DNA of 64,000 bases from Heloderma charlesbogerti (lineage: Eukaryota; Chordata; Lepidosauria; Squamata; Helodermatidae), in contig JANEZZ010000979.1 of assembly GCA_026122225.1 (NCBI GenBank), positions 1-64,000 on the forward strand, in the 5' to 3' direction. A model generated the notes under the pieces. The model made no database searches. It was not told the origin of the DNA and saw only the letters and a list, made by a program, of their open reading frames with translations. The position numbers and the translations under genes were made by a program. Shown one piece after another: positions 1 to 64,000 of the stretch; position 1 is the first letter of the stretch; each line of letters starts with the position of its first letter.

Positions 1-2703
1 CCATACATTACTGGGAAAACCATAGCTTTGATTATACAGATGTTTGTGGGCAAGGTGATGTCTCTGCTTCTTACTATGCTGTCTAGGTTTGCCATAGCTT
101 TCCTCCCAAGGAGCAAGTGTCTTTTAATTTCATGGCTACAGTCACTGTCTGCGGTGATCTTGGAGTCCAAGAAAATAAAATCTGTCACTGCTTCCATTTC
201 TTTCCCTTCTATATGCCAGGAAGTGATGGGGCCAGATGCCATGATCTTCATTTTCTTAATGTTGAGAGTTTCAAACCAGCTTTTGCACTCTCTTCTTTCA
301 CCCTCAACAAGAGGCTCTTGAGATCCTCTTCACTTTCTGCCATTAGGGTGGTATCGTCTGCATATCTGAGGTTGTTGATAATTCTCCCGGCAATCTTAAT
401 TCTGACCTGTGATTCATCCAACCCGGCGTTTCTCATGATGTACCCTGCATATAAGTTAAATAAGCAGGGCAACATTATGTAGCTTTGTCATACCCCTTTC
501 CCAATTTTGAACCACTCGGTTGTTCCATGTCTGGTTCTTACTGTTTCTTCTTGACCCTCGTACAGGTTTCTCAGGAGACAGGTAGGGTGGTCTGGTACTC
601 CCATCTCTTTAAGAATTTGCCACAGTTTGTTGTGATCCACACAATCAAAGGCTTTAGAGTAATCAATAAAGCAGAAATAGACGTTTTTCTGGAATTCTCT
701 TGCTTTCTCCATAGAATCATAGAATAGTAGGATTGGAAGGGGCCTACAAGGCCATCGAGTCCAACCCCATGCTCAATGCAGGAATGATCCAGTGAATGTT
801 GGCGATTTGATCTCTAGGTCCTCTGCCTCTTCGGAACCCAGCTTGTACTTCCGGTAGTTCTCGGTTCACATACTGCTGAAGCCTAGCTTGTAGGATTTTG
901 AGCATAACCTTGCTGGCATGTGAAATGAGTACAATTGTATGGTAGTTTGAACACCCTTTGGCATTGCCCTTCTTTGGAATTGGAATGTAAACTGACCTTT
1001 TCCAGTCTTGTGGCCACTGCTGAGTGTTCCAAATTTGTTGGCATATTGAGTGCAGCACTTTAACAGCATCATCTTTTAGGATTTTAGTTCAGTGAGCGCA
1101 CTATCATGGCTATCAGGGACATTCAGATCTTTCCTGTATAGTTCTTCTGTGTATTCTTGCCACCTCTTCTTAATCTCATCTGCTTCTGTTAGGTCCCTGC
1201 CTTCTTTGTCCTTTATCATGCCCGTCTTTGCACAAAATGTTCCCTTGAGATCTCCGATTTTTCTTTAAAAAATCTCTAGTCTTTCCCATTCTATTGATTT
1301 CCTCGATTTCTTTGCATTGTTCATTTAAGAAGGCCTTCTTGTCTCTCGTTGCTATTCTCTGGAACTCTGCATTCAGTTGCATATATCTTCCCCTTTCTCC
1401 TTGCTTTTCGTTTCCCTTCTTTCCCCAGCTACTTGTAAAGCCTCATCAGACAGCCACTTTGCTTTCTTGCATGTCTTTTTCTTTGGGATGGATTGAGTTG
1501 CTGCCTCCTGAACAATGTTACGGACCTCCATCCATAGTTCCTCAGGCACTGTGTCTATCAGGTCTAATAGCTTAAATCTATTCCTCACCTCCACTGTATA
1601 TTCATCAGGGATATGATTTAGGTCATACCTGAATGGTTTAGTGGTTTTCCCTACATTCTTCAATTTAAGCCAAAATTTTGCAAGAAGCAGCTCACGATCT
1701 GAGCCACAGTCAGCTCCAGGTCTTGTTTTTACTGACTGTATAGAGCTTCTCCATCTTTGGCTGCAAATGACATAATCAATCTGATTTGATTTCGATATTG
1801 ACCATCTGGTGATGTCCATGTGTAGAGTCGCCTCTTGTGCTGTTGGAAAGGAGTGTTTGCTATGATCAGCATGTTCTTTTGGCAAAACCCTATTAGCCTT
1901 TGTCCTGCTTCATTTTGTACACCAAGGCCGGTTATTTCTTGACTTCCGGTTATTTCTTGACTTCCTACTTTGGCATTCCAATCCCTTATAATGAAAAGGA
2001 CATCTTTTTTTAGTGTTAGTTCTTTTTCATAGAACCGATCAACCTCAGCTTCTTCGGCCTCAGTGGTTGGGGCATAGACTTGAATTACTGTGATGATGCA
2101 TGGTTTGCCTTGGATTCATACTGAGATCATTCTATCATTTTTGAGATTATACCCCAGTACTGCTTTTCCCACCCTTTTATTGACTATGACTGCTACTCCA
2201 TTTCTTCTAAGGGATTCTTGCCCACAGTAGTAGATATAATGGTCACCTGAATTAAATTCGCCCATGCTTGTCCATTTTAGTTCGCTGATTCCCAAGATGT
2301 CAATGTTCAATCTTGCCATCTCATGTTTGACCACCTCCAGCTTACCTTGATTCATTGATCTGACATTCCAGGTTCCTAAACAATATTGTTCTTTACAGCA
2401 TCGGACTTTCTTTTCACCACCAGACACATCCACAGCTGAGTGTCCTTTTGGCTTTGGCCCAGTCGCTTCACTCTTTCTGGTGCTACTTGGAAATACCCTC
2501 TGCTCTTCCCCAGTAGCATATTGGACACCTTCCGACCTGAGGGGCTCATCTTCCGGCGTCATATCTTTTAGCCTTGTGATACGTTCCATGGGGTTTTCTT
2601 GGCAAGAATACTGGAGTGGGTTGCCATTTCCTTCTCCAGTGGACCAGATTTTGTCAGAACTCTCTGCCATGACCTGTCCGTCTTGGGTGGCCCTGCACGG
2701 CAT
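1..2703 (-). pseudogene. Broken BovB ORF (endonuclease plus reverse transcriptase)
   Basis: Remains of the LINE polyprotein are split over several frames. The N-terminal leader and start of the endonuclease lie at 2116-2703 (with the WNVR and ISELKW motifs). The rest of the endonuclease and the linker lie at 1373-1885. The RT fingers region (a VYIPIPKKGN-like block and an AGFRRGRG block) lies at 744-1058. RT motif A (FCFIDYSKAFDCVD) is at 488-712 and the YADD catalytic motif is at 248-475. Frameshifts, an internal insertion and a deletion rule out a functional product. Established BovB biology: the protein nicks target DNA and reverse-transcribes its own RNA in the nucleus. Confidence 0.9.
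711..785 (-). mobile_element. CR1-like LINE 3'-end fragment inserted in BovB
   Basis: The plus strand reads as the reverse complement of a CR1-type LINE 3' end. It has the terminal octamer-like repeat (ATAGAATC ATAGAATA) followed by GGAAGGGGCCTACAAGGCC and ATCGAGTCCAACCCC. It splits the BovB sequence exactly between the bases that are contiguous at 61411-61412 in the intact copy. The same family appears more completely at 47100-47380. Confidence 0.75.
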
Positions 2704-2764
2704 AGCTTATGGCTTCACTGAGTTACGCAAGCCGCTTTGCGACAACAAGGCAATGATCCATGAA

Positions 2765-2803
2765 GGGGCCTTACAACCCTACTATTCTATGATTCTATGA
2801 ATC
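2765..2803 (+). mobile_element. CR1-like LINE 3' terminus
   Basis: About 39 bp matching the last bases of the CR1-like family, ending in the ATTCTATG-type terminal repeat on the plus strand. It abuts the BovB 5' end with overlapping AAGGGGCC microhomology. Its orientation is opposite to the CR1 piece at 711-785. Confidence 0.6.
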
Positions 2804-5800
2804 CAACAGGGGTGTAACTGCTAGTGTAAATTCTGTTGTGCTAGCATAAACTACTGTAGCACCATGCCAATAATGTTATCTGGTGCAACAATTTCCCTGG
2901 AAAATCAGTGCACCAGCCAACACTGTTGGTGTTGTGCAGTTTGCGCAAGCACAATGTAATTTAATTTTGTGGTTGCACCCCGCTGGATACTGCCCATAGA
3001 GTTCTGTTTCCCTCTTCTTGTAATAAAAGAACTTATGGTCATTCAATTAAATTGTTGGGCAGGAGGGTTGAATAGACAAAAGGAAAACTACTTCATGTAA
3101 CACAAGCTGGTGGAGGAAGAGCAGATCACTTCCTATCCTTTCTGCCAGCCCACTTAGTTTCCGTGCCAGCTCTGGCGGTTGCTCACCTGCATGGAATTCC
3201 TGGTCACCAAAGGTGATCGGTCAAATTGTTAAATACAAGGCGGATCTATAGTGTTAGAGCTGTGATGGAACATTCCTACATGCATGTTATCAGTTGACAT
3301 TGAAGTCATTTTGTGAACATGGATGCATCATGTTAGACCCAACCTTGTGAGCTGAAAACACTTGTTCCCTGGCAAACATGTAGGAGCTAGTCAATTATTA
3401 CATTACTTTTGTTATATATCACTGAAGGTAATTATACCAAAATATTTCATTGTTTTCTTGTGCAAGCTCACTACTACTCTAGGAAATCAGACTTTTAGCA
3501 TTGGCTATTATTATTTTTAGGGAGAGGACCTTCTTTAGCCCCAAACTTTCTAACTCACTAGTTTGGGGTGTTTTGAGAGAAATGTGCAGCACTGGTATGC
3601 AGTGATCTGAATGTCATGTTTGAACCTCTGGAGATATGTAATCACTAGTACTAATCTGAAGAAGATGAATGCAACACTGAGTGCACTGGAGCTGTGAGGT
3701 TAAAATGTGTCAGTGGAAAAGTCAGTCATAATGCAGAAAGGTCCCTTGGAGCTTTAAATCAGCAACAAAAATGCAACAGTTCACCAAAGAGTCTATTGCT
3801 GTTTGCAGACCTGCCATAAATTCTTAATACTAACTGAAAACATTGTAGTAGGCTTTGGATACCTTGTCTAGACCAAATAAATTTTCAGGTACTCAAGTGC
3901 CACTTATTTTCCAAACTGCCATTCTGTAGTATAAGTCCCTGTCTTCATATTGGACTTTGTATGTAGTGATTTACCTAGAATTAGATGCTCCAGTATAATT
4001 CCCATCAGTCTTCCATTTATTTTTATTTTTTTTAAAAACACCCCTTCTCCCTAAAGCAAATAAACACATCAGAAGAAAGTTGTTTTCTTCCCACTTCACA
4101 GCTCATGTTATAGTTGCCAGAAACAGCCTCCTCATGGTCAGTGCAGATGTTACTAGGATATATGATCGAGACTCGCAGTGGTGAGTATTTATTAGCAGAT
4201 GGGTGAAGAGGGCACCCAGAGTAGGGACGGATGAACCTGTCCATTTCAGTTTCTCTCAATTTCTCATTTTTCCAATCTTAAATTCCGTTCATCCTGATCT
4301 TTGAGATTTTTAAAAAGAAAAGTTTGCATGAAAATTCATCAGCATTTTTGTGCACATTTCTCCTAATACCTACATTTTTCTGCATTTTTGCCTAATATAT
4401 ACATTTTTGCAAGCAATTTTCTTAATATAATGAATTTTATTTATTTCCCCCTAATTAACACATTTGCCACCTGCTTCCTTGCCCCCCCACTCACTAATGT
4501 ATACTGTCAGCTTTGACTGTACCTGTCACCTGCCTAGAGGTGCAAGAATAGAATTCATCCACATCCTTATTGTTAGATGCATGAACTCATATGCCAGCAA
4601 TTTGTACTGGTGGTGGATCTAATCCATGTGTCAAGACAGCTTCTCTGTGGATTGACTTCTCTCTCTGAGTAGGAGCCAAGATCTCCAGGTGAGAATCAAG
4701 GTCTCTTATACAGCCTAACCAAAGGGCAGCTGCCTCCGGATGTCCATCTAATGGCCAGTTAGAAGAAGATCTCCCATTGGCACCAACGGGGAGTTTTCTT
4801 CCAGTGCAAATAGCAATTTTCACCAGGGCCACATAGAAGGGAACAGAAAGATTAAACTCCCCTTCACCACCTGCTATGATCCCAGTTATCACCCCCCCAA
4901 CTCAGCAGCCGCCATCAGCATTTTTTTTAAAGTTAAATTAAATTAATTTTGCATTAAATGCAAAAAACCATTTTTAATGTCATGTCTACTTTGACCCTGA
5001 CACACCTAAGATAGTGGCACACTTCATATTACCACTGCAACACATTTGCCACCTCTCCTTTGACTGGATCTTCTGTCACTTGGTAGTGTTTGGATAATGG
5101 AATCAAACAAGATGTGAAAATCACATATGAAGTTCCTGCCATCGCCAGTGATGTCATCCACCAGATCTTCAGTGCTGGCATAGTTAATGTGATCCACTCA
5201 AAAAAGCAAGGGGATCTAGCAATGGGCAAGGGGGAAACACACCAATCCTTTAACCTCTGGATAGAAGCGTCCCAGAGAGAGGGCCTGCATTGGACCCAAT
5301 TAACAATTTGGCAGTGCAATCCCATACTTGTCTACTCAGCAGTGAGCCCTATTGAGTTCAAGTAAGTGTGTGTAGGATTGCAGCCTAAATCACCTATTTA
5401 TTTCCATAGCGTGGCTCTTGCCCGCTCTCCACCCCCACCCCCCAATGTTGAATTGCTCTGTTATTTAAATTCTGAAACTGAGCTGGTGCATGCAAATTAG
5501 TGTGTTTTTATGAGTAGAGAGGTTTGGTACAAGTGCTGAAATTTATGACGCTATATATTTTTCTTACTTACCACTCGCCAAATAGGCATTTTAACACAGA
5601 TTAATTTTTAATAATGCTGCTGTTTGCATTTCTGTGGCTGTTGACTTCAAACTTGAGCTCTGATGGAAAGGTTACGGTGGTGTTTCTCACACTTCTTGTG
5701 CACATTTTCCCCCCTGAACTAAAACTGGAGTATGCTCCACTTGTACAGCCCCCCCCCCCACACACAAAGGTTTACAGTCTTGGGGTATGAAAGAGTAAGA

Positions 5801-6220
5801 ACGGCCTGCTCTTTGAAGAGCCTGTTCCTCATGTTTCTACAGGAGTTACATAGGGCATAAGTCATTTCCATTTGCATTTTTTCCCATTTGCATTTAACGT
5901 CACCTTTGCTGTGGCCCTGACACTTTAGGCAGGCAATCCTCTTCTGTCTCTGCATGTCTTATAACTGAATTGCACCCGATGGTGGGAGGCAGGCAGTAGA
6001 ATTACATATCCACCAGAAGCTCACTGGATGGAGGCCTTGCAGAGGGCCTTTGCAGAGAAAAAGTGGGTAGCCTCTGGATGCTGCTTCCATCCACCCACTA
6101 TCTCAGGTAGCAAGAGAAATGGAACACCCACAGCTCAGCAGGAATACATTCATGGCCCCTTTAGGGAGCTATGTGATCCACCTGAGTCACAAGTTGGCAG
6201 GGATGCAACTTCTCCTGCAG
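2804..6220. other. Intergenic, no gene seen
   Basis: AT-rich DNA without a convincing coding exon or RNA gene. Around 4260-4470 it has loosely repeated, A/T-rich phrases of the type GCATTTTTGTGCACATTT. These resemble the inner parts of old hAT MITEs elsewhere in the window, but I cannot place ends. A short GCAATCC-type repeat lies at 5312-5386. Poly-C runs occur near 5747. Confidence 0.5.
5312..5386 (+). repeat. Short interspersed repeat with GCAATCC / GGATTGC ends
   Basis: About 75 bp bounded by TGCAATCCC at the left and GGATTGCAGCCTAA at the right, so the ends are inverted. The inner phrase (CTACTCAGCAGTGAGCCC ... TTGAGTTCAAGTAAG) recurs at 37929-38025. Class uncertain; the TAA next to the right end and the inverted ends suggest a small PIF/Harbinger-like MITE. 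Confidence 0.5.
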
Positions 6221-6526
6221 CAGGGGTGCGGAACACATGGCCCATGGGCCACAGGGCACCTAGTCCCTGAAACTGCTACTGCTGTGCTGTGTGGCAGCCA
6301 AAAAGCCCACAGGTTTGATGCCAAAATTTGGTGGCAAACTGCTACAGGTCCTTTAAAGGGACAGATTTAGTTTGTTTTCCAGCTAAATTTGTCCTTTTAA
6401 AGGAGCCATAGTGGTTTCTTTTGCTGCGGACTTTCTGCAGCACAGCAGCGGAAGCATGGCCCATGGGGCGGAGGGGACCCCGGGATTGGAAAGTGGCTAC
6501 TGGACCACCCAAAGTTGCCCACCCTG
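6221..6526. mobile_element. Small hAT-like MITE (CAGGGGTG ends)
   Basis: A 306-bp element starting CAGGGGTGCGGAAC and ending GTTGCCCACCCTG, so the outer bases form a short terminal inverted repeat (TIR). The flanking octamers TCCTGCAG and ACCTACAG match at 6 of 8 positions, compatible with an old 8-bp hAT duplication. No ORF of transposase size. It is distinct from the TAGGGATG family. Confidence 0.65.
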
Positions 6527-7049
6527 ACCTACAGGAATTCAGGAAATCTTGAAAGAGGCCAGGGACCTCTTACAAGATTGTGCTGGTTGCAGCACTATAT
6601 ATGGCAGTGGTGGGGTGAACACACGTTCTATTTTAAACTGGACAGTGCTCTATTTTAACTTCTGTCTGATTTAATGTCCTCTTTCTTTCTTTGTTCAGTA
6701 GAATCCAGGATTCCAGATGCTATCTGTGGCTCTGAAGATTTCTTGGCTTTGCTTTTGCTCTGTGTTGTTTTTTTCCTCCCTGGGGGTAGTGGGACACACA
6801 ACCAGTTGAGCAGCTGCTGGCTGGACTGGCTTTTTTATTGGCCACACCGCAGATACATCTTTTCTTTTCTTTTCCACTCAAGAAATGTTAATACCATGAG
6901 AGTGGACGAGACAGTCACAGAGCAAAGATGAAGATTTATTGCTGAGATACTTCAGTGTTCCAAAATCCACTGGAATTTGAAACATTCTAAAGCAGGTCTC
7001 CAATGTGCAACACTTTTCATGGTTGTTCCTGTTCCACTGCAGCAGTTTG

Positions 7050-7082
<33 letters not shown>
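7050..7082. repeat. (CA)n microsatellite
   Basis: About 16 uninterrupted CA units. Short open frames read through it are artefacts of the dinucleotide repeat. Confidence 0.97.
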
Positions 7083-7085
<3 letters not shown>

Positions 7086-7858
7086 TGTAGGGTGGGGCAG
7101 CCTTCTGGGCTGGTGCCTCCTTTTCTACAATCCCATCTTAGAAGACATCATTACTACCACTATCTCACAGAGATCTAAACAGAAGCTAAAAGTGCAAAGG
7201 AGAAACAGAGATATATGATGGGGGTGCCTTGTGTAATCTGCAGTGTATGGTATTATCTTTATGAATTCTGTCCCTTGGATGTTTAAAGGAATTCCCACTG
7301 TGACCTTTATTCCATTAAACAGGGCAAGTATTATGGCCCGGAACAGGTGGTACATTAAGGCCTTTGATCATACTATAAACCACCTCTCTGTTGCATAAGA
7401 GACTATTGGAAATGTAATGAAAATGTAATGAAGGCAAAATTCTCACTTACCAAATGGTGCTGTGTGCAGTAGAGCTAATTGGATGGTAATATAAAATATT
7501 GTAAAAACAAAGCGATGGTGCCATGGGGGGAACTGGTAATATATTCATAAGCCCAAAATGACTTTTCCAGCTGAAGGAATGGATAAAGAAGGCTCTCGAG
7601 CATCAGGCCTAAATACTACCTAATGAAGTCCTTATATATTTGATTCTAACACTTCAAGACGGAACGACTCCCCGTGATTCTCTGTTACGGTTAGGGATGG
7701 GTGAGAATCTTGTTTGGTTCAGGTTTTGATAAGAACTTGTCAACATTTGCAAATTTCTCCATAAACAAGATAGCAACAATGGAGATTAACAAAACCAAAC
7801 ATGGGAGAAAGCAAAACTGACAGAGGCATCCATCCAGGCAATCATCTATCCATCCATT

Positions 7859-7886
7859 TGTGTGTGTGTGTGTGTGTGTGTGTGTT
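7859..7886. repeat. (GT)n microsatellite
   Basis: About 14 uninterrupted GT units. Confidence 0.97.
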
Positions 7887-8411
7887 TGAATACTCACAAA
7901 ACTCGAGGTTTTGTGTGTACTTGAAGAGAATTCATGCAAAAATGCAATCACTTTTCAGCCAAATGTGGGGATATTCCTGCTTCCCTAGAGTCAGGTCCAA
8001 ATAGTAACTGATGGAGGGACACAGCGAGCAGTCTCCTGTGAGGCTGGGCGATTCTTCTTTTGCAGCTCTCCCTTGCAAATGATCCAGTTATACCTGATGC
8101 AGGGAAAGACAGGAAGGATGCAGTGATGTAGCAAGCAGGTTCCTCTCTGGGTGAGTATTTTGGAATCCCAGGAGTTTGTAATAATTTAATTTTCTCATGC
8201 TATACTTAGGGATGCTCAAGGTTTTCATTCAGTCCAAAATCTTAAGAAAACTAACCAGATTTGCACTTCTCATACTAAAAAGTGCATCAGAATGCAACTG
8301 AATACCCTTCAGTTTTCACACTTCTCTGAACTTTGCGAAACAGGTTTTTGGCTCAAAGAAGTACCAAAATACATACAAAAATATGTATTTTAAAGTAACA
8401 TGCATATGCAA

Positions 8412-9607
8412 TAGGAAGGAATGTACTGACTGCGTAAAATCCGCTCTGTGTTTCGTGGATTGTCAGGCACCTTTTGTTCCATCGTCTGCTCACACATGCG
8501 AATTTTTTTGTAATGCAGAAAAATACGTAAATAATTCTGTAAGAGGGTTCGCAACAATTCACATAATTTACCTCAGTACATAACATTTTGCATATTGTTC
8601 CTAGGGATGGCAGAGAATTCCGCCACAGATCACAGTGAGGCTGAATGCCAGTGCATTCGAGATCGCTTCGGGACGAGACTCACCTGGGGCGGATCTTCCA
8701 GGCAGCGGCGGCGGCTCCGGCAGTGGCTTCGGCAGCGGCGGCAGCGGCAGCCGGTCTTCCGACTGGCTGCCGCCACCGCCATTTCCACTCTGGTAAAAAA
8801 AAATAAGAAAGAAAGAAAAAGAAAGACGTGATAGGCTAAGTAAAGATTTACATAGCTTATCATGACTAGGTTAAAAAAAAAACAAATGACATGATAGGCT
8901 ACGTAAATCTTTACGTAGCCTATCATGGCTGGGTGGGTTAAAAAAAAAAACGCGTACCCAAATGGCGGCGGCTATGGCCGCTGCCATTTGCATTCCTTAT
9001 TTTTGCCCTCTTAATCTACGTAAATATTTATGTAGACTATGATGGTGAAAATCAAAGGGAACGCAAATAGCGTAGCGGGTGCTATTTGCGTCCCTTTTTG
9101 ATTCGCCGTTTTAGCCTACGTAAATATTAACGTAGATTAGGAGGGCAAAAATAAGGAACGCAAATGGCAGCGGCCGTAGCCGCTGCCATTTGCGTACACA
9201 GGTTTTGTTTAGTTTTTTACCCAGAGCTCTCCGCGGCCGGAAATCCGGCTGCGGACGGCTCTGGCCTGGCCGGGCCTGGCCGGCTGCTCCTCGGAGCTGC
9301 CACGGAGCACAGCCGGCCATGGAGGATTCCGGGGGGAGGAACGGAGTGCCTCCCCCCCATCCAGGATTCCGGGGGGAGGGACGGAACGCCTCCCCCCCAC
9401 CATCAACATAATCCGCGAACAGGTAAGTGACTTTCGTACATCCCTAATTGTTCCCCATTCTACTCATCTTTTCCCTGCGTATATGTACGAGTCTCCCCAG
9501 AAACTTGCGTATTTTCCAACAAATAAATATGCATAAATGTTGTGCTTCCACACAGGTTGGATTCTTCGAAATCGGAGCTCATTTTAGTCCATCTCCAATT
9601 TCTCCTA
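8412..9607. mobile_element. Older hAT-like MITE, split by a nested-palindrome element
   Basis: The sequence on both sides of the element at 8602-9446 belongs to the same family as the uninterrupted copy at 56268-56676. Shared phrases include TCCGCTC, GTGGATTGTCAGG, ATGCAGAAAAATACG, CATAATTTACCTCA and a right part containing GAGCTCATTTTA. The octamers flanking the whole unit are ATATGCAA (8404-8411) and ATATGTAA (9608-9615), 7 of 8 identical. That supports an old hAT insertion later hit by a younger one. Confidence 0.7.
8602..9446 (+). mobile_element. Nested-palindrome hAT MITE, copy 1
   Basis: 845 bp between TAGGGATG and CATCCCTA, flanked by the perfect 8-bp duplication ATTGTTCC (8594-8601 and 9447-9454). 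From left to right: a GC-rich left end, two imperfect hairpins built on TAGGCTACGTAAA (8829-8930), a CAAATGGCGGC hairpin, a central mirror-image block around 9060, the same modules in reverse, and a GC-rich right end with two tandem GATTCCGGGGGGAGG units. A perfect AGGTAAGT lies at 9421-9428 pointing outward. The left equivalent is mutated to ACTCACCT. There is no transposase ORF; apparent ORFs are GC-rich shadows. Confidence 0.93.
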
Positions 9608-11017
9608 ATATGTAATGTGTGTTTTAGAATAAAATGTGTTCAAAAATGCATATTTTGTGAGGAAATAAATTAAAACATAACTACAGTTTTGTGCATTTTT
9701 TAAAGAAAATTTCAGATTGGTGTGGAATGGGATGGAACAGATTTATGAATGAACATATGTAAAACTGACTGGAAATAGACTGATCTCTTGTGGCTGTATG
9801 GGCATTGCCCTGCTGAATGAACAGCAGGATGAAAGTTGATCAGTGGTCAAGATATCCCCCACATAACTTTGAGTATTTAGCAAAATAAATAAAAAATTGC
9901 AATGACAAGACCTAGTGTTCTCTCTCATAAGAAAAGTTGGGAAATAATAGAGGTGCTACAATAACACAACAGACAGTATATTTTATTTATATTTATCACC
10001 AGAATAAAGAGGTGTCGGTAACCACAGAAACAAAGATCCCATTGAAGTAAAACATTTTGGATAATAATTTTATATTGTATAGTTGCCACGGTTTTATTGC
10101 AGCATGTATAATCCAAATATAATTTTATGCGGGGGAACCCTGTGAGCTGTGCTGAAAAATGCAACAATTTCCATGAGGAATGAAACCCAGTTAGCAGCTA
10201 GATCAGTCTGCCAAGGACTGCTCTTCAAATGCTTATTGATGAGAGACATTGGGGTTGTGCAGCCATTACCTTTCAGGCCACTTCTTTGCAAAAAAGAAAA
10301 TCCTTGGTCCTGAAATTGTCACTTCAATGACTTTATAGTAATTGGAACATTTTTTTCCCCCTGCCGGTCCAGCTAATCCTTCAGTAAAATTCAATTTTAT
10401 GCACCGCAGTTTTATTATTGAGAGATACCTTCACTCATATAAATACTTCAAGCCATTTAACACACTAGCTCCTTGTCCACCTTAGGCTCCTATGCCAATA
10501 GGCCAAAAAATATGCCAGGATGAGTTCCAAGGCCAGCACAGAAAATGTGCCACAGTGCATATAAAAGGTAGCTAAGTGAGAGACATCAGACAATTTACTT
10601 CAGGACTATCCAAATCTTGGGCCAAATCTGCAGCCCAATATTTGGGTAGTTATTTCACGTTAGTATGTCACCTTCAGCCAACTTCACACCTGGAACTCCA
10701 GGTCATACCTCTCCTCTGTTTTCCATTTGCTCTCACAGTTTTCCTTACCTGGTGAGCATCCCACCTCTGCTATTTGTCTCATTCTTCCTGAGTACACTTC
10801 TTCCCTCTCTTTTCATAGGATTTTACTGCAAGGACCCAGGCTTCATTTGGGGGGGGGCAGTATGCACTTGTAACACATCCCCATCACCACCACATACATA
10901 CACATACTCTGATCCTATCCCACACATACAGTCTCATGAGTCATGAAAGAAAAGTTTCTGTTTTAATTCTGAAATTATATTTCTACATTTCCGAACTTAT
11001 ACCATGGCCGTAGTCTC

Positions 11018-11054
11018 CCTCTCTCTCTCTCTCTCTCTCCCTGTGTGTGTGTGT
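11018..11054. repeat. (CT)n followed by (GT)n
   Basis: About 11 CT units then about 6 GT units. Confidence 0.95.
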
Positions 11055-11235
11055 TCTAGACATTTACTCACATATATATTTGGGTTTCTACCAACAGCAC
11101 TGGCCCATTCTGTGCCTGGGAACTAACACAGCTACCTCTTCTTGAAATTGTTGCAATGGATGGCTCCAGATTTAGCCAAAATGGATGGAATCCATCAATC
11201 TCATGATATACCTGCCAACTAAGGTTTATGCCGTA

Positions 11236-11325
11236 ATAACTGTGTAATGCTGTTAAGGTGCCACAAGACTCTCCATTGTTTTTGCTGCAACAACCTAACA
11301 TGGCTACCCCTCCAGACCTTAATTA
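11236..11325 (+). repeat. Dispersed repeat containing AGGTGCCACAAGACTC
   Basis: Contains AAGGTGCCACAAGACTC and TTGCTGCAACAACCTAACATGG, a combination I recognise as a common interspersed repeat tail in reptile DNA. A related inverted phrase (TTGTAGCACCTTAAAGACTAACA) occurs at 19761-19790. I cannot assign the class from sequence alone. Confidence 0.45.
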
Positions 11326-12440
11326 TCATGGTGTTTTTGCCCTGCCAATAATTGTCCCTCTCTCCTGCTGATGCCCAAGGAACTCTGGGACCGGTAGTTT
11401 TTGAAAGAGCACTTCACATAAAGGGAAGCACAAATCTCTGTCTCTCAAACTACAAGCCCTAATTTAACTACACGAGCACAATCTCTGTGTGCTAGAGAAG
11501 GCCAGCCACTCTCCACCCAGAATGTTGCTTGTCCTTTTGACTGCTTCTGACTGACTCCAGGAAATCTCACAAGGTCTGGGCAACAGGTGCATAGATATAT
11601 GGGAATATATTTTGGTAAATATCCTCAGGTATAATCTAAAATTTAGCCTCGGTTATTTTCCGCTTGGTCCTAGGATTGCAGCCTGGGGCAGCACCTCCAC
11701 CTGGGGTCTCCCGGCCTGGTAATTCCATCCCCATGCTTGGGTTCTCTTTTATGCCTGTTTTAGCCTTGTACAGGATAAGAGCTCTTCAGTCAGCGATGAC
11801 TGAAAAAAAACCCTGTAGCGCTTCTATGACAGAAAAGCAGCAGAGTCAACCAACCACAGGCATTTCATTCTGACTGGCCACTCCCTTCATGATGGACAAG
11901 CAGTTTAGTCAGTCACTGCTAGCAACTTCATTACCACAATTACCACAAACAAGCACATTGCAGGACACATGGGCACACTTACGTTATTGTAGTACCGCTA
12001 TTCATTTTTCAGAGGGTTACTCACATTGTCCCTGATATGTCTGTTTTTCCCGTTTCCACCCCATCCCATCCCTTAAATTCTCTTAGGGTACCCAGAGCAA
12101 AGGAGGGCAGGGTTCTTGACCTTCTATATAATAATTTTATTATAGAAGAGGGAATTTTGGGAAGTGTGGCTTGCTATGTGGGGATATGATTTGTGGCTTA
12201 GGGTTATGCATGATAGCGAGGACTGCCAAAATTGAAGGTCAGTGACAACAAGAATGAACAATGTACAGATGAACAGTCTTCTTAGATCCATATTCTTACA
12301 TTGTATTGCATGTTGAAGTAATATTCAACACAATTATGTTGTTGTTGTTGTTGTTGTTGGAATATCACTTCAACATATATCTGTTAATAATGGGTTGGAT
12401 CCAATCTTTTACAAATGGAAGAGCTCCTTCCATCCACAGA

Positions 12441-12883
12441 TAGGGGTGTACGAAACTCCACTTACCTGGCTCCGCTGGGGTCCATGGGTGGGGGGAGGTG
12501 ATCTGTTCCTCCCCCCGGAATCCTCAACGGCGGGGAGGTGATCCGGTCCTCCCCCCCGGAATCCTGCCCGGCCGGCTCTGCTCCGCAGCCAGTCAGCAGA
12601 GCTGCCGGCCGGGCCAATCTGCAGCAGGGCCTCCACCTGCATAGGGGACACCATTTGCGTCCCTACCCTAGCCCATGATAGGCTAGCGTAAGGACGCAAA
12701 TGGCAGCTGCTACAACGGCCGCCATTTTTGGCCACAGCAGACTGGCAGCGGCCAGAGCCGCCGCTGCATCCGCCACCAGGTAGGTCCATCCTGGGGGGAT
12801 TCCGTGGGGTGGCGGTGGGGGGGGAGGCCATTCTGCCACTGACTCTGGGCTAGAGTCCATGGCAGAATTCTCTGACATCCCTA
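12441..12883 (-). mobile_element. Nested-palindrome hAT MITE, short copy 2
   Basis: 443 bp from TAGGGGTG to CATCCCTA in reverse orientation (right end first). The flanking octamers are TCCACAGA and TTCACAGA (7 of 8). The central block is reduced to a single imperfect hairpin around 12665-12735 and an ATTTGCGTCC / GGACGCAAAT pair. ACTTACCT (donor-like, reverse strand) lies at 12460-12467. The other end has the variant AGGTAGGT. This is an internal-deletion derivative of the long form. Confidence 0.85.
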
Positions 12884-13335
12884 TTCACAGAAGGATTCTC
12901 TTCCTCTGCAGCACCCCCTACAGTCACACATACTGTTCTGGAAGATTCCCCAACCCTTTGGAGCAGAGGCTTGGAGGGTACGAGGAGTTGCAGGGGGGAG
13001 GAGCGGCAGCAAAAATTCCCTCCCTGCTTCTGCCAATAGGAGCATCTCAAGTGGAACTCCACTTTGGGAATGTTCCAGCTGGTGGAAACAAAGTCTGGAT
13101 CCAAGCCAAAGTTTTTATTTTATTATAGTGTTATACTGGTATCCTGCTTCTTAATTAAAAAGTTATTGATGTGGCTACAAACATGTATTAACCCTGAATT
13201 TACAAAATTCCAGAATTAAAACTACCAGTTTAAAATGTGACACCCTGACAACCATAATTTTCTTTAAAAAGCAAGGACAAATTCATGAAAAATACACACT
13301 CTAACAATATTGCTTATTATTAATAATGATTTTAT

Positions 13336-13337
13336 AA

Positions 13338-13376
<39 letters not shown>
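13336..13376. repeat. (ATT)n microsatellite
   Basis: About 13 ATT units in an AT-rich setting. Confidence 0.95.
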
Positions 13377-13378
<2 letters not shown>

Positions 13379-13517
13379 ATTATTGAAGAACCCTTAGTGC
13401 TCATCCTCAACTCCAGTGATGGCTAATTATGTACAACAGTTATTTATTCCTTATTAAATTTACTTCTTCCTTTTCTCATCCCACCATGTAATCCCCCCCA
13501 CCACCATAAACAGTCAC

Positions 13518-13975
13518 GGGCTGGTCAGATGCACAGTGGGGAAGAGTGGTTAGGCCAACCACAGTGCACAGTGATTACCGCTAACAACTGTGACTGCAGG
13601 TAAACATGTTCCACAACATAGTTAGATTAACCACTTTCTAAAATACCCTCCTTTCTGCAGGAACCTACAGTTGTCCAGATGGGCGGCCATGCATCCCAGT
13701 GACCTTTGCACTGTCAGCCATTTTGGTGCAGCTACTCCTTCTTTGGCCACTCTTGCCACGGAACTCTATGGTAGCTATGGTAACCATGGAGGCACGCCAG
13801 ATGTCACACTAAGCCATGGTAGAGCCCACTAACCATCTTGCAGCAAGTGGTTAGTGAACATGGTTAATAAGCCACCATGGTTGAGAAAGATGCCTGTTCA
13901 GACATCACGCTAAGCCAACATGGTTAGCTCAAAATTCCTAACCGTCATGGCTTAGTGTGATGTTTGAACGGGCCC
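13518..13975. mobile_element. Putative DNA-transposon MITE with GGGCCNGTTCA-like ends
   Basis: The left end (GGGCTGGTCAGATG) is an imperfect inverted copy of the right end (ends GTTTGAACGGGCCC). Inside, CACACTAAGCCATGG and its reverse forms occur several times (near 13807, 13906 and 13948), with CATGGTTA phrases in both orientations. No clear target duplication and no ORF. Confidence 0.45.
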
Positions 13976-14113
13976 ATTATGTAGACTGTATACTCTGGGC
14001 AAGGACTTGTCTTTTCTCCCTACACTACGTCTGTATAGTGCCATACACAATAATGCCACAACAATAATAATATAAATGATAATATTCATCCTAGCTGAGT
14101 TGAATGACATTTA

Positions 14114-14204
14114 GGACACAATCCAGCATGCATAGGATTTGCTGGCTGAGGCATGCTGGGAGTTGTAGGACTTTTTTCTGTCTAAACATGAATAGGATTG
14201 CATC
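14114..14204. mobile_element. Short PIF/Harbinger-like MITE
   Basis: About 91 bp with GGACACAATCC at the left and GGATTGCATC at the right, preceded by TTA. The inner phrase GGCATGCTGGGAGTTGTAGG recurs at 46150-46175 and 46300-46320. Confidence 0.55.
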
Positions 14205-14209
14205 TATTC

Positions 14210-14335
14210 TAGTATGAAGTTTAAGTCCTTGCTCAGCCATGAAACTCCCTGGATAACCTTGGGCCAGTCATTGTTTCTCAATTTAGCTTACTTCACAGGG
14301 CTCTTGCAAAGATAACAACTGGATGAGCTGCATGT
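14210..14335 (+). mobile_element. MIR-like / core-SINE fragment
   Basis: Contains TTGCTCAGCCATGAAACTCC, CTTGGGCCAGTCA and CACAGGGCTCTTGC in the order expected of the conserved core and downstream part of a tRNA-derived SINE. The tRNA head is missing or too decayed to see. Confidence 0.45.
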
Positions 14336-14345
14336 ATTCCCCATG

Positions 14346-14645
14346 CATGTTGCATGTAAGAAGCGCCACGAAAAGGAGGCAATCAACCCCTATGTTAACC
14401 CCTACCTCAACCCTTCCATGAAGAAAAATCAACCTCCTACATCGAGAAGAAAAAAAAAATGACTACATCATGATCAGCCCCATCCGTACATCAATCTGTA
14501 TGAACCCCTACACCAGACCTTCATGATCATCCAACAATAAGCCCCATGACCCATCCCTACCTCAACCCCTCTCCAAAGAAATAGGAGGCAAACAGCCCCT
14601 ACATCGTTCTAACTGGAAAAGTTGCATGTAAGAAGCTCCACAAAG
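14346..14645. repeat. Direct repeat enclosing an AACCCCTAC-rich stretch
   Basis: The phrase GTTGCATGTAAGAAGC with CCAC following appears at about 14348 and again at about 14621. The 270 bp between them contain irregular copies of CAACCCCTAC / CCCCTACATC. The minus strand equivalent is GTAGGGGTTG. It looks like a decayed minisatellite or a duplicated segment; no coding signal. Confidence 0.5.
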
Positions 14646-17135
14646 AACAAGAAGAAGATTTTTTAAAAATGAAATCAGCAATAACCACTGAGATCAGCAA
14701 AAGCAGGATAAGAGAGGGGAAAGCAGAACATATTATTGTGTGCATGGACTCGTTTTGTCACATGCTTCTTGCCTTATTGGAAACTTCTTAATTGATGAAT
14801 GAGGACTTTATCAAGCCTGGCAGGAGTCGTTATGTCTGTGATTTTCCTTGAAATGCATCTGTCACGCAGCTCAGAATTGAATAGCCAGTTTGGGGCCTAA
14901 CCAGAGACATGGCACTGACTTAAGGCACTCAGAAAGGAATGAATGATTAATGTACTTTATAGACAGGGTAGCCCTTCCTCTGTCTCATGTGCTTTTTGTA
15001 TGTAATCTCCAGCAGTTCAACTTCAGATGGATCTAATGAAAAAGGACTGGATGTTTTCCACCTTCCCTTCCGAGCATGCTGTACAATTTATCCACTGACA
15101 AAATGTGCTAATGAAATGTCACCTTGGACAGCTTGCTAAAGGATTGATGGGCTGGAAGTTTTGCACTTTATTTAACTTTTGCAGGAAAAATGAATAAGTC
15201 CTCCAAACTCGGTATGATATAGAGATCCATTATGGTTTGCGAGCCAGGAAGGAGGAACTGCACTGGGACGGAAAAGGGAAACTCCCTGCAAATGACTCGA
15301 GGGAAACCAAATCAATGAAATACAAAGCCAAGATGGGGTTAATGTTGCCTTCAAGATAACTTGTGGAGGGTTTTCTGTGTAAAAAGGATCCCTTCGGCCA
15401 CAGTATTATGCCACTGTCTGAATTAGGGCAGTCATAGCATGTCTTAATGTAAGAGTACTTTTACTCCATAGTCCTGAACTAGAGCTGTAATCTTGAGGTT
15501 GGAACTACATGTTTCGTGTAATTCCATGATTTTGTTTGATTGTGTTGTTACACAATACAGTGGCCCACAATGTAATTTGAGGGGAAAGAGTGGTTCAGGG
15601 AGAGATGCTTCATAACCATTTCCCCTCCTGCCATTGCTACACTGAAAATTCTGCCCCCAGGCTGCTTGTACCCTCAAAATAGGAAAGATACAGGTAACCT
15701 GGGGATGCTTGAGGGATATGGTCTTTGCAAATTCCTATACTCAATTATTTGATCCACATTTCTCAGATTAATAAGCCAATCAATATTTAGCTACCCTTTG
15801 GATTCCTCACTTCTATGGAAGTTCCCAGCGATTTAAATGCGTTAAAATATGCATTTAAATGCATATTTTGAGAGAAAGGCCACATTTAAATTAGTGGTGG
15901 GCAAAAAATCCCCTCCTGTTTTTAGAGGACCATCCCCCTCCCATGAAAATGAGGGGAGTTTTGGCTGTTTTGGTGGGATAAGCAAAGCTTTCTGAAATTG
16001 AGGTGGTCTTTTTTGCGCCTCCCCCCCCCCACACACCTATGAATTGCCAAAGAAAACTGAGCCAAAAATATATGCATATGTATAAATTATAAATTGTATA
16101 AATCGATATTTATGGGCATTCCAGTAAACACAGCAAGGTCAGGAAGTGATAAAGAACTGCATGGCTCTTTTTTAAAGCAGAGAAGGGGGGATGTGGCATA
16201 GCTACAGAGAGCCCCGTTGCTTCAATGAGCAGTCACAATGCTTTTTTGCATGCGGAAAGAGGAGAAACCACTCACAACCTCATACTAAGGTAGGGCAGAC
16301 ACCCCCACCTCCCTGAAAACTTTGCCTGGCCAAAAGGTCTTTAGGGGGAGGGGATCTCCCCCCCCCTTCCTCTCCAAATTGTAAAGAAAGCTGAACTGAA
16401 AATATTAGCCAAGCTCAAATTTAAATGTATATTTTGGACAATTTACACATTTAAATACATATTTTGAGAGATGAATACATATTGAAATATCTTAATAGGA
16501 TTTCTTTTTAAAATTACAGATTAATGTAGAAAAGGAATGGGATTGTGGGTAAAAATAGGTGACAATGACCTGGCTGAGAAAAAGATGAATTCACCCATCC
16601 CTAGGGTAACCCTCAGTTCTGTGGCTGGCATGAGTTCCTCTTTTCTCAGACGCTGCCTTTATATAAAAAAAATAGAGCTACAAGGCAGCTTCATTGGATC
16701 AGCCTCCACAGCAATACAGGCTCTAATAAGAGAGCTGGCAGGAGTATGAAAATTATTGTTGGTGCATATGAGAATCAAGTGCCTCCACATGAGGTGGGTG
16801 AGACTTCTTGCTCCCTCATATGCAAATATTGAGGCTTGTTCAGTGCAGCACTTTGGTCCCTACTATTTTGGGAAGGGTGGGACCAGTTGTTAGTGTGGCC
16901 AGAGAGTTTTGAGCAACCATGTGAGGGAGAGAATGGGCTGGACAGCCCAAAATAAGGGTGGATTTTCTCTGCAAGGCATCCACGTGTGAAGAATAGGGAC
17001 TGCTTTCCTCTCCACTGTCTAGATAAATTGTAGGTGGCATCTCTCTGGAAGTGATGTAGGGGAAATACATTGGGAAAGCAAGTTTTTTTCTTTGTACAAA
17101 TGAACAAAGGAGGGTGGACTCTGCACATCTTTAAA
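14646..17135. other. Intergenic, no gene seen
   Basis: No recognised exon. At 15892-16603 there are features of an old TAGGGATG-type element (start TAGTGGTGGGCAAAA, end CACCCATCCCTA, inner GCATTTAAATGCATATTTT phrases), but the flanking octamers do not match, so I do not call it. Confidence 0.4.
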
Positions 17136-17402
17136 GAGCCAGTGTGGTGGTGTAGTGGCTAGAGTGCTGGACTGGGAGCTGGGAGATCCGGGTTCTAGTC
17201 CCCACTCAACCATGGAAGCTCACTGGGTGACTTTGGGCCCATCACAGACTCTCAGCCCAACCTACCTCACAGGGTTGTTGTTGTGAGGATAAAATGGAGA
17301 GGAGGAGGAGGAGGAGGAGAATGTAAGCCGCCTTGGGTTCCTTGCAAGAGGAAAAAAGGCAGGATATAAATGCAATAAAATAAATAAAATAAAATAAAAT
17401 AA
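17136..17402 (+). mobile_element. tRNA-derived SINE, full length
   Basis: Starts GAGCCAGTGTGGTGG. A tRNA-like A box lies around 17151-17165 (TGTAGTGGCTAGAGTG) and a good B box (GGTTCTAGTCC) at 17191-17201, the two internal RNA polymerase III promoter boxes. The body includes CATGGAAGCTCACTGGGTGA and CCTACCTCACAGGGTTGTTG, then an AGG-rich stretch and an (AAAT)n tail. A second copy lies at 53176-53412. The type matches the abundant tRNA-derived SINEs of squamates; the exact family name would need a library search. Confidence 0.88.
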
Positions 17403-17751
17403 TTAAATTTGTTTAGGTGTGAGGGTCAACAGATATGCCTGGGCTTGCTGTTGCCTGAGGTGAAGAAGGGAAATTGCTGAAAAATGTGCCAGCTATGCCT
17501 ATCCAAGGCACCTTCTCATTACAGTGCTGCTGTGAAAAGAAAGGAAAAGGAAGTTGAAAAGAAGGCTATGGTTGGAGTTTTTCTTCACTGAAGAGCTGGA
17601 GAGCTGGAGAAGGTAGCCTTCTGGGTGGAACAAAAGGTGGTTTAATAATCTTTTTTTATAAAGAAATAAATAAATGTAAGGTGTTCACATGGCTATAAGG
17701 GATTCATCTGTATAGTACTGTTGAAGGGGGCTGATGATGTATCCAATGCAC

Positions 17752-17752
17752 A

Positions 17753-17808
<56 letters not shown>
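17752..17808. repeat. (CT)n(CA)n compound microsatellite
   Basis: About 13 CT units directly followed by about 15 CA units. Confidence 0.97.
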
Positions 17809-17811
<3 letters not shown>

Positions 17812-18020
17812 GAGAGGGAGAGAGCACTATGTCAGTCTGTGTTGGCTCTGTGCCCATATATCTCATATTCGAGACAACCATAGGATGGCCATTGGCAGTT
17901 CAATTTGCAGGATTCATAAGGGAGGAGGGTGCCTGTTTTTTTCCAGGTAACCTCTTTGTATATCTCTTCACACTTTTTATTTTGCATCCTTGGGCCCTAT
18001 AGAAGCTACTATGCATACTT

Positions 18021-18235
18021 ATTACAAAAGACACTGGTTAGTGACGTGCAGCGGATAAGAGAATGAGCTGTAAGCCAGGGAATTGCCATCCGCTCCTTTC
18101 AGCCACTGTCTCTTGCCCTCAGTCTGGCAGTCCCCCATCAGCAAAATGAGGATAATGATAATGCTGTCGTGCTGTTGTGACGGTTATTGAGATAATAAAT
18201 TCAAAGCACTTTAAGTATGTAAGAAAGTGCTTTTT
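18021..18235 (+). mobile_element. MIR-like SINE
   Basis: Contains a SINE-core-like order of phrases: a weak head (GGTTAGTGACGTGCAG), GCCACTGTCTCTTGCCC, CATCAGCAAAATGAGGATAATGATAAT, GTTGTGACGGTTATTGAGATAA and AAAGCACTTTAAG. These correspond in order to the 3' half of MIR-type SINEs. Old and diverged. Confidence 0.5.
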
Positions 18236-18799
18236 ACACACAACACCTCAGGAAGCCTTGGTTTAACACTAGAGGATGTTACATTCAACAGCCAATCCTG
18301 CATCCCAGCTGAGTGTACCTACATGACACATGCATCTGCAAAAATCACATTCACACATTTAGGTATATACATAAGCTGTTTTACAGGTACACCTAACAAT
18401 GTACTATGTGAAGTAGTTATGAAATGCCCTAATAAAGTACTCTACACAGATTCTTCTCACTAAATGATAAAACAGCCATGAGTAACTGGATGAATGGTAT
18501 CTACCGTTGGGCATCACCTGAAGGGGATGTGTCCTTGTTTTACCCATTACAAAGCCTTTCTGCCAATAAGGTTTTACTAATTTAAAACTGATGGGATGAG
18601 AAGTTGAGCTGGCACTCCTGCTGGGATTGAAATTACTTTTCTAGAAGACTAGCTGTTTACTGCCTATGGCATTTACTGTACATTCTCAATGGCAGTTATA
18701 CATTTGGGAAACCAGGATCATGGTACTTTGTGGCAAAATCCAGAGGCCTAGTTTTCACAGAGGTGGTCGACTTGTATCTGGATTGTAACCACTTCAGAG

Positions 18800-19694
18800 T
18801 AGGGATGTCAGAGAATTCCGCCACGGATCTCGGGAAGGCCGAATGCCAGCACATTCGGCCCCCCAAAATCGGTGGCGGAACTGTCAGGGCCCCCCCCCGC
18901 ACCCCTGGGACGAGACTTACCTGGGGCGGATCTTCCTGGTGGCGGCGGCGGCGGCTCCAGCGGCGGCTCTGGCAGCGGTTTGGTGGCAGCGGCGGCTGCG
19001 GCAGCCGGTCTTCTGACCGGCTGCCGCCGCTGCCATTTCCAGTTTTTTTTAAAAAAAGACATGATAGGCTACGTAAAGATTTACGTAGCCTATCACGGCT
19101 AAGTTTAAAAAAAAACCCGTGATAGGCTACGTAAATGTTTACGTAGCCTATCACAGCTGACTTAAAAACAAAAACAAAAAAACAATGCGCGTATGCAAAT
19201 GGTGGTGGCCATGGCTGCTGCCATTTGCGTTCCTTATTTTGGCATGTCTTAGTCTACGTCAAGATTTACGTAGACTAAGACAGCGAAAATAAGGGGAACG
19301 CAAATAGCGTAGCGTCCGCCAAGTTACGCAAATAGCATAACGGCTGCCGCCATTTGCGTACGCGCATTGTTGTTTTTTTTTTAAGTCAGCCGTGATAGGC
19401 TACGTAAACATTTGTGTAGCCTATCACGGCTGACTGCAGGGATGCAAACGGCAGCGGCTATGGCCGCCGCCATTTGCGTCCCTGCTAGCCAGCGGCCGGA
19501 TGTCCAGCTGCTGGCAGAGCTGGCCGGTGGCTCCGCAGAATCCCTGCGGAGCACAGCCAGCTGGCCAGGATTCTGGGGGGGGGGGAGGAATGGAGCGCCT
19601 CCCCCCCATCCAGGATTCCAGGGGGAGGGACAGAGCGCCTCCCCCACACCATCAGCATAATCCGCAAAAGGTAAGTGACTTTCGTATATCCCTA
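18800..19694 (+). mobile_element. Nested-palindrome hAT MITE, copy 3
   Basis: 895 bp. Flanking octamers CTTCAGAG and TTTCAGAG (7 of 8). The left end is itself a hairpin (TTCCGCCACGGATC ... ATCGGTGGCGGAA, 18818-18869). Two TAGGCTACGTAAA hairpins lie at 19059-19097 and 19111-19154. The GCAAATGGTGGTGGCC hairpin, a central block near 19300 and mirror modules follow. ACTTACCT at 18915-18922 and AGGTAAGT at 19669-19676 both point outward. The right end has two tandem GGATTC(T/C)GGGGG units. Confidence 0.93.
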
Positions 19695-19756
19695 TTTCAG
19701 AGGCTCATAGCAGAATGCTTCTCCAGTGAAGCAGGAGGAGGAAGAAGAGGAGGAGG

Positions 19757-19850
19757 ACATCTTGTAGCACCTTAAAGACTAACAGATTTATTATGACATA
19801 CACTTTTATGGACTAATGCCCACTACATCAGATACATGAAGGAAATGATA
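19757..19850 (-). repeat. Dispersed reptile-type repeat
   Basis: Contains CTTGTAGCACCTTAAAGACT, AACAGATTTATTATGACATA and CCCACTACATCAGATACATGA, a phrase set common in amniote interspersed repeats. It is inversely related to 11236-11325. Class not assigned. Confidence 0.45.
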
Positions 19851-20899
19851 CTTCAGTGGTAGAGCACATGCTTTGCATGCAGGTTCCATCCCTGGTATCA
19901 CCATTTTAAAAAAATCCCTATATAGACGAAAGAAAACTAGATGTCGGGAAGAAGTTGTCGCCTAGTCATCTATGGCAAAACCATGTAGATTTTCCAGCAC
20001 TATTCACTTTTTGAATACATTGAGACTTGGGTCTATGAAACTCCTTGCCAGAAGTCAATCATAAAGCCTCTGCCACCAAAACAAACCCTTTGTATCTTAT
20101 ATACCTCAGTAGCCTGGTAACGAAAGCATAGGCATGGGTCTGGCACCACCACTAGACACAAGATGATGAACAAACCTAAGAGGTTTATTAAGGGATATTT
20201 TGTACCTAAGGGAATAGAGTGTTGTTATAGGATGGGAATGCTTAAACATACTTGATGAAAATATCCTTGGTTAACACATTTAACAAGAGAGTCTTCCCAG
20301 CTAATATGGTCTCAGTAGTCCCCCCCACCCCGCACTGATCCAATTTCCATAAACTCCACCCCAGCCAATCCCTCACAACCAGGAATGGATGGCGTGCAGC
20401 AGCCTTCCTCTGCCTTCAGCCCCTCCTGTTGCCTCTGGCTTTGCGGATGACGACACTGTTATCAGGGATCGCTTGCTGAAGCTCCTTCTGGTCAGATCTC
20501 CCCTTAGGTCTGGGCTTGTGCTGCCTGCCTGAAGTATCATCACCTCACAGCCCAGCCTCCTGCTCTTCACAGCCACCAGCTCCAGGTCTCCCTCCTGAGA
20601 AGAGTTCTCTCAGACTGGCGTTCCCCTTTCTCGGGTCTGAACATGGTAACAACCAGCTAACAACCAGCAATTCCCAAATCTCTCTGTCATCCACTCTCCA
20701 ACTGTCCCTAGTTGTCTCTAACAGACTTCTCCTTGCCCTTTTTTTAAACTCCTGACCAATCATGGTCCCCCATGGAACTCCAACTTTGTTAATCAACTTT
20801 GCTGACCCTCCTGACCAATGAAAACAAAGTTAACTTCTCTCACTATAGATTGTAAACAGCCTAAACCCTCCGTTCATAAGCTGCTGTAATCAAGGCAAC
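19851..20899. other. Intergenic, no gene seen
   Basis: No recognised exon or repeat family. Short open frames on both strands at 20373-20796 show no domain or codon signal that I can support. Confidence 0.35.
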
Positions 20900-21449
20900 T
20901 AGGGATGTGTGAACCCACCCCCGTCCACGTTCTCCAGGCACCCACCCAGCCCCTGCATCTGCTCGCCAGTCCCTGCACCACACATGAGCCCCTCCTGCAC
21001 TTGGTGAGCAGCCCGCACACATCCTTGCAGCCTCAGCGAGCTCCGCGGCCACCATTTCTTAAAACAGCAAACACAAAAAATGTGCATATTTGCATATGCG
21101 CAAACATGTACAGTTTGTGAATGCACATGTTTGCAAAAACGTGCATTTCTGCACATATCCAAATATGCGCTCTCACAAAAATTGCATGTTTGCATGTGCA
21201 AATATGCACATTCGCAAAAATGTGCATTTTCACACACATGCAACTATGCACATTTTTGTGATCGCCATTTTATTTTTCAAAAAAGTGGCAATCGCAGAGC
21301 TCAATGAGGCCGCCGGGGTGAGTGCGGACCACTCACCAAGTGCAGGCAGGGGGCGAGCGGGGCAGGGGCTTGGCGAGCGGGGTTTGGGGGTGTGGGCAGG
21401 GGGGTTCTGCGGGATTCCCAGATGGAATCGGGGGTCAACGCCATCCCTA
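20900..21449. mobile_element. hAT MITE of a second TAGGGATG family
   Basis: 550 bp from TAGGGATGTGTGAACCC to GCCATCCCTA with a perfect 8-bp duplication AAGGCAAC (20892-20899 and 21450-21457). The flanks are GC-rich. The middle (21065-21270) is an array of alternating TGTGCATATTTGCATATGCG-like phrases in both orientations and folds back on itself. The subterminal sequence differs from the nested-palindrome family and lacks TAGGCTACGTA and AGGTAAGT, so it is a separate family moved by the same or a related transposase. Confidence 0.9.
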
Positions 21450-21834
21450 AAGGCAACCACAACTGTTTAAAGCTTCATAGGGAGCAACAAAGCTAGGTCT
21501 CTGGCCTACTGAGATATATTATAGCTGCACAGAGATCGCACAACGTTTTAAAACATAACAAAATATAAACAGCCATATACGCAGCATACCTCCAAACCAT
21601 CTATCTGACACACAAGTTTCCTGTGTGCATGGATTTTTTTTGTTTGTTTGCTTTGGAGGAAGATTAAATTATATGAGCCCCCATGTACAGCCTGAAGTGG
21701 TACAGCCTAGATACCTCTGAGTGAAACATGGGCTTCAACACTGTTAGAGCAAAAGGCTAATTCTAAAAATTGTATTTGCAACAGGCTGAGGTCTCTTGCT
21801 ACAAATGAGTCTACTTTTGCACTAACATTTTTGG

Positions 21835-22164
21835 ACTATGTGTTGCTCCCATTTCCTGCTCCCCCCATATTCTAGAAGGTCCCAAACTGCTTTGAATATA
21901 CAAGTAATGGGCCATTTATGCCTGCAACTTTGGGTATATCTGCCATTCACAGCACCATTTTGTGCAAGAACAAATGTCTGCATATCTGCACCCACCATTT
22001 TTTTTTTTTTTTGCAAAATGGTGGCCGCAGAGATCGCCGGATGGGCCCAGGGGAATGCAGGCAGCTTGGCTAGCAGGGGGGGTTGGGCCCAGGTCTGGGG
22101 TGTGCGAGCAGGGGCAGGGACATGGCAGGGGGTGAGAACCTGGACAGGGGGGCACCCATCCCTA
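21835..22164. mobile_element. Truncated relative of the 20900-21449 family
   Basis: Right end GGGCACCCATCCCTA preceded by GAGAACCTGGACAGGGG, matching the inverted left end of the element at 20900. A perfect octamer ATTTTTGG flanks the unit (21827-21834 and 22165-22172). The left terminus is no longer recognisable (ACTATGTG instead of TAGGGATG). A CCACCATTTTTTTTT / GCAAAATGGTGG hairpin lies near 21990-22025. Confidence 0.55.
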
Positions 22165-22828
22165 ATTTTTGGAAGTCTGCATTTCCGCAAATCCCCCTAA
22201 ATCGGCAATTTCACACTTTAGACTATGGCAGAAAATGCACATTTTGGGTTAGGAAATATTTTTAAATGCCTATTTTTTTCAACTGGGGAAAAGTGCACAC
22301 TTTTCAAACTGCGAATTTTAATTTGGAGAACCTCAACGAACTCACGCATTGCATGTTCGCCCATCTGTGCTCACTAACTATTAGGTTTCAATGTGCATGT
22401 TATGTAGCCAAATAATAGTTGGGGGGAAATATGCAGCTGTATTTGATTGGAATGTGATGAGAAACTTCAACAGCTTCCATACAGGAGATAGATTGAAATT
22501 ATAATGCCGTAACATCTTTTTTTAAAAAAAAGGCTGTTCTTTGCTTGCTGCACTTGCTGAGTAAGTTTGCACATAATCATGATTTCTCACATTGTAACAA
22601 TCCACTGCTGTTTAGAAAGTTGTTTGGGAGACTTCCAATTACATGCTATACACAGCCTCACTGCTGCATGCAATTGCTTAAGAAGGTCTTTATGTAGGAA
22701 TCCAGGGTCATCAGGCTGTCTTTTCAAGGAAGGTGGTTGTCACAATTGATCTTGTCACTGAGGAATCCCAAGATTCAGAACACAGTCTGAAAACCACTGA
22801 GCTATGGGACAAGTATATTTGGGAGGCT

Positions 22829-22830
<2 letters not shown>

Positions 22831-22884
<54 letters not shown>
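22831..22884. repeat. (TA)n microsatellite
   Basis: 27 uninterrupted AT units, a self-complementary tract prone to length change. Confidence 0.98.
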
Positions 22885-22886
<2 letters not shown>

Positions 22887-23097
22887 GTTATTTTCAGTTG
22901 TGCTGGCACTGGATAGTGAATTTAGGATTCCAAAACTGATTGGGGGTGGGGGGGTCAGGGGAGAAGAGAGATATAATTGACATTTTTAATATACTAGAAG
23001 GAGAGCTTTGTGTAAGTTATGTTGTAATCCTTCTTTCCAGGGAGATTTTTTTTTTAGGTTGCATAATACCGTAGCCTGCCTCAAATCCTCATGATAT

Positions 23098-23200
23098 TAT
23101 TATTTATTACATTTTTAAACTGCCCCATAGCCAGAGCTCTCTGGGCAGTTTACAAAGGTTAAAACAAAAGTAAAATATGCAAAATTTAAAATATAAAAAG
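23098..23200 (-). mobile_element. L2-type LINE/SINE 3'-end fragment
   Basis: The plus strand has TTATTTATTACATTTTTAAACTGCCC ... CTCTGGGCAGTTTACAAAGGTTAAAA (split here for brevity), the reverse of a 3' end in which a GGGCAGT-containing stem precedes a TAAA-type tail. A second copy lies at 31887-31990. Confidence 0.5.
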
Positions 23201-23568
23201 CACACAAACAGGCAGCATACACAAAGAGAATATGTCTCTGATGATAGGATGATGTATAGAACTTCTTTTAAAAACAGAGAGGAAGATATACTCTTATAGA
23301 CTGAAAGCAGATATGCAGGTCTCCTCCTTTCGGGCCAAACTTGGTTGTGCACCAAACATGTGGCTGCCTGTTTCCAAAAGTAGCATCCATGTATCTCCTC
23401 CCCTTCTGCAACATCCCATCAAACATACCTGTGTGCTGACATTACATTTCACATCCTTCTTGCTGCAAGTGGCAACCAGCGATGTGGAATGAGATGGGAG
23501 AAATTCAAAGTGTTGTGATAACAGGTCAAGAGCATGGTTGATTAGCTGTCCCGGTGAGAGGATATCTA

Positions 23569-23879
23569 TCTGCTAGCAGTGTCCATTCCACTGGAAGAAG
23601 GACATGATCGGATACAGCCCAGTGTGCTTTTATCATAATATCAGCTGCCTTGTGGAGCAGTGAGAACAAAAGGTGGAGGACATATACTAAATAAGTAAAT
23701 AAATAATACCCCCCTCCTCCAAAATGAGGAGGTATTTGGGATGGCATTATTAATTTACTTATTTAGTATATATCCCCCACCTTTGATCTCACTGTTCCAC
23801 AAGGCAGCTAATAATAAGATAAAAGCACAGTGGGCTGTATCTGTGTCCTTCTTCCACTGGAATGGACACTGCTAGCAGA
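23569..23879. repeat. Long inverted repeat, arms about 135 bp
   Basis: The left arm (23569-23706) begins TCTGCTAGCAGTGTCCATTC and the right arm (23746-23879) ends GAATGGACACTGCTAGCAGA. Matching phrases run along both arms (GAAGAAGGACA / TGTCCTTCTTC, CAGCTGCCTTGTGGA / TCCACAAGGCAGCT, TATACTAAATAAGTAAAT / ATTTACTTATTTAGTATA). The spacer is about 40 bp. Arms are roughly 90% identical by eye. It contains no ORF. Confidence 0.88.
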
Positions 23880-24552
23880 TCAGTTTCACTGTCCTCTCTG
23901 CACCCTCCCCCCTACCCACCCACAAATGTGCTCTGGAGGGTTGAGGGACTCTCTAGAGCATATTTTGGGGGTGTGCTGGGCAGCAGGGAGGCAGGGAAGG
24001 GAAATTCCTGGTGCTCAAACAGCAGCCCACTCATATAACACTGAATTTAACACCATAAAATAGGAGTGCAGAACCTCTTTCACCTTGAAGACCAAATTCC
24101 ATTTTGGAGAAGCTCTTGGTCGCTGCATTCCAGTGGTGGGCAGGGCCAAAGGCAAAAGGGCAGGGGCCAACCCTCGAAATACTAGCATATTGTAGCTTAA
24201 AAGTTTTACTGCCACAATGGCTATGCCTTTAGGAAGAGCATTTCACCTTTTTGAAAATGCACAAAAGCCAGGAAACCAGCAAATGATTGGTGGTTGGGAG
24301 AAAGAGGATAGGGCTAGGAGAAGGGGTGTGGCCTTCTGGGGAACTCGGGAGACCCAGATTGAGATCTCTGGGGATTTTGTACCGCTGCCATAACAAATAT
24401 TAAACAACCCCATGATTTTATGTAGAGCTACCACAGAAAAAGCCACATCAGAAGCAAAACATTTGAAAAACATCAGCAACTCAGCCCCACATATCAGTTA
24501 GCCTCAAAATCCCGCTGGAAAAGCATTGTTGGAATTCAGTGTCTAAATGCTC

Positions 24553-25500
24553 TAGGGATGCACGAAAGTCACTTACCTGGTCTCACAGCTTGCTTGGCGG
24601 TGGGGGGGAGGCACTTCGCTGCTCTCCCCGAAGTTCAGGCCGGGGGGGGAAGCTTCCCTCCTCCTCGCCCAGCCGAAATTCAGGCCGGGGGGGAGGCTTC
24701 CCGCCTCGCCTGGCCGAAATTCAGGCCGGGGAGAAGCGCCCCGTCTCCCCGGCCTCGAACTTCAAAAGAAAAAAAAAATGCCCTTGTGATACGTAACGAT
24801 TAACGTAGCCTATCATGGCTAGATCTGCAAAGTCAGCTGTGATAGGCTACGTTAATCGTCACGTAGCCTATCACGGGTGACTTTGAAGAAAAAAAAAAAA
24901 GCACATACGGCTAATGGCGGCCCCCATAGGGAGCTGCCCTTCGCGTTCCTTATTTGGTCCCTGTAGTCTACGTAAAGATTTACGTAGACTACAGCGAAAA
25001 TAAGGGCAACGCAAATAGCGTTGCCCTTATTTTCGCCGTAGTCTACATAAATCTTAACGTAGACTACAGGGACCAAATAAGGAACGCGAATGGCAGCTCC
25101 CTATGGGGGCCGCCATTAGCCGTACGTGCTTTTTTTCAAAGTCACCCGTGATAGGCTACGTGACGATTAATGTAGCCTATCACGGCTGACTTTGCAAATC
25201 TAGCCGTGATAGACTACATTAATCGTTACGTAGCCTATCACAGGGGCATTTTTTTTTTTACTTTTCTTGTAATGGCGGCGGCGGCAGCCGGTCGAAAGAC
25301 CGACTGCCGCCACCACCCCTGATGAAGACCTGCTGAACCGCCGCCAGGAGCCGCCGCCGGGATGGACATTCGTGAAAGGTAAGTCCCATCCGGGGGGGCG
25401 GGGGAGCGCGGAGAATTTCTCCCCGAACAACCTTCGGAGGACCGAATGCGTTGGCACTCGGCCCCCCGAAGTTTTGGGGAGAAATTCTCCCCCATCCCTA
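24553..25500 (-). mobile_element. Nested-palindrome hAT MITE, copy 4
   Basis: 948 bp in reverse orientation with a perfect duplication AAATGCTC (24545-24552 and 25501-25508). The right end has three tandem GAA(A/G)TTCAGGCCGGGG units (24629-24740). Hairpin pairs lie at 24788-24880 and 25146-25243, GCTAATGGCGG / CCGCCATTAGC hairpins flank a mirror block centred near 25020, and a GGCGGCAGCCGGTCGAAAGACC hairpin lies near 25275. The left end folds as GAGAATTTCTCCCCGAA ... TTGGGGAGAAATTCTC. Outward donor-like octamers at 24571-24578 and 25377-25384. Confidence 0.95.
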
Positions 25501-26576
25501 AAATGCTCACAAGGAAGGAGGCAGCCAAACCTCCCTCACCAGGGAACTCCACAGTCTTGGTAACTGAATATTTAGCAGTGTATGTAGTTTGCCCCATTCA
25601 CCTCTTTGTAAAATGTAGTTCAGTGAAAGACAGTTTTAGAGCTGCCCTCCCACCTCTGCCTGCCTCCTGCCATTTTAGGACTAATTACTGGAAATATTTC
25701 TCTCCTAACGTATTTGGTTCAACATGTTGATTCTGAGAAGAAACCTGTTATTTTTTTGTATTATTATTAGTCACTCTTGAATGTTGCCAATTTTAATGTT
25801 GTCGAGTGTATAGATTTTTGAATCATTCCTTCCTGCAAGTTTGCGAAAGGAATTCAAAATTAATAATAATTTTTAAAAAAGATAGCAGAAGGAAAGAATC
25901 CTTTTACCTTCCCTAACTAAAAACACCATACTGGCAAAACTGGTATGTCAAAGTGAGATGTATTTTTAAGGGAAGCACAGTATGAATATTACATCAAGTT
26001 TTCTCTTTGCCTGGTCTCCAAATCATCAAAGAGAATTTGGCTAAAAACTAATGTGGAGCCATAGGGACACATGCATCCCAGGAGAATGCCACTGTACATG
26101 CACACCCTTGGAAAAGAAGAAGATTCCACCGATGTGTCAAAAGGTTATATGCATGACTTACTAACTAGATTAACTGTCCAGCCCTGTTTGAGAGGTTCTA
26201 CATGGTTTTGGAGAGTTTTTCCATTTCTCAGCATGGAAGAGGAAAATGAGTTCAAACAACAACAAAGCTCATAATGAGAAGTGGGGGTGGGGAGTAATTA
26301 TTTTTGCTTTATACAGATGGGAAATAATTCCCACAGGAATTCCTATCAGAAGCTGTTTGTGGAAAACATGTTGTGCAGGATTCCCATACTGCTTTAGGCC
26401 CTGCTAATCTCATTAACTGCAACATGTTCTATACAGGATGGGTTACCTGATCCTCTGGGTGCTTGTAATAGGTCACTGTTATTTTACCAAACCCAGCAAT
26501 GGTGCTAACTAGTCAGCATCCTGTGGTCCCTCCCTAGCGGGCTGGTATTTGCTAAGTGGGCTGTGATGTCACATGT
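25501..26576. other. Intergenic, no gene seen
   Basis: AT-rich DNA after the 8-bp duplication of copy 4. No exon, RNA gene or recognisable repeat. Confidence 0.4.
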
Positions 26577-26716
26577 ATATATGCATTTGTTGTTCAGTCA
26601 TTCAGTTGTGTCCGACTCTCAGTGACCCCATGGACCATAGCATGCCAGGCCTTCTTGTCCTGCGCTCTCTCCCGGAGTGTGCTCAAGTCCATATTCATTG
26701 CATCAGTGATTCTACC

Positions 26717-27974
26717 TAGGGATGTATGAAAGTTCCGCCACGGATCTCGGGGAGGCCGAATGCCAGGTAAGGACTTACCTTAGGCAGATCTTCCTGGAGG
26801 TGGCGGCCACCAGGTTCTTCCGACCAGCTGCTGCCTAGGGATGGCGGAGAATTTCTCCCCGAAACTTCGGGGGGCCGAGCGCCAACGTGTTTGGCCCCCC
26901 GAACAAGTTTCGGGGAGAAATCCTCCGCACCCCCCCACCCCCCGCACCCCCCCCCCGGGACGGGACTTACCTTTTGCGAATGTCCCTCCCGGTGGCTGGT
27001 TCGGCCGGCGGTTTGGCAGGTTTTCGAGCGAGGCGGGAGCGGCAGCCGGTCTTTCGACTGGCTGCCGCCACTGCCATTGTAATGAAAGAAAAAAAAAAAC
27101 TTCCCCTGATAGGCTACGTGATGATTCACGTAGCCTATCACGGCTAGATCTGCAAAGTCAGCCGTGATAGGCTACGTGAATCGTCATGTAGCCTATCAGG
27201 GGAAGTTTTTTGTTTTGTTTTTTTACTTTCGCGTTCGCAGCCGGGCGAGGCGAGGCGCCTCCCGCCCGGCCTGAATTTCGGCCGGGCGAGGCAGGAAGCC
27301 TCCCCCCCCCGGCCTGAACTTCGCGGGGGGAGCAGTGAAGCGCTCCCCCCCACCGCGAACGGCCTTCGACGACAGGTAAGTGACTTTCGTCCACCCCTAC
27401 TGCTGCCACCGCCATTTCCAGGTTAAAAAAAAAACGTGATAGGCTACATAAAGATTTACGTAACCTATCACAGCTAGATTTTTAAAAAACACTGTGATAG
27501 GCTACGTAAATGTTTACATAGCCTATCACGGCTGATTTTTTTTTTAAAAAACAACAACAACGCGTGTACGGGCGCCGCCATTTGCGTTCCTAATTTTGGC
27601 ACGTCTTAGTCTACGTAAACATTTAGGTAGACTAAGACGGCGAAAATAAGGGGAACGCAAATAGCGTAGCGTCTACGCTATTTGCATTCCCCTTATTTTC
27701 GCCGTCTTAGTCTACGTAAATGTTTACGTAGACTAAGACATGCCAAAATAAGGAATGCAAATGGCAGCGCCCATGGGTGCCGCCATTTGCGTACGCGCAT
27801 TGTTGTTGTTGTTTTAAATCAGCTGCCGCGGAGCACAGCCGCCCATGGAGGATTCCAGGGAGGAGGAACGGATCGCCTCCCCCCCATCAAGGATTCCAGG
27901 GGAAGGGACGGAACACCTCCCCCCCCACCATCAACATAATCCGCGGAAAGGTAAGTGATTTTCGTACATCCCTA
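26717..27974 (+). mobile_element. Nested-palindrome hAT MITE, copy 5 (outer, hybrid)
   Basis: 1258 bp including copy 6. It begins TAGGGATGTATGAAAGTTCCGCC and ends GTACATCCCTA. The flanking octamers do not match (ATTCTACC versus GGCCCAGC), yet both flanks are BovB sequence about 2.8 kb apart in an intact element. Hairpins on TAGGCTACGTAAA at 27437-27471, 27494-27532, 27608-27641 and 27707-27742 surround a mirror centre near 27665. ACTTACCT at 26773-26780 and AGGTAAGT at 27949-27956 point outward. Confidence 0.88.
26836..27399 (+). mobile_element. Nested-palindrome hAT MITE, copy 6, inserted in copy 5
   Basis: 564 bp with a perfect duplication CTGCTGCC (26828-26835 and 27400-27407). It interrupts the GC-rich left arm of copy 5. 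The left end folds as GAGAATTTCTCCCCGAAACTT against AGTTTCGGGGAGAAATCCTC. It has only one hairpin pair (27105-27205), so the central CAAATGGCGGC and TAGTCTACGTA modules have been lost. Donor-like octamers at 26965-26972 and 27374-27381. Confidence 0.93.
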
Positions 27975-28293
27975 GGCCCAGCCGCTTCACTCTTTCTGGC
28001 GCTACTTGGAAATACCTTCTGCTCTTCCCCAGTAGTATATTGGACACCTTCCGACCTGAGGGGCTCATCTTCCGGCATCATATCTTTTAGCCTTGTGATA
28101 TGTTCCATGGGGTTTTCTTGGCAAGAATACTGGAGTGGGTTGCCATTTCCTTCCCCAGTGGACAACATTTTGTCAGAACTCTCTGCCATGACCTGTCCGT
28201 CTTGGGTGGCCTTGCATGGCATAGCTTATGACTTCACTGAGTTACGCAAGCCCCTTCGCCACAACAAGGCAGTGATCCATGGAGGGGATATAT

Positions 28294-29156
28294 TAGGGAT
28301 GTCAGAGAATTTCACCACGAATCTTGGGGAGGCCGAATGCCAGCACATTCGGCCCCCCGAAATCGGTGGTGAAATGGTCTGCCACCTCCCCGCCCCCCGC
28401 CCCCAGGACGGGACTTACCTTGTGAGAATGTCCCTGGTGGCGGCGGCTCCGGCGGCGATTCGGCGGCGGTTCTTCTGACCGGCCGCCGCCGCCATTTCCA
28501 GTAAAAAAAACACACACCAAAAAAACGTGATAGGCTATGTAAACATTTACATAGCCTATCACGGCTGAGTGAAAAAACCAACCAACCAACCGCGCGTACG
28601 CAAATGAGGGCGCCCATGGGCGCCGCCATTTGCATTCCTTATTTTGGCACGTGTAGTCTACGTAAACATTTACGTAGACTACGGCGAAAATAAGGGGAAT
28701 GCAAATAGCGTTCCCCTTATTTTTGCTGTAGTCTGCATAAATGTTTACGTAGACTACACATGCCAAAATAAGGAACACAAATGGTGGTGCTCATGGGCGC
28801 CGCCATTTGCATACGTGCGTTTTTTGTTTTTGTTTTTTTCACTCAGCTGTGATAGGCTATGTAAACATTTATGTAGCCTATCATGGCTGACTGCAGGGAT
28901 GCAAACGGCGGTGGCTACGGCCGCCGCCATTTGCAGTCCCGGCAGAACAGGATTCGTGGCGGGAGGGATGGGGTGCCTCCCCCCTGGCCAGAATTTCGGG
29001 GGGGAGGGACGGGGCACCTCCCCCTTGGCCAGAATTTTTGGGGGAAGGGACGGGACACCTCCCTCCCCAGCCAGAATTTCGGGGGGAGGGACGGAGCACC
29101 TCCCCCCCACCGCGAATCAACTTTCGTCAAAGGTAAGGGACTTTCGTACATCCCTA
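28294..29156 (+). mobile_element. Nested-palindrome hAT MITE, copy 7
   Basis: 863 bp with a perfect duplication GGATATAT (28286-28293 and 29157-29164), inserted at the boundary of BovB copy 3. Modules: a left hairpin, TAGGCTATGTAAACA hairpins (28529-28565 and 28850-28887), a GCAAATGAGGGCGCCCATGGGCG hairpin, and a TAGTCTACGTAAACA mirror block (28655-28760). The right end carries four tandem CCAGAATTTCGGGGG-type units (28988-29110). ACTTACCT at 28413-28420; the right octamer is AGGTAAGG at 29131-29138. Confidence 0.94.
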
Positions 29157-29169
29157 GGATATATGCATT

Positions 29170-29265
29170 ACTCTGTCTTTTTTTTGGTAAGTAGATCCAG
29201 AGTTTGAGTGGTGTGAGTGCCAGGAGGTATGGTGTATTTGCATATGGGAGATGATTGGCTGAGTG

Positions 29266-29301
<36 letters not shown>

Positions 29302-29730
29302 TGATGTGTGATATATAAACAAGGAGTAGTGCATGTAGAGTTTTGATAGAGATAGATAGGGAAGAGCTAGACAGGGCTTGTGAGGCAATAGATAGGGTCA
29401 GTGTTTATAGGATTAGAGTGGTGACTGAGTATGTGTGTGAGAGAGAGGAGAGGAGAGTCTTTAAAGTGACTTATTACTGTAACTCAATTAATTATGTGCA
29501 GGAGGAGAGTAAAGTGGTTATTTACTATTAACACCTTAATTCTGTAAATAATAAATATTTCTCTACTTTTAAAAATTCTACACCTACAGCTCTTGGCTAC
29601 CAAAGGGTAAAAGTGATCAAGAGAACAATATATGTCACAATGAAAAGCTAGTGTGTCCTCACTTCTTGGTAAGTAAAGGGGCTGAACCTAAGGTAAAGTT
29701 CCTGGTGGCAGCGTTACTGTGTGTGTGTGA
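29170..29730 (+). other. Possible solo LTR of a retrotransposon
   Basis: A TATA-like motif (ATATATAAACAAGG, about 29311) is followed about 230 bp downstream by AATAAATATTTC (about 29549) and a T/C-rich stretch. GGTGGCAGCGTTAC follows at about 29703. The order promoter, transcribed part, polyadenylation signal resembles an LTR, but I did not find terminal TG/CA with a target duplication. A (GT)n run lies at 29267-29298. The alternative is unrelated AT-rich DNA. Confidence 0.3.
29267..29298. repeat. (GT)n microsatellite
   Basis: About 16 GT units. Confidence 0.96.
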
Positions 29731-31441
29731 TGGAAGGTGTTGCCTGCTGTGGGAAAGGCCTTGTAGAAAAGGTATTCACACTGGTAAATAGGCAGGAGTG
29801 CTACATGGGCCCTTTATTTGGAATCCAGTTGACTATAGTTTCTCTACCTTTCCCGTTGGCTTCTATGCATGCATTGAATGACAGTAGGGTCAGTTATAGC
29901 ACTGAGCTGATGCTTCTCCACACTTTGGCCAGCCCATTCCCAGGTAGCTGGGACTCTTGGGTACCTTATGGGGTGGGGGGTAAAATTCTCTGAAATGTTC
30001 AGGCCCTCCTTTACCCTGGTGGCAGCAGCAGACGCGGTTCTCTTTTTCTGTCAGATGCCATTTTTTCCCTCACAGTGACAGAAGACATTTCCAAATGATG
30101 CTATGTGATGACATAGCAGCAAGAATAAATCCAGGGAAAAAAGAAAGCAAAAGCACCAGTAAGGTAAAGGAGGACCCAAGGTTTCCAAGAAAGTTGAGGC
30201 TCTGTTTTCTTTTTTTGCTTGCCCCTCCCACTTTAGAAACTTAAAATGCCTTTGAAGAAACTTTCGGCTCAGCTCTAGGTCTGTGGCAGTTCCTGACTGC
30301 AGATCTGTGGCTTGTATGGTCAACGTGAAGTACAAGTCTTGCCACATATATTGTCTTTCTATTTGTGCAATCGTTACTGAAACTTAGCATACAGGTTATT
30401 TTAAATTCATTAATTGTTTACTGACAATATTTTTCCAAAATATAATGACTGCAAAAGGTGCATGACTCATATGTACATTTAAAAGATAGTTATACAGCAG
30501 TATTGCTAAACGGCAGGCATTAATCATGTCAAACATCAATCCAGCCAAGTTACTCATCCTGCCAACCCCTTGAGGGACTGTTTACAAAACAGTAACATTA
30601 GAAGATAATATTCAAATACAAATATGCTTGAATACCCGGAACAGTATAAAGAGGGGGTAATAAAACCCAAACCCAAAGCATAACCTCCACTAATGTACCA
30701 CCAGTCAAAAATTTAAAAAAGCAAATACCAAAAGCAGGTGAAGGAAAATACATTATTTCATGTGCTTTACCTTCTTTACAGTATAATCCTATACATGTTT
30801 ACTCAATTAAATACAGCTTACTGTCATGTATATAGGTATATGATTGCTGCCTTAAAACTATAAAAAACACACACACAGGGGTTTGGATCTAACTTCACAG
30901 TTGCTCCTATGAAACAGATACCAATGGTGGAATGGGACTTCCCCATCCTCTCCTCCCCTCTGCAACTCCCAGGACACCTTCCAAATCTTCTCCCAAGGGC
31001 TCATGGGAGAGGAGAGGATACAGAAGTCCCATTCCACAAGCAGTATGCATTTGTAGGCCCAACATCAAACTGGATCCAATTCAGGATCCACGTTTCAAGA
31101 AACACCGTCTTCCTTGTTTCATGCATGCAAGATTAGTCTAAATAAATTTAACACAACAGACCTGGATTTCCAGCTTCCTACTTTAGTCTTTTCACTATGG
31201 CCACAGCCCTTCTTATTCATCTATACTGGCCTAAGATTAATGTCCATGTGGTAGGAAGGCATCCTAACATGATAGAGGTGCATGAAATTATGCATGGTTT
31301 GGACAAGAGTAAATAGGGCATTTCCCCCCTCTCCTTCTCTCACCTGGGGTCCTCCCATGAAGCCAAACCATGAAAGATTCACGACAGACAAAAGGAAGTG
31401 CTTCTTCACACAGGGTTCAGTTAATCTGTGCGATTCGCTAC
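29731..31441. other. Intergenic, no gene seen
   Basis: No exon, RNA gene or confident repeat. A GCTTTACTC-like phrase with AATCCTATACATGTTTACTC at about 30785 resembles one end of the short GCAATCC repeats. Confidence 0.4.
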
Positions 31442-31444
31442 TTA

Positions 31445-31886
31445 GGACACAATCCTATCAGGATAGGCAGCTGCCTCCAAACTCAGAGGCGACCGCCTAT
31501 CCAATGCAGGGCAGAAGAAGCATGGAGGCGATCATCCCCTCTGTGCCTCAGCCACCCTGCATTTACAGCTAGACAACTGATTTCGGCTGTCTAGCCATGA
31601 GACTTTGGAGAGTGGGAAGTGGCAGCCAGACAACACGTAGGACGTGTCATACCGCCATTTCTGACTTCCCCGCCCTGACATGCTCCAGGAATGCCCCATT
31701 TTTGCTGCTCCACACTCCTCTTCCGAGCACGGGGCCATTCCACACTGCCTTGTAGGCAGCATGGGAGGAGGCGGAGGTCGGTTCTCAGGGAACCGACCTT
31801 GGAATGCCAGCTTCGAGGTCGGTTCCCGGGAACCAACCTATCCTATGGCCGCCTAGCCACTGACTAGTGGCCATAGGGATTGCACC
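31445..31886. mobile_element. PIF/Harbinger-like MITE, about 440 bp
   Basis: Left end after TTA: GGACACAATCCTATC. Right end: CCATAGGGATTGCACC. The inside matches 34663-35065 (inverted), 36939-37358, 40357-41576, 46361-46752 and 58010-58454. Shared landmarks are GCCTATCCAATGCAGGGC, ACAGCTAGACAACTGATTT, a GAGGTCGGTTC(C/T)C / GGAACCGACC inverted pair and GGCCGCCTAG. No ORF supports a transposase. Confidence 0.75.
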
Positions 31887-31888
31887 TT

Positions 31889-31923
<35 letters not shown>

Positions 31924-31990
31924 TTGCATTTATATACTGCCCTACAGCCAAGGCTGCCTGGGCAGTTCACAACAATTAAAACCATAAAAT
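31887..31990 (-). mobile_element. L2-type 3' end with (TTTA)n
   Basis: About ten TTTA units, then TTGCATTTATATACTGCCC and CTGCCTGGGCAGTTCACAAC, i.e. the reverse of a LINE/SINE 3' end with a GGGCAGT stem and TAAA tail. Same family as 23098-23200. Confidence 0.6.
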
Positions 31991-32084
31991 ACAACATGAC
32001 AAACATAAAACTTTAAATTTTTAGAAGTAGCATGTAGAACCAAAGTAAAACCCGACAGCAGTCACAACCCAGGGAAAGCAGTTA

Positions 32085-32395
32085 CAACCCTTCTCCACAC
32101 AAGGCTAGTTAAACTGTGGGATTTGATACCACAACATGTAGTGACGGCCACCAACTTGGATGTCTTTACAAGGGGATTAGACAAGTTCATAGTGGATAAG
32201 GCTACCTAGGGCTACCAGTCATGATCAAGATATATTACCTCCAGTACTGGACCTGGTATACCAGAGAGCATCCTATTGTCCTCTCCTCCTTCTTGCAAAC
32301 TTCCTGCAGGTATCAGGTTGACCACGGCATGCTGGACTAGATAATGCTTTGGTCTGATCTAGCAGGTTTCTTCTTATGTTCTTATGATCTGTTCT
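32085..32395 (+). mobile_element. LINE 3' end (L2/CR1 type) with TTCTTATG tail
   Basis: Contains CTTCTCCACACAAGGCTAGTTAAACTGTGG..., GACAAGTTCATAGTGGATAAGG, CAGTACTGGACCTGG and GGTCTGATCTAGCAGG, ending in TTCTTATGTTCTTATGATC. The short 3' terminal repeat (TTCTTATG) is typical of non-LTR elements of this type. A related piece is visible at about 31365-31440. Confidence 0.65.
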
Positions 32396-33579
32396 TTTTT
32401 GCATATAAAATTTGGAAAAGCACTATATACATTGATGGTGCTACAGTATCATCCTCCTCCTCCTCCTTATTATTCCACAATATTCTGAAAATCCTTGCTT
32501 ACAGTATTTTAGAAAGTCTACTGTATCCTTAAGTATGCGCAGATGTGTCAGGTAGAAAGGTGGTGAGTTTCCAAAAATGCTGACTTCAGTTATTAGACGT
32601 TGGATTTATTGCGGGGGGGACCCACTACGTTCCCTCTTTCGTTTGTTAACTTTGATTTGCCATATTTCATTCCCCTCTGAGAGTGCCCTGTATGTACCTC
32701 TCAGCAGGATCTGCTTAATGTTTTATTATGTACATGAACTACAAGAAATTAAACCTTGATATACTATTAGCTCAGGAAATGTATATTAAATATTTATCTC
32801 TTTTATTTTTACACATAAAATTCAATCTATTCTAAGAGCAACGGACCAATGATTACTTCTAGGGGACCTCCACCAACATAAAAAGAAATACACCAGGGAC
32901 AAACTTGGCCCATGATTTTTATGTCACACTTGCCACTATTTCGGAACATATTAGAGAAAGAAAAACCTGCTGAATGTTTCCAGTACAAAACCTAACCATG
33001 AAAAATCCTCCTTCTCATCCTGTCAAGCTTCCAGTATTGCAAGCGTTCCAGTATATCATGAGATGTTTCATATAATTGTTGGTATTTAATGTGTTAGGAT
33101 ATTTAAACAGAAGTGGGTCAGTTAAAAATAAAAGGGCAGTCTCACCTCCCAATATGCTTGATTGACAATACAATTAGCACTCATAATATTGTTTCACTGT
33201 CACTCTTGGATCATGGCATCTTTCTAGATTTAAGAAAAATAAAAGACAAGGGCTTTTAATGACCTTCGAACTAAGGGAATGGGTGTTTGTGTGTCCATGT
33301 GTGTATATATATTTCTGCTGTAACCTAATTAAAGAAATTTTAATTGATAAATCATCAGTTTTAGCTGAGAAATATATTGCTTAAATTTGCAAATGGTTAA
33401 AACCAATCTTCTAAAGCAAGAGGCATATTTTCTTTCTTTTTAGATAAAGCACACGTGCTATAGAGGGGGCATCATCTTAGAAGAGGAATTCTTCCTATGC
33501 ATAAGAGAAGGGGGGATGCCTCTTTTAAGATGGTGCTTGCCATCAACTCTTCTTATTAAGAATATTAATATGGGAGAAA

Positions 33580-33929
33580 GCAAAACTTTCGGTGGTGACC
33601 TCCAAATTATGGAATGATCTCCCTGATGAGGCCCACCTGGTGCCAACATTGTTATCTTTCTGGTGCCAGGTTAAGACCTTTCTCTTCTCCCAGGCATTTG
33701 GCAGGATATGATAAGTGTTTAATCGATCCTGGAATGTCTTATGGTTATGGTTGTTTGTTTTTGAGATTGTTTGTTTGAAGTTGTTTTAGATATGTTTCTT
33801 TTGTGCATATTGTCTGTTCATGTGTTTTTTTATGTAAATGGTTTCTAATCTCTTTATATTGTATTTTTAATGTTTTTAATCATTGTTAACTGACCAGAGA
33901 GCTTGGCTATTGGGCGGTATAGAAATGTT

Positions 33930-33981
<52 letters not shown>

Positions 33982-33985
33982 GACT
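33580..33985 (+). mobile_element. L2-type LINE 3' end with (TAA)n
   Basis: The first part still translates to an L2-ORF-like C-terminus (TTATGGAATGATCTCCCTGA = WNDLP, then a TFLFSQAF-like block). A 3' UTR follows, ending GCTATTGGGCGGTATAGAAATG and then about 15 AAT units (33937-33982). This GGCGGTATA end followed by a trinucleotide tail is a typical L2 terminus. Confidence 0.78.
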
Positions 33986-34662
33986 GATCTGGCATCCCTA
34001 ATGAGCTACTAAGTGAGGTCTTGCCCTGAATTAGTGTCTGAGCATGCATTGGTGCTTTGTTCTCCACTTGGCTTTTTATCAGCAGCTGCAAGGCCTTAAC
34101 CTAAACAGTCTTTGTTGTTCTCTCTATAGCTTTGCAGAAAGCAAGATCAAACCACAATAAGCTTCCTGGAGCTTTTCCGGTGCAGACTCTTATTTAGTCT
34201 GCACTGCACTCATCTTATGTCATTGTCAGCCTTTAGTTTAGAGATTTTATTCAACCATCAAAAAACCTGCTGGTTTTAAAAAATGAGCATTAAGACTACC
34301 TCATTTTGTCTCAAACTCCCAAAAGCCAGGAAATTGGAAGCTAAGGCTGATGCCTTAACTGACATGCCTCGTGGTCAGTGGTGGTGTTGTGCAATGTCAC
34401 AATTTGTGCTTGCTTACAACTTACCCTCCATGAAGCCACATTTGTCCTTGGTCTTTCAGGCCCAAATCCAGATGGGGAGGATGGAGTGCCTGGGACCAGC
34501 AGAGATGCCTCACCTTGTCCTGGCCCTGTATTGCCACATGAAGCATCTCACATCATGACCCCTATGTTAGAGGCAGGGAGGCTTTTAATATCTTGATCAG
34601 GTCCCCTGCATCTACCCTAGGGTAAAAAAGAACTAAAGGCATAGCTGCTTGACACAGATTTA

Positions 34663-35065
34663 GGGCACAATCCTATGGCCACTAGTCTGCAGCTAGACAG
34701 CCATAGCATAGGTCCGTTCCCTGAGAACCAACCTCCACCCCCTCCCATGCTGCCTCGTAGGCAGCGCAGAATGGCCCCTTGCTCAGAAGAGGAGTGTGGA
34801 GCGGAAAAAACGGGGTGTTCTTGGGGGCATGTCTGGGCAGGGAAGTCAGAAATGCTGGTACAACACATCCTACGTGTTGACCAGCTGCCACTTTCTGCGC
34901 TCTGAGGTCCCACGGCTAGACAGCCAAAATCGGCTGTGTAGCCGTAAATGCAGGGCAGGAGGAGCGCAGAGGGGACAATCCTCTCCGTGCTTCTCCTGCC
35001 CTGCATTGGATAGGTGGTCACCTCTGAGTTTGGAGGTGGCCGTCTATTCCAACAGGATTGTGCCC
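34663..35065. mobile_element. PIF/Harbinger-like MITE, TTA duplications
   Basis: 403 bp. The left end GGGCACAATCCTATGG is preceded by TTA (34660-34662). The right end AACAGGATTGTGCCC is followed by TTA (35066-35068). Matching 11-bp inverted ends plus a TTA duplication are the PIF/Harbinger hallmark. The interior is the inverse of 31445-31886. Confidence 0.82.
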
Positions 35066-35288
35066 TTAAAGTAATTTGTGTTTTGGCCCTCAGCCAACAG
35101 TTGTTGATGAAGGGAGAGAACAATTTCAGACAGTTCTTACTATTTCTAACTTTATTAATGTGAGAAATGTGGGGTTGGTTTTTGTTTGTTTTGTTTGGCT
35201 CACCCCTCCAACCACTAGGTATTACTGTTACTCAAATTGGTTTCAATTGACATTAATTACCATCTCAAATAACTTCCTGCTTTGTTAA

Positions 35289-35596
35289 TCTAGCCATGAT
35301 AGGCTACGTGAATCATCACGTAGCCTATCAGGGGGCGTTTTTTTTTTCTTTTATTGCAATGGCGGAGGTGGCAGCCGGTCAAAAGACCGGCTGCCGCTCC
35401 CGCCCCACTCGAACACCCACCGAACTGCCGGCCGGACCCGCCGCCGGGAGGGACATTCGGCGAAGGTAAGTCCCGTCCCGGGGGGGGTGCGGGGGGCGGG
35501 GGGGTTCGGAGGATTTCTCAATTTCTTGTTCGGGGGGCCAAACACGGTGGCGCTCGGCCCCCCAAAGTTTCAGGGAGAAATTCTCTGCCATCCCTA
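35289..35596 (-). mobile_element. Nested-palindrome hAT MITE, truncated copy 8
   Basis: Only the left-end half remains (in reverse orientation): one TAGGCTACGTGA hairpin (35298-35331), the GGCAGCCGGTCAAAAGACC hairpin, AGGTAAGT at 35464-35471 and the terminal hairpin with CATCCCTA ending at 35596. The break at 35289 lies in a TAGCCATGATAGG arm. It adjoins BovB copy 2 directly. Confidence 0.9.
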
Positions 35597-36716
35597 GATT
35601 TTCTTGAAGAGATCTCAAGTCTTTCCCATTCTGTTGTTTTCCTCAATTTCTTTGCATTGTTCATTTAAGAAGGCCTTCTTGTCTCTCCTTGCTATTCTCT
35701 GGAACTCTGCATTCAGTTGCATATATCTTCCCCTTTCTCCCTTGCTTTTCGCTTCTCTTCTTTCCTCAGCTACTTGTAAAGCCTCATCAGACAGCCACTT
35801 GGCTTTCTTGCATGTCTTTTTCTTTGGGATGGATTGAGTTGCTGCCTCCTGAACAATGTTACGGACCTCCATCCATAGTTCCTCAGGCACTGTGTCTATC
35901 AGGTCTAATAGCTTAAATCTATTCCTCACCTCCACTGTATATTCATCAGGGATATGATTTAGGTCATACCTGAATGGTTTAGTGGTTTTCCCTACGTTCT
36001 TCAATTTAAGCCGAAATTTTGCAAGAAGCAGCTCATGATCTGAGCCACAGTCAGCTCCAGGTCTTGTTTTTACTGACTGTATAGAGCTTCTCCATCTTTG
36101 GCTGCAAAGGATATAATCAATCTGATTTCGATATTGACCATCTGGTGATGTCCATGTGTAGAGTCGCCTCTTGTGCTGTTGGAAAGGAGTGTTTGCTATG
36201 ATCAGCATGTTCTCTTGGCAAAACTCTATTAGCTTTTGTCCTGCTTCATTTTGTACACCAAGGCCATGCCTGCCTGTTATCCCGGTGATTTCTTGCCTTC
36301 CTACTTTAGCATTTCAATCCCTATGATGAAGAGGACATCTTTTTTTGGTGTTAGTTCTAGAAGGTGTTGTAGGTCTTCATAGAACAGATCATCCTCAGCT
36401 TCTTTGGCCTCAGTGGTTGGGGCATAGACTTGAATTACTGTGATGTTGAATGGTTTGCCTTGGATTCATACTGAGATCATTCTATCATTTTTAAGATTGT
36501 ACCCCAGTACTGCTTTTCCCACCCTTTTGTTGACTATGAGTGCTATGAATACTATGAGTGCTAATTTATTTCTTCTAAGGGATTCTCACCACCAGACACA
36601 TCCACAGCTGAGTGTCCTTTCGGGTTTGGCCCAGCCGCTTCACTCTTTCTGGCGCTACTTGGAAATACCCTGTGCTCTTCCCCAGTAGTATATTGGACAC
36701 CTTCCGACCTGAGGGC
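35597..36716 (-). mobile_element. BovB copy 2, fragment
   Basis: Corresponds to about 61980-63275 of the intact copy: the 5' leader, endonuclease and linker. It is cut at its RT side by the hAT terminus at 35596. A deletion at about 36585 removes most of the leader between TCTTCTAAGGGATTC and CACCAGACACATCC, and there is a small duplication near 36540-36560. The open stretch 35615-36208 (minus) covers the second half of the endonuclease with SDHELLLAKF and the linker. No functional product. Confidence 0.92.
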
Positions 36717-36938
36717 GGACCTCATTACTTCTGAGGAACCATGCATAGGAGATTGCATTGTTAATCTGGCTTTAAAAAAAAGATATTCAATAAAAATATA
36801 AAGTTGTGAAACTTATGTAAAAAATTAAATACTCTGCATGGGTAGAAACTGTTGTGGAGTCTGAGAAGTGAGTAGCATCCCAAACTACTCTGACTTCTCT
36901 CTGCCTCTCCTAGAGGAAGGAGGTGATAAAGTTTCTAA

Positions 36939-37358
36939 GAGAGCAATCCTATGGCCGCTAGACACAGCATATACCCGTTTCCGGGAACTGACCTCGGAGC
37001 CCATGCTCCGAGGTCGGTTCCTGGAAAACCGCCCCCCCATCTGCGCTGCCTTGGAGAAGCCCTGTCCTCTGCGCTCAGAAGATGAGCACAGAGCAACTGG
37101 AAAGGGGTGGGGCTGGCGGGTGTTCTGGGGTGGGGAGAGCGGAGCTGTGCGTATAGCGCATTCAATGTGTCGTACGGCAGCTTCCTCCCCTGGTCGGCTC
37201 CCCCACCGCTAGACAGCTGAAGACGGCGGTCTAGTGAAAAACAGCAAGGCAGGAGAGGCGCGGAGGGAACAATCCCCCCGTGCTTCTCCTGCATTGCTTT
37301 GGATAGGCAGTCGTCTCCGAGTTCAGGGGCGGCCGCCTGTCTAGTTAGGATTGCGCCC
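36939..37358. mobile_element. PIF/Harbinger-like MITE, TAA duplications
   Basis: 420 bp, GAGAGCAATCCTATGG at the left and AGGATTGCGCCC at the right, with TAA at 36936-36938 and TAA at 37359-37361. Contains CCCATGCTCCGAGGTCGGTTC and AGACAGCTGAAGACGGCGGTCTAG. Younger-looking (more CpG) than its relatives. Confidence 0.8.
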
Positions 37359-37928
37359 TAAAGGTGCTTTGTAAACCCCACTACCACAAGGCTGCTTTTC
37401 AGTAACAAATGTTTTGGTCATTGAATTTTTTCTTGTTTTGTTAAAGCTGTCTTTTTTTCTCACACACACATGCACATGCACACACACGTCCCTCTCTCCT
37501 TCTCTTTTACAGCCAGAGGTACACTGCCTCTGAACATGGAGGTTCTAGCTCTTAGACTTTTTCCAGAGAGTATTCGACATTGCCCCTCTCCTATATAAAT
37601 ATTTTTCTCTCTCTTCCTTCCCCCATTTTTTTTTAAATGGAGAGTACTTTCTTATCCAATCCACCCACCCTAAAGGTAGATATTTCTGTCTTATCTTCTC
37701 CCCACCCCCTGATTAAATAAATAATTTTAGCATTAAGTCCCCCCCCCCCGCGCACCCTGTAGATTAACTTAATATGTCTTGGCACAGTGTTTCTCTCTCT
37801 CTCCCTCTCTTTTTAGAAGGGGAGTGACAAAACAAAAAGTAATTTCTGACTCCCCCACAGTGTATTTCTCAATCCTCCCTCCCTGCCCCCACCTTTAAAC
37901 CAATACATTTATTGGCTGGAGATTAAAC

Positions 37929-38025
37929 AGTGCAATCCTATGCTTGTCTACTCAGAAGTAAGTCCCATTGTTTTAAATGGAGCATATTTCCAGATAAGTG
38001 TGTATATATGGATTGCAACCTATGC
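37929..38025 (+). repeat. Short GCAATCC-type repeat
   Basis: GTGCAATCCTATGCTTGTCT ... ACTCAGAAGTAAGTCCC ... GGATTGCAACC. Related to 5312-5386. Confidence 0.55.
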
Positions 38026-38054
38026 TCCAACCCTCCTGTCTCCTCGACCTCCCA

Positions 38055-38055
38055 A

Positions 38056-38090
<35 letters not shown>
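38055..38090. repeat. (AAAG)n microsatellite
   Basis: About nine AAAG units. Confidence 0.96.
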
Positions 38091-38258
38091 GCGTGATATA
38101 TCTTTTAAATCTCTGTTGCTGTTTTTAAACAACACATCTATGTGAGAAGCTCTGATTCTCAGAAATAAAAGATTCCTCTGCTTTTTCCCCCATGCACACA
38201 TGCACACTCCATCTTTCCCTTCCTCTCTCTTGCAGTCAGAGTTGTACTGGCTCTGAAC

Positions 38259-39843
38259 TAGGGATGTCAGAGAATTCCGCCATGGATCTCAGTGAGGCCG
38301 AATGCCAGTGCATTCAGCCCCCCGAAATCTGTGGTGCAACGAAGCCCCCCGCCCCACCACCCCGTGAAAGGCATGCGAAACAGAGCACTTACCTGGTGTT
38401 GTTCGCGCTGCTTTGCGAATGGCGGCTGCATCTGCAGCCGCCATTCGCTTCCCCATTTAGGCCGTGATAGGCTACGTAAATACTTACGTAGTCTATCACG
38501 GCTAATGCAGGGATGCCATTTGCGTCCCTGCAGAGGCTGTGATAGGCTACGTAAATATTTATGTAGCCTATCATGGCAAAAAAATGGAATGCAAATGGTG
38601 GCCGCCGTAGCTGCTGCCATTTGCGTTCCTGTTTTTTTTTTTGCTGTGATAGGCTACGTAAATATTTATGTAGCCTTTCATGGTAATAAAACAGGGGTGC
38701 AAATGGCATAGTGGCCGCCATTTGCGCCCCTGTCTTTCGCCGTGATAGGCTACAAAAATATTTACGTAGCCTATCACGGCCAAAAACATCAACGCAAATG
38801 GCAGCCGCCATAGCCACTGCCATTTGCGTCCGCAGGCTCTAGGGATGTACGAAAGTCACTTACCTTTTCGCACCTTGGCTTCGCAGTGGGGGGGGAGGCG
38901 CTTCTCTTCTCCCCCCGAAGTTCAGGCGAGGGGGGGGAGGCGTCCTGCCTCGCCCGGCTGAAATTCAGGCCGGGGGGGAGGCTTCCTGCCTTGTCTGGCC
39001 GAAATTCAGGCCGGGGAGAAGCGCCCCGTCTCCCCGGCCGCGAAACAAAGTGTAAAAAAACAACAACACCCTGATAGGCTACGTAACGATTAACGTAGCC
39101 TATCACGGCTAGATTTCCAAAGTCAGACGTGATAGGCTACGTAAATCGTTACGTAGCCTATCACGGGTGACTTTGGGGGGAAAAAAAGCGCATACGCAAA
39201 TGGCGACACCCTATGGGCGCCACCATTTGCATTCCTTATTTGGTCCCGGTAGTCTACGTAAAGATTTACGTAGACTATGCTGTAGTCTACGTAAAACTTT
39301 ACGTAGACTACCAGGACCAAATAAGGAACGCAAATGGTGGTGCCCATAGGGTGCTGCCATTTGCGTACGCACTTTTTTTTTTTCCAAAGTCACCCGTGAT
39401 AGGCTACGTAACGATTTATGTAGCCTATCACGGGTTGGTTTTTTTTTTTTAAACTTTGTAATGGCGGCGGCTGCAGCTGGTCAGAAGACCGGCTGCCGCC
39501 CCCACCCCCGACGCAAGGCCGATGAACCACCGCCGGGACCCGCCGCCAGGAGGGACATTCGCCAAAGGTAAGTCCCATCCCGGGGGGGCGGGGGGGCGGA
39601 GAATTTCACCGCTAATTTCGGGGGGCTGAATGTGTTGGTGCTCAGCTCCCTGAAGATTCGGGAAGAAATTCTCCGCCATCCCTAGCAGGCTCCACACGCC
39701 TGTGAATGCACCCAGCCGGCGGCTCCGCAGAGTTGCTGCGAAGCGGAGCCGGCCAGGTTAGGATTTCAGGGGGAGGCGCTCCGCACCTCCCCCCTACCGC
39801 GAATCACCCCTGCGAAAAGGTAAGTGACTTTCGTACATCCCTA
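38259..39843 (+). mobile_element. Nested-palindrome hAT MITE, copy 9 (outer)
   Basis: 1585 bp including copy 10; 740 bp on its own. Perfect duplication CTCTGAAC (38251-38258 and 39844-39851). Hairpins on TAGGCTACGTAAATA at 38465-38500, 38537-38574, 38645-38680 and 38745-38780 alternate with ATTTGCGT-type hairpins. ACTTACCT at 38387-38394 and AGGTAAGT at 39818-39825 point outward. Confidence 0.94.
38840..39684 (-). mobile_element. Nested-palindrome hAT MITE, copy 10, inserted in copy 9
   Basis: 845 bp, reverse orientation, perfect duplication GCAGGCTC (38832-38839 and 39685-39692). Three GAAATTCAGGCCGGGG-type units in its right end (38916-39020). A complete module set follows: paired hairpins (39071-39165), a GCAAATGGCGACACC hairpin, a TAGTCTACGTAAAG mirror block at 39250-39312, and mirror modules to 39434. 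Donor-like octamers at 38858-38865 and 39566-39573. Confidence 0.94.
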
Positions 39844-39949
39844 CTCTGAACATAGAGGGGCTTTGGACCGTTTCAAGAGAAAAATGAATGCTCTCCTCCC
39901 CTTCCTCTTCTATTTTCTCCTAAGTCAACATGCTTTTTTGGTTGAGGAT

Positions 39950-40347
39950 TTAGGCTGCAATCCTATACACACTTAACTGGGAGTGAATTGGAAACTCTGA
40001 AAAGACTTGCATAGGAGTACACTATTAATCTATGATCCCTCCTCCCCAAATTACAGCACAAGAGTTTTAAAACTTCTGTGGCTGATACTCAGTACATCTA
40101 TGCAAAGCTAAAAGAGAATTCATTTAGAGATAATTTGGGGGGAAAGGAGAGAGTGAAACTGAAGTCCAACCAGAAGTAAAATCACTTGCAATACATAGAG
40201 TTATACAGGCAGGAAGAAGCACACACAATAAATGTTATACCAGCATTTTTTTAAAAAGCATTTTGGATGCAATCCTTTGCATGTTTAGACAGAAAGAAAG
40301 TCCTACAGCTCCCAGCATTCCCCAGTCAACAGTGCACCTTTAAGACT
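39950..40347. other. Fragments of short GCAATCC repeats
   Basis: GGCTGCAATCCTATACACACTTAACTGGGAG at about 39952 and GGATGCAATCCTTTGCATGTTTAGACAGAAAG at about 40264 (shown here only as landmarks). The latter includes TACAGCTCCCAGCATTCC, the inverse of the phrase in 46118-46353. No gene. Confidence 0.5.
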
Positions 40348-40540
40348 GCACCTTTAGAGAGCAATCCTATGCAGATTGACAGTCGCCTCTGAGCCTGGAG
40401 ACAACTGCTTATCCAATGCAGGGCGGGAGGAGTGATGAGGAGCAGATCTCTCCCTCACTCCCCCTGCCCTGCTGTCATGGCTAGATAACCGATTTCTAGC
40501 CGTGGGACCTTGGAGCATGGGAAGCAGCAGCACACATAGG

Positions 40541-40892
40541 TAGGGTTGGCGGAGAATTTCTCCACGAATCTTCAGGAGGCTGAGCGCCGATGCATTCGGC
40601 CCCCCGAAAGTGTTGGGGAAATTCTCCGCCGGTGCCCCCCCCCCGGGATGGGACTTACCTTCGGCGAATGTCCCTCTCAGTGGCGGGTCCCGGCGGCGGT
40701 TCGTCAGTGGTTCATCGGGGGCGGGGGCGGCAGCCAGTCTCCCGACTGGCTGCCGACGCCGCCATTGCAAAAAAAAAAAGTAAAGTAAACCCCACACACA
40801 CACCCGTGATAGGCTATGTAACGATTTACGTAGCCTATCATGGCTAGATTTCCAAAGTCAGCCATGATAGGCTATGTAAATTGTCACGTAGA
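40541..40892 (+). mobile_element. Nested-palindrome hAT MITE, truncated copy 11
   Basis: Left half only: TAGGGTTGGCGGAGAATTTC, terminal hairpin, ACTTACCT at 40653-40660, a CAGCCAGTCTCCCGACTGGCTG hairpin, one full TAGGCTATGTAACG hairpin and half of the next (ending at 40890), where copy 12 begins. Confidence 0.88.
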
Positions 40893-41550
40893 TAGGGATG
40901 GCGGAGAATTTCTCCCCGAAACTTCGGGGGGGCCGAGCGCCAACGTGTTCGGCCCCCCAAAGAAGTTTCGGGGAGAAATTCTCCGCACCCCCCCCGCACC
41001 CCGCACCCCCCCCGGGACGGGACTTACCTTTCCCGAATGTCCCTCCCGGGGGCGGGTCCCAGCGGCGGTTCGTCGGGTCTTCGTCAGGGGCGGGGGCGGC
41101 AGCCGATCTTTCGACCAGCTGCCGCCGCCACCATTCCAATAAAAGAAAAAAAAACGCCCCCGTGATAGGCTACGTGACGATTAACGTAGCCTATCACGGC
41201 TAGATTTGCAAAGTCAGCCGTGATAGGCTACGTCAATCGTCACGTAGCCTATCACGGGTGACTTTAAAAAAAAAAAAAAAAGCGTGTACGGCTAATGGCG
41301 GCCCCCATAGGGAGCCGCCATTCACGTTCCTTATTTGGTCGCTGTAGTCTACATAAAGATTACGTAGACTACAGCGAAAATAAGGGCAACGCTATTTTCG
41401 TTGCCCTTATTTTCGCCGTAGTCTACGTAAAGATTTATGTAGACTACAGCGACCAAATAAGGAACGCGAATGGCGGCTCCCTATGGGGCCGCCATTTGCA
41501 TACGCGCTTTTTTTTTTTAAGTCACCCGTGATAGGCTACGTGACGATTTT
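40893..41550 (+). mobile_element. Nested-palindrome hAT MITE, copy 12, right end missing
   Basis: It starts TAGGGATGGCGGAGAATT and has a near-perfect terminal hairpin (TTTCTCCCCGAAACTTCGG ... AAGTTTCGGGGAGAAATT), ACTTACCT at 41022-41029, two hairpins at 41162-41258, a GGCTAATGGCGGCCCC hairpin, a TAGTCTACATAAAG / TAGTCTACGTAAAG mirror block centred near 41390 and the first half of the final hairpin. The right end and its duplication are lost in a deletion that stops in the Harbinger MITE. Confidence 0.9.
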
Positions 41551-41576
41551 GTCACAATCCCCATAGGATTGTGCCC

Positions 41577-43544
41577 TTAACTGTTTTAGTGATGGATTTA
41601 CACTGCTTATGCATGTTCCCCTCCTACTCAACACTCCAGTGATGCTTGGTAAAAGAAAATGCAGGACATAGTGGCATTCTGTTCAGTGTTCTTCCATCCC
41701 TGCTTCAGTTCATTGGTGGCCACTTGCAGCAATTGATGGTTAAATGCTGAAAGCAATGGTGCTGCTGTCTCACATGTTTCTTTTCAGAAATACCTCCTTT
41801 TTTAATTGATGTATTACTGCAAAGAACATTATGCCACAGTAGGGAACAACATTTCTTGATTAAATTCAAGGGAACAGATATGATAAGGAAAATTTAAGAA
41901 GTAGTTTATAAGCATAAGAAGAAAATGAGGTTGGAACACAGATGATTATGAAGTACTGGAACAATTGTGTTTGTTTATATCCAGATTAGATTGATGTTTC
42001 CCAAAAATAAAAAAAAATGTTAAACAGTGCTTTGTGTTTTCCTTCTGCCTTTCATTCATTGAATAATTTCAGCAAGTTTTACAATTTCAAATTGTCCAGG
42101 TTTTCTGCAGTAATGTAATGATGCATTTTGAAGTGCAGCTGTTCATCATGACAGTCCCCCAAGCTGCACTCCCAGGGAGCATCCAAAGGCAGCTGCATTG
42201 ATCCATGTCAACAAACCAGTTCCTGCAGTTTTCTTTTCCATCAGGAGCAGGTCTTTCGTAAAGCTAATGGGTCTTAATTACCCATACAAAGGCTGGTCCC
42301 AAAATACTTTGCATTATTACAGGAAGAGCTGAAAACAATATATTGTTTTCCCCCAGCTGCTGTGAGGATTTTAGCTAAGATCAAGGGGGACAGGGAAATT
42401 TGAGCAGGTGGGAGATGACATCAGCATCCCTGCTAATGAAATAAGTGCCAGTGCTGCATTCTTGTGAGCCCTGCCTCCACTACGCCACTGGTTTTCCGTA
42501 GCGATTCTTTGATATTTCAAACTACTGCAGTGTGCTATTTTGACTTTGAGGCAAAGTACCCGCAGCTTTATGTGATTCTAAATTAAGTTGCAGTGTTCCC
42601 TTTGTTAAGGTTCTCTGTGTAACCCAACAAATTATTTAATAGGTTGAAAGAAATGTCAGAATCCAACATTCACGTAACTGTATAAACTTTTTTTTTCTTC
42701 CAATACATTCATATTCATGGGCAGGTCCACCAGACATGCAAAAAAATTCTGTTCCTGATTTCCAAAACACCAACTGTTGTCATTATTAGATGTATAGATT
42801 TTGCTTCACCTTATATGGGCAAGACACCAGAAATACATAATTTTGCCATTATTTTCTTTGAGGTTAATGCCAAGTAGGGATATTGAGAGTGCCCGAGTGG
42901 GTCCAGGAGCTTGATGGACTCCCTCCCCCTGCTTGCCCCCCAAACCTGGCTTGGAGAGACCCTGCTGCCAAGCTACGCTCATCTCCTATGACTTACCCAG
43001 ACCTGTCACAAGTGCTTGGCAGCTGTCTGCAACCTCCAGCGAGTCACCATATTTATGCAGTTTGTGCTAAAATGTGTTTTTCCCACAAATGTCAGGTTGT
43101 GGAAAAGGCGCCTGTAAGAGGGCCATTTCCGCAAGATGACAGGCAGTGGTGGGGCAGGAGGAGGATGAGAGGGGCTCCCTCAGTCATTTTTTCCCCATTT
43201 GAACTTGGAGTTGCCTGTTTGATACTTTGTTTAAGTATAATAACCTAAACTAATGAATAGCCTTGTGCTTAATACCTGCAGCTCATCTTGAGGTTCCCTA
43301 TTTGAATTTTGAGCATCGGTACTAAGACATATAGATGATATAATAACACTTTCATTCTTGAAATCAATGTTTCAGTCCAAATCTCATTGACGTATTTTGG
43401 ATTTTTTAAGTTTACCAATACTGTCAGATTACATAGGCCTGGATCCAGAAGTTGTTGTTTTTCTGCACAACCCCACTGACATCACCCAGCCTGCAGAGAT
43501 CTTGGTGGGGGGTGTATTGGCCCCAGGAGCGTAGCTGAGTTATT
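41577..43544. other. Mostly unrecognised; L1-type trace
   Basis: No host exon recognised. A weak L1-type match lies at 42685-42840 (listed separately). A TAGGGATATTGAGAG start at about 42877 followed by GC-rich sequence may be an old MITE end, but no partner end is visible. Confidence 0.35.
42685..42840 (-). mobile_element. L1-type LINE ORF2 fragment
   Basis: On the minus strand a short stretch translates as ...FLHVWWTCPMN. This resembles the FxHxWWxCP block in the C-terminal part of L1 ORF2 proteins. Frames are broken upstream, so it is an old remnant. Confidence 0.45.
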
Positions 43545-44030
43545 TGTAGTGTTAGAGGGGCCTAGAGATCCATAACACTTGCTTAAGTTCATTATTGGTG
43601 CAATCCCCATGCTAGTAAGCCTCTGAGCATGTGCAGATGAGTCAAAAGGCCAATAACAGCCTTCTTGGTGCATTCCTTGCTAATGAGGAGAGTCCTTATC
43701 TCTGATGTGCCTGGGAAGCAAAGTCTGTTTACAGGTGGCTGTGCTTGAGAACCAAACATTGCTAGCCTATGCTGAGAATGAATGCTAGGGGTGCATGCTG
43801 CTGAAACACTGCTTATTGCTAACCTGTAGAGTATAAGACCCATTGTACCCAATAGCTCGGGGTTCAGAGAAGCTGTCTGATCCAACCATTGGGTACGCCT
43901 GTGTGCTGTTAAGTTACCCAATAAAGTACTACTTGTAAGCAAACCTTTGAGTCTGATTTATCACTATCTTGGCACTTCTAACCTAAGAGTTCAATGCCCA
44001 CGGCCAGGGCGACACAGGGGGCTGAACACC
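43545..44030 (+). other. Possible solo LTR
   Basis: A TATA-like GAGTATAAGACCC (about 43830) is followed by CCCAATAAAGTACTAC (about 43918) and a downstream U5-like part. Spacing of roughly 90 bp between promoter and AATAAA fits a short R region. No clear TG...CA borders with target duplication were found, so the retroviral reading stays tentative. Confidence 0.35.
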
Positions 44031-44129
44031 CCTGCTCTAAAGTATCAGGCTCGTCATTTGGGGTGCTTTTAAATCAGTCACTGTCAGGGGATGGGCAGGT
44101 CATCTTGGTGGCCTGAAGCACTTTTTATC

Positions 44130-44925
44130 AGCTTAAGCTGATATACCAACTGTGCGACCCTATCTGGACACAGATAGCCTTGACACAGTTATCCGCAGGA
44201 ATCCTCAAACTTTCTGTTTGGATTACTGCAGTGTGTTGTATGTGGGGCTGCCTTTGAAAAAGTTCCAGATACTTCAGCTGGTCCAAAGTAGGTGCCAAGA
44301 TCGTTGACTGGGACTGGCTGTTCCAATCTTTAAAAAAAATAATAAATCTGTCAGTCCATTCCCAGGCACAATTCAAAGTGTTAATTTTAACATATAAAGG
44401 CCTAAACAGGTTAGGCCTTTATCTAGGTTAAATAACAACAATGCATTGTAGATTGGGCTACCTTCGGAGACAGTTCAGAAACTGCAGCTAGTGCAGAATT
44501 CGGCAGCCAGGTTGTTGACTGGAAATAGGTGATGTGAACATCTAAGCCCAGTCCTGGCTCACCTTCACTTGTTGCCAATTTGCTTCTGGTCCAGATCTGA
44601 AGTGCTGGTTTTAACCTATAAAGCCCTACATGGCTCAGGACCCCAATACCAAAGGGACCACTCTTCCCGTATAAACCTACCCGGTTCCTGAGGTCATTTT
44701 CAGAGGCCCTTCTTCGTGTACCCCTTCCAAGACAACCTTGAGGTGTGTGTATGTCAGTATGGGAATGGGCCTTTTCTGTGATAATCCCTTATTTATGGAC
44801 TGTGTTCCAGGAACCTTGTCTGGCACCAACACTATCAACTTATCAGTGCCAGACAAAGACGTACTTATTTTCCCAAGCATCAGTTAAGGTGCAATTGTTG
44901 TGGGTTGCTTTTGTGATGTTCATAC
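44130..44925 (+). mobile_element. L2-type LINE, C-terminal ORF remnants
   Basis: Broken frames on the plus strand translate to L2 RT C-terminal phrases in order: LDYCSVLYVGLPLK (about 44215), LQLVQ, FKVLILTYKGLNR (about 44370), then a second partly duplicated pass with LPICFWSRSEVLVLTYKALHG (about 44570) and RAFSVIIPYLW (about 44770) ending TKTYLFSQAS. This suggests two L2 copies or a tandem rearrangement. Many stops; inactive. Confidence 0.75.
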
Positions 44926-45509
44926 TAGGCTGTGAGATTATGGGCTCCTTCACACTGAGCTTTTATCCTGCAATTGAGATTGCTCCTTCATGGATGTTTG
45001 TGGACTCTTTACATGACACCATGATCATTCAAGGCCTCTCTTGCACTAAATGCCCTTTGTTCCGTTTTTAAATAGATCGCAGATAATAAGCTATCAAATT
45101 GCCTGGTTGTATTCCACTTCAGTTTCATCCGTGAAAAGAGTAAAAGCGGCAAGAAGAGGAGCGAGATCAAGGAACGATAATGGAAGACTCAGATACGGCG
45201 AGAAGGAGGGAGAAAGGGGAGGGGGAAAGGAAGCACGTGGAAAAGGAAGTCGTCATGGTCCTGCATTTAAAGCAGAAGCAGAAAGCGCTGTTTTAAATGC
45301 AGGATTTTAGGCTGGTATAGAGATGCCCTATGTTTTTGTGGTTTTTATTTTTATTTGTATTATTGACCTGATTATGGCCATATTCATTTTGGGGGAGTCT
45401 TCTCCTTCTCCTTCTCCCTGTTACATTACTCATGGATTTCTGTATTGTGCGTGTAAGTCACTCCAAGACTGCTTCTGGTGGTGGGAAGTGATGCAAACAT
45501 ATAGTAAAC

Positions 45510-45668
45510 AAGAAGAAGGAGAAGAAGGAGGAGGAGGAGGAGGAGGAGGAGGAGGAGGAGGAGGAGGAGGAGGAGAAGGAGAAGGAGAAGGAGAAGGAGA
45601 AGGAGAAGAAGAAGAAGAAGAAGAAGAAGAAGAAGAAGAAGAAGAAGAAGAAGAAGAAGGAAAAGAAG
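45510..45668. repeat. 160-bp homopurine tract (GGA)n(GAAGGA)n(GAA)n
   Basis: About 14 GGA units, then about five GAGAAG-type units, then about 19 GAA units, all purine on the plus strand. Open frames coding poly-Gly/Glu or poly-Ser/Pro across it are artefacts. Confidence 0.98.
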
Positions 45669-45689
45669 GAGAAATAACTTTTAAGTAAA

Positions 45690-46080
45690 AGACATCATAG
45701 TAGGTTATAATGTTGGGAACATTTAACCTGCCCTTTTTATATAGCTTCAGCAATGATGTTATTGTCAATCTTGTTAAAAGTTTTTTGCCAAGTTCTGAGC
45801 CTTACCAATCTTGGGAAAATATTCATTTTTAGTGTTGCAATCTTTCCTCTCCAAGATATTTTTATATCAGGCCATTTTTTTTTTCAAATCTAAAGATATC
45901 TTGTTTACCAGTGATAAAAAGGTTAGCTGCAAATACATTTTGCATGTTTGATGTTCAATAAATACCAAAGTATTTAACAGGTTTAACTTGCTAGGTTAGA
46001 CCACAGCATTTCACAATGTTATTAAAAAAAATTGATCAGGTTAAATCCCAGCATTTCATTTTTAATTCCCCCTATCTCAT
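45690..46080 (-). mobile_element. L1-type LINE ORF2 fragment
   Basis: On the minus strand one frame reads ...GKIATLKMNIFPRLVRL, comparable to the conserved WxGRIAxLKMNxLPRxLYL block downstream of the L1 RT domain. Frames upstream and downstream are broken. Confidence 0.6.
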
Positions 46081-46117
46081 ATCTGGAGACATTGCGATAT
46101 TGTTTTATATACTTTAA

Positions 46118-46216
46118 GGGTGCAATCCTATGAGAAAATTCCAACAATTTTGGCTGGCTGGGGCATGCTGGGAGTTGTAGGTCTTTTCTCTGTCTAAACA
46201 TGCATAGGATTGCACC
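46118..46216. mobile_element. Short PIF/Harbinger-like MITE
   Basis: GGGTGCAATCCTATG ... CATGCATAGGATTGCACC, 11-bp inverted ends with TTTAA before and TTAAG after. Interior TGGCTGGCTGGGGCATGCTG and GGGAGTTGTAGG. Confidence 0.7.
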
Positions 46217-46248
46217 TTAAGACTTCTTGGATTGATTCTATGAGGATA

Positions 46249-46353
46249 CAATCCTATACATGTTTAGGCAGAAAATATTCCAACAGTTTTGGCTGGCTGG
46301 GGCATGCTGGGAGTTGTAGGAATTTTTTTCTGTCTAAAGATGCATAGGATTGC
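46249..46353. mobile_element. Short PIF/Harbinger-like MITE, second copy
   Basis: GATACAATCCTATACATG at the left and GATGCATAGGATTGC at the right. Nearly the same interior as 46118-46216, 33 bp away. The two plus the 46361 element form a cluster of related MITEs. Confidence 0.65.
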
Positions 46354-46360
46354 TTGCATA

Positions 46361-46752
46361 GGATCAATCCTATGCAGATAGGTGGCCACCTCCGAACTTG
46401 GGGTGACCACCTATCCAATGCACAGTGGAAGGAGGATGCTCTCCTCCATGCTCCAGCCACCTGCATTTGCAACTAGATGGCCATTTTGGCTTTCTAGCCA
46501 CGGGATGTTGGAGCATAGGGTGGTGAGGCTGGATGACGCATAGGAAGTGTCATACCAGCACTTCTGCACTCCCCACCCCACCCCTGGGAATGCCCCTTTT
46601 TGCCCTGCTCTGCTTACAAGCACGGAGCCCAATGACAATCCATGCCATGCCACTGACAAGGTGGTGGGGGAGGGAGCAGAGAGGCGGTTCTCCAGGAACC
46701 AAGCAATCCTATGGCCATCTACCTGCTATCTAGCAGCCATAGGATTGTGCCC
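46361..46752. mobile_element. PIF/Harbinger-like MITE, about 390 bp
   Basis: Left GGATCAATCCTATGC, right CCATAGGATTGTGCCC followed by TAA (46753-46755). Shares CCTATCCAATGCA, CTAGATGGCCATTTTGGC and GGCCATCTAC with the family. The left end is fused to the previous short MITE. Confidence 0.65.
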
Positions 46753-46892
46753 TAAGTCATCAGTGAGCCAATAAGAAATATTACATTATCTTAGACATAG
46801 TTTCTTTTCCGATTGCTACTGGGGAGATATGGGGAGAATGGGGACATGGGTTGGTGGAATGGGCAATTCAGGGCCTAAACTGTTATCCATGG

Positions 46893-47025
46893 GCTGAATC
46901 CAGTTTTAGTCATATTAGAGTAGACCCATTGGAATCAATGGTTCTTTAGTTAGGCATAACTAAATTAAGCCCCATTGATTTAAATGGGTCTACTCTAAGT
47001 ATAACTAAATTTGGATCCAACTAAC
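46893..47025. repeat. Palindromic MITE-like repeat
   Basis: Inverted halves: GGCTGAATCCAGTTTTAGTC, then TAGAGTAGACCCATTGG ... AATCAATGG, answered by CCCATTGATTTAAATGGGTC, TACTCTAAG and AACTAAATTTGGATCC. About 60-bp arms with a short loop near 46960. Confidence 0.65.
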
Positions 47026-48239
47026 TCCATGTTTAGAAATTGTGAATTTTGTCTCTAGTCTATTCATGAGATTAGATTGGCCTTTCCCAATGCAGTGCCA
47101 TAGAATCATAGGATCATAGAATAGTAGGGTTAGAAGGGGCCTACAAGACCATCGAGTCCAACCCCCTGCTGAACACAGGAATCCAAGTCAGAGCATCCCC
47201 GACAGATGGCTGTCCAGCCTGGTTTTGAATGCCTCCAGTGTGGGAGAGCCCATTACCCCCTTAGGAAATTGGTTCCATTGTCGTATTGCTCTAACAGTCA
47301 AGAAGTTTCTCCTGATGTTCAGCCATCAAGATGTCTTGTACCACATCATCCCAAGCCAGCATCTGGAAGACTCCAGGTTGGTGAAGGCAGGATTGTTTTA
47401 TGTATGTATGTATGTATTCCTGCAATATCCTGCCTTTCTGCCAAAAATGGTGCTCAAAGATAATTTCCAAATTCTTATGCTTCTACCACTGAAACTATTT
47501 AAAATCTCACCATTAGCCACCCATCTCAAAAGATTAGACCTTTGGGCTGAATCAGCAAAATGGTCCAGATGTTCTTCATAGAAAACAGTGTTTAAATTAA
47601 AACCTAGGCTCACTTTTGAGTTGCGGCCCCCATTTTTCTCACTGATGGGCTTTCAAGGGCCCTGGAACTAGGGCAAAGGTACTGTAGAATGAAAACACCC
47701 TTGAACTTGCTCAGGGTCCAGGTGTTAAATTATAAAGGACTCGTAATAAACATTGTTTCAGATCTGTTTGTACTATGGTACTGTAGCACCAAAGATTACT
47801 CAGCCTATCAGGGTTATTTCCAGCTGAGGTTTCATAGTGAATGTTAATAAAGGCATTAAACACAAGGTTATTAGCTAGTACCATGTAGGTTTGTTTTTAT
47901 AGCCAGGAACACCTGGCTTCATCATGCAGTTCCCTCCAAGTGCAGAAACTCTGGCAAATTTCCATGGATTGATATGAAACAACTTTAAAACATTTTACAG
48001 ATAGTACTTTCAAAAGCATATTGTGTACAGTCTGGATCACCTGTCTCAAAAAGCACCTTGTATACCTGGAAATTTCAAGTGCAACAAAATTACCAAGGGG
48101 ATGCATCTAGAGCTGAGTCAAAGTTTCTTGGGAGTTATCTGTTTTCTTTCTCTCACTCTCCCCCAACAAAGAAGTCCACCTGGGAAAATTTTCTCTGAAC
48201 ACTCTTCATCATTGTTTGTGGTGGCTGTCATTCCCACCT
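47026..48239. other. Intergenic around a CR1 fragment, no gene seen
   Basis: Apart from the CR1-like piece and a (TATG)n tract at 47400-47416 with CTGCCTTTCTGCC (another LINE-tail-like piece), nothing is recognised. Confidence 0.4.
47100..47380 (-). mobile_element. CR1-like LINE 3' end
   Basis: The plus strand begins ATAGAATCATAGGATCATAG and continues GAAGGGGCCTACAAGACC, CCCTGCTGAACACAGGAATCC, GACAGATGGCTGTCCAGCC, TTTTGAATGCCTCCAGTG and AGAAGTTTCTCCTGATGTTC, in reverse order of a CR1 3' end. The octamer-type terminal repeat lies at 47100-47125. Typical of sauropsid CR1 LINEs. Confidence 0.85.
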
Positions 48240-48470
48240 ATTTTTCAGAATGACACTGAGCCCAGAGTATTGTGGGGGATACAAAATGCAGTTGTATCCC
48301 CCACAAACTACAAGAAGAACATTTCTTAGAAAAAAATCAAGCAGCTGTTGCACTACCACTGCTAATAGCGAGCCCCACCCTAAAAAAAAAAAAAAACACC
48401 TGTTGGATAAATTTGGTGATATGGTTCCCCCAATGTCTCTGCCCACAAATAGGATGGAGAACTTCAAGAG
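48240..48470. repeat. Dispersed repeat, unknown class
   Basis: Shares, in inverse orientation, the phrases GGCAGACAAATTTGGGGGA-like, TTGGGGCTCACCATTAGCAG-like and CCCTAAAGGT-like with 53990-54250. No terminal duplication found. Confidence 0.45.
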
Positions 48471-48472
48471 TA

Positions 48473-48635
48473 GGGTTGTGCAACGCTTTGGTCCGAAGCC
48501 CAAATAATGAGTCGAAGCAGGCTGCTTCAGAGGTGACTTCATGTGATATGAGGTGGAGCAGAATAGCAATGAGGCACCCTGAAGCAAAGCGGCTTGCATA
48601 CAAAGCACCTCATCTGATCAGTGATTCATTCTGAG
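48473..48635. mobile_element. Old hAT-like MITE fragment (TAGGGTTGTGCA)
   Basis: Starts TAGGGTTGTGCAACG and contains TGAAGCAAAGCGGC. The same CTGAAGCAAAGCGGGG phrase occurs near an inverted end TGCACAGCCCTA at 50963-50974, suggesting a TAGGGCTGTGCA family represented by two partial copies. Confidence 0.35.
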
Positions 48636-49267
48636 TAGGGATGTATGAAACACTTACCTGGTTTTGTCCAGGGACATCCGTGGTGGCGGGGAAGCACTCT
48701 GTTCCTCCCCCTGAAATCCTCGATGGCGGGGGAGGCAATCCGTTCCTTCCCCTGGGAATCCTGCCCGGCCAGGCCATGGAGCCGCCAGCCAGGCCAACCC
48801 TTAGCGGGGCCTCCAGCCACTTCTGGGCTGCTGCAGACGCAAATGGCGTCCTGAGTAGGGGATGCCATTTGCGTCCCTGTGGTAGCCCGTGATAGGCTAC
48901 GTAAATATTTACGTAGCCTATCACGAAGAAAACAGGAACGCAAATGGCGTAGGGGATGCCATTTGCGTCCCTGCTTTAGCCGTGATATGCTAGGTAAATA
49001 TTTACATAGCCTATCACGGGCTACCATAGGGACGCAAATGGCATCCCCTACTCAGGACACCATTTGCATCCGCAGGAGCCCGACAGCAGCTGGAGCCGAA
49101 GCCGCTGCCGGAGCCGCAGCCGGAGCCGCAGCCAGGTAGGCTCCATTTTGCGGGGCTTTTGTGGGGTGGTGGGGCAAGGGGCTCTGTTCTACCACCGATT
49201 CTGGGGGGCCAAATTCACTGGAATTCAGCCCCCCTGGGATCTGTAGCGGAATTCTCTAACATCCCTA
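48636..49267 (-). mobile_element. Nested-palindrome hAT MITE, copy 13
   Basis: 632 bp, reverse orientation, perfect duplication ATTCTGAG (48628-48635 and 49268-49275). Two TAGGCTACGTAAATA-type hairpins (48888-48925 and 48980-49020) alternate with ATTTGCGTCCCT / AGGGACGCAAAT arms. The GC-rich end carries a (CCGGAG)n-like stretch at 49085-49135. ACTTACCT at 48652-48659. The opposite end has the variant AGGTAGGC. Confidence 0.93.
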
Positions 49268-50096
49268 ATTCTGAGCAACCCAGACAGCCTGGAACCAGAA
49301 GTATCAATTTGAGAAAGTTCAGCGAGGGGTTGAGAAGGAGGGGAGGAAGGGGGAGGAGGAGGAGGAGGGGGGAGGGAGGGAGGGAGCTTTGGCGAATGGA
49401 AACTGTAGTTGCCAAATCAGGGCTGACTGTAACCCAGCAATCTCCAATCAGTGACGGTGGTGGAGAAGGGGGGAAGACTGGATAACTGGAGAAAAACAGC
49501 TGTGTTTCAGAGACAGAGATCATTCTGGTGGTGTTACTTACGGATGTGAGAACCCACCCCCATCTGAGTTCTCCAGACCCTCCGCCTCCACTGCGATCAC
49601 CATGTTTTTAAATAACATGGTGATTGGAAGTCTATGTGCACATACACTTATACGCACAAAGCTCCATGAATCACCCAGGTGAGCGAGAAGGTGGCACGGC
49701 ACATGCCCCTGCCCCTCTCTAGCTGTCCCCTCCTCATGAGCAGGAGATGGCTAGTGGTGGGGGGGCATATGCCACTCCTCCTCCTCCCCCTACCTGGTTG
49801 GTTGTCAAGGACAGCTGATCAGCAGTGCAATGCATGTCCCCGTTGCTCAATAGCTGTCTCCTCCTTGTGAGCAGGAGACAGCTAGCAGTCCTTGACAGCT
49901 GAGCAGACAGGAGGAGATGGCGGCATGGGACTGAGAGGTAAAGGTCTTTGCTTTGAGAGATTTTGTGGAAAAACTCAGATTTCAGCTGCACCTAGCACAA
50001 AAGGTACTGGGCGAATCTGTCTGAAATTTGGCAGGTGGAATCCCCTCCATGCCAGCAGAGAGACCTCCAAGTTCCATGTATTTATCATGAAAACTG
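49268..50096. other. GC-rich intergenic with MITE end and hairpins, no gene seen
   Basis: 49335-49385 is a G/A-rich low-complexity tract. At 49539 TACGGATGTGAGAACCCACC matches the left end of the 20900 hAT family, but its partner end is not visible. 49850-49885 is a perfect-looking hairpin (TAGCTGTCTCCTCC ... GGAGACAGCTA) with a weaker relative at 49720-49755. Confidence 0.45.
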
Positions 50097-50762
50097 TAGG
50101 CATATCAGGGAATTCTGCCACGGATCTCGGTGAGGCCAAATGCCAGTGCATTCGGCCCCCCAAAATCTGTGGCGGAACAGCCTGCCACCCCCCCTGCCCC
50201 CTGGAACCCCCTGCCCCCCCTGCGGATCCCCCCGGGTCGAGACTTACCTGGGGTGGATGTTCCGGGCAGTGGCAGCTCCGGCAGCAGCTTCGGCGGCGGC
50301 GGTGGCAGCGGCTGGTCTTTTGCAGTCAGGAGGTGTTTTTTTTTTTACAGAGACATGATAGGCTACGTAAAGACTTACATAGCCTATCACATCCCGGTTT
50401 AAAAAAAAATGCATACGCAAATGGCGGCGGCTATGGCCACTGCCATTTGCGATCCTTATTTTTCGCCATCTTAGTCTACGTAAATATTTACATAGACTAT
50501 TGCAGTGAAAATAAAGGCGAACGCAAATAGCTATTTGCGTCCCTTTTTGATTCACCGTTTTAGCCTACGTAAATATTTTTTTACGCCATCTTAGTCTACG
50601 TAAGACCGGCTGCGGATGGATCTAGCCTGGGCCTGGCCGGCTGCTCCGCGGAGCTTCCGCGAGCACAGCCGGCCGTCAAGGATTCTGGGGGAGGGATGGA
50701 ACGCCTCCCCTCCCACCATGAACAGAATCCACGGAAAGGTAAGTTACTTTTGTACATCCCTA
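50097..50762 (+). mobile_element. Nested-palindrome hAT MITE, copy 14
   Basis: 666 bp. The left terminus is mutated (TAGGCATATCAGGG), the right is intact (CATCCCTA). Flanking octamers GAAAACTG and GAAAATTG (7 of 8). Left hairpin GCCACGGATC ... ATCTGTGGCGG, TAGGCTACGTAAAGA hairpin at 50358-50390, a GCAAATGGCGGCGG hairpin, and a collapsed central block near 50530. The mirror half is largely deleted. ACTTACCT 50242-50249 and AGGTAAGT 50737-50744. Confidence 0.9.
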
Positions 50763-50974
50763 GAAAATTGAAAAAGGTATGGCCATTTGTGTTTTCCCAT
50801 GCAAGACAATGAGGAAACAAACCAAGTGATCCAGATATCCGAATCTCTCTTCTGATCTGGAACGGAACGGAGTTGAAGTGGAGGGGATCTGATTTGGTCT
50901 GAGTCAAAGCGGGGCTGATTCTGAGGGTCAGAAGCAGCATCTGAAGCAAAGCGGGGGGTCCGTGCACAGCCCTA

Positions 50975-51924
50975 TCCAAAAGGCCTTTGTGCACAGCAAT
51001 AGCTGAAGCATTTGATACTTTTTAGTTTAGGGAGGAAAAGGGTGATGGGGGGTGGGGAATGAGGCCATTATAGAGGCTTATGGAGTTATCCATTATAGAG
51101 AGAGTGGAGACAGAATTCTATTCTGTCTTATAACACTGGCACTTGGGAGCACCCAATGAAACTGATTGACAGTAGATTCAGGGACATGGAAGAAAGTACT
51201 TACACATGAAAGTTCTTAGAGCTGGATCAGGGCCACCAAGTGTATCTGACACATGACAATGTGGGAGCTGGTTTTTAGTCCACGTATATTGGAATCCCAT
51301 GTTCTTCTTACCCATGAACTTATTCCTTTTCTTATTCCTTTTCTACTACATCTGCTGGCAGATTATTTGGGATTTTTCTTGAATGACCTTCATGATGAGC
51401 ATGTTAAAGAGGCTTGTTTCAACAAAGGTGTGACCCAACCAATTAACAACCCTAAGGGGAATGTTAATTAAATGCTCTGCAAAAGAAGGATTCTGCAGCT
51501 GAACTAACGGCTAGCTGTTTGTGCAGGTGAAAAGCAAGCAATGGAGAGGAAAGTAGTAATTTAGATGTGTGCATCACAAAGATGACACTTAAGGGAATGC
51601 AGATCCCTTGTGAAGTGTGTAGTATCTTCATAATAAAATAAAAACGCCCCTGCCTAAGCCTGAGGCTTATAGTTCTGAGTAAATATTCATAGAACTAGAG
51701 ATGTCGATGAACTTCTCCTGAGCTAGGCTCAGAAAAGAACTGCACAGGCTTATTAGAGCCCACATCAAAGGGGAAGTGAGCTTCATGAGCCCTGCATTCT
51801 TCTTCCTGCTCAGATTAGAACCTGGGTGAAAAACTGTCAACTTTCCTTGCTTCTCAGTTTCTCCCTAATGAGTGTAATGGAGACACACTGGATGTGGGTG
51901 GAGCATTTGAATAGGGACTGGTAG
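50975..51924. other. Intergenic, no gene seen
   Basis: No exon or repeat family recognised. AT-moderate unique-looking sequence. Confidence 0.4.
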
Positions 51925-52712
51925 TAGGGATGGACGAAAGGGACTTACCTTGTCCCGCAGCTTGCTTCGCGGTGGGGGGGAGGCGCTTTGCTTCTCCCCC
52001 TGAAGTTCAGGCGAGGTGGGGGAGGCGCCCCGCCTCGCCCAGCCGAAATTCAGGCTGGGGAGAAGCGCCCCGTCTCCCCGGCCGCGAAACAAAAAGTAAA
52101 AAAAAAAAAAGACCCCATGATAGGCTACGTAATGATTAACGTAGCCTATCATGGCTAGATTTCCAAAGTCAGCCGTGATAGGCTACGTAAATCGTCACGT
52201 TTTACGCTATTTGCGTTGCCCTTATTTTTGCTGTAGTCTACATAAATCTTTACGTAGACTAGACGTGCCGAAATAAGGAACGCAAATGGCGGCACCCATG
52301 GGCCGCCGCCATTTGCGTACGCGCTTTTTTTTTTTTCCAAAGTCACCCATGATAGGCTACGTGATGATTTACGTAGCCTATCATGGCTGACTTTGGAAAT
52401 CTAGCCGTGATAGGCTACATAAATCATCACGTAGCCTATCACAGGTGTGTGTTTTTTGTTTTTTGTTTACTTTTTTATTTTGTAATGGCAGCAGCGGCAG
52501 CTGGTCGGGACACCGGCCGCCACCCCCACCCCTGCCGAAACGCCACCGAAACGCCGCTGGGACCCGCCGCCAAGAGGGACATTCGGCCATGGTAAGTCCC
52601 ATCCCAGGGGGAGTGGGGGGCCGGCGGAGAATTTCCACAACACTTTCGGGGGGCCGAATGCATCGGCACTCGCCCTCTCGAAGATTCTTGGAGAAATTCT
52701 CCATCATCCCTA
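51925..52712 (-). mobile_element. Nested-palindrome hAT MITE, copy 15
   Basis: 788 bp, reverse orientation, perfect duplication ACTGGTAG (51917-51924 and 52713-52720). Hairpins at 52117-52152, 52347-52385 and 52407-52442. One central half is deleted at about 52200 (CGTCACG runs into TTTTACGCTATTTGCG), leaving a single TAGTCTACATAAATC hairpin. ACTTACCT 51943-51950. The left-end octamer is TGGTAAGT at 52590-52597. Confidence 0.93.
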
Positions 52713-53175
52713 ACTGGTAGGAAGTCACTGCAGGGCAAAATCCAAGGTTGGGGGCATGGCTACACCCCTCTCAGGTCCTCCACGTGGGGTGGCCTTTCCC
52801 CCTCACCCTTGGATTCTACCACCACAGCTTCTTCTTACCTTCCCCTATATTAACTAATAGAGGAGCTCCCCATGGGTCCTCCAAGGGAGGATGGCCTTCC
52901 TTCCTTCTTATTTGGCCCCCACCTCTTCTTACCTGCCCCTATGCAAGCTGATGGAGCATGTCCCTTCAGTAGATTGTGCAGAGTGGGTCAAAGAGGCTCC
53001 TACTTCTGAACCCTGAGGTTGACTTGGAAAAATAACCTGAGTTCTTGGTTAATTTCCAAGTTAATCTGATAGGCTCATCCATATCTACATAGAAGAGATG
53101 AGGCAGTATTTTTTACTTCAGCTGCAGTCCCAAGCATATATACCTGGATGGGAGTCTGAAATCAGTGGGCTTAAT

Positions 53176-53412
53176 GAGAGCCATCGTGGTGTAGTGGTGA
53201 GACTGTTGGACTGGGAGCCGGGTTCTAGTCCCCACTCGGCCATGGAAGCTCACTGGGTGATTTGGGGTAAGTCACAGACTCTCAGCCCAGCCTACCTCAC
53301 AGGGTTCTTGCTGTGAGAATAAAATGGAGAGGAGGAGGAGGAGAATGTAAACTGCCTTGGGTTCCTTGCAAGAGGGAAAAAGGCGGGATATAAATCTAAT
53401 TAATAAATAATG
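53176..53412 (+). mobile_element. tRNA-derived SINE, second copy
   Basis: GAGAGCCATCGTGGTGTAGTGG start, B box GGTTCTAGTCC at 53221-53231, then CATGGAAGCTCACTGGGTGA, CCTACCTCACAGGGTTCTTG and an AAT-rich tail. About 85-90% identical by eye to 17136-17402, with a short deletion before the B box. Confidence 0.87.
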
Positions 53413-53989
53413 GTGAATAAACAAATTAAAAATTTAATTAAAAATCATTTTTTTAATTTTAAAAAAATTATCCCTTAAAAATTGAGCCACTAGATTGAAA
53501 CAGAGAATCCATAGTAGCAATAATAACCAGCTGTTCAGGCTCATGGGGTTTGTGTCAGCCCAGTGGAATGTTTGATATTAAAAAATATTTGGTGCACCCT
53601 GTTATTTTACTCTTCAAGAAAAATAAGGATGGTTTTGTGCGTCTGTGTGTGGAAGTCTTCCCACTGCAAATTGAGAGAGAGGGTATATCTACCCTGCACA
53701 CCACTTGGTTTTATATCAGTTTAACTATCAGGGCTGTAGAGAGTACAGGGAATCATAGTTTAGTGCTGAGAGTTAGAGGACTTTAGTCCCTCTGACAGAA
53801 CAATGGCTGCAAAACTATAATACTTTCCTGGGCGTGAGCCCCATTAAACAAGGTGGGAGTTACTTCCAGATAAACATGTGTGAAGGAATTAGCTGGATTT
53901 TAAATGTTTGTTCAGCTAAGTTCACCAAACCCCATATTTCTGAGACCTGGACAATCCCAGTTTAGATCTGCCAGTTTGTGTGGATATAT

Positions 53990-54250
53990 GTAGTATAGCT
54001 GCACATGTATCGCCTCTCAAAATTCCCTGCCCTATTTGTGGGCAGACAAATTTGGGGGATGATTTCACTTCAGGGGGAGGGGAAATTTCCCAACAGTTCC
54101 TTGGAGTTGGGGCTCACCATTAGCAGCACCAATAGCACAACTTCTATCTTTTTTCCTAAAGGTTTTGCGGGTTTCCTCTGTCATCGCAAGTGGCAACAGC
54201 AGCAACTGCATTGGCAGCTTGGCTGCCATTTTTTATCACCATAATGCCCC
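53990..54250. repeat. Dispersed repeat, unknown class, copy 2
   Basis: Inverse relative of 48240-48470: TTGTGGGCAGACAAATTTGG, GGAGTTGGGGCTCACCATTA and CCTAAAGGTTTTGCGGG. Confidence 0.4.
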
Positions 54251-55047
54251 ATACCTAGAGTCATTCTGGGGCATGGTAGGTGGAGGGCAGGCAGCCACCA
54301 AAAAGAAAACATGGTAAAGAAATTTCTGAAGCATGGCTTTCTATTTCGAGGGGAGTAAGAAAAAGAACAATCTCAGAACTTTTCTCTGAAAAATGTCTTC
54401 TAAGAAATTTCAGCCTGGATCTGGTTTGCTTCTGGATTCAGCAGCTTCTCTAGGGTCTCCCAAATGTTGAATTCCTGAGGGGGTGATTATGGATACATAT
54501 TGCCACTGTTGCAGTTTCTTATAATACTTCCCCTTCCCTGCAAGTCTTGAGTCAGGTATAGGGCAGGGGGCAGTGTTGGGTACAACTCTAGAGAAGAGAT
54601 AGAACTTCTCCTTCTTCTGGCTTCGTATCCTGTTATGCTCATTCAGTCTGGAGCATTTGAGAGGCCCTACTTCCTTCCTGTAAATGATTAAAAGGGATGG
54701 AATGTCCGACACCATGATAGTATGCTGTGTGATGTGTTCCTCACACATCACCAACAGAATGATGTCGTCATCTCTCACTGTGCCAGGGTCCTGTGGGGTC
54801 AGGCCTGCAAAGCCTTGGCTGGGAGGGCCAGAGACAAGGCAGGCCAGACCCAGGCATCTGTAGGGGTACACTTTGATGAGGCTCATACTGGGGAATGAAA
54901 GCCCGAAGTCAAGACCCAAGTCCCTGATTGGAAAAGATGGTCCATCAAAGGGAGCATCATCTGCTGCTACCTCTACTTGCCCCCTTTGTAATTGTTTTTA
55001 GCTTGGGGAAGGGAAAGGAGGGTATGAAGTAGGGGTGGACGAAAGTC

Positions 55048-55055
55048 ACTTACCT
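55048..55055 (-). promoter_or_regulatory. Outward 5' splice-donor-like octamer, right end of copy 16
   Basis: ACTTACCT on the plus strand, i.e. AGGTAAGT reading out of the element on the minus strand, 18 bp from the terminus. It matches the vertebrate donor consensus AG|GTAAGT exactly. The same octamer is at the equivalent place in most other copies. Whether it is used in splicing or is a transposase-binding repeat is unknown. Confidence 0.5.
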
Positions 55056-55865
55056 GTCGTTGAAGGCCGTTCGCGGTGGGGGGAGGCGCTTCGCTGCTCC
55101 CCCCGCGAAGTTCAGGCCGGGGGGAGGAGGCTTCCCGCCTCGCCCGGCCGAAATTCAGGCCGGGGGGGAGGCTTCCCGCCTCACCCAGCCGAAATTCAGA
55201 CCGGGGAGGAGGCGCCTCACCTCGCCCGGCCGTGAACGCAAAAGTAAAAACAAAAACAAAAACACGCCCCCTGATAGGCTACGTGACGATTCACGTAGCC
55301 TATCACGGCTAGATCTGCAAAGTCAGCCATGATAGGCTACGTCAATCGTCATGTAGCCTATCACGGGTGACTTTAAAAAAAAAAAAACATGTATGCGAAT
55401 GGCGGCCCCCATAGGGAGCCGCCATTCGCGTTCCTTATTTAGTCGCTGTAGTCTACGTAAATGTTTACGTAGACTACGGCGAAAATAAGGGCAACGCAAA
55501 TAGCGTTGCCCTTATTTTCGCCGTAGTCTACGTAAACATTTACATAGACTACAGCGACCAAATAAGGAACGGGAATGGCGGCTCCCTATGGGGGCCGCCA
55601 TTATCCGTACACTCTTTTTTTTTTTAAGTCACCCGTGATAGGCTACGTGACGATTCACGTAGCCTATCATGGCTGACTTTGCAAATCTAGCCGTGATAGG
55701 CTACGTGAATCATCACGTAGCCTATCAGGGGGTGTTTGTTTGTTTTTTTCTTTCATTGCAATGGCGGTGGTGGCAGCCGGTCGAAAGACCGGCTGCCGCT
55801 CCCGCCTCGCTCGAACACCCGCCGAACCGCCGGCCGGACCAGCCACCGGGAGGGACATTCGGTGA

Positions 55866-55873
55866 AGGTAAGT
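55866..55873 (+). promoter_or_regulatory. Outward 5' splice-donor-like octamer, left end of copy 16
   Basis: AGGTAAGT followed by CCTGTCCCGG, about 125 bp from the terminus, pointing outward. It sits between the GGGACATTCGG(T/C)GA box and the terminal hairpin. Confidence 0.5.
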
Positions 55874-56267
55874 CCTGTCCCGGGGGGGTGCGGGTGCGGG
55901 GGGGTGCGGAGGATTTCTCCCCGAAACTTGTTCGGGGGGCCGAACATGTTGGCGCTCGGCCCCCCGAAGTCTCGGGGAGAAATTCTCCGCCATCCCTAGT
56001 ATGAAGTTGAGACACTAGCAAGCAGTATGTGGGGATTTTCAAGTATTCTGTCCAAAGACTTGGAATATCCTGAGCACTTGCAAAGAGAGCAGGGAGGTGA
56101 CTGCTGATCCCCAAGCTCCTTGGAAGGAGGCCACAGAAAATGTAATAAATAAATAAACTTGGATTTCTTGATCTGTTCCCAGGTTCAGTGCCAGCCCTAG
56201 CTTTTGGGGGGAACTTTGGCAAGGTGCTCTCAACCAGCCTCCTTCCCTGAGTGCACCCACTTCCTCG

Positions 56268-56676
56268 TAGGGATGTACGGACTATGTAAAGTCCGCTCCA
56301 TCTGTGTTTTGTGGATTGTCAGGTGCCTTTCATTCTGTCATCCACCCACAGATGGATGTGAATATGTTTTTTTGGTCATGCAGAAAAATACGGAAATAGT
56401 TACTTAGGTATTTACACAAGTATTTTCATAATTTACCTCATTATGCAACATTTAGCGTATTGTCCCCCATTCCATTCTACATTTCCTCAGCAGAAGCTTA
56501 CGTATTTTTCCTATGGATTTATATGCAAAAATTTTGGGAAAGTAAAAAAAAAAATCATCCGAAAGTCCACAGACTCCACTGGGCCTGAGGGGGTCTCTCT
56601 GCTGTGGATTCCACAGGTCAGATTCTTAGAAATCTGAGCTCATTTTAATCCATCTCAAATTTCTCCAGCATTCCTA
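56268..56676. mobile_element. hAT-like MITE, same family as 8412-9607
   Basis: 409 bp, TAGGGATGTACGGACTATG at the left and CAGCATTCCTA at the right. Flanking octamers CTTCCTCG and CTTCCTCA (7 of 8). Inner ACGGACT ... AGTCCGC and CCACAGACTCC phrases. No ORF. Confidence 0.75.
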
Positions 56677-57528
56677 CTTCCTCACCAGTATCCTCACTTC
56701 CCATACACTTGCCTCCTCCCCAGACTCAATCCACAAGTCTGGACAACGAAAAATAACAAGTCATTCAGGGATTACTGCTCCTAAACTTTGCTCTTTTCAT
56801 TGCTTATTTGCTCAGTAAGGCTAAGTGCATAGGCAGCAATAGCGAGGAGGAGGAGAAAGAGGAGAAGGAGAAGGAGGAGAAGGTGCTCTGCTGCTCCAGG
56901 GACTGGCAGTGGGGCCCCCATAGGAGCATGGCCCTTGGCAGGTACCCTACAATACCCACCCCTGACACTGACCCTGCTGAAGATTCCAACTGAGGATAAT
57001 GTGAGGTGAAATCTCAGAAGCCAGAGAGATGACCAAATATGGAGGAAGAGTCACTGGAGGAAGAGTTTTGGGTGCCCCGCCCAGTTCCTTACCTGTCTTC
57101 CATCATTAAAACAAGAATAAATTATTCCAAATGAGCACACACACAAAAACCCTGCTTAATTTGCATAATTTATACAGGCAGCAAGATTCAACTTTGCTCA
57201 AAGGAGAATTTGATTTTCTTTTTTTTGTTACTGTTTATTTTAGCTTTACAAGCCTGTGGATAGATCATAAAAAGACAATCAAGAGAGACCATCTGGTGCA
57301 AAGAGAAAGGGGAAAAGAGTAAGGGGGAAAGGTCAATTCAAAAACATATTTTCAGTTAGCTACTGCTAAACTGAAGGCGCAATTGTGGTGATCTCAAAGG
57401 CCTGACCCTAAGATTTTTAAGCATCTCAATAATTGTGAAAAAGTAGAGCAGATTTCCCCTTTATGATTAGCACAAGCAAAATGCTATCATCTAAAATGTT
57501 TATCAGTTAAAAAAGCAAACAAACTCTC

Positions 57529-57795
57529 TTATATTTGATGTTTGTGATAAAGGGAGGCCAGATTGACATGAGATCTTCTGATTTTCTCTGTCCCATATTT
57601 GTATCTGCTTGTGTTGACATTTTCATATTTTTTTAAGAAGTGCCATACTTTGACCAGCCGATGTTCTGTTGGGGTTTCATTACAGGGGTAATTTCTTGCA
57701 AGTACAGCTTTTGCAGCAGTGAACAGGTATATGTCTCTGCAATATGACTCGACAGCAGAATCCAACAACACAACCACTAGGTTGTCTGGAATCAA
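57529..57795 (-). pseudogene. L1-type LINE ORF2 C-terminal remnant (tentative)
   Basis: An 88-codon open stretch with ...LFTAAKAVLARNYPCNETP, then RLVKVWHFLKKYENVN. This resembles the AAKxxIARxWK ... PxxxxWxxKVW block near the C-terminus of L1-type ORF2 proteins. The start codon is fortuitous and there is no RT core here. Alternatively a chance ORF. Confidence 0.45.
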
Positions 57796-58009
57796 GGGAT
57801 AGATGGATTAGATTGTATAGCTGTTAGAATCATTCTCCAGAACTCCTGCATCTTACCACAGTACTACACAGCCAGAAAATAGGCTCATTGACTGGCTTTG
57901 TTCCTCTGCCTTTAACAGCAGCCTGCTATGCTGAAATTAAGCTGATGGGTCATACCTTTTGCAAATCTCTCCAGTTCAGCTTTACTACTGAGGAGGGCCT
58001 CTCCCCTCA

Positions 58010-58454
58010 GAGCACAATCCTGTTGGGATAGTCAGGCCCCTCCGAACTCAAAGGCAGCTGACTTTGCAGGGTGGGCAGAACATGGAGGGCGTCCTTCTCC
58101 TCCACACTCCGGCTGCCCTACATTAGCGCCTAGACAGCCGATTCTGGCTGTCTAGCTGGGGCTCTCAGAGCAGGAGGAGGGGAGGCTGTATGGTGCATAG
58201 GAAGAACCATAATGATGCTTCTGTGGTCTCCCTCCCTCCTCACCCCCAGGAACACTCCCTTTTTGCCTGCTCTGCACTGTAATTATGAGCACAGAGATGG
58301 GGAAGGACTGTGCAGCCTATGAGGCAGTGAGGGAGGGAGCGGGGAGTGTGGTTTCTGGGAACCAAACTCGGAGCGCTGGCTCTGAGCTTGGTTCCCAGGA
58401 ACTGAAAAACCCTAAGGCTGTCTAGACACTGTCTAGTGGCTATAGGATTGCTCT
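58010..58454. mobile_element. PIF/Harbinger-like MITE, old copy
   Basis: GAGCACAATCCTGTTGGG at the left and GGCTATAGGATTGCTCT at the right. Shares CTAGACAGCCGATTCTGGCT, a GGTTTCTGGGAACC / GGTTCCCAGGAAC pair and GGCTGTCTAGACACTG with the family. Flanking trinucleotides no longer match. Confidence 0.7.
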
Positions 58455-59183
58455 CCCCATGTGCTTTATTAATGAAACAGAAGTCTATCTAGATATCTCT
58501 CCAGAGCACGATAGATGCATGAGGACACAACTAATGTGCAGCTGGCTTCACGTGACCTGTTTTCTCCCAATATAAACATGCCCAAGGAACAAGTGGTTGC
58601 ATATGCAAAATAGGAAGCTAACTTGACTTCCATATGGAGGTCTCCTAGCACCACCAATGAGAAGGCATAGTGCAGCTCTTCCATCTTTTCTTTCTTAACC
58701 GATGTTCTGCAGTAAGACAAAAGGCAAGAGAATTGGTGGAGCACCATAGGAGGCTTATGAGCTGAAGACTACAACATCTAGGTGATGTTGCAAGACACAC
58801 GTTTGGTCATGATTCTAATATTATATTGGCCCTGTGTGTTTTGATTTGTTAAATTCTTCCCAGCAATAAAGTGCAAAGCATATTTTAATGACATTTCTAC
58901 TCTAGAGTTCCCTTCCACGTATTTAAGCAAATCAACTCTGCAGGGAATAAAATTATTGTTGAACTCTGCAGTGAAGAGCCTCTATGATGATAATTAAAAT
59001 AATAACATTTCTCATCCCCCGTGCCTTCTTGTTCAGGAAAGAAAATTAACACAAAATAGAAAAAGTAATATAAAGGTTAGGATAAAACTATTTTCATCTT
59101 CAGAATTTCCTATCAAATTAACGAATTGGCCGACAATGGGCATAAGGAAGATTATGCATGTTTGCGAATCTTGATCGATATAT

Positions 59184-59272
59184 TTCAGTTTTCCCCGACC
59201 TGGTGCCCTTCAGATGTGATGGATCACATATAGACCAACACTATCTGGAGGGCACCAGGTTGGAGAAGGCCA
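59184..59272. repeat. Palindromic MITE-like repeat (CTGGTGCCCTCCAGAT type)
   Basis: CCCCGACCTGGTGCCCTTCAGATG at the left is answered by CTGGAGGGCACCAGGTTGG at the right. A related copy with internal GTTGTAGTCCAACAACATC lies at 63640-63735. Confidence 0.65.
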
Positions 59273-60293
59273 ATATATTTCCAACATGGAATATATCAGT
59301 GATGATTGCTAGCTAGCCATGCCATATGCTAGCCACATTCTCCTAAGCCTCTGGTTGCAAGACTGCAGAGCTATGTCATAGAATTTCATCTTTGTTTAAG
59401 AGGCCATTTTATGGAATGGAGAAGATCATGCACAAACCATGCCCAAGTTTGGGGATGTGTTTACAGATAAACCTCAAGGCCAAAGACTAAGGATGTATGA
59501 CGAATTTGTTTCAATTCATTTTTGTTCAGGATTTATCCAGTTTGCACCTTCCAGACTCCACACAGACTCAAACACAATTTGTGGTAGAAGTATCTACAAT
59601 TCCAAGCTTGCAATGTGATTTGCGGACCCAAAACATGTGTTTGACAGCATGCGCATGTTTGAAAAATGTGCATGACAAAATGGGTACTTTTGAAAAATGC
59701 ACACAAATACACTTTAATCAATGGGAGAAGAAAGCATACATTTCAAAATGCACTCAATCAATGTGTACATTTGGGAAAATACAATGAAAATCTGCACAGT
59801 TTTTCATGTGAGAACTAAAAAAAAAGCAAAGCTCGCAATATGGTATGGACTGGAGTCAGAACGATCTTTGAAACGGAATTCAGAGAATTTCAGCAAGCCT
59901 TGAGTTTTGCTGATTTGCACAGCCCACACAGAAAATACAAGGTCAATCTATTTTACTCTTTCTTTTCAAATCCAACGGTGCCTGTCCAGACTCATATGAA
60001 ACCTTTCTTTTGGGTGCATGGTGTTTGGAAGGACAGCAAAACTGACCGAAAGGACATAAAAATCAATTGCAAGGGTGTCAAAACTAGCCTTTTAGGTATA
60101 GATGGTTCAAGTATTAATAGGTTAGTATATTATTACCTTTAATAGTGATCTCAGGAGTTAGAGTGCCTATCTGTTTAGAAGGGAAAATAGGCCACCACCA
60201 CCCCACCAAAAAAAAAGGAAAAAAAAGAGGTCAGTGGTTTCTGGGTGCTCAGTGAACTCCCTGGGTATGCAAAAGTATTGTTGTTGTTGTTGT

Positions 60294-60944
60294 TCAGTCG
60301 TTCAGTCGTGTCCGACTCTTCGTGACCCCATGGACCATAGCACGCCAGGCCTTCCTGTCCTGCGTTCTCTCCTGGAGCGTGCTCAAGTTCATATTCATTG
60401 CATCCGTGATGCTATCTAGCCATCTCATCCTCTGCCGTCCCCTTCTCCTTTTGCCTTCAGTCTTTCCCACCATCAGGGTCTTTTCCAGAGAGTTTTCTCT
60501 TCGCATTAGGTGGCCAAAATATTGGAGCTTCAGCTTCATTATCTGTCCTTCCAATGAGCACTCAGGGTTGATTTCCTTTAGGATGGACTGATTTGACCTC
60601 CTTGCAGTCCAGGGGACTCGTAAGAGTCTTCTCCAGCACCACAGTTCGAAAGCATCAATTCTTCGGCACTCAGCCTTCCTTATAGTCCAGCTCTCACAGC
60701 CATACATTACTACTGGGAAAACCATAGCTTTGATTAGACGGACCTTTGTCGGCAAGGTGATGTCTCTGCTTCTTACTATGCTGTCTAGGTTTGCCATAGC
60801 TTTCCTCCCAAGGAGCAAGCGTCTTTTAATTTCATGGCTACAGTCACCGTCTGCGGTGATCTTGGAGCCCAAGAAAGTAAAATCTGTCACTGCTTCCATT
60901 TCTTCCCCTTCTATATGCCAGGAAGTGATAGGGCCAGATGACAT
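60294..60944 (-). pseudogene. BovB ORF C-terminal part, displaced by frameshift
   Basis: The continuation of the BovB protein in another frame, 216 codons from an internal Met. It carries the region after RT: DFTFLGSKI, IKRRLLLGRKAM, PVVMYGCESWTI, a WCWRRLLRVPWTARRSN block with conserved Trp/Arg, and a C-terminus MVHGVTKSRTRLND. With the upstream ORF it covers the full family length (about 1040 residues). The single lesion separates otherwise conserved coding sequence, so it is recent or an assembly error. Confidence 0.9.
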
Positions 60945-63436
60945 GATCTTAGATTTTTAATGTTGAGTTTCAAACCAGCTTTTGCACTCTCCTCTTTCAC
61001 CCTCAACAAGAGGCTCTTGAGATCCTCTTCGCTTTCTGCCATTAGGGTGGTATCGTCTGCATATCGGAGGTTGTTGATAATTTTCCCGGCAATCTTAATT
61101 CCTACCTCTGATTCATCCAACCCGGCATTTCTCATGATGTACTCTGCATATAAGTTAAATAAGCAGGGTGACAATATGCAGCCTTGTCGTACCCCTTTCC
61201 CAATTTTGAACCAATCGGTTGTTCCATCTCTGGTTCTTACTGTTGCTTCTTGACCCTCGTACAGGTTTCTCAGGAGACAGGTAAGGTGGTCTGGTACTCC
61301 CATCACTTTAAGAATTTGCCACAGTTTGTTGTGATCCACACAATCAAAGGCTTTAGCATAGTCAATGAAGCAGAAATAGACGTTTTTCTGGAATTCTCTT
61401 GCTTTCTCCATGATGCAGCGAATGTTGGCGATTTGATCTCTAGTTCCTCTGCCTCTTCGAAACCCAGCTTGTACTTCCGGTAGTTCTCGGTTCACATACT
61501 GCTGAAGCCTAGCTTGTAGGATTTTGAGCATCACCTTGCTGGCATGTGAAATGAGCGCAATGGTGCGGTAGTTTGAACACTCTTTGGCATTGCCCTTCTT
61601 TGGAATTGGAATGTAAACTGAACTTTTCCAGTCTTGTGGCCACTGTTGAGTGTTCCAGATTTGTTGGCATATTGAATGCAGCACTTTAACAGCATCATCT
61701 TTTAGGATTTTAAATAGCTCAGCTGGAATACTGTCATCTCCGCTAGCTTTGTTGTTACTAATGCTTCCTAAGGCCCACTTGACTTCACTCTCTAGGATGT
61801 CCGGCTCAAGTTCAGTGAGCGCACTATCATGGCTATCAGGGACATTCAGATCTTTCCTGTATAGTTCTTCTGTGTATTCTTGCCACCTCTTCTTAATCTC
61901 ATCTGCTTCTGTTAGGTCCCTGCCTTCTTTGTCCTTTATCATGCCCGTCTTTGCACAAAACGTTCCCCTGAGATCTCCAATTTTCTTGAAGAGATCTCTA
62001 GTCTTTCCCATTCTGTTGTTTTCCTCGATTTCTTTGCATTGTTCATTTAAGAAGGCCTTCCTGTCTCTCCTTGCTATTCTCTGGAACTCTGCATTCAGTT
62101 GGGTATATCTTCCCCTTTCTCCCTTGCTTTTCGCTTCCCTTCTTTCATGAGCTACTTGTAAAGCCTCCTCAGACAGCCACTTGGCTTTCTTGCATTTCTT
62201 TTTCTTTGGGACGGATTTCGTTGCTGCCTCCTGAACAATGTTACGGACCTCCGTCCATAGTTCCTCAGGCACTCTGTCTATCAGGTCTAATCCCTGAAAT
62301 CTATTCCTCACCTCCACTGTATATTCATCAGGGATATGATTTAGGTCATACCTGAACGGTTTAGTGGTTTTCCCGACGTTCTTCAATTTAAGCCGAAATT
62401 TTGCAAGAAGCAGCTCATGATCTGAGCCACAGTCAGCTCCAGGTCTTGTTTTTACTGACTGTATGGAGCTTCTCCATCTTTGGCTGCAAAGGACATAATC
62501 AATCTGATTTCGATATTGACCATCTGGTGACGTCCATGTGTAGAGTCGCCTCTTGTGCTGTTGGAAAAGAGTGTTTGCTATGATCAGCATGTTCTCTTGG
62601 CAAAACTCTATTAGCTTTTGTCCTGCTTCATTTTGTACACCAAGGCCATGCCTGCCTGTTATCCCAGTGATTTCTTGACTTCCTACTTTAGCATTCCAAT
62701 CCCCTATGATGAAGAGGACATCTTTTTTTGGTGTTAGTTCTAGAAGGTGTTGTAGGTCTTCATAGAACCGATCAACCTCAGCTTCTTCGGCCTCAGTGGT
62801 TGGGGCATAGACTTGAATTACGGTGATGTTGAATGGTTTGCCTTGGATTCGTACTGAGATCATTCTATCATTTTTAAGATTGTACCCCAGTACTGCTTTT
62901 CCCACCCTTTTGTTGACTATGAGTGCTACTCCATTTCTTCTAAGGGATTCTTGCCCACAATAGTAGATATGATGGTCACCTGAATTAAATTCGCCCATGC
63001 CTGTCCATTTTAGTTCGCTGATTCCCAAGATGTCGATGTTCAATCTTGCCATCTCATGTTTGACCACCTCCAACTTACCTTGATTCATTGATCTGACATT
63101 CCAGGTTCCTAAACAATATTGTTCTTTACAGCATCGGATTTTCTTTTCACCGCCTGACACATCCACAGCTGAGTGTCCTTTCGGGTTTGGCCCAGCCGCT
63201 TCACTCTTTCTGGCGCTACTTGGAAATACCCTCTGCTCTTCCCCAGTAGCATATTGGACACCTTCCGACCTGAGGGGCTCATCTTCCGGCGTCATATCTT
63301 TTAGCCTTGTGATACGTTCCATGGGGTTTTCTTGGCAAGAATGCTGGAGTGGGTTGCCATTTCCTTCTCCAGTGGACCACATTTTGTCAGAACTCTCTGC
63401 CATGACCTGTCCGTCTTGGGTGGCCCTGCACGGCAT
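60911..63436 (-). CDS. BovB ORF: AP endonuclease plus reverse transcriptase, 841 codons before frameshift
   Basis: The retrotransposition enzyme: its endonuclease nicks chromosomal DNA and its RT copies the element RNA at the nick. Residues 1-105 are a leader without a recognised domain. The apurinic-like endonuclease spans about 106-350 with TWNVRS (N113), ISELKW (E141), VYAPT (Y210), GDWNAKVG (D246, N248), QIDYV (D313) and SDHELLL (D339, H340), so all catalytic residues are present. A linker with a basic KKKKCKKAKW patch (411-420) follows. RT spans about 600-825: AGFRRGRGTRD (658-667), motif A FCFIDYAKAFDCVD (D692), motif B VRQGCILSP (749-757), catalytic YADD (792-795). At residue 828 the frame slips and the last 14 residues are out of frame. 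The first Met was chosen because upstream sequence is only the short leader. Confidence 0.95.
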   Translation of the reverse strand: MPCRATQDGQVMAESSDKMWSTGEGNGNPLQHSCQENPMERITRLKDMTPEDEPLRSEGVQYATGEEQRVFPSSARKSEAAGPNPKGHSAVDVSGGEKKIRCCKEQYCLGTWNVRSMNQGKLEVVKHEMARLNIDILGISELKWTGMGEFNSGDHHIYYCGQESLRRNGVALIVNKRVGKAVLGYNLKNDRMISVRIQGKPFNITVIQVYAPTTEAEEAEVDRFYEDLQHLLELTPKKDVLFIIGDWNAKVGSQEITGITGRHGLGVQNEAGQKLIEFCQENMLIIANTLFQQHKRRLYTWTSPDGQYRNQIDYVLCSQRWRSSIQSVKTRPGADCGSDHELLLAKFRLKLKNVGKTTKPFRYDLNHIPDEYTVEVRNRFQGLDLIDRVPEELWTEVRNIVQEAATKSVPKKKKCKKAKWLSEEALQVAHERREAKSKGERGRYTQLNAEFQRIARRDRKAFLNEQCKEIEENNRMGKTRDLFKKIGDLRGTFCAKTGMIKDKEGRDLTEADEIKKRWQEYTEELYRKDLNVPDSHDSALTELEPDILESEVKWALGSISNNKASGDDSIPAELFKILKDDAVKVLHSICQQIWNTQQWPQDWKSSVYIPIPKKGNAKECSNYRTIALISHASKVMLKILQARLQQYVNRELPEVQAGFRRGRGTRDQIANIRCIMEKAREFQKNVYFCFIDYAKAFDCVDHNKLWQILKVMGVPDHLTCLLRNLYEGQEATVRTRDGTTDWFKIGKGVRQGCILSPCLFNLYAEYIMRNAGLDESEVGIKIAGKIINNLRYADDTTLMAESEEDLKSLLLRVKEESAKAGLKLNIKNLRSCHLALSLPGI

Positions 63437-63512
63437 AGCTTATGGCTTCACTGAGTTACGCAAGCCCCTTCGCCACAACAAGGCAGTGATCCATGAAGGG
63501 GTGCAAAAGTAT

Positions 63513-64000
63513 ATAGGATTGTAAATTAAAAGAAATGCATATTTTGACAAACAAAAGATCCCCAAATGGCAACACAGGTAGTGGAGACACCATTAGGGGG
63601 GCACAGAAGGGGCAAAGTCCATTTCTCGTTGGGTGAGCTCCAGATGTTGTGGCCTACAACTCCTATCAGCTCCTATTCAATTTTGAGATCATGAGAGTTG
63701 TAGTCCAACAACATCTGGAGGGCCATACGTTGCCCCCCCTTCTAAGACCTCTATTGTGAATGGGTATGGTGCAAGCCTATATGGGGTTTACCAAGGACTC
63801 CAGCAAAGCCTTAATTTTGTTGTTAAACCATTTACTTCCCAAATTAATGGGGATACAATGACTTTGTATCATAGTGCAGTCTCTTAGGGGCCAATCCTAT
63901 GCACACTTAACAGGGAACGTGTTCCACTGAACACAGTAGGATTTACATCTAGGTAAATATCCGTAGGCTTGAACTGTAAAAAATGAAGGTTGCAATTAGG
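63513..64000. other. Flank of BovB, palindromic repeat, no gene seen
   Basis: 63640-63735 holds a CTCCAGATGTTGTGGCCTAC ... GTAGTCCAACAACATCTGGAG inverted repeat, related to 59184-59272. A GCAATCC-type fragment (GGGGCCAATCCTATGC) is at about 63889. Nothing coding. Confidence 0.5.
63640..63735. repeat. Palindromic MITE-like repeat, second copy
   Basis: Arms CTCCAGATGTTGTGG and CCAACAACATCTGGAG, inner CTACAACTCCTATCA / GAGAGTTGTAG. Confidence 0.7.

Follow-up and report, generated by a model that had tools for sequence, protein, structure and literature searches.

In the window, by which we mean the whole 64,000-nt stretch of DNA analysed here, a single non-autonomous hAT family is represented by 16 copies or fragments. 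We give a probability of about three in four to the reading that this family, with its Ac-type ends, is moved in trans and that its palindromic core occasionally undergoes copying from one arm to the other. Three findings are new here: the arms of the palindrome evolve together, splice donors point outward at both ends, and two transposase-bearing hAT elements have one end in common with the family. Long palindromes are usually unstable in genomes (PMC7999016); despite this, the family now numbers tens of thousands of copies and, while its sequence changed, stayed largely mirrored. Non-CpG variants are mostly mirrored and CpG decay mostly is not. This contrast distinguishes changes that arose in source lineages from those accumulated by dead copies, and the mirrored variants would provide a record, preserved naturally in an animal genome, of copying between the arms.

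A high-copy hAT family with Ac-type ends

The family has the ends TAGGGATG/CATCCCTA, and TAGGGATG occurs 32 times on the two strands of the window (2.5 expected). The preliminary description had claimed 16 copies or parts with common ends and 8-bp target-site duplications (TSDs), and all 16 were recovered: 12 are complete with an 8-bp TSD, one has both ends and no TSD, and three are truncated. Nine exact TSDs and two with one mismatch account for 11 family end pairs, while the twelfth, at copy Q, comes from direct reading. Complete window copies are 443-969 bp long, half of them 845-969 bp.

8602-9446, minus strand: copy A, complete; TSD ATTGTTCC; sits inside an older element at about 8417-9605
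12441-12883, plus strand: copy B, complete, short (443 bp); TSD with one mismatch; TAGGCTACGT hairpin absent
18800-19694, minus strand: copy K, complete; TSD with one mismatch
24553-25500, plus strand: copy C, complete; TSD AAATGCTC; palindrome at 24764-25265
26717-27974, minus strand: copy M, interrupted by D; both ends, TSD absent; at a Bov-B deletion junction
26836-27399, minus strand: copy D, complete, nested in M; TSD CTGCTGCC
28294-29156, minus strand: copy E, complete; TSD GGATATAT
35275-35596, plus strand: copy P, right part only
38259-39843, minus strand: copy F, interrupted by G; TSD CTCTGAAC
38840-39684, plus strand: copy G, complete, nested in F; TSD GCAGGCTC
40541-40892, minus strand: copy O, right part only
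40893-41549, minus strand: copy N, left end lost, palindrome mostly kept
48636-49267, plus strand: copy H, complete; TSD ATTCTGAG
50097-50762, minus strand: copy Q, complete; TSD GAAAACTG/GAAAATTG
51925-52712, plus strand: copy I, complete; TSD ACTGGTAG
55030-55998, plus strand: copy J, complete, the clearest copy; TSD GTATGAAG
20900-21449 and 56268-56676: other TAGGGATG-ended families (TSD exact in one, with one mismatch in the other), with no TAGGCTACGT hairpin and no perfect splice donor

A high genomic copy number with the same modular order had been named in advance as support for the family, and the 26-bp left terminus has 34,175 exact occurrences in the 2.3-Gb genome, most likely that of a squamate, from which the window comes. 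Upon individually reading 60 loci other than the window copies, we found 40 to be complete with an 8-bp TSD, exact in 35 of the 40; nine controls with shifted flanks gave TSDs at 0-6 of the 60 loci, and at none with stricter ends. Nearly all of the complete sampled copies (36/40) measure 849-992 bp. That the family is an assembly artefact, or a set of separate small repeats inserted independently, is extremely improbable: the 12 window and 40 genomic copies have their own TSDs and differing flanks, the 40 are 40 different sequences, and an empty site was found for the insertion of copy A.

The Ac-type ends and 8-bp TSDs, present in window and sampled genomic copies alike, bear out the hAT assignment of the preliminary description. 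Ac-like hAT elements prefer TSDs of the form nTnnnnAn. In the window, T at position 2 and A at position 7 each occur in 6 of 12 TSDs (joint p 0.02, assuming a base rate of 0.28); in the genomic sample, T2 occurs in 19/40 and A7 in 15/40, compared with 17/40 for A4 and 16/40 for A6, and G1 occurs in 26/40. The family is short, non-coding and high in copy number, with terminal inverted repeats (TIRs) and TSDs, as is characteristic of MITEs. No Pfam family was found in the five scanned open reading frames that overlap window copies, and our literature search returned no description recognisable as this palindromic hAT family.

Lacking a transposase of its own, the family is probably mobilised in trans by a resident hAT transposase. 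Among 150 scored matches to PF05699 (hAT transposase), some lie within open frames of 879-908 aa, and two transposase elements, L133 and C235, both start with TAGGGATGTCAGAGAA, their mutual similarity beginning within one base of it. The first 23 bp of L133 equal the right end of copy K. One end, over 16-23 bp, is thus common to these elements and the family; beyond this, the matches were stray ones no longer than 34 bp, and the body of the palindromic family was not found in the stretches of L133 and C235 that were read. As these stretches stop short of the far end, the case for shared mobilisation comes from a single end in each of the two elements. According to the part of PMC3260210 consulted, the maize Ac TIR is C/TAGGGATGAAA with an 8-bp TSD, and Ds1 has little in common with Ac except the ends. 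The family ends match the first 8 bp of the Ac TIR and the TSD length is the same; the family also resembles Ds1 in that its body was not seen in transposase elements, while its host, unlike that of Ac/Ds, is an animal. The word stem 'palindrom' does not occur in the main text of PMC3260210.

A palindrome built of hairpins

Aligned to its reverse complement, copy J is 91% identical across 511 columns and scores 707 bits, with 30 bits as the highest score among 60 dinucleotide shuffles; copy C is 89% identical across 517 columns. Folding of 55240-55760 gave -276.7 kcal/mol, which lies at z -41.9 relative to shuffles averaging -62.3, and within the J core lie palindromes of roughly 100 bp (the hairpin pairs) and 34-bp hairpins. 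The hierarchical symmetry claimed in the preliminary description is real, with the corrections given below. The features of J are:

55057-55244: left flank, GC- and CpG-rich; weakly conserved (mean 0.80, 38 aligned rows)
55246-55753: central palindrome, 511 columns at 91% against its reverse complement
55270-55369: left TAGGCTACGT hairpin pair and linker
55389-55431: left ATGGCGGC hairpin
55444-55479: left TAGTCTACGT hairpin
55484-55514: centre around GCAACGCAAATAGCGTTGC
55519-55554: right TAGTCTACGT hairpin
55567-55609: right ATGGCGGC hairpin
55632-55731: right TAGGCTACGT hairpin pair, linker inverted
55760-55804, plus strand: ATGGCGG, then a GGCAGCCGGTC..GACCGGCTGCC hairpin
55906-55990: right subterminal GGAGAATTTCTCC-type hairpin

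The symmetry persisted in a consensus of five window copies (J, C, N, G and I), which, at 94.0% over 513 columns, is more palindromic than the longest self-match of any of the five members; the core symmetry of copy I is only 66%. Of the complete sampled genomic copies, 37/40 contain a palindrome of 479-527 columns between the same ends, which argues against independent insertion of the modules. The copies had, however, been called palindromes as wholes, and this needs correcting: the palindrome of roughly 510 bp is the middle of the element, beginning about 216 bp inside J, and the flanks on either side are unlike each other. Likewise, the proposed module series holds for the subfamily J, C and N and, with losses, for G, I and D, but not for A, K, Q, M, F, H, B and E, whose modules are arranged differently.

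Joint evolution of the arms

Of the variants shared among 37 genomic copies, 21/32 non-CpG variants are mirrored, occurring in the two arms of the very same copies, compared with 3/26 CpG-decay variants (p 4e-5). Some mirrored variants fall at neighbouring or identical sites and are hence non-independent. In the 15 pairs of six window copies we counted 128 changes in both arms and 9 shared arm mismatches, with 21.7 expected under independence; the both-arm changes include transversions and range from 0 to 18 per pair (both-arm changes to shared mismatches 18:1 in C-E, 1:1 in J-N and 0:0 in E-M). A tree keeping left arms together was rejected for four copies (p-AU 1e-84) and for three (1e-4). 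Among consensus arms of subfamilies defined at a threshold of 0.085, three pairs showed 14, 10 and 5 mirrored differences, while their shared mismatches numbered 0, 0 and 4, and the ratios of one-arm-only to mirrored differences were 14:14, 12:10 and 5:5. Within each consensus, 5-11 of 222 sites still distinguish the two arms. When arms were compared within recent subfamilies, 62/74 were closest to the same-side arm of another copy and only 5/74 to their own partner, indicating that arm copying is rare and not part of each jump. Hence, change probably passes between the arms episodically, in source lineages.

A similar pattern would arise if selection favoured compensating changes or if the palindrome were formed anew from one half. 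Selection for arm complementarity, in which the core must fold (for transposition, nucleosome exclusion or an RNA hairpin) and compensating changes follow, seems to us unlikely. In an alignment of 38 rows, conservation is higher in the hairpin modules and core (0.91-0.98, with a biased value at the centre, which served as search key) than in the exon-like part (0.86) or the GC-rich flank (0.80), as selection would predict. Across 47 distinct 28-bp hairpin cores, 18 cells changed on both sides compared with 8.5 in shuffles, and covariation was 0.125 compared with 0.080, neither value being reached in 500 shuffles; the both-side changes include G-C to T-A in 13 and A-T to G-C in 4. However, a control slid by two columns scored 0.114, close to 0.125, and the pairs with double changes numbered 3, not above the 3.9 of shuffles. 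The expected intermediates, single-arm mismatches that are shared, are scarce (0-4 per pair of subfamily consensuses), and copy B has ends and a TSD despite lacking TAGGCTACGT hairpins.

A second alternative, which we regard as distinctly unlikely, is repeated re-formation, where each subfamily founder would be an inverted duplication of one half (by snap-back synthesis or fusion of two copies) and the arms would be perfect at once. Consistent with it, module content differs jointly on both sides between arrangements, the linker being present on both sides in J and C and in neither arm of A, K and M, and gap runs in the 37 copies are identical in both arms in 46 cases compared with 113 one-sided. 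Yet two close subfamilies share 5 mirrored differences together with 4 old mismatches in the same arms. As duplication of a whole half would erase old mismatches, the events must have been partial, that is, copying from arm to arm. We suggest that changes in one arm are occasionally transferred to the other within source lineages, probably via a hairpin or cruciform of the core during replication or gap repair, so that new subfamilies would begin largely mirrored and their dead copies would later decay arm by arm.

Related behaviour is on record for other elements. Foldback-like Galileo of Drosophila has long inverted repeats, as the family does, and an internal divergence of 0.002 and 0.007 in two copies and of 0.063 and 0.057 in two others (PMC2775673); it belongs, however, to the P superfamily and its inverted repeats form the termini, as in foldback elements generally, while those of the family are central and made of smaller hairpins. 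In Tetris of Drosophila virilis, TIR repeats group together within two of three complete elements, possibly by homogenisation, a likeness to the family; its TIRs are tandem 220-bp repeats, and the part of PMC4079207 consulted mentions no nested mirror.

Outward splice donors and CpG content

The window copies contain 25 perfect 5' splice sites, all pointing outward (p 6e-8 under independence, an assumption that related copies violate), compared with one in the remaining 52.8 kb, and the 40 complete genomic copies contain 60 outward and none inward. A looser AGGTRAG search gave one inward-pointing site, in copy M. In J, the donors are:

55048-55056, minus strand: left outward 5' splice site CAG/GTAAGT (exon/intron cut at /), 18 bp from the terminus
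55865-55873, plus strand: right outward 5' splice site AAG/GTAAGT (exon/intron cut at /), 125 bp from the terminus

These donors, like the CpG richness and the joint evolution of the arms, went unmentioned in the preliminary description. Pooled over window copies, CpG o/e is 0.94 and GC 0.55, above the CpG-island thresholds (o/e >0.6, GC >0.5), with single-copy exceptions in B (o/e 0.50), H (0.60) and M2 (GC 0.46).

The donors may be used in RNA. A mobile two-way promoter, whose CpG-rich core with ATGGCGGC motifs would transcribe outward and whose donors would splice into host exons, is a fairly improbable reading. Beyond the uniform orientation of the perfect donors, it would account for the CpG richness (o/e 0.94 compared with 0.23 outside, and 1.12 in copies compared with 0.43 in flanks) and for the conservation of the right donor (0.97 compared with 0.88 on its flanking sides, in an alignment not anchored on it), and the first 700 bp of L133 and C235 contain no outward donor. 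However, between the arms of nine window copies CpGs decay at 6.4 times the non-CpG rate, as in methylated DNA (11.7 times in Bov-B), and not as in CpG islands protected in the germ line; AATAAA is not depleted (0.96 compared with 0.89 per kb); the right and left donors rank only 117th and 318th in conservation among 961 windows; copy M has its inward site; and neither of two protein searches, both restricted in candidate length, returned a host protein. We consider it rather doubtful, though conceivable, that the family is a mobile two-way first-exon cassette, with a CpG-rich, mirror-symmetric promoter core and a strong outward donor at each end. If so, insertion in either orientation could feed transcripts into neighbouring genes, arm copying in source elements would uphold the symmetry and keep both barrels alike, and germ-line activity would be limited to a few source copies before silencing by methylation. 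Outward donors, if used, would make the family a large natural experiment in the gain of promoters and first exons.

Splice sites also lie near the ends of Ds elements. A somewhat unlikely explanation is that AGGTAAGT serves the transposase as a subterminal site, or is carried along with the ends by hitch-hiking, and resembles a donor only by accident. One inverted occurrence lies near each end, as subterminal repeats do, and the left donor is exactly 18 bp from the terminus in 10 of the 12 copies with a perfect site. Against this, AGGTAAGT was not found in the first 700 bp of the two transposase elements that share the terminus, the distance of the right donor varies among window copies from 56 to 145 bp, and the variants A (CAGGTGAGT) and B (CAGGTAGGT) are still donor-like.

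Family copies and their anatomy

We found all sixteen copies or parts that the preliminary description had assigned to one hAT-type MITE family, namely twelve complete copies, the member at 26717-27974 and three truncated parts, together occupying 11.2 kb of the 64-kb window. Eleven complete members were obtained by pairing ends with 8-bp duplications, and the count of TAGGGATG in the window is 32 compared to 2.5 expected. The remaining members came from two other routes:

50097-50762: twelfth complete copy, from direct reading of the sequence
26717-27974, with three truncated parts elsewhere: further members, from a profile search

Removal of copy A and one duplication leaves an uninterrupted older element similar to 56268-56676. 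The complete copies span 443-969 bp, with 6 of 12 at 845-969 bp (copy F being measured minus its nested insertion). Reading rightward, the terminus TAGGGATGTACGAAAGTCACTTACCT is followed by a GC-rich stretch that leads to the palindromic core; beyond the core come an ATGGCGG stretch bearing a GC hairpin, then a splice-donor motif, a subterminal hairpin, and finally CATCCCTA. The core of copy J matches its own reverse complement at 91% over 511 columns, contains nested palindromes of roughly 100 bp and 34 bp, and yields a z of -41.9 upon folding. Copies J, C, G, I, D, and N have another module order than the remaining copies and share an identity of 0.76-0.93 over aligned columns, while A, K, Q, M, E, F, H, and B form a looser set (0.65-0.85); the between-set identity is 0.66-0.79, after setting aside two values of 1.0 that B gave where its alignments were very short.

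The family is abundant in the 2.30-Gb genome that holds the window, with 10,283 exact matches to a core 19-mer (reversed control, 0) and 34,175 to a left-end 26-mer (control, 0). The 26-mer is exact in 17 of the 40 complete copies sampled and in 6 of the 13 window members that keep a left end, which implies ~75,000-80,000 left-ended copies in the genome, as extrapolated from small samples. The window is above average in density, with two core 19-mers versus 0.29 expected and six termini versus 0.95. We further read 60 other loci, picked by the core 19-mer from the 100 places heading the list, on nine contigs; the sample is therefore biased to one subfamily. Complete copies with duplications were found at 40 of these 60 loci (duplication exact in 35 of 40), compared to duplications in 0-6 of 60 for nine right-flank-shifted controls; the other 20 loci, whose limits could not be set, were excluded, and the arm tests omitted a further 3 of the 40. 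A palindrome of 479-527 columns at 79-93% was present in 37 of the 40.

Searches for the hairpin elsewhere gave 18 and 13 loci in IMG/VR for its 15-mers, each locus with a single match, which we took as chance, and no match for the full hairpin in GTDB contigs. Scans with Rfam (gathering threshold) and for tRNAs were negative. No description of the family was recognised among the open papers listed by literature searches, which does not show that the family is uncatalogued; those listed for TAGGGATG with hAT were unrelated.

Joint evolution of the two arms

The arms, i.e., the two halves of the core, are more alike within a copy (92.5% in J, 94.7% in C) than J and C are in either arm (88.6 and 88.4%). 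Most of the changes that separate window copies are found in both arms. Pooling of 15 pairs, whose counts are non-independent and range from 0 to 18 mirrored changes per single pair, gave 128 mirrored changes versus 9 shared mismatches and an expectation of 21.7 from independent change. Trees of the window copies rejected a split of the arms by side. The best-supported reading, to which we assign a probability of roughly three in four, is that of a non-autonomous hAT family in which episodic arm-to-arm copying maintains the mirrored core.

Correction of the arms at every transposition is ruled out, because the nearest relative was the same-side arm of another copy for 62 of 74 arms (37 copies from one subfamily group). 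Among non-CpG variants seen at least six times, 21 of 32 were mirrored within copies, 7 were one-sided, and 4 occurred in different copies, whereas CpG-decay variants were mirrored in only 3 of 26 cases, with 20 found in both arms but not of the same copies and 3 one-sided (rarer variants were excluded; a variant counts as mirrored if each arm has at least three carriers and if at least 60% of the carriers in the rarer arm have it in both). Hence, source lineages are mainly the seat of mirrored change, and dead copies that of unmirrored decay. The subfamily consensuses showed 14, 10, and 5 mirrored differences versus 0, 0, and 4 shared mismatches. Our confidence in episodic arm-to-arm copying is trimmed because single-arm differences among these consensuses, similar in number to the mirrored ones, also count. 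Galileo offers a partial precedent, its inverted repeats being described as near-identical within one copy in PMC3573991 and PMC2775673; palindrome instability and template switching are treated in PMC7999016 (see also PMC4168063 and PMC4079207).

CpG content and outward splice donors

A reading of the family as a mobile two-way promoter appears unlikely to us. The copies are indeed rich in CpG, with an observed/expected ratio of 0.94 in window copies versus 0.23 elsewhere in the window, and 1.12 versus 0.43 in the genomic sample. Inserted copies, however, behave like methylated DNA, because CpG sites decayed 6.4 times as fast as non-CpG sites underwent transitions when the arms of nine window copies were compared (11.7 times in Bov-B). 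This decay between arms rules out unmethylated CpG islands after insertion; the CpG richness was thus inherited from source elements and does not demonstrate activity.

The copies carry outward-pointing 5' splice-site motifs near both ends. Perfect MAG|GTRAGT sites number 25 in the window copies, all outward, versus 1 in the remaining 52.8 kb, and are present at 12 of 13 retained left ends and 13 of 16 right ends; the looser AGGTRAG gives one inward site, in copy M. The 40 genomic copies hold 60 outward and 0 inward perfect donors, with a perfect left donor in 28 and a perfect right donor in 31, counted as the best match inside a set stretch near each end. Conservation was taken only from an alignment not anchored on the donor, as a best-donor-aligned profile is circular. 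The right donor reached 0.968 versus 0.88 on both sides (117th of 961 windows), and the left was less distinct (0.942 versus 0.928 and 0.795; 318th of 961). An outward donor was absent from the first 700 bp of two transposase elements sharing the family terminus.

We rejected a conserved open frame running between the ATGG and the right donor, as it is closed in several copies, and poly(A)-signal depletion was rejected in the genomic sample. With protein length limited in both searches, the translated frame of copy K found no protein at E 0.001 among 85 candidates, and six right-exon peptides found none at E 1 among the best 7,991 candidates scored.

Transposase partner and neighbouring repeats

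Of 871 candidates in a search with PF05699, 150 gave scored matches, and some of these lie in open frames of 879-908 aa. Two transposase-bearing elements, L133 and C235, are 81% alike across the transposase frame; both begin with TAGGGATGTCAGAGAA, and their mutual similarity starts within one base of it. The right end of copy K equals the first 23 bp of L133. In the parts read, which stop short of the far ends, these same-ended elements share nothing with the family body but stray matches, none longer than 34 bp. This is reminiscent of Ds1, which has little in common with Ac beyond the ends according to PMC3260210. CATCCCTA at 4689 of L133 was ruled out as the other end, as the L133/C235 similarity continues across it.

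The family left terminus lies within ~1.5 kb of 13 of 30 transposase loci (L100-L129; up to 7 mismatches; L124 and L125 share one position), which seems above expectation from genome density; two of these are complete short copies adjacent to the frame. Such matches were rejected as autonomous-element ends: 9 of 13 point away from the ORF, and among the other four, two are separate short copies, leaving those at L111 and L112 as candidates.

Other repeats of the window, and the setting of copy M, are as follows:

26587-28287: copy M, between two pieces of one Bov-B, without duplication
20900-21449: other element with TAGGGATG ends, exact target-site duplication AAGGCAAC; its interior contains an array of units resembling GCAAATATGCACATT
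56268-56676 and 8417-9605: two copies of an additional TAGGGATGTACG-ended family, one split by copy A
1086-2768, 35598-36545 and 60287-63501: Bov-B LINE copies, mutual identity 93-97%

The pieces flanking M match 60287-60414 and 63189-63501, and ~2.8 kb of Bov-B is absent at the termini of M. Recombination of one copy with another, or an aberrant transposition, would be expected to leave such a junction. A Pfam scan of 9 of the 20 ORFs of at least 150 aa gave one match, to Bov-B, and one Bov-B copy holds an 842-aa frame. Bov-B is also known from ruminants, which appear among the best matches of this frame together with Podarcis, Varanus, Zootoca, and Anolis; from these matches, we infer that the host is probably a squamate.
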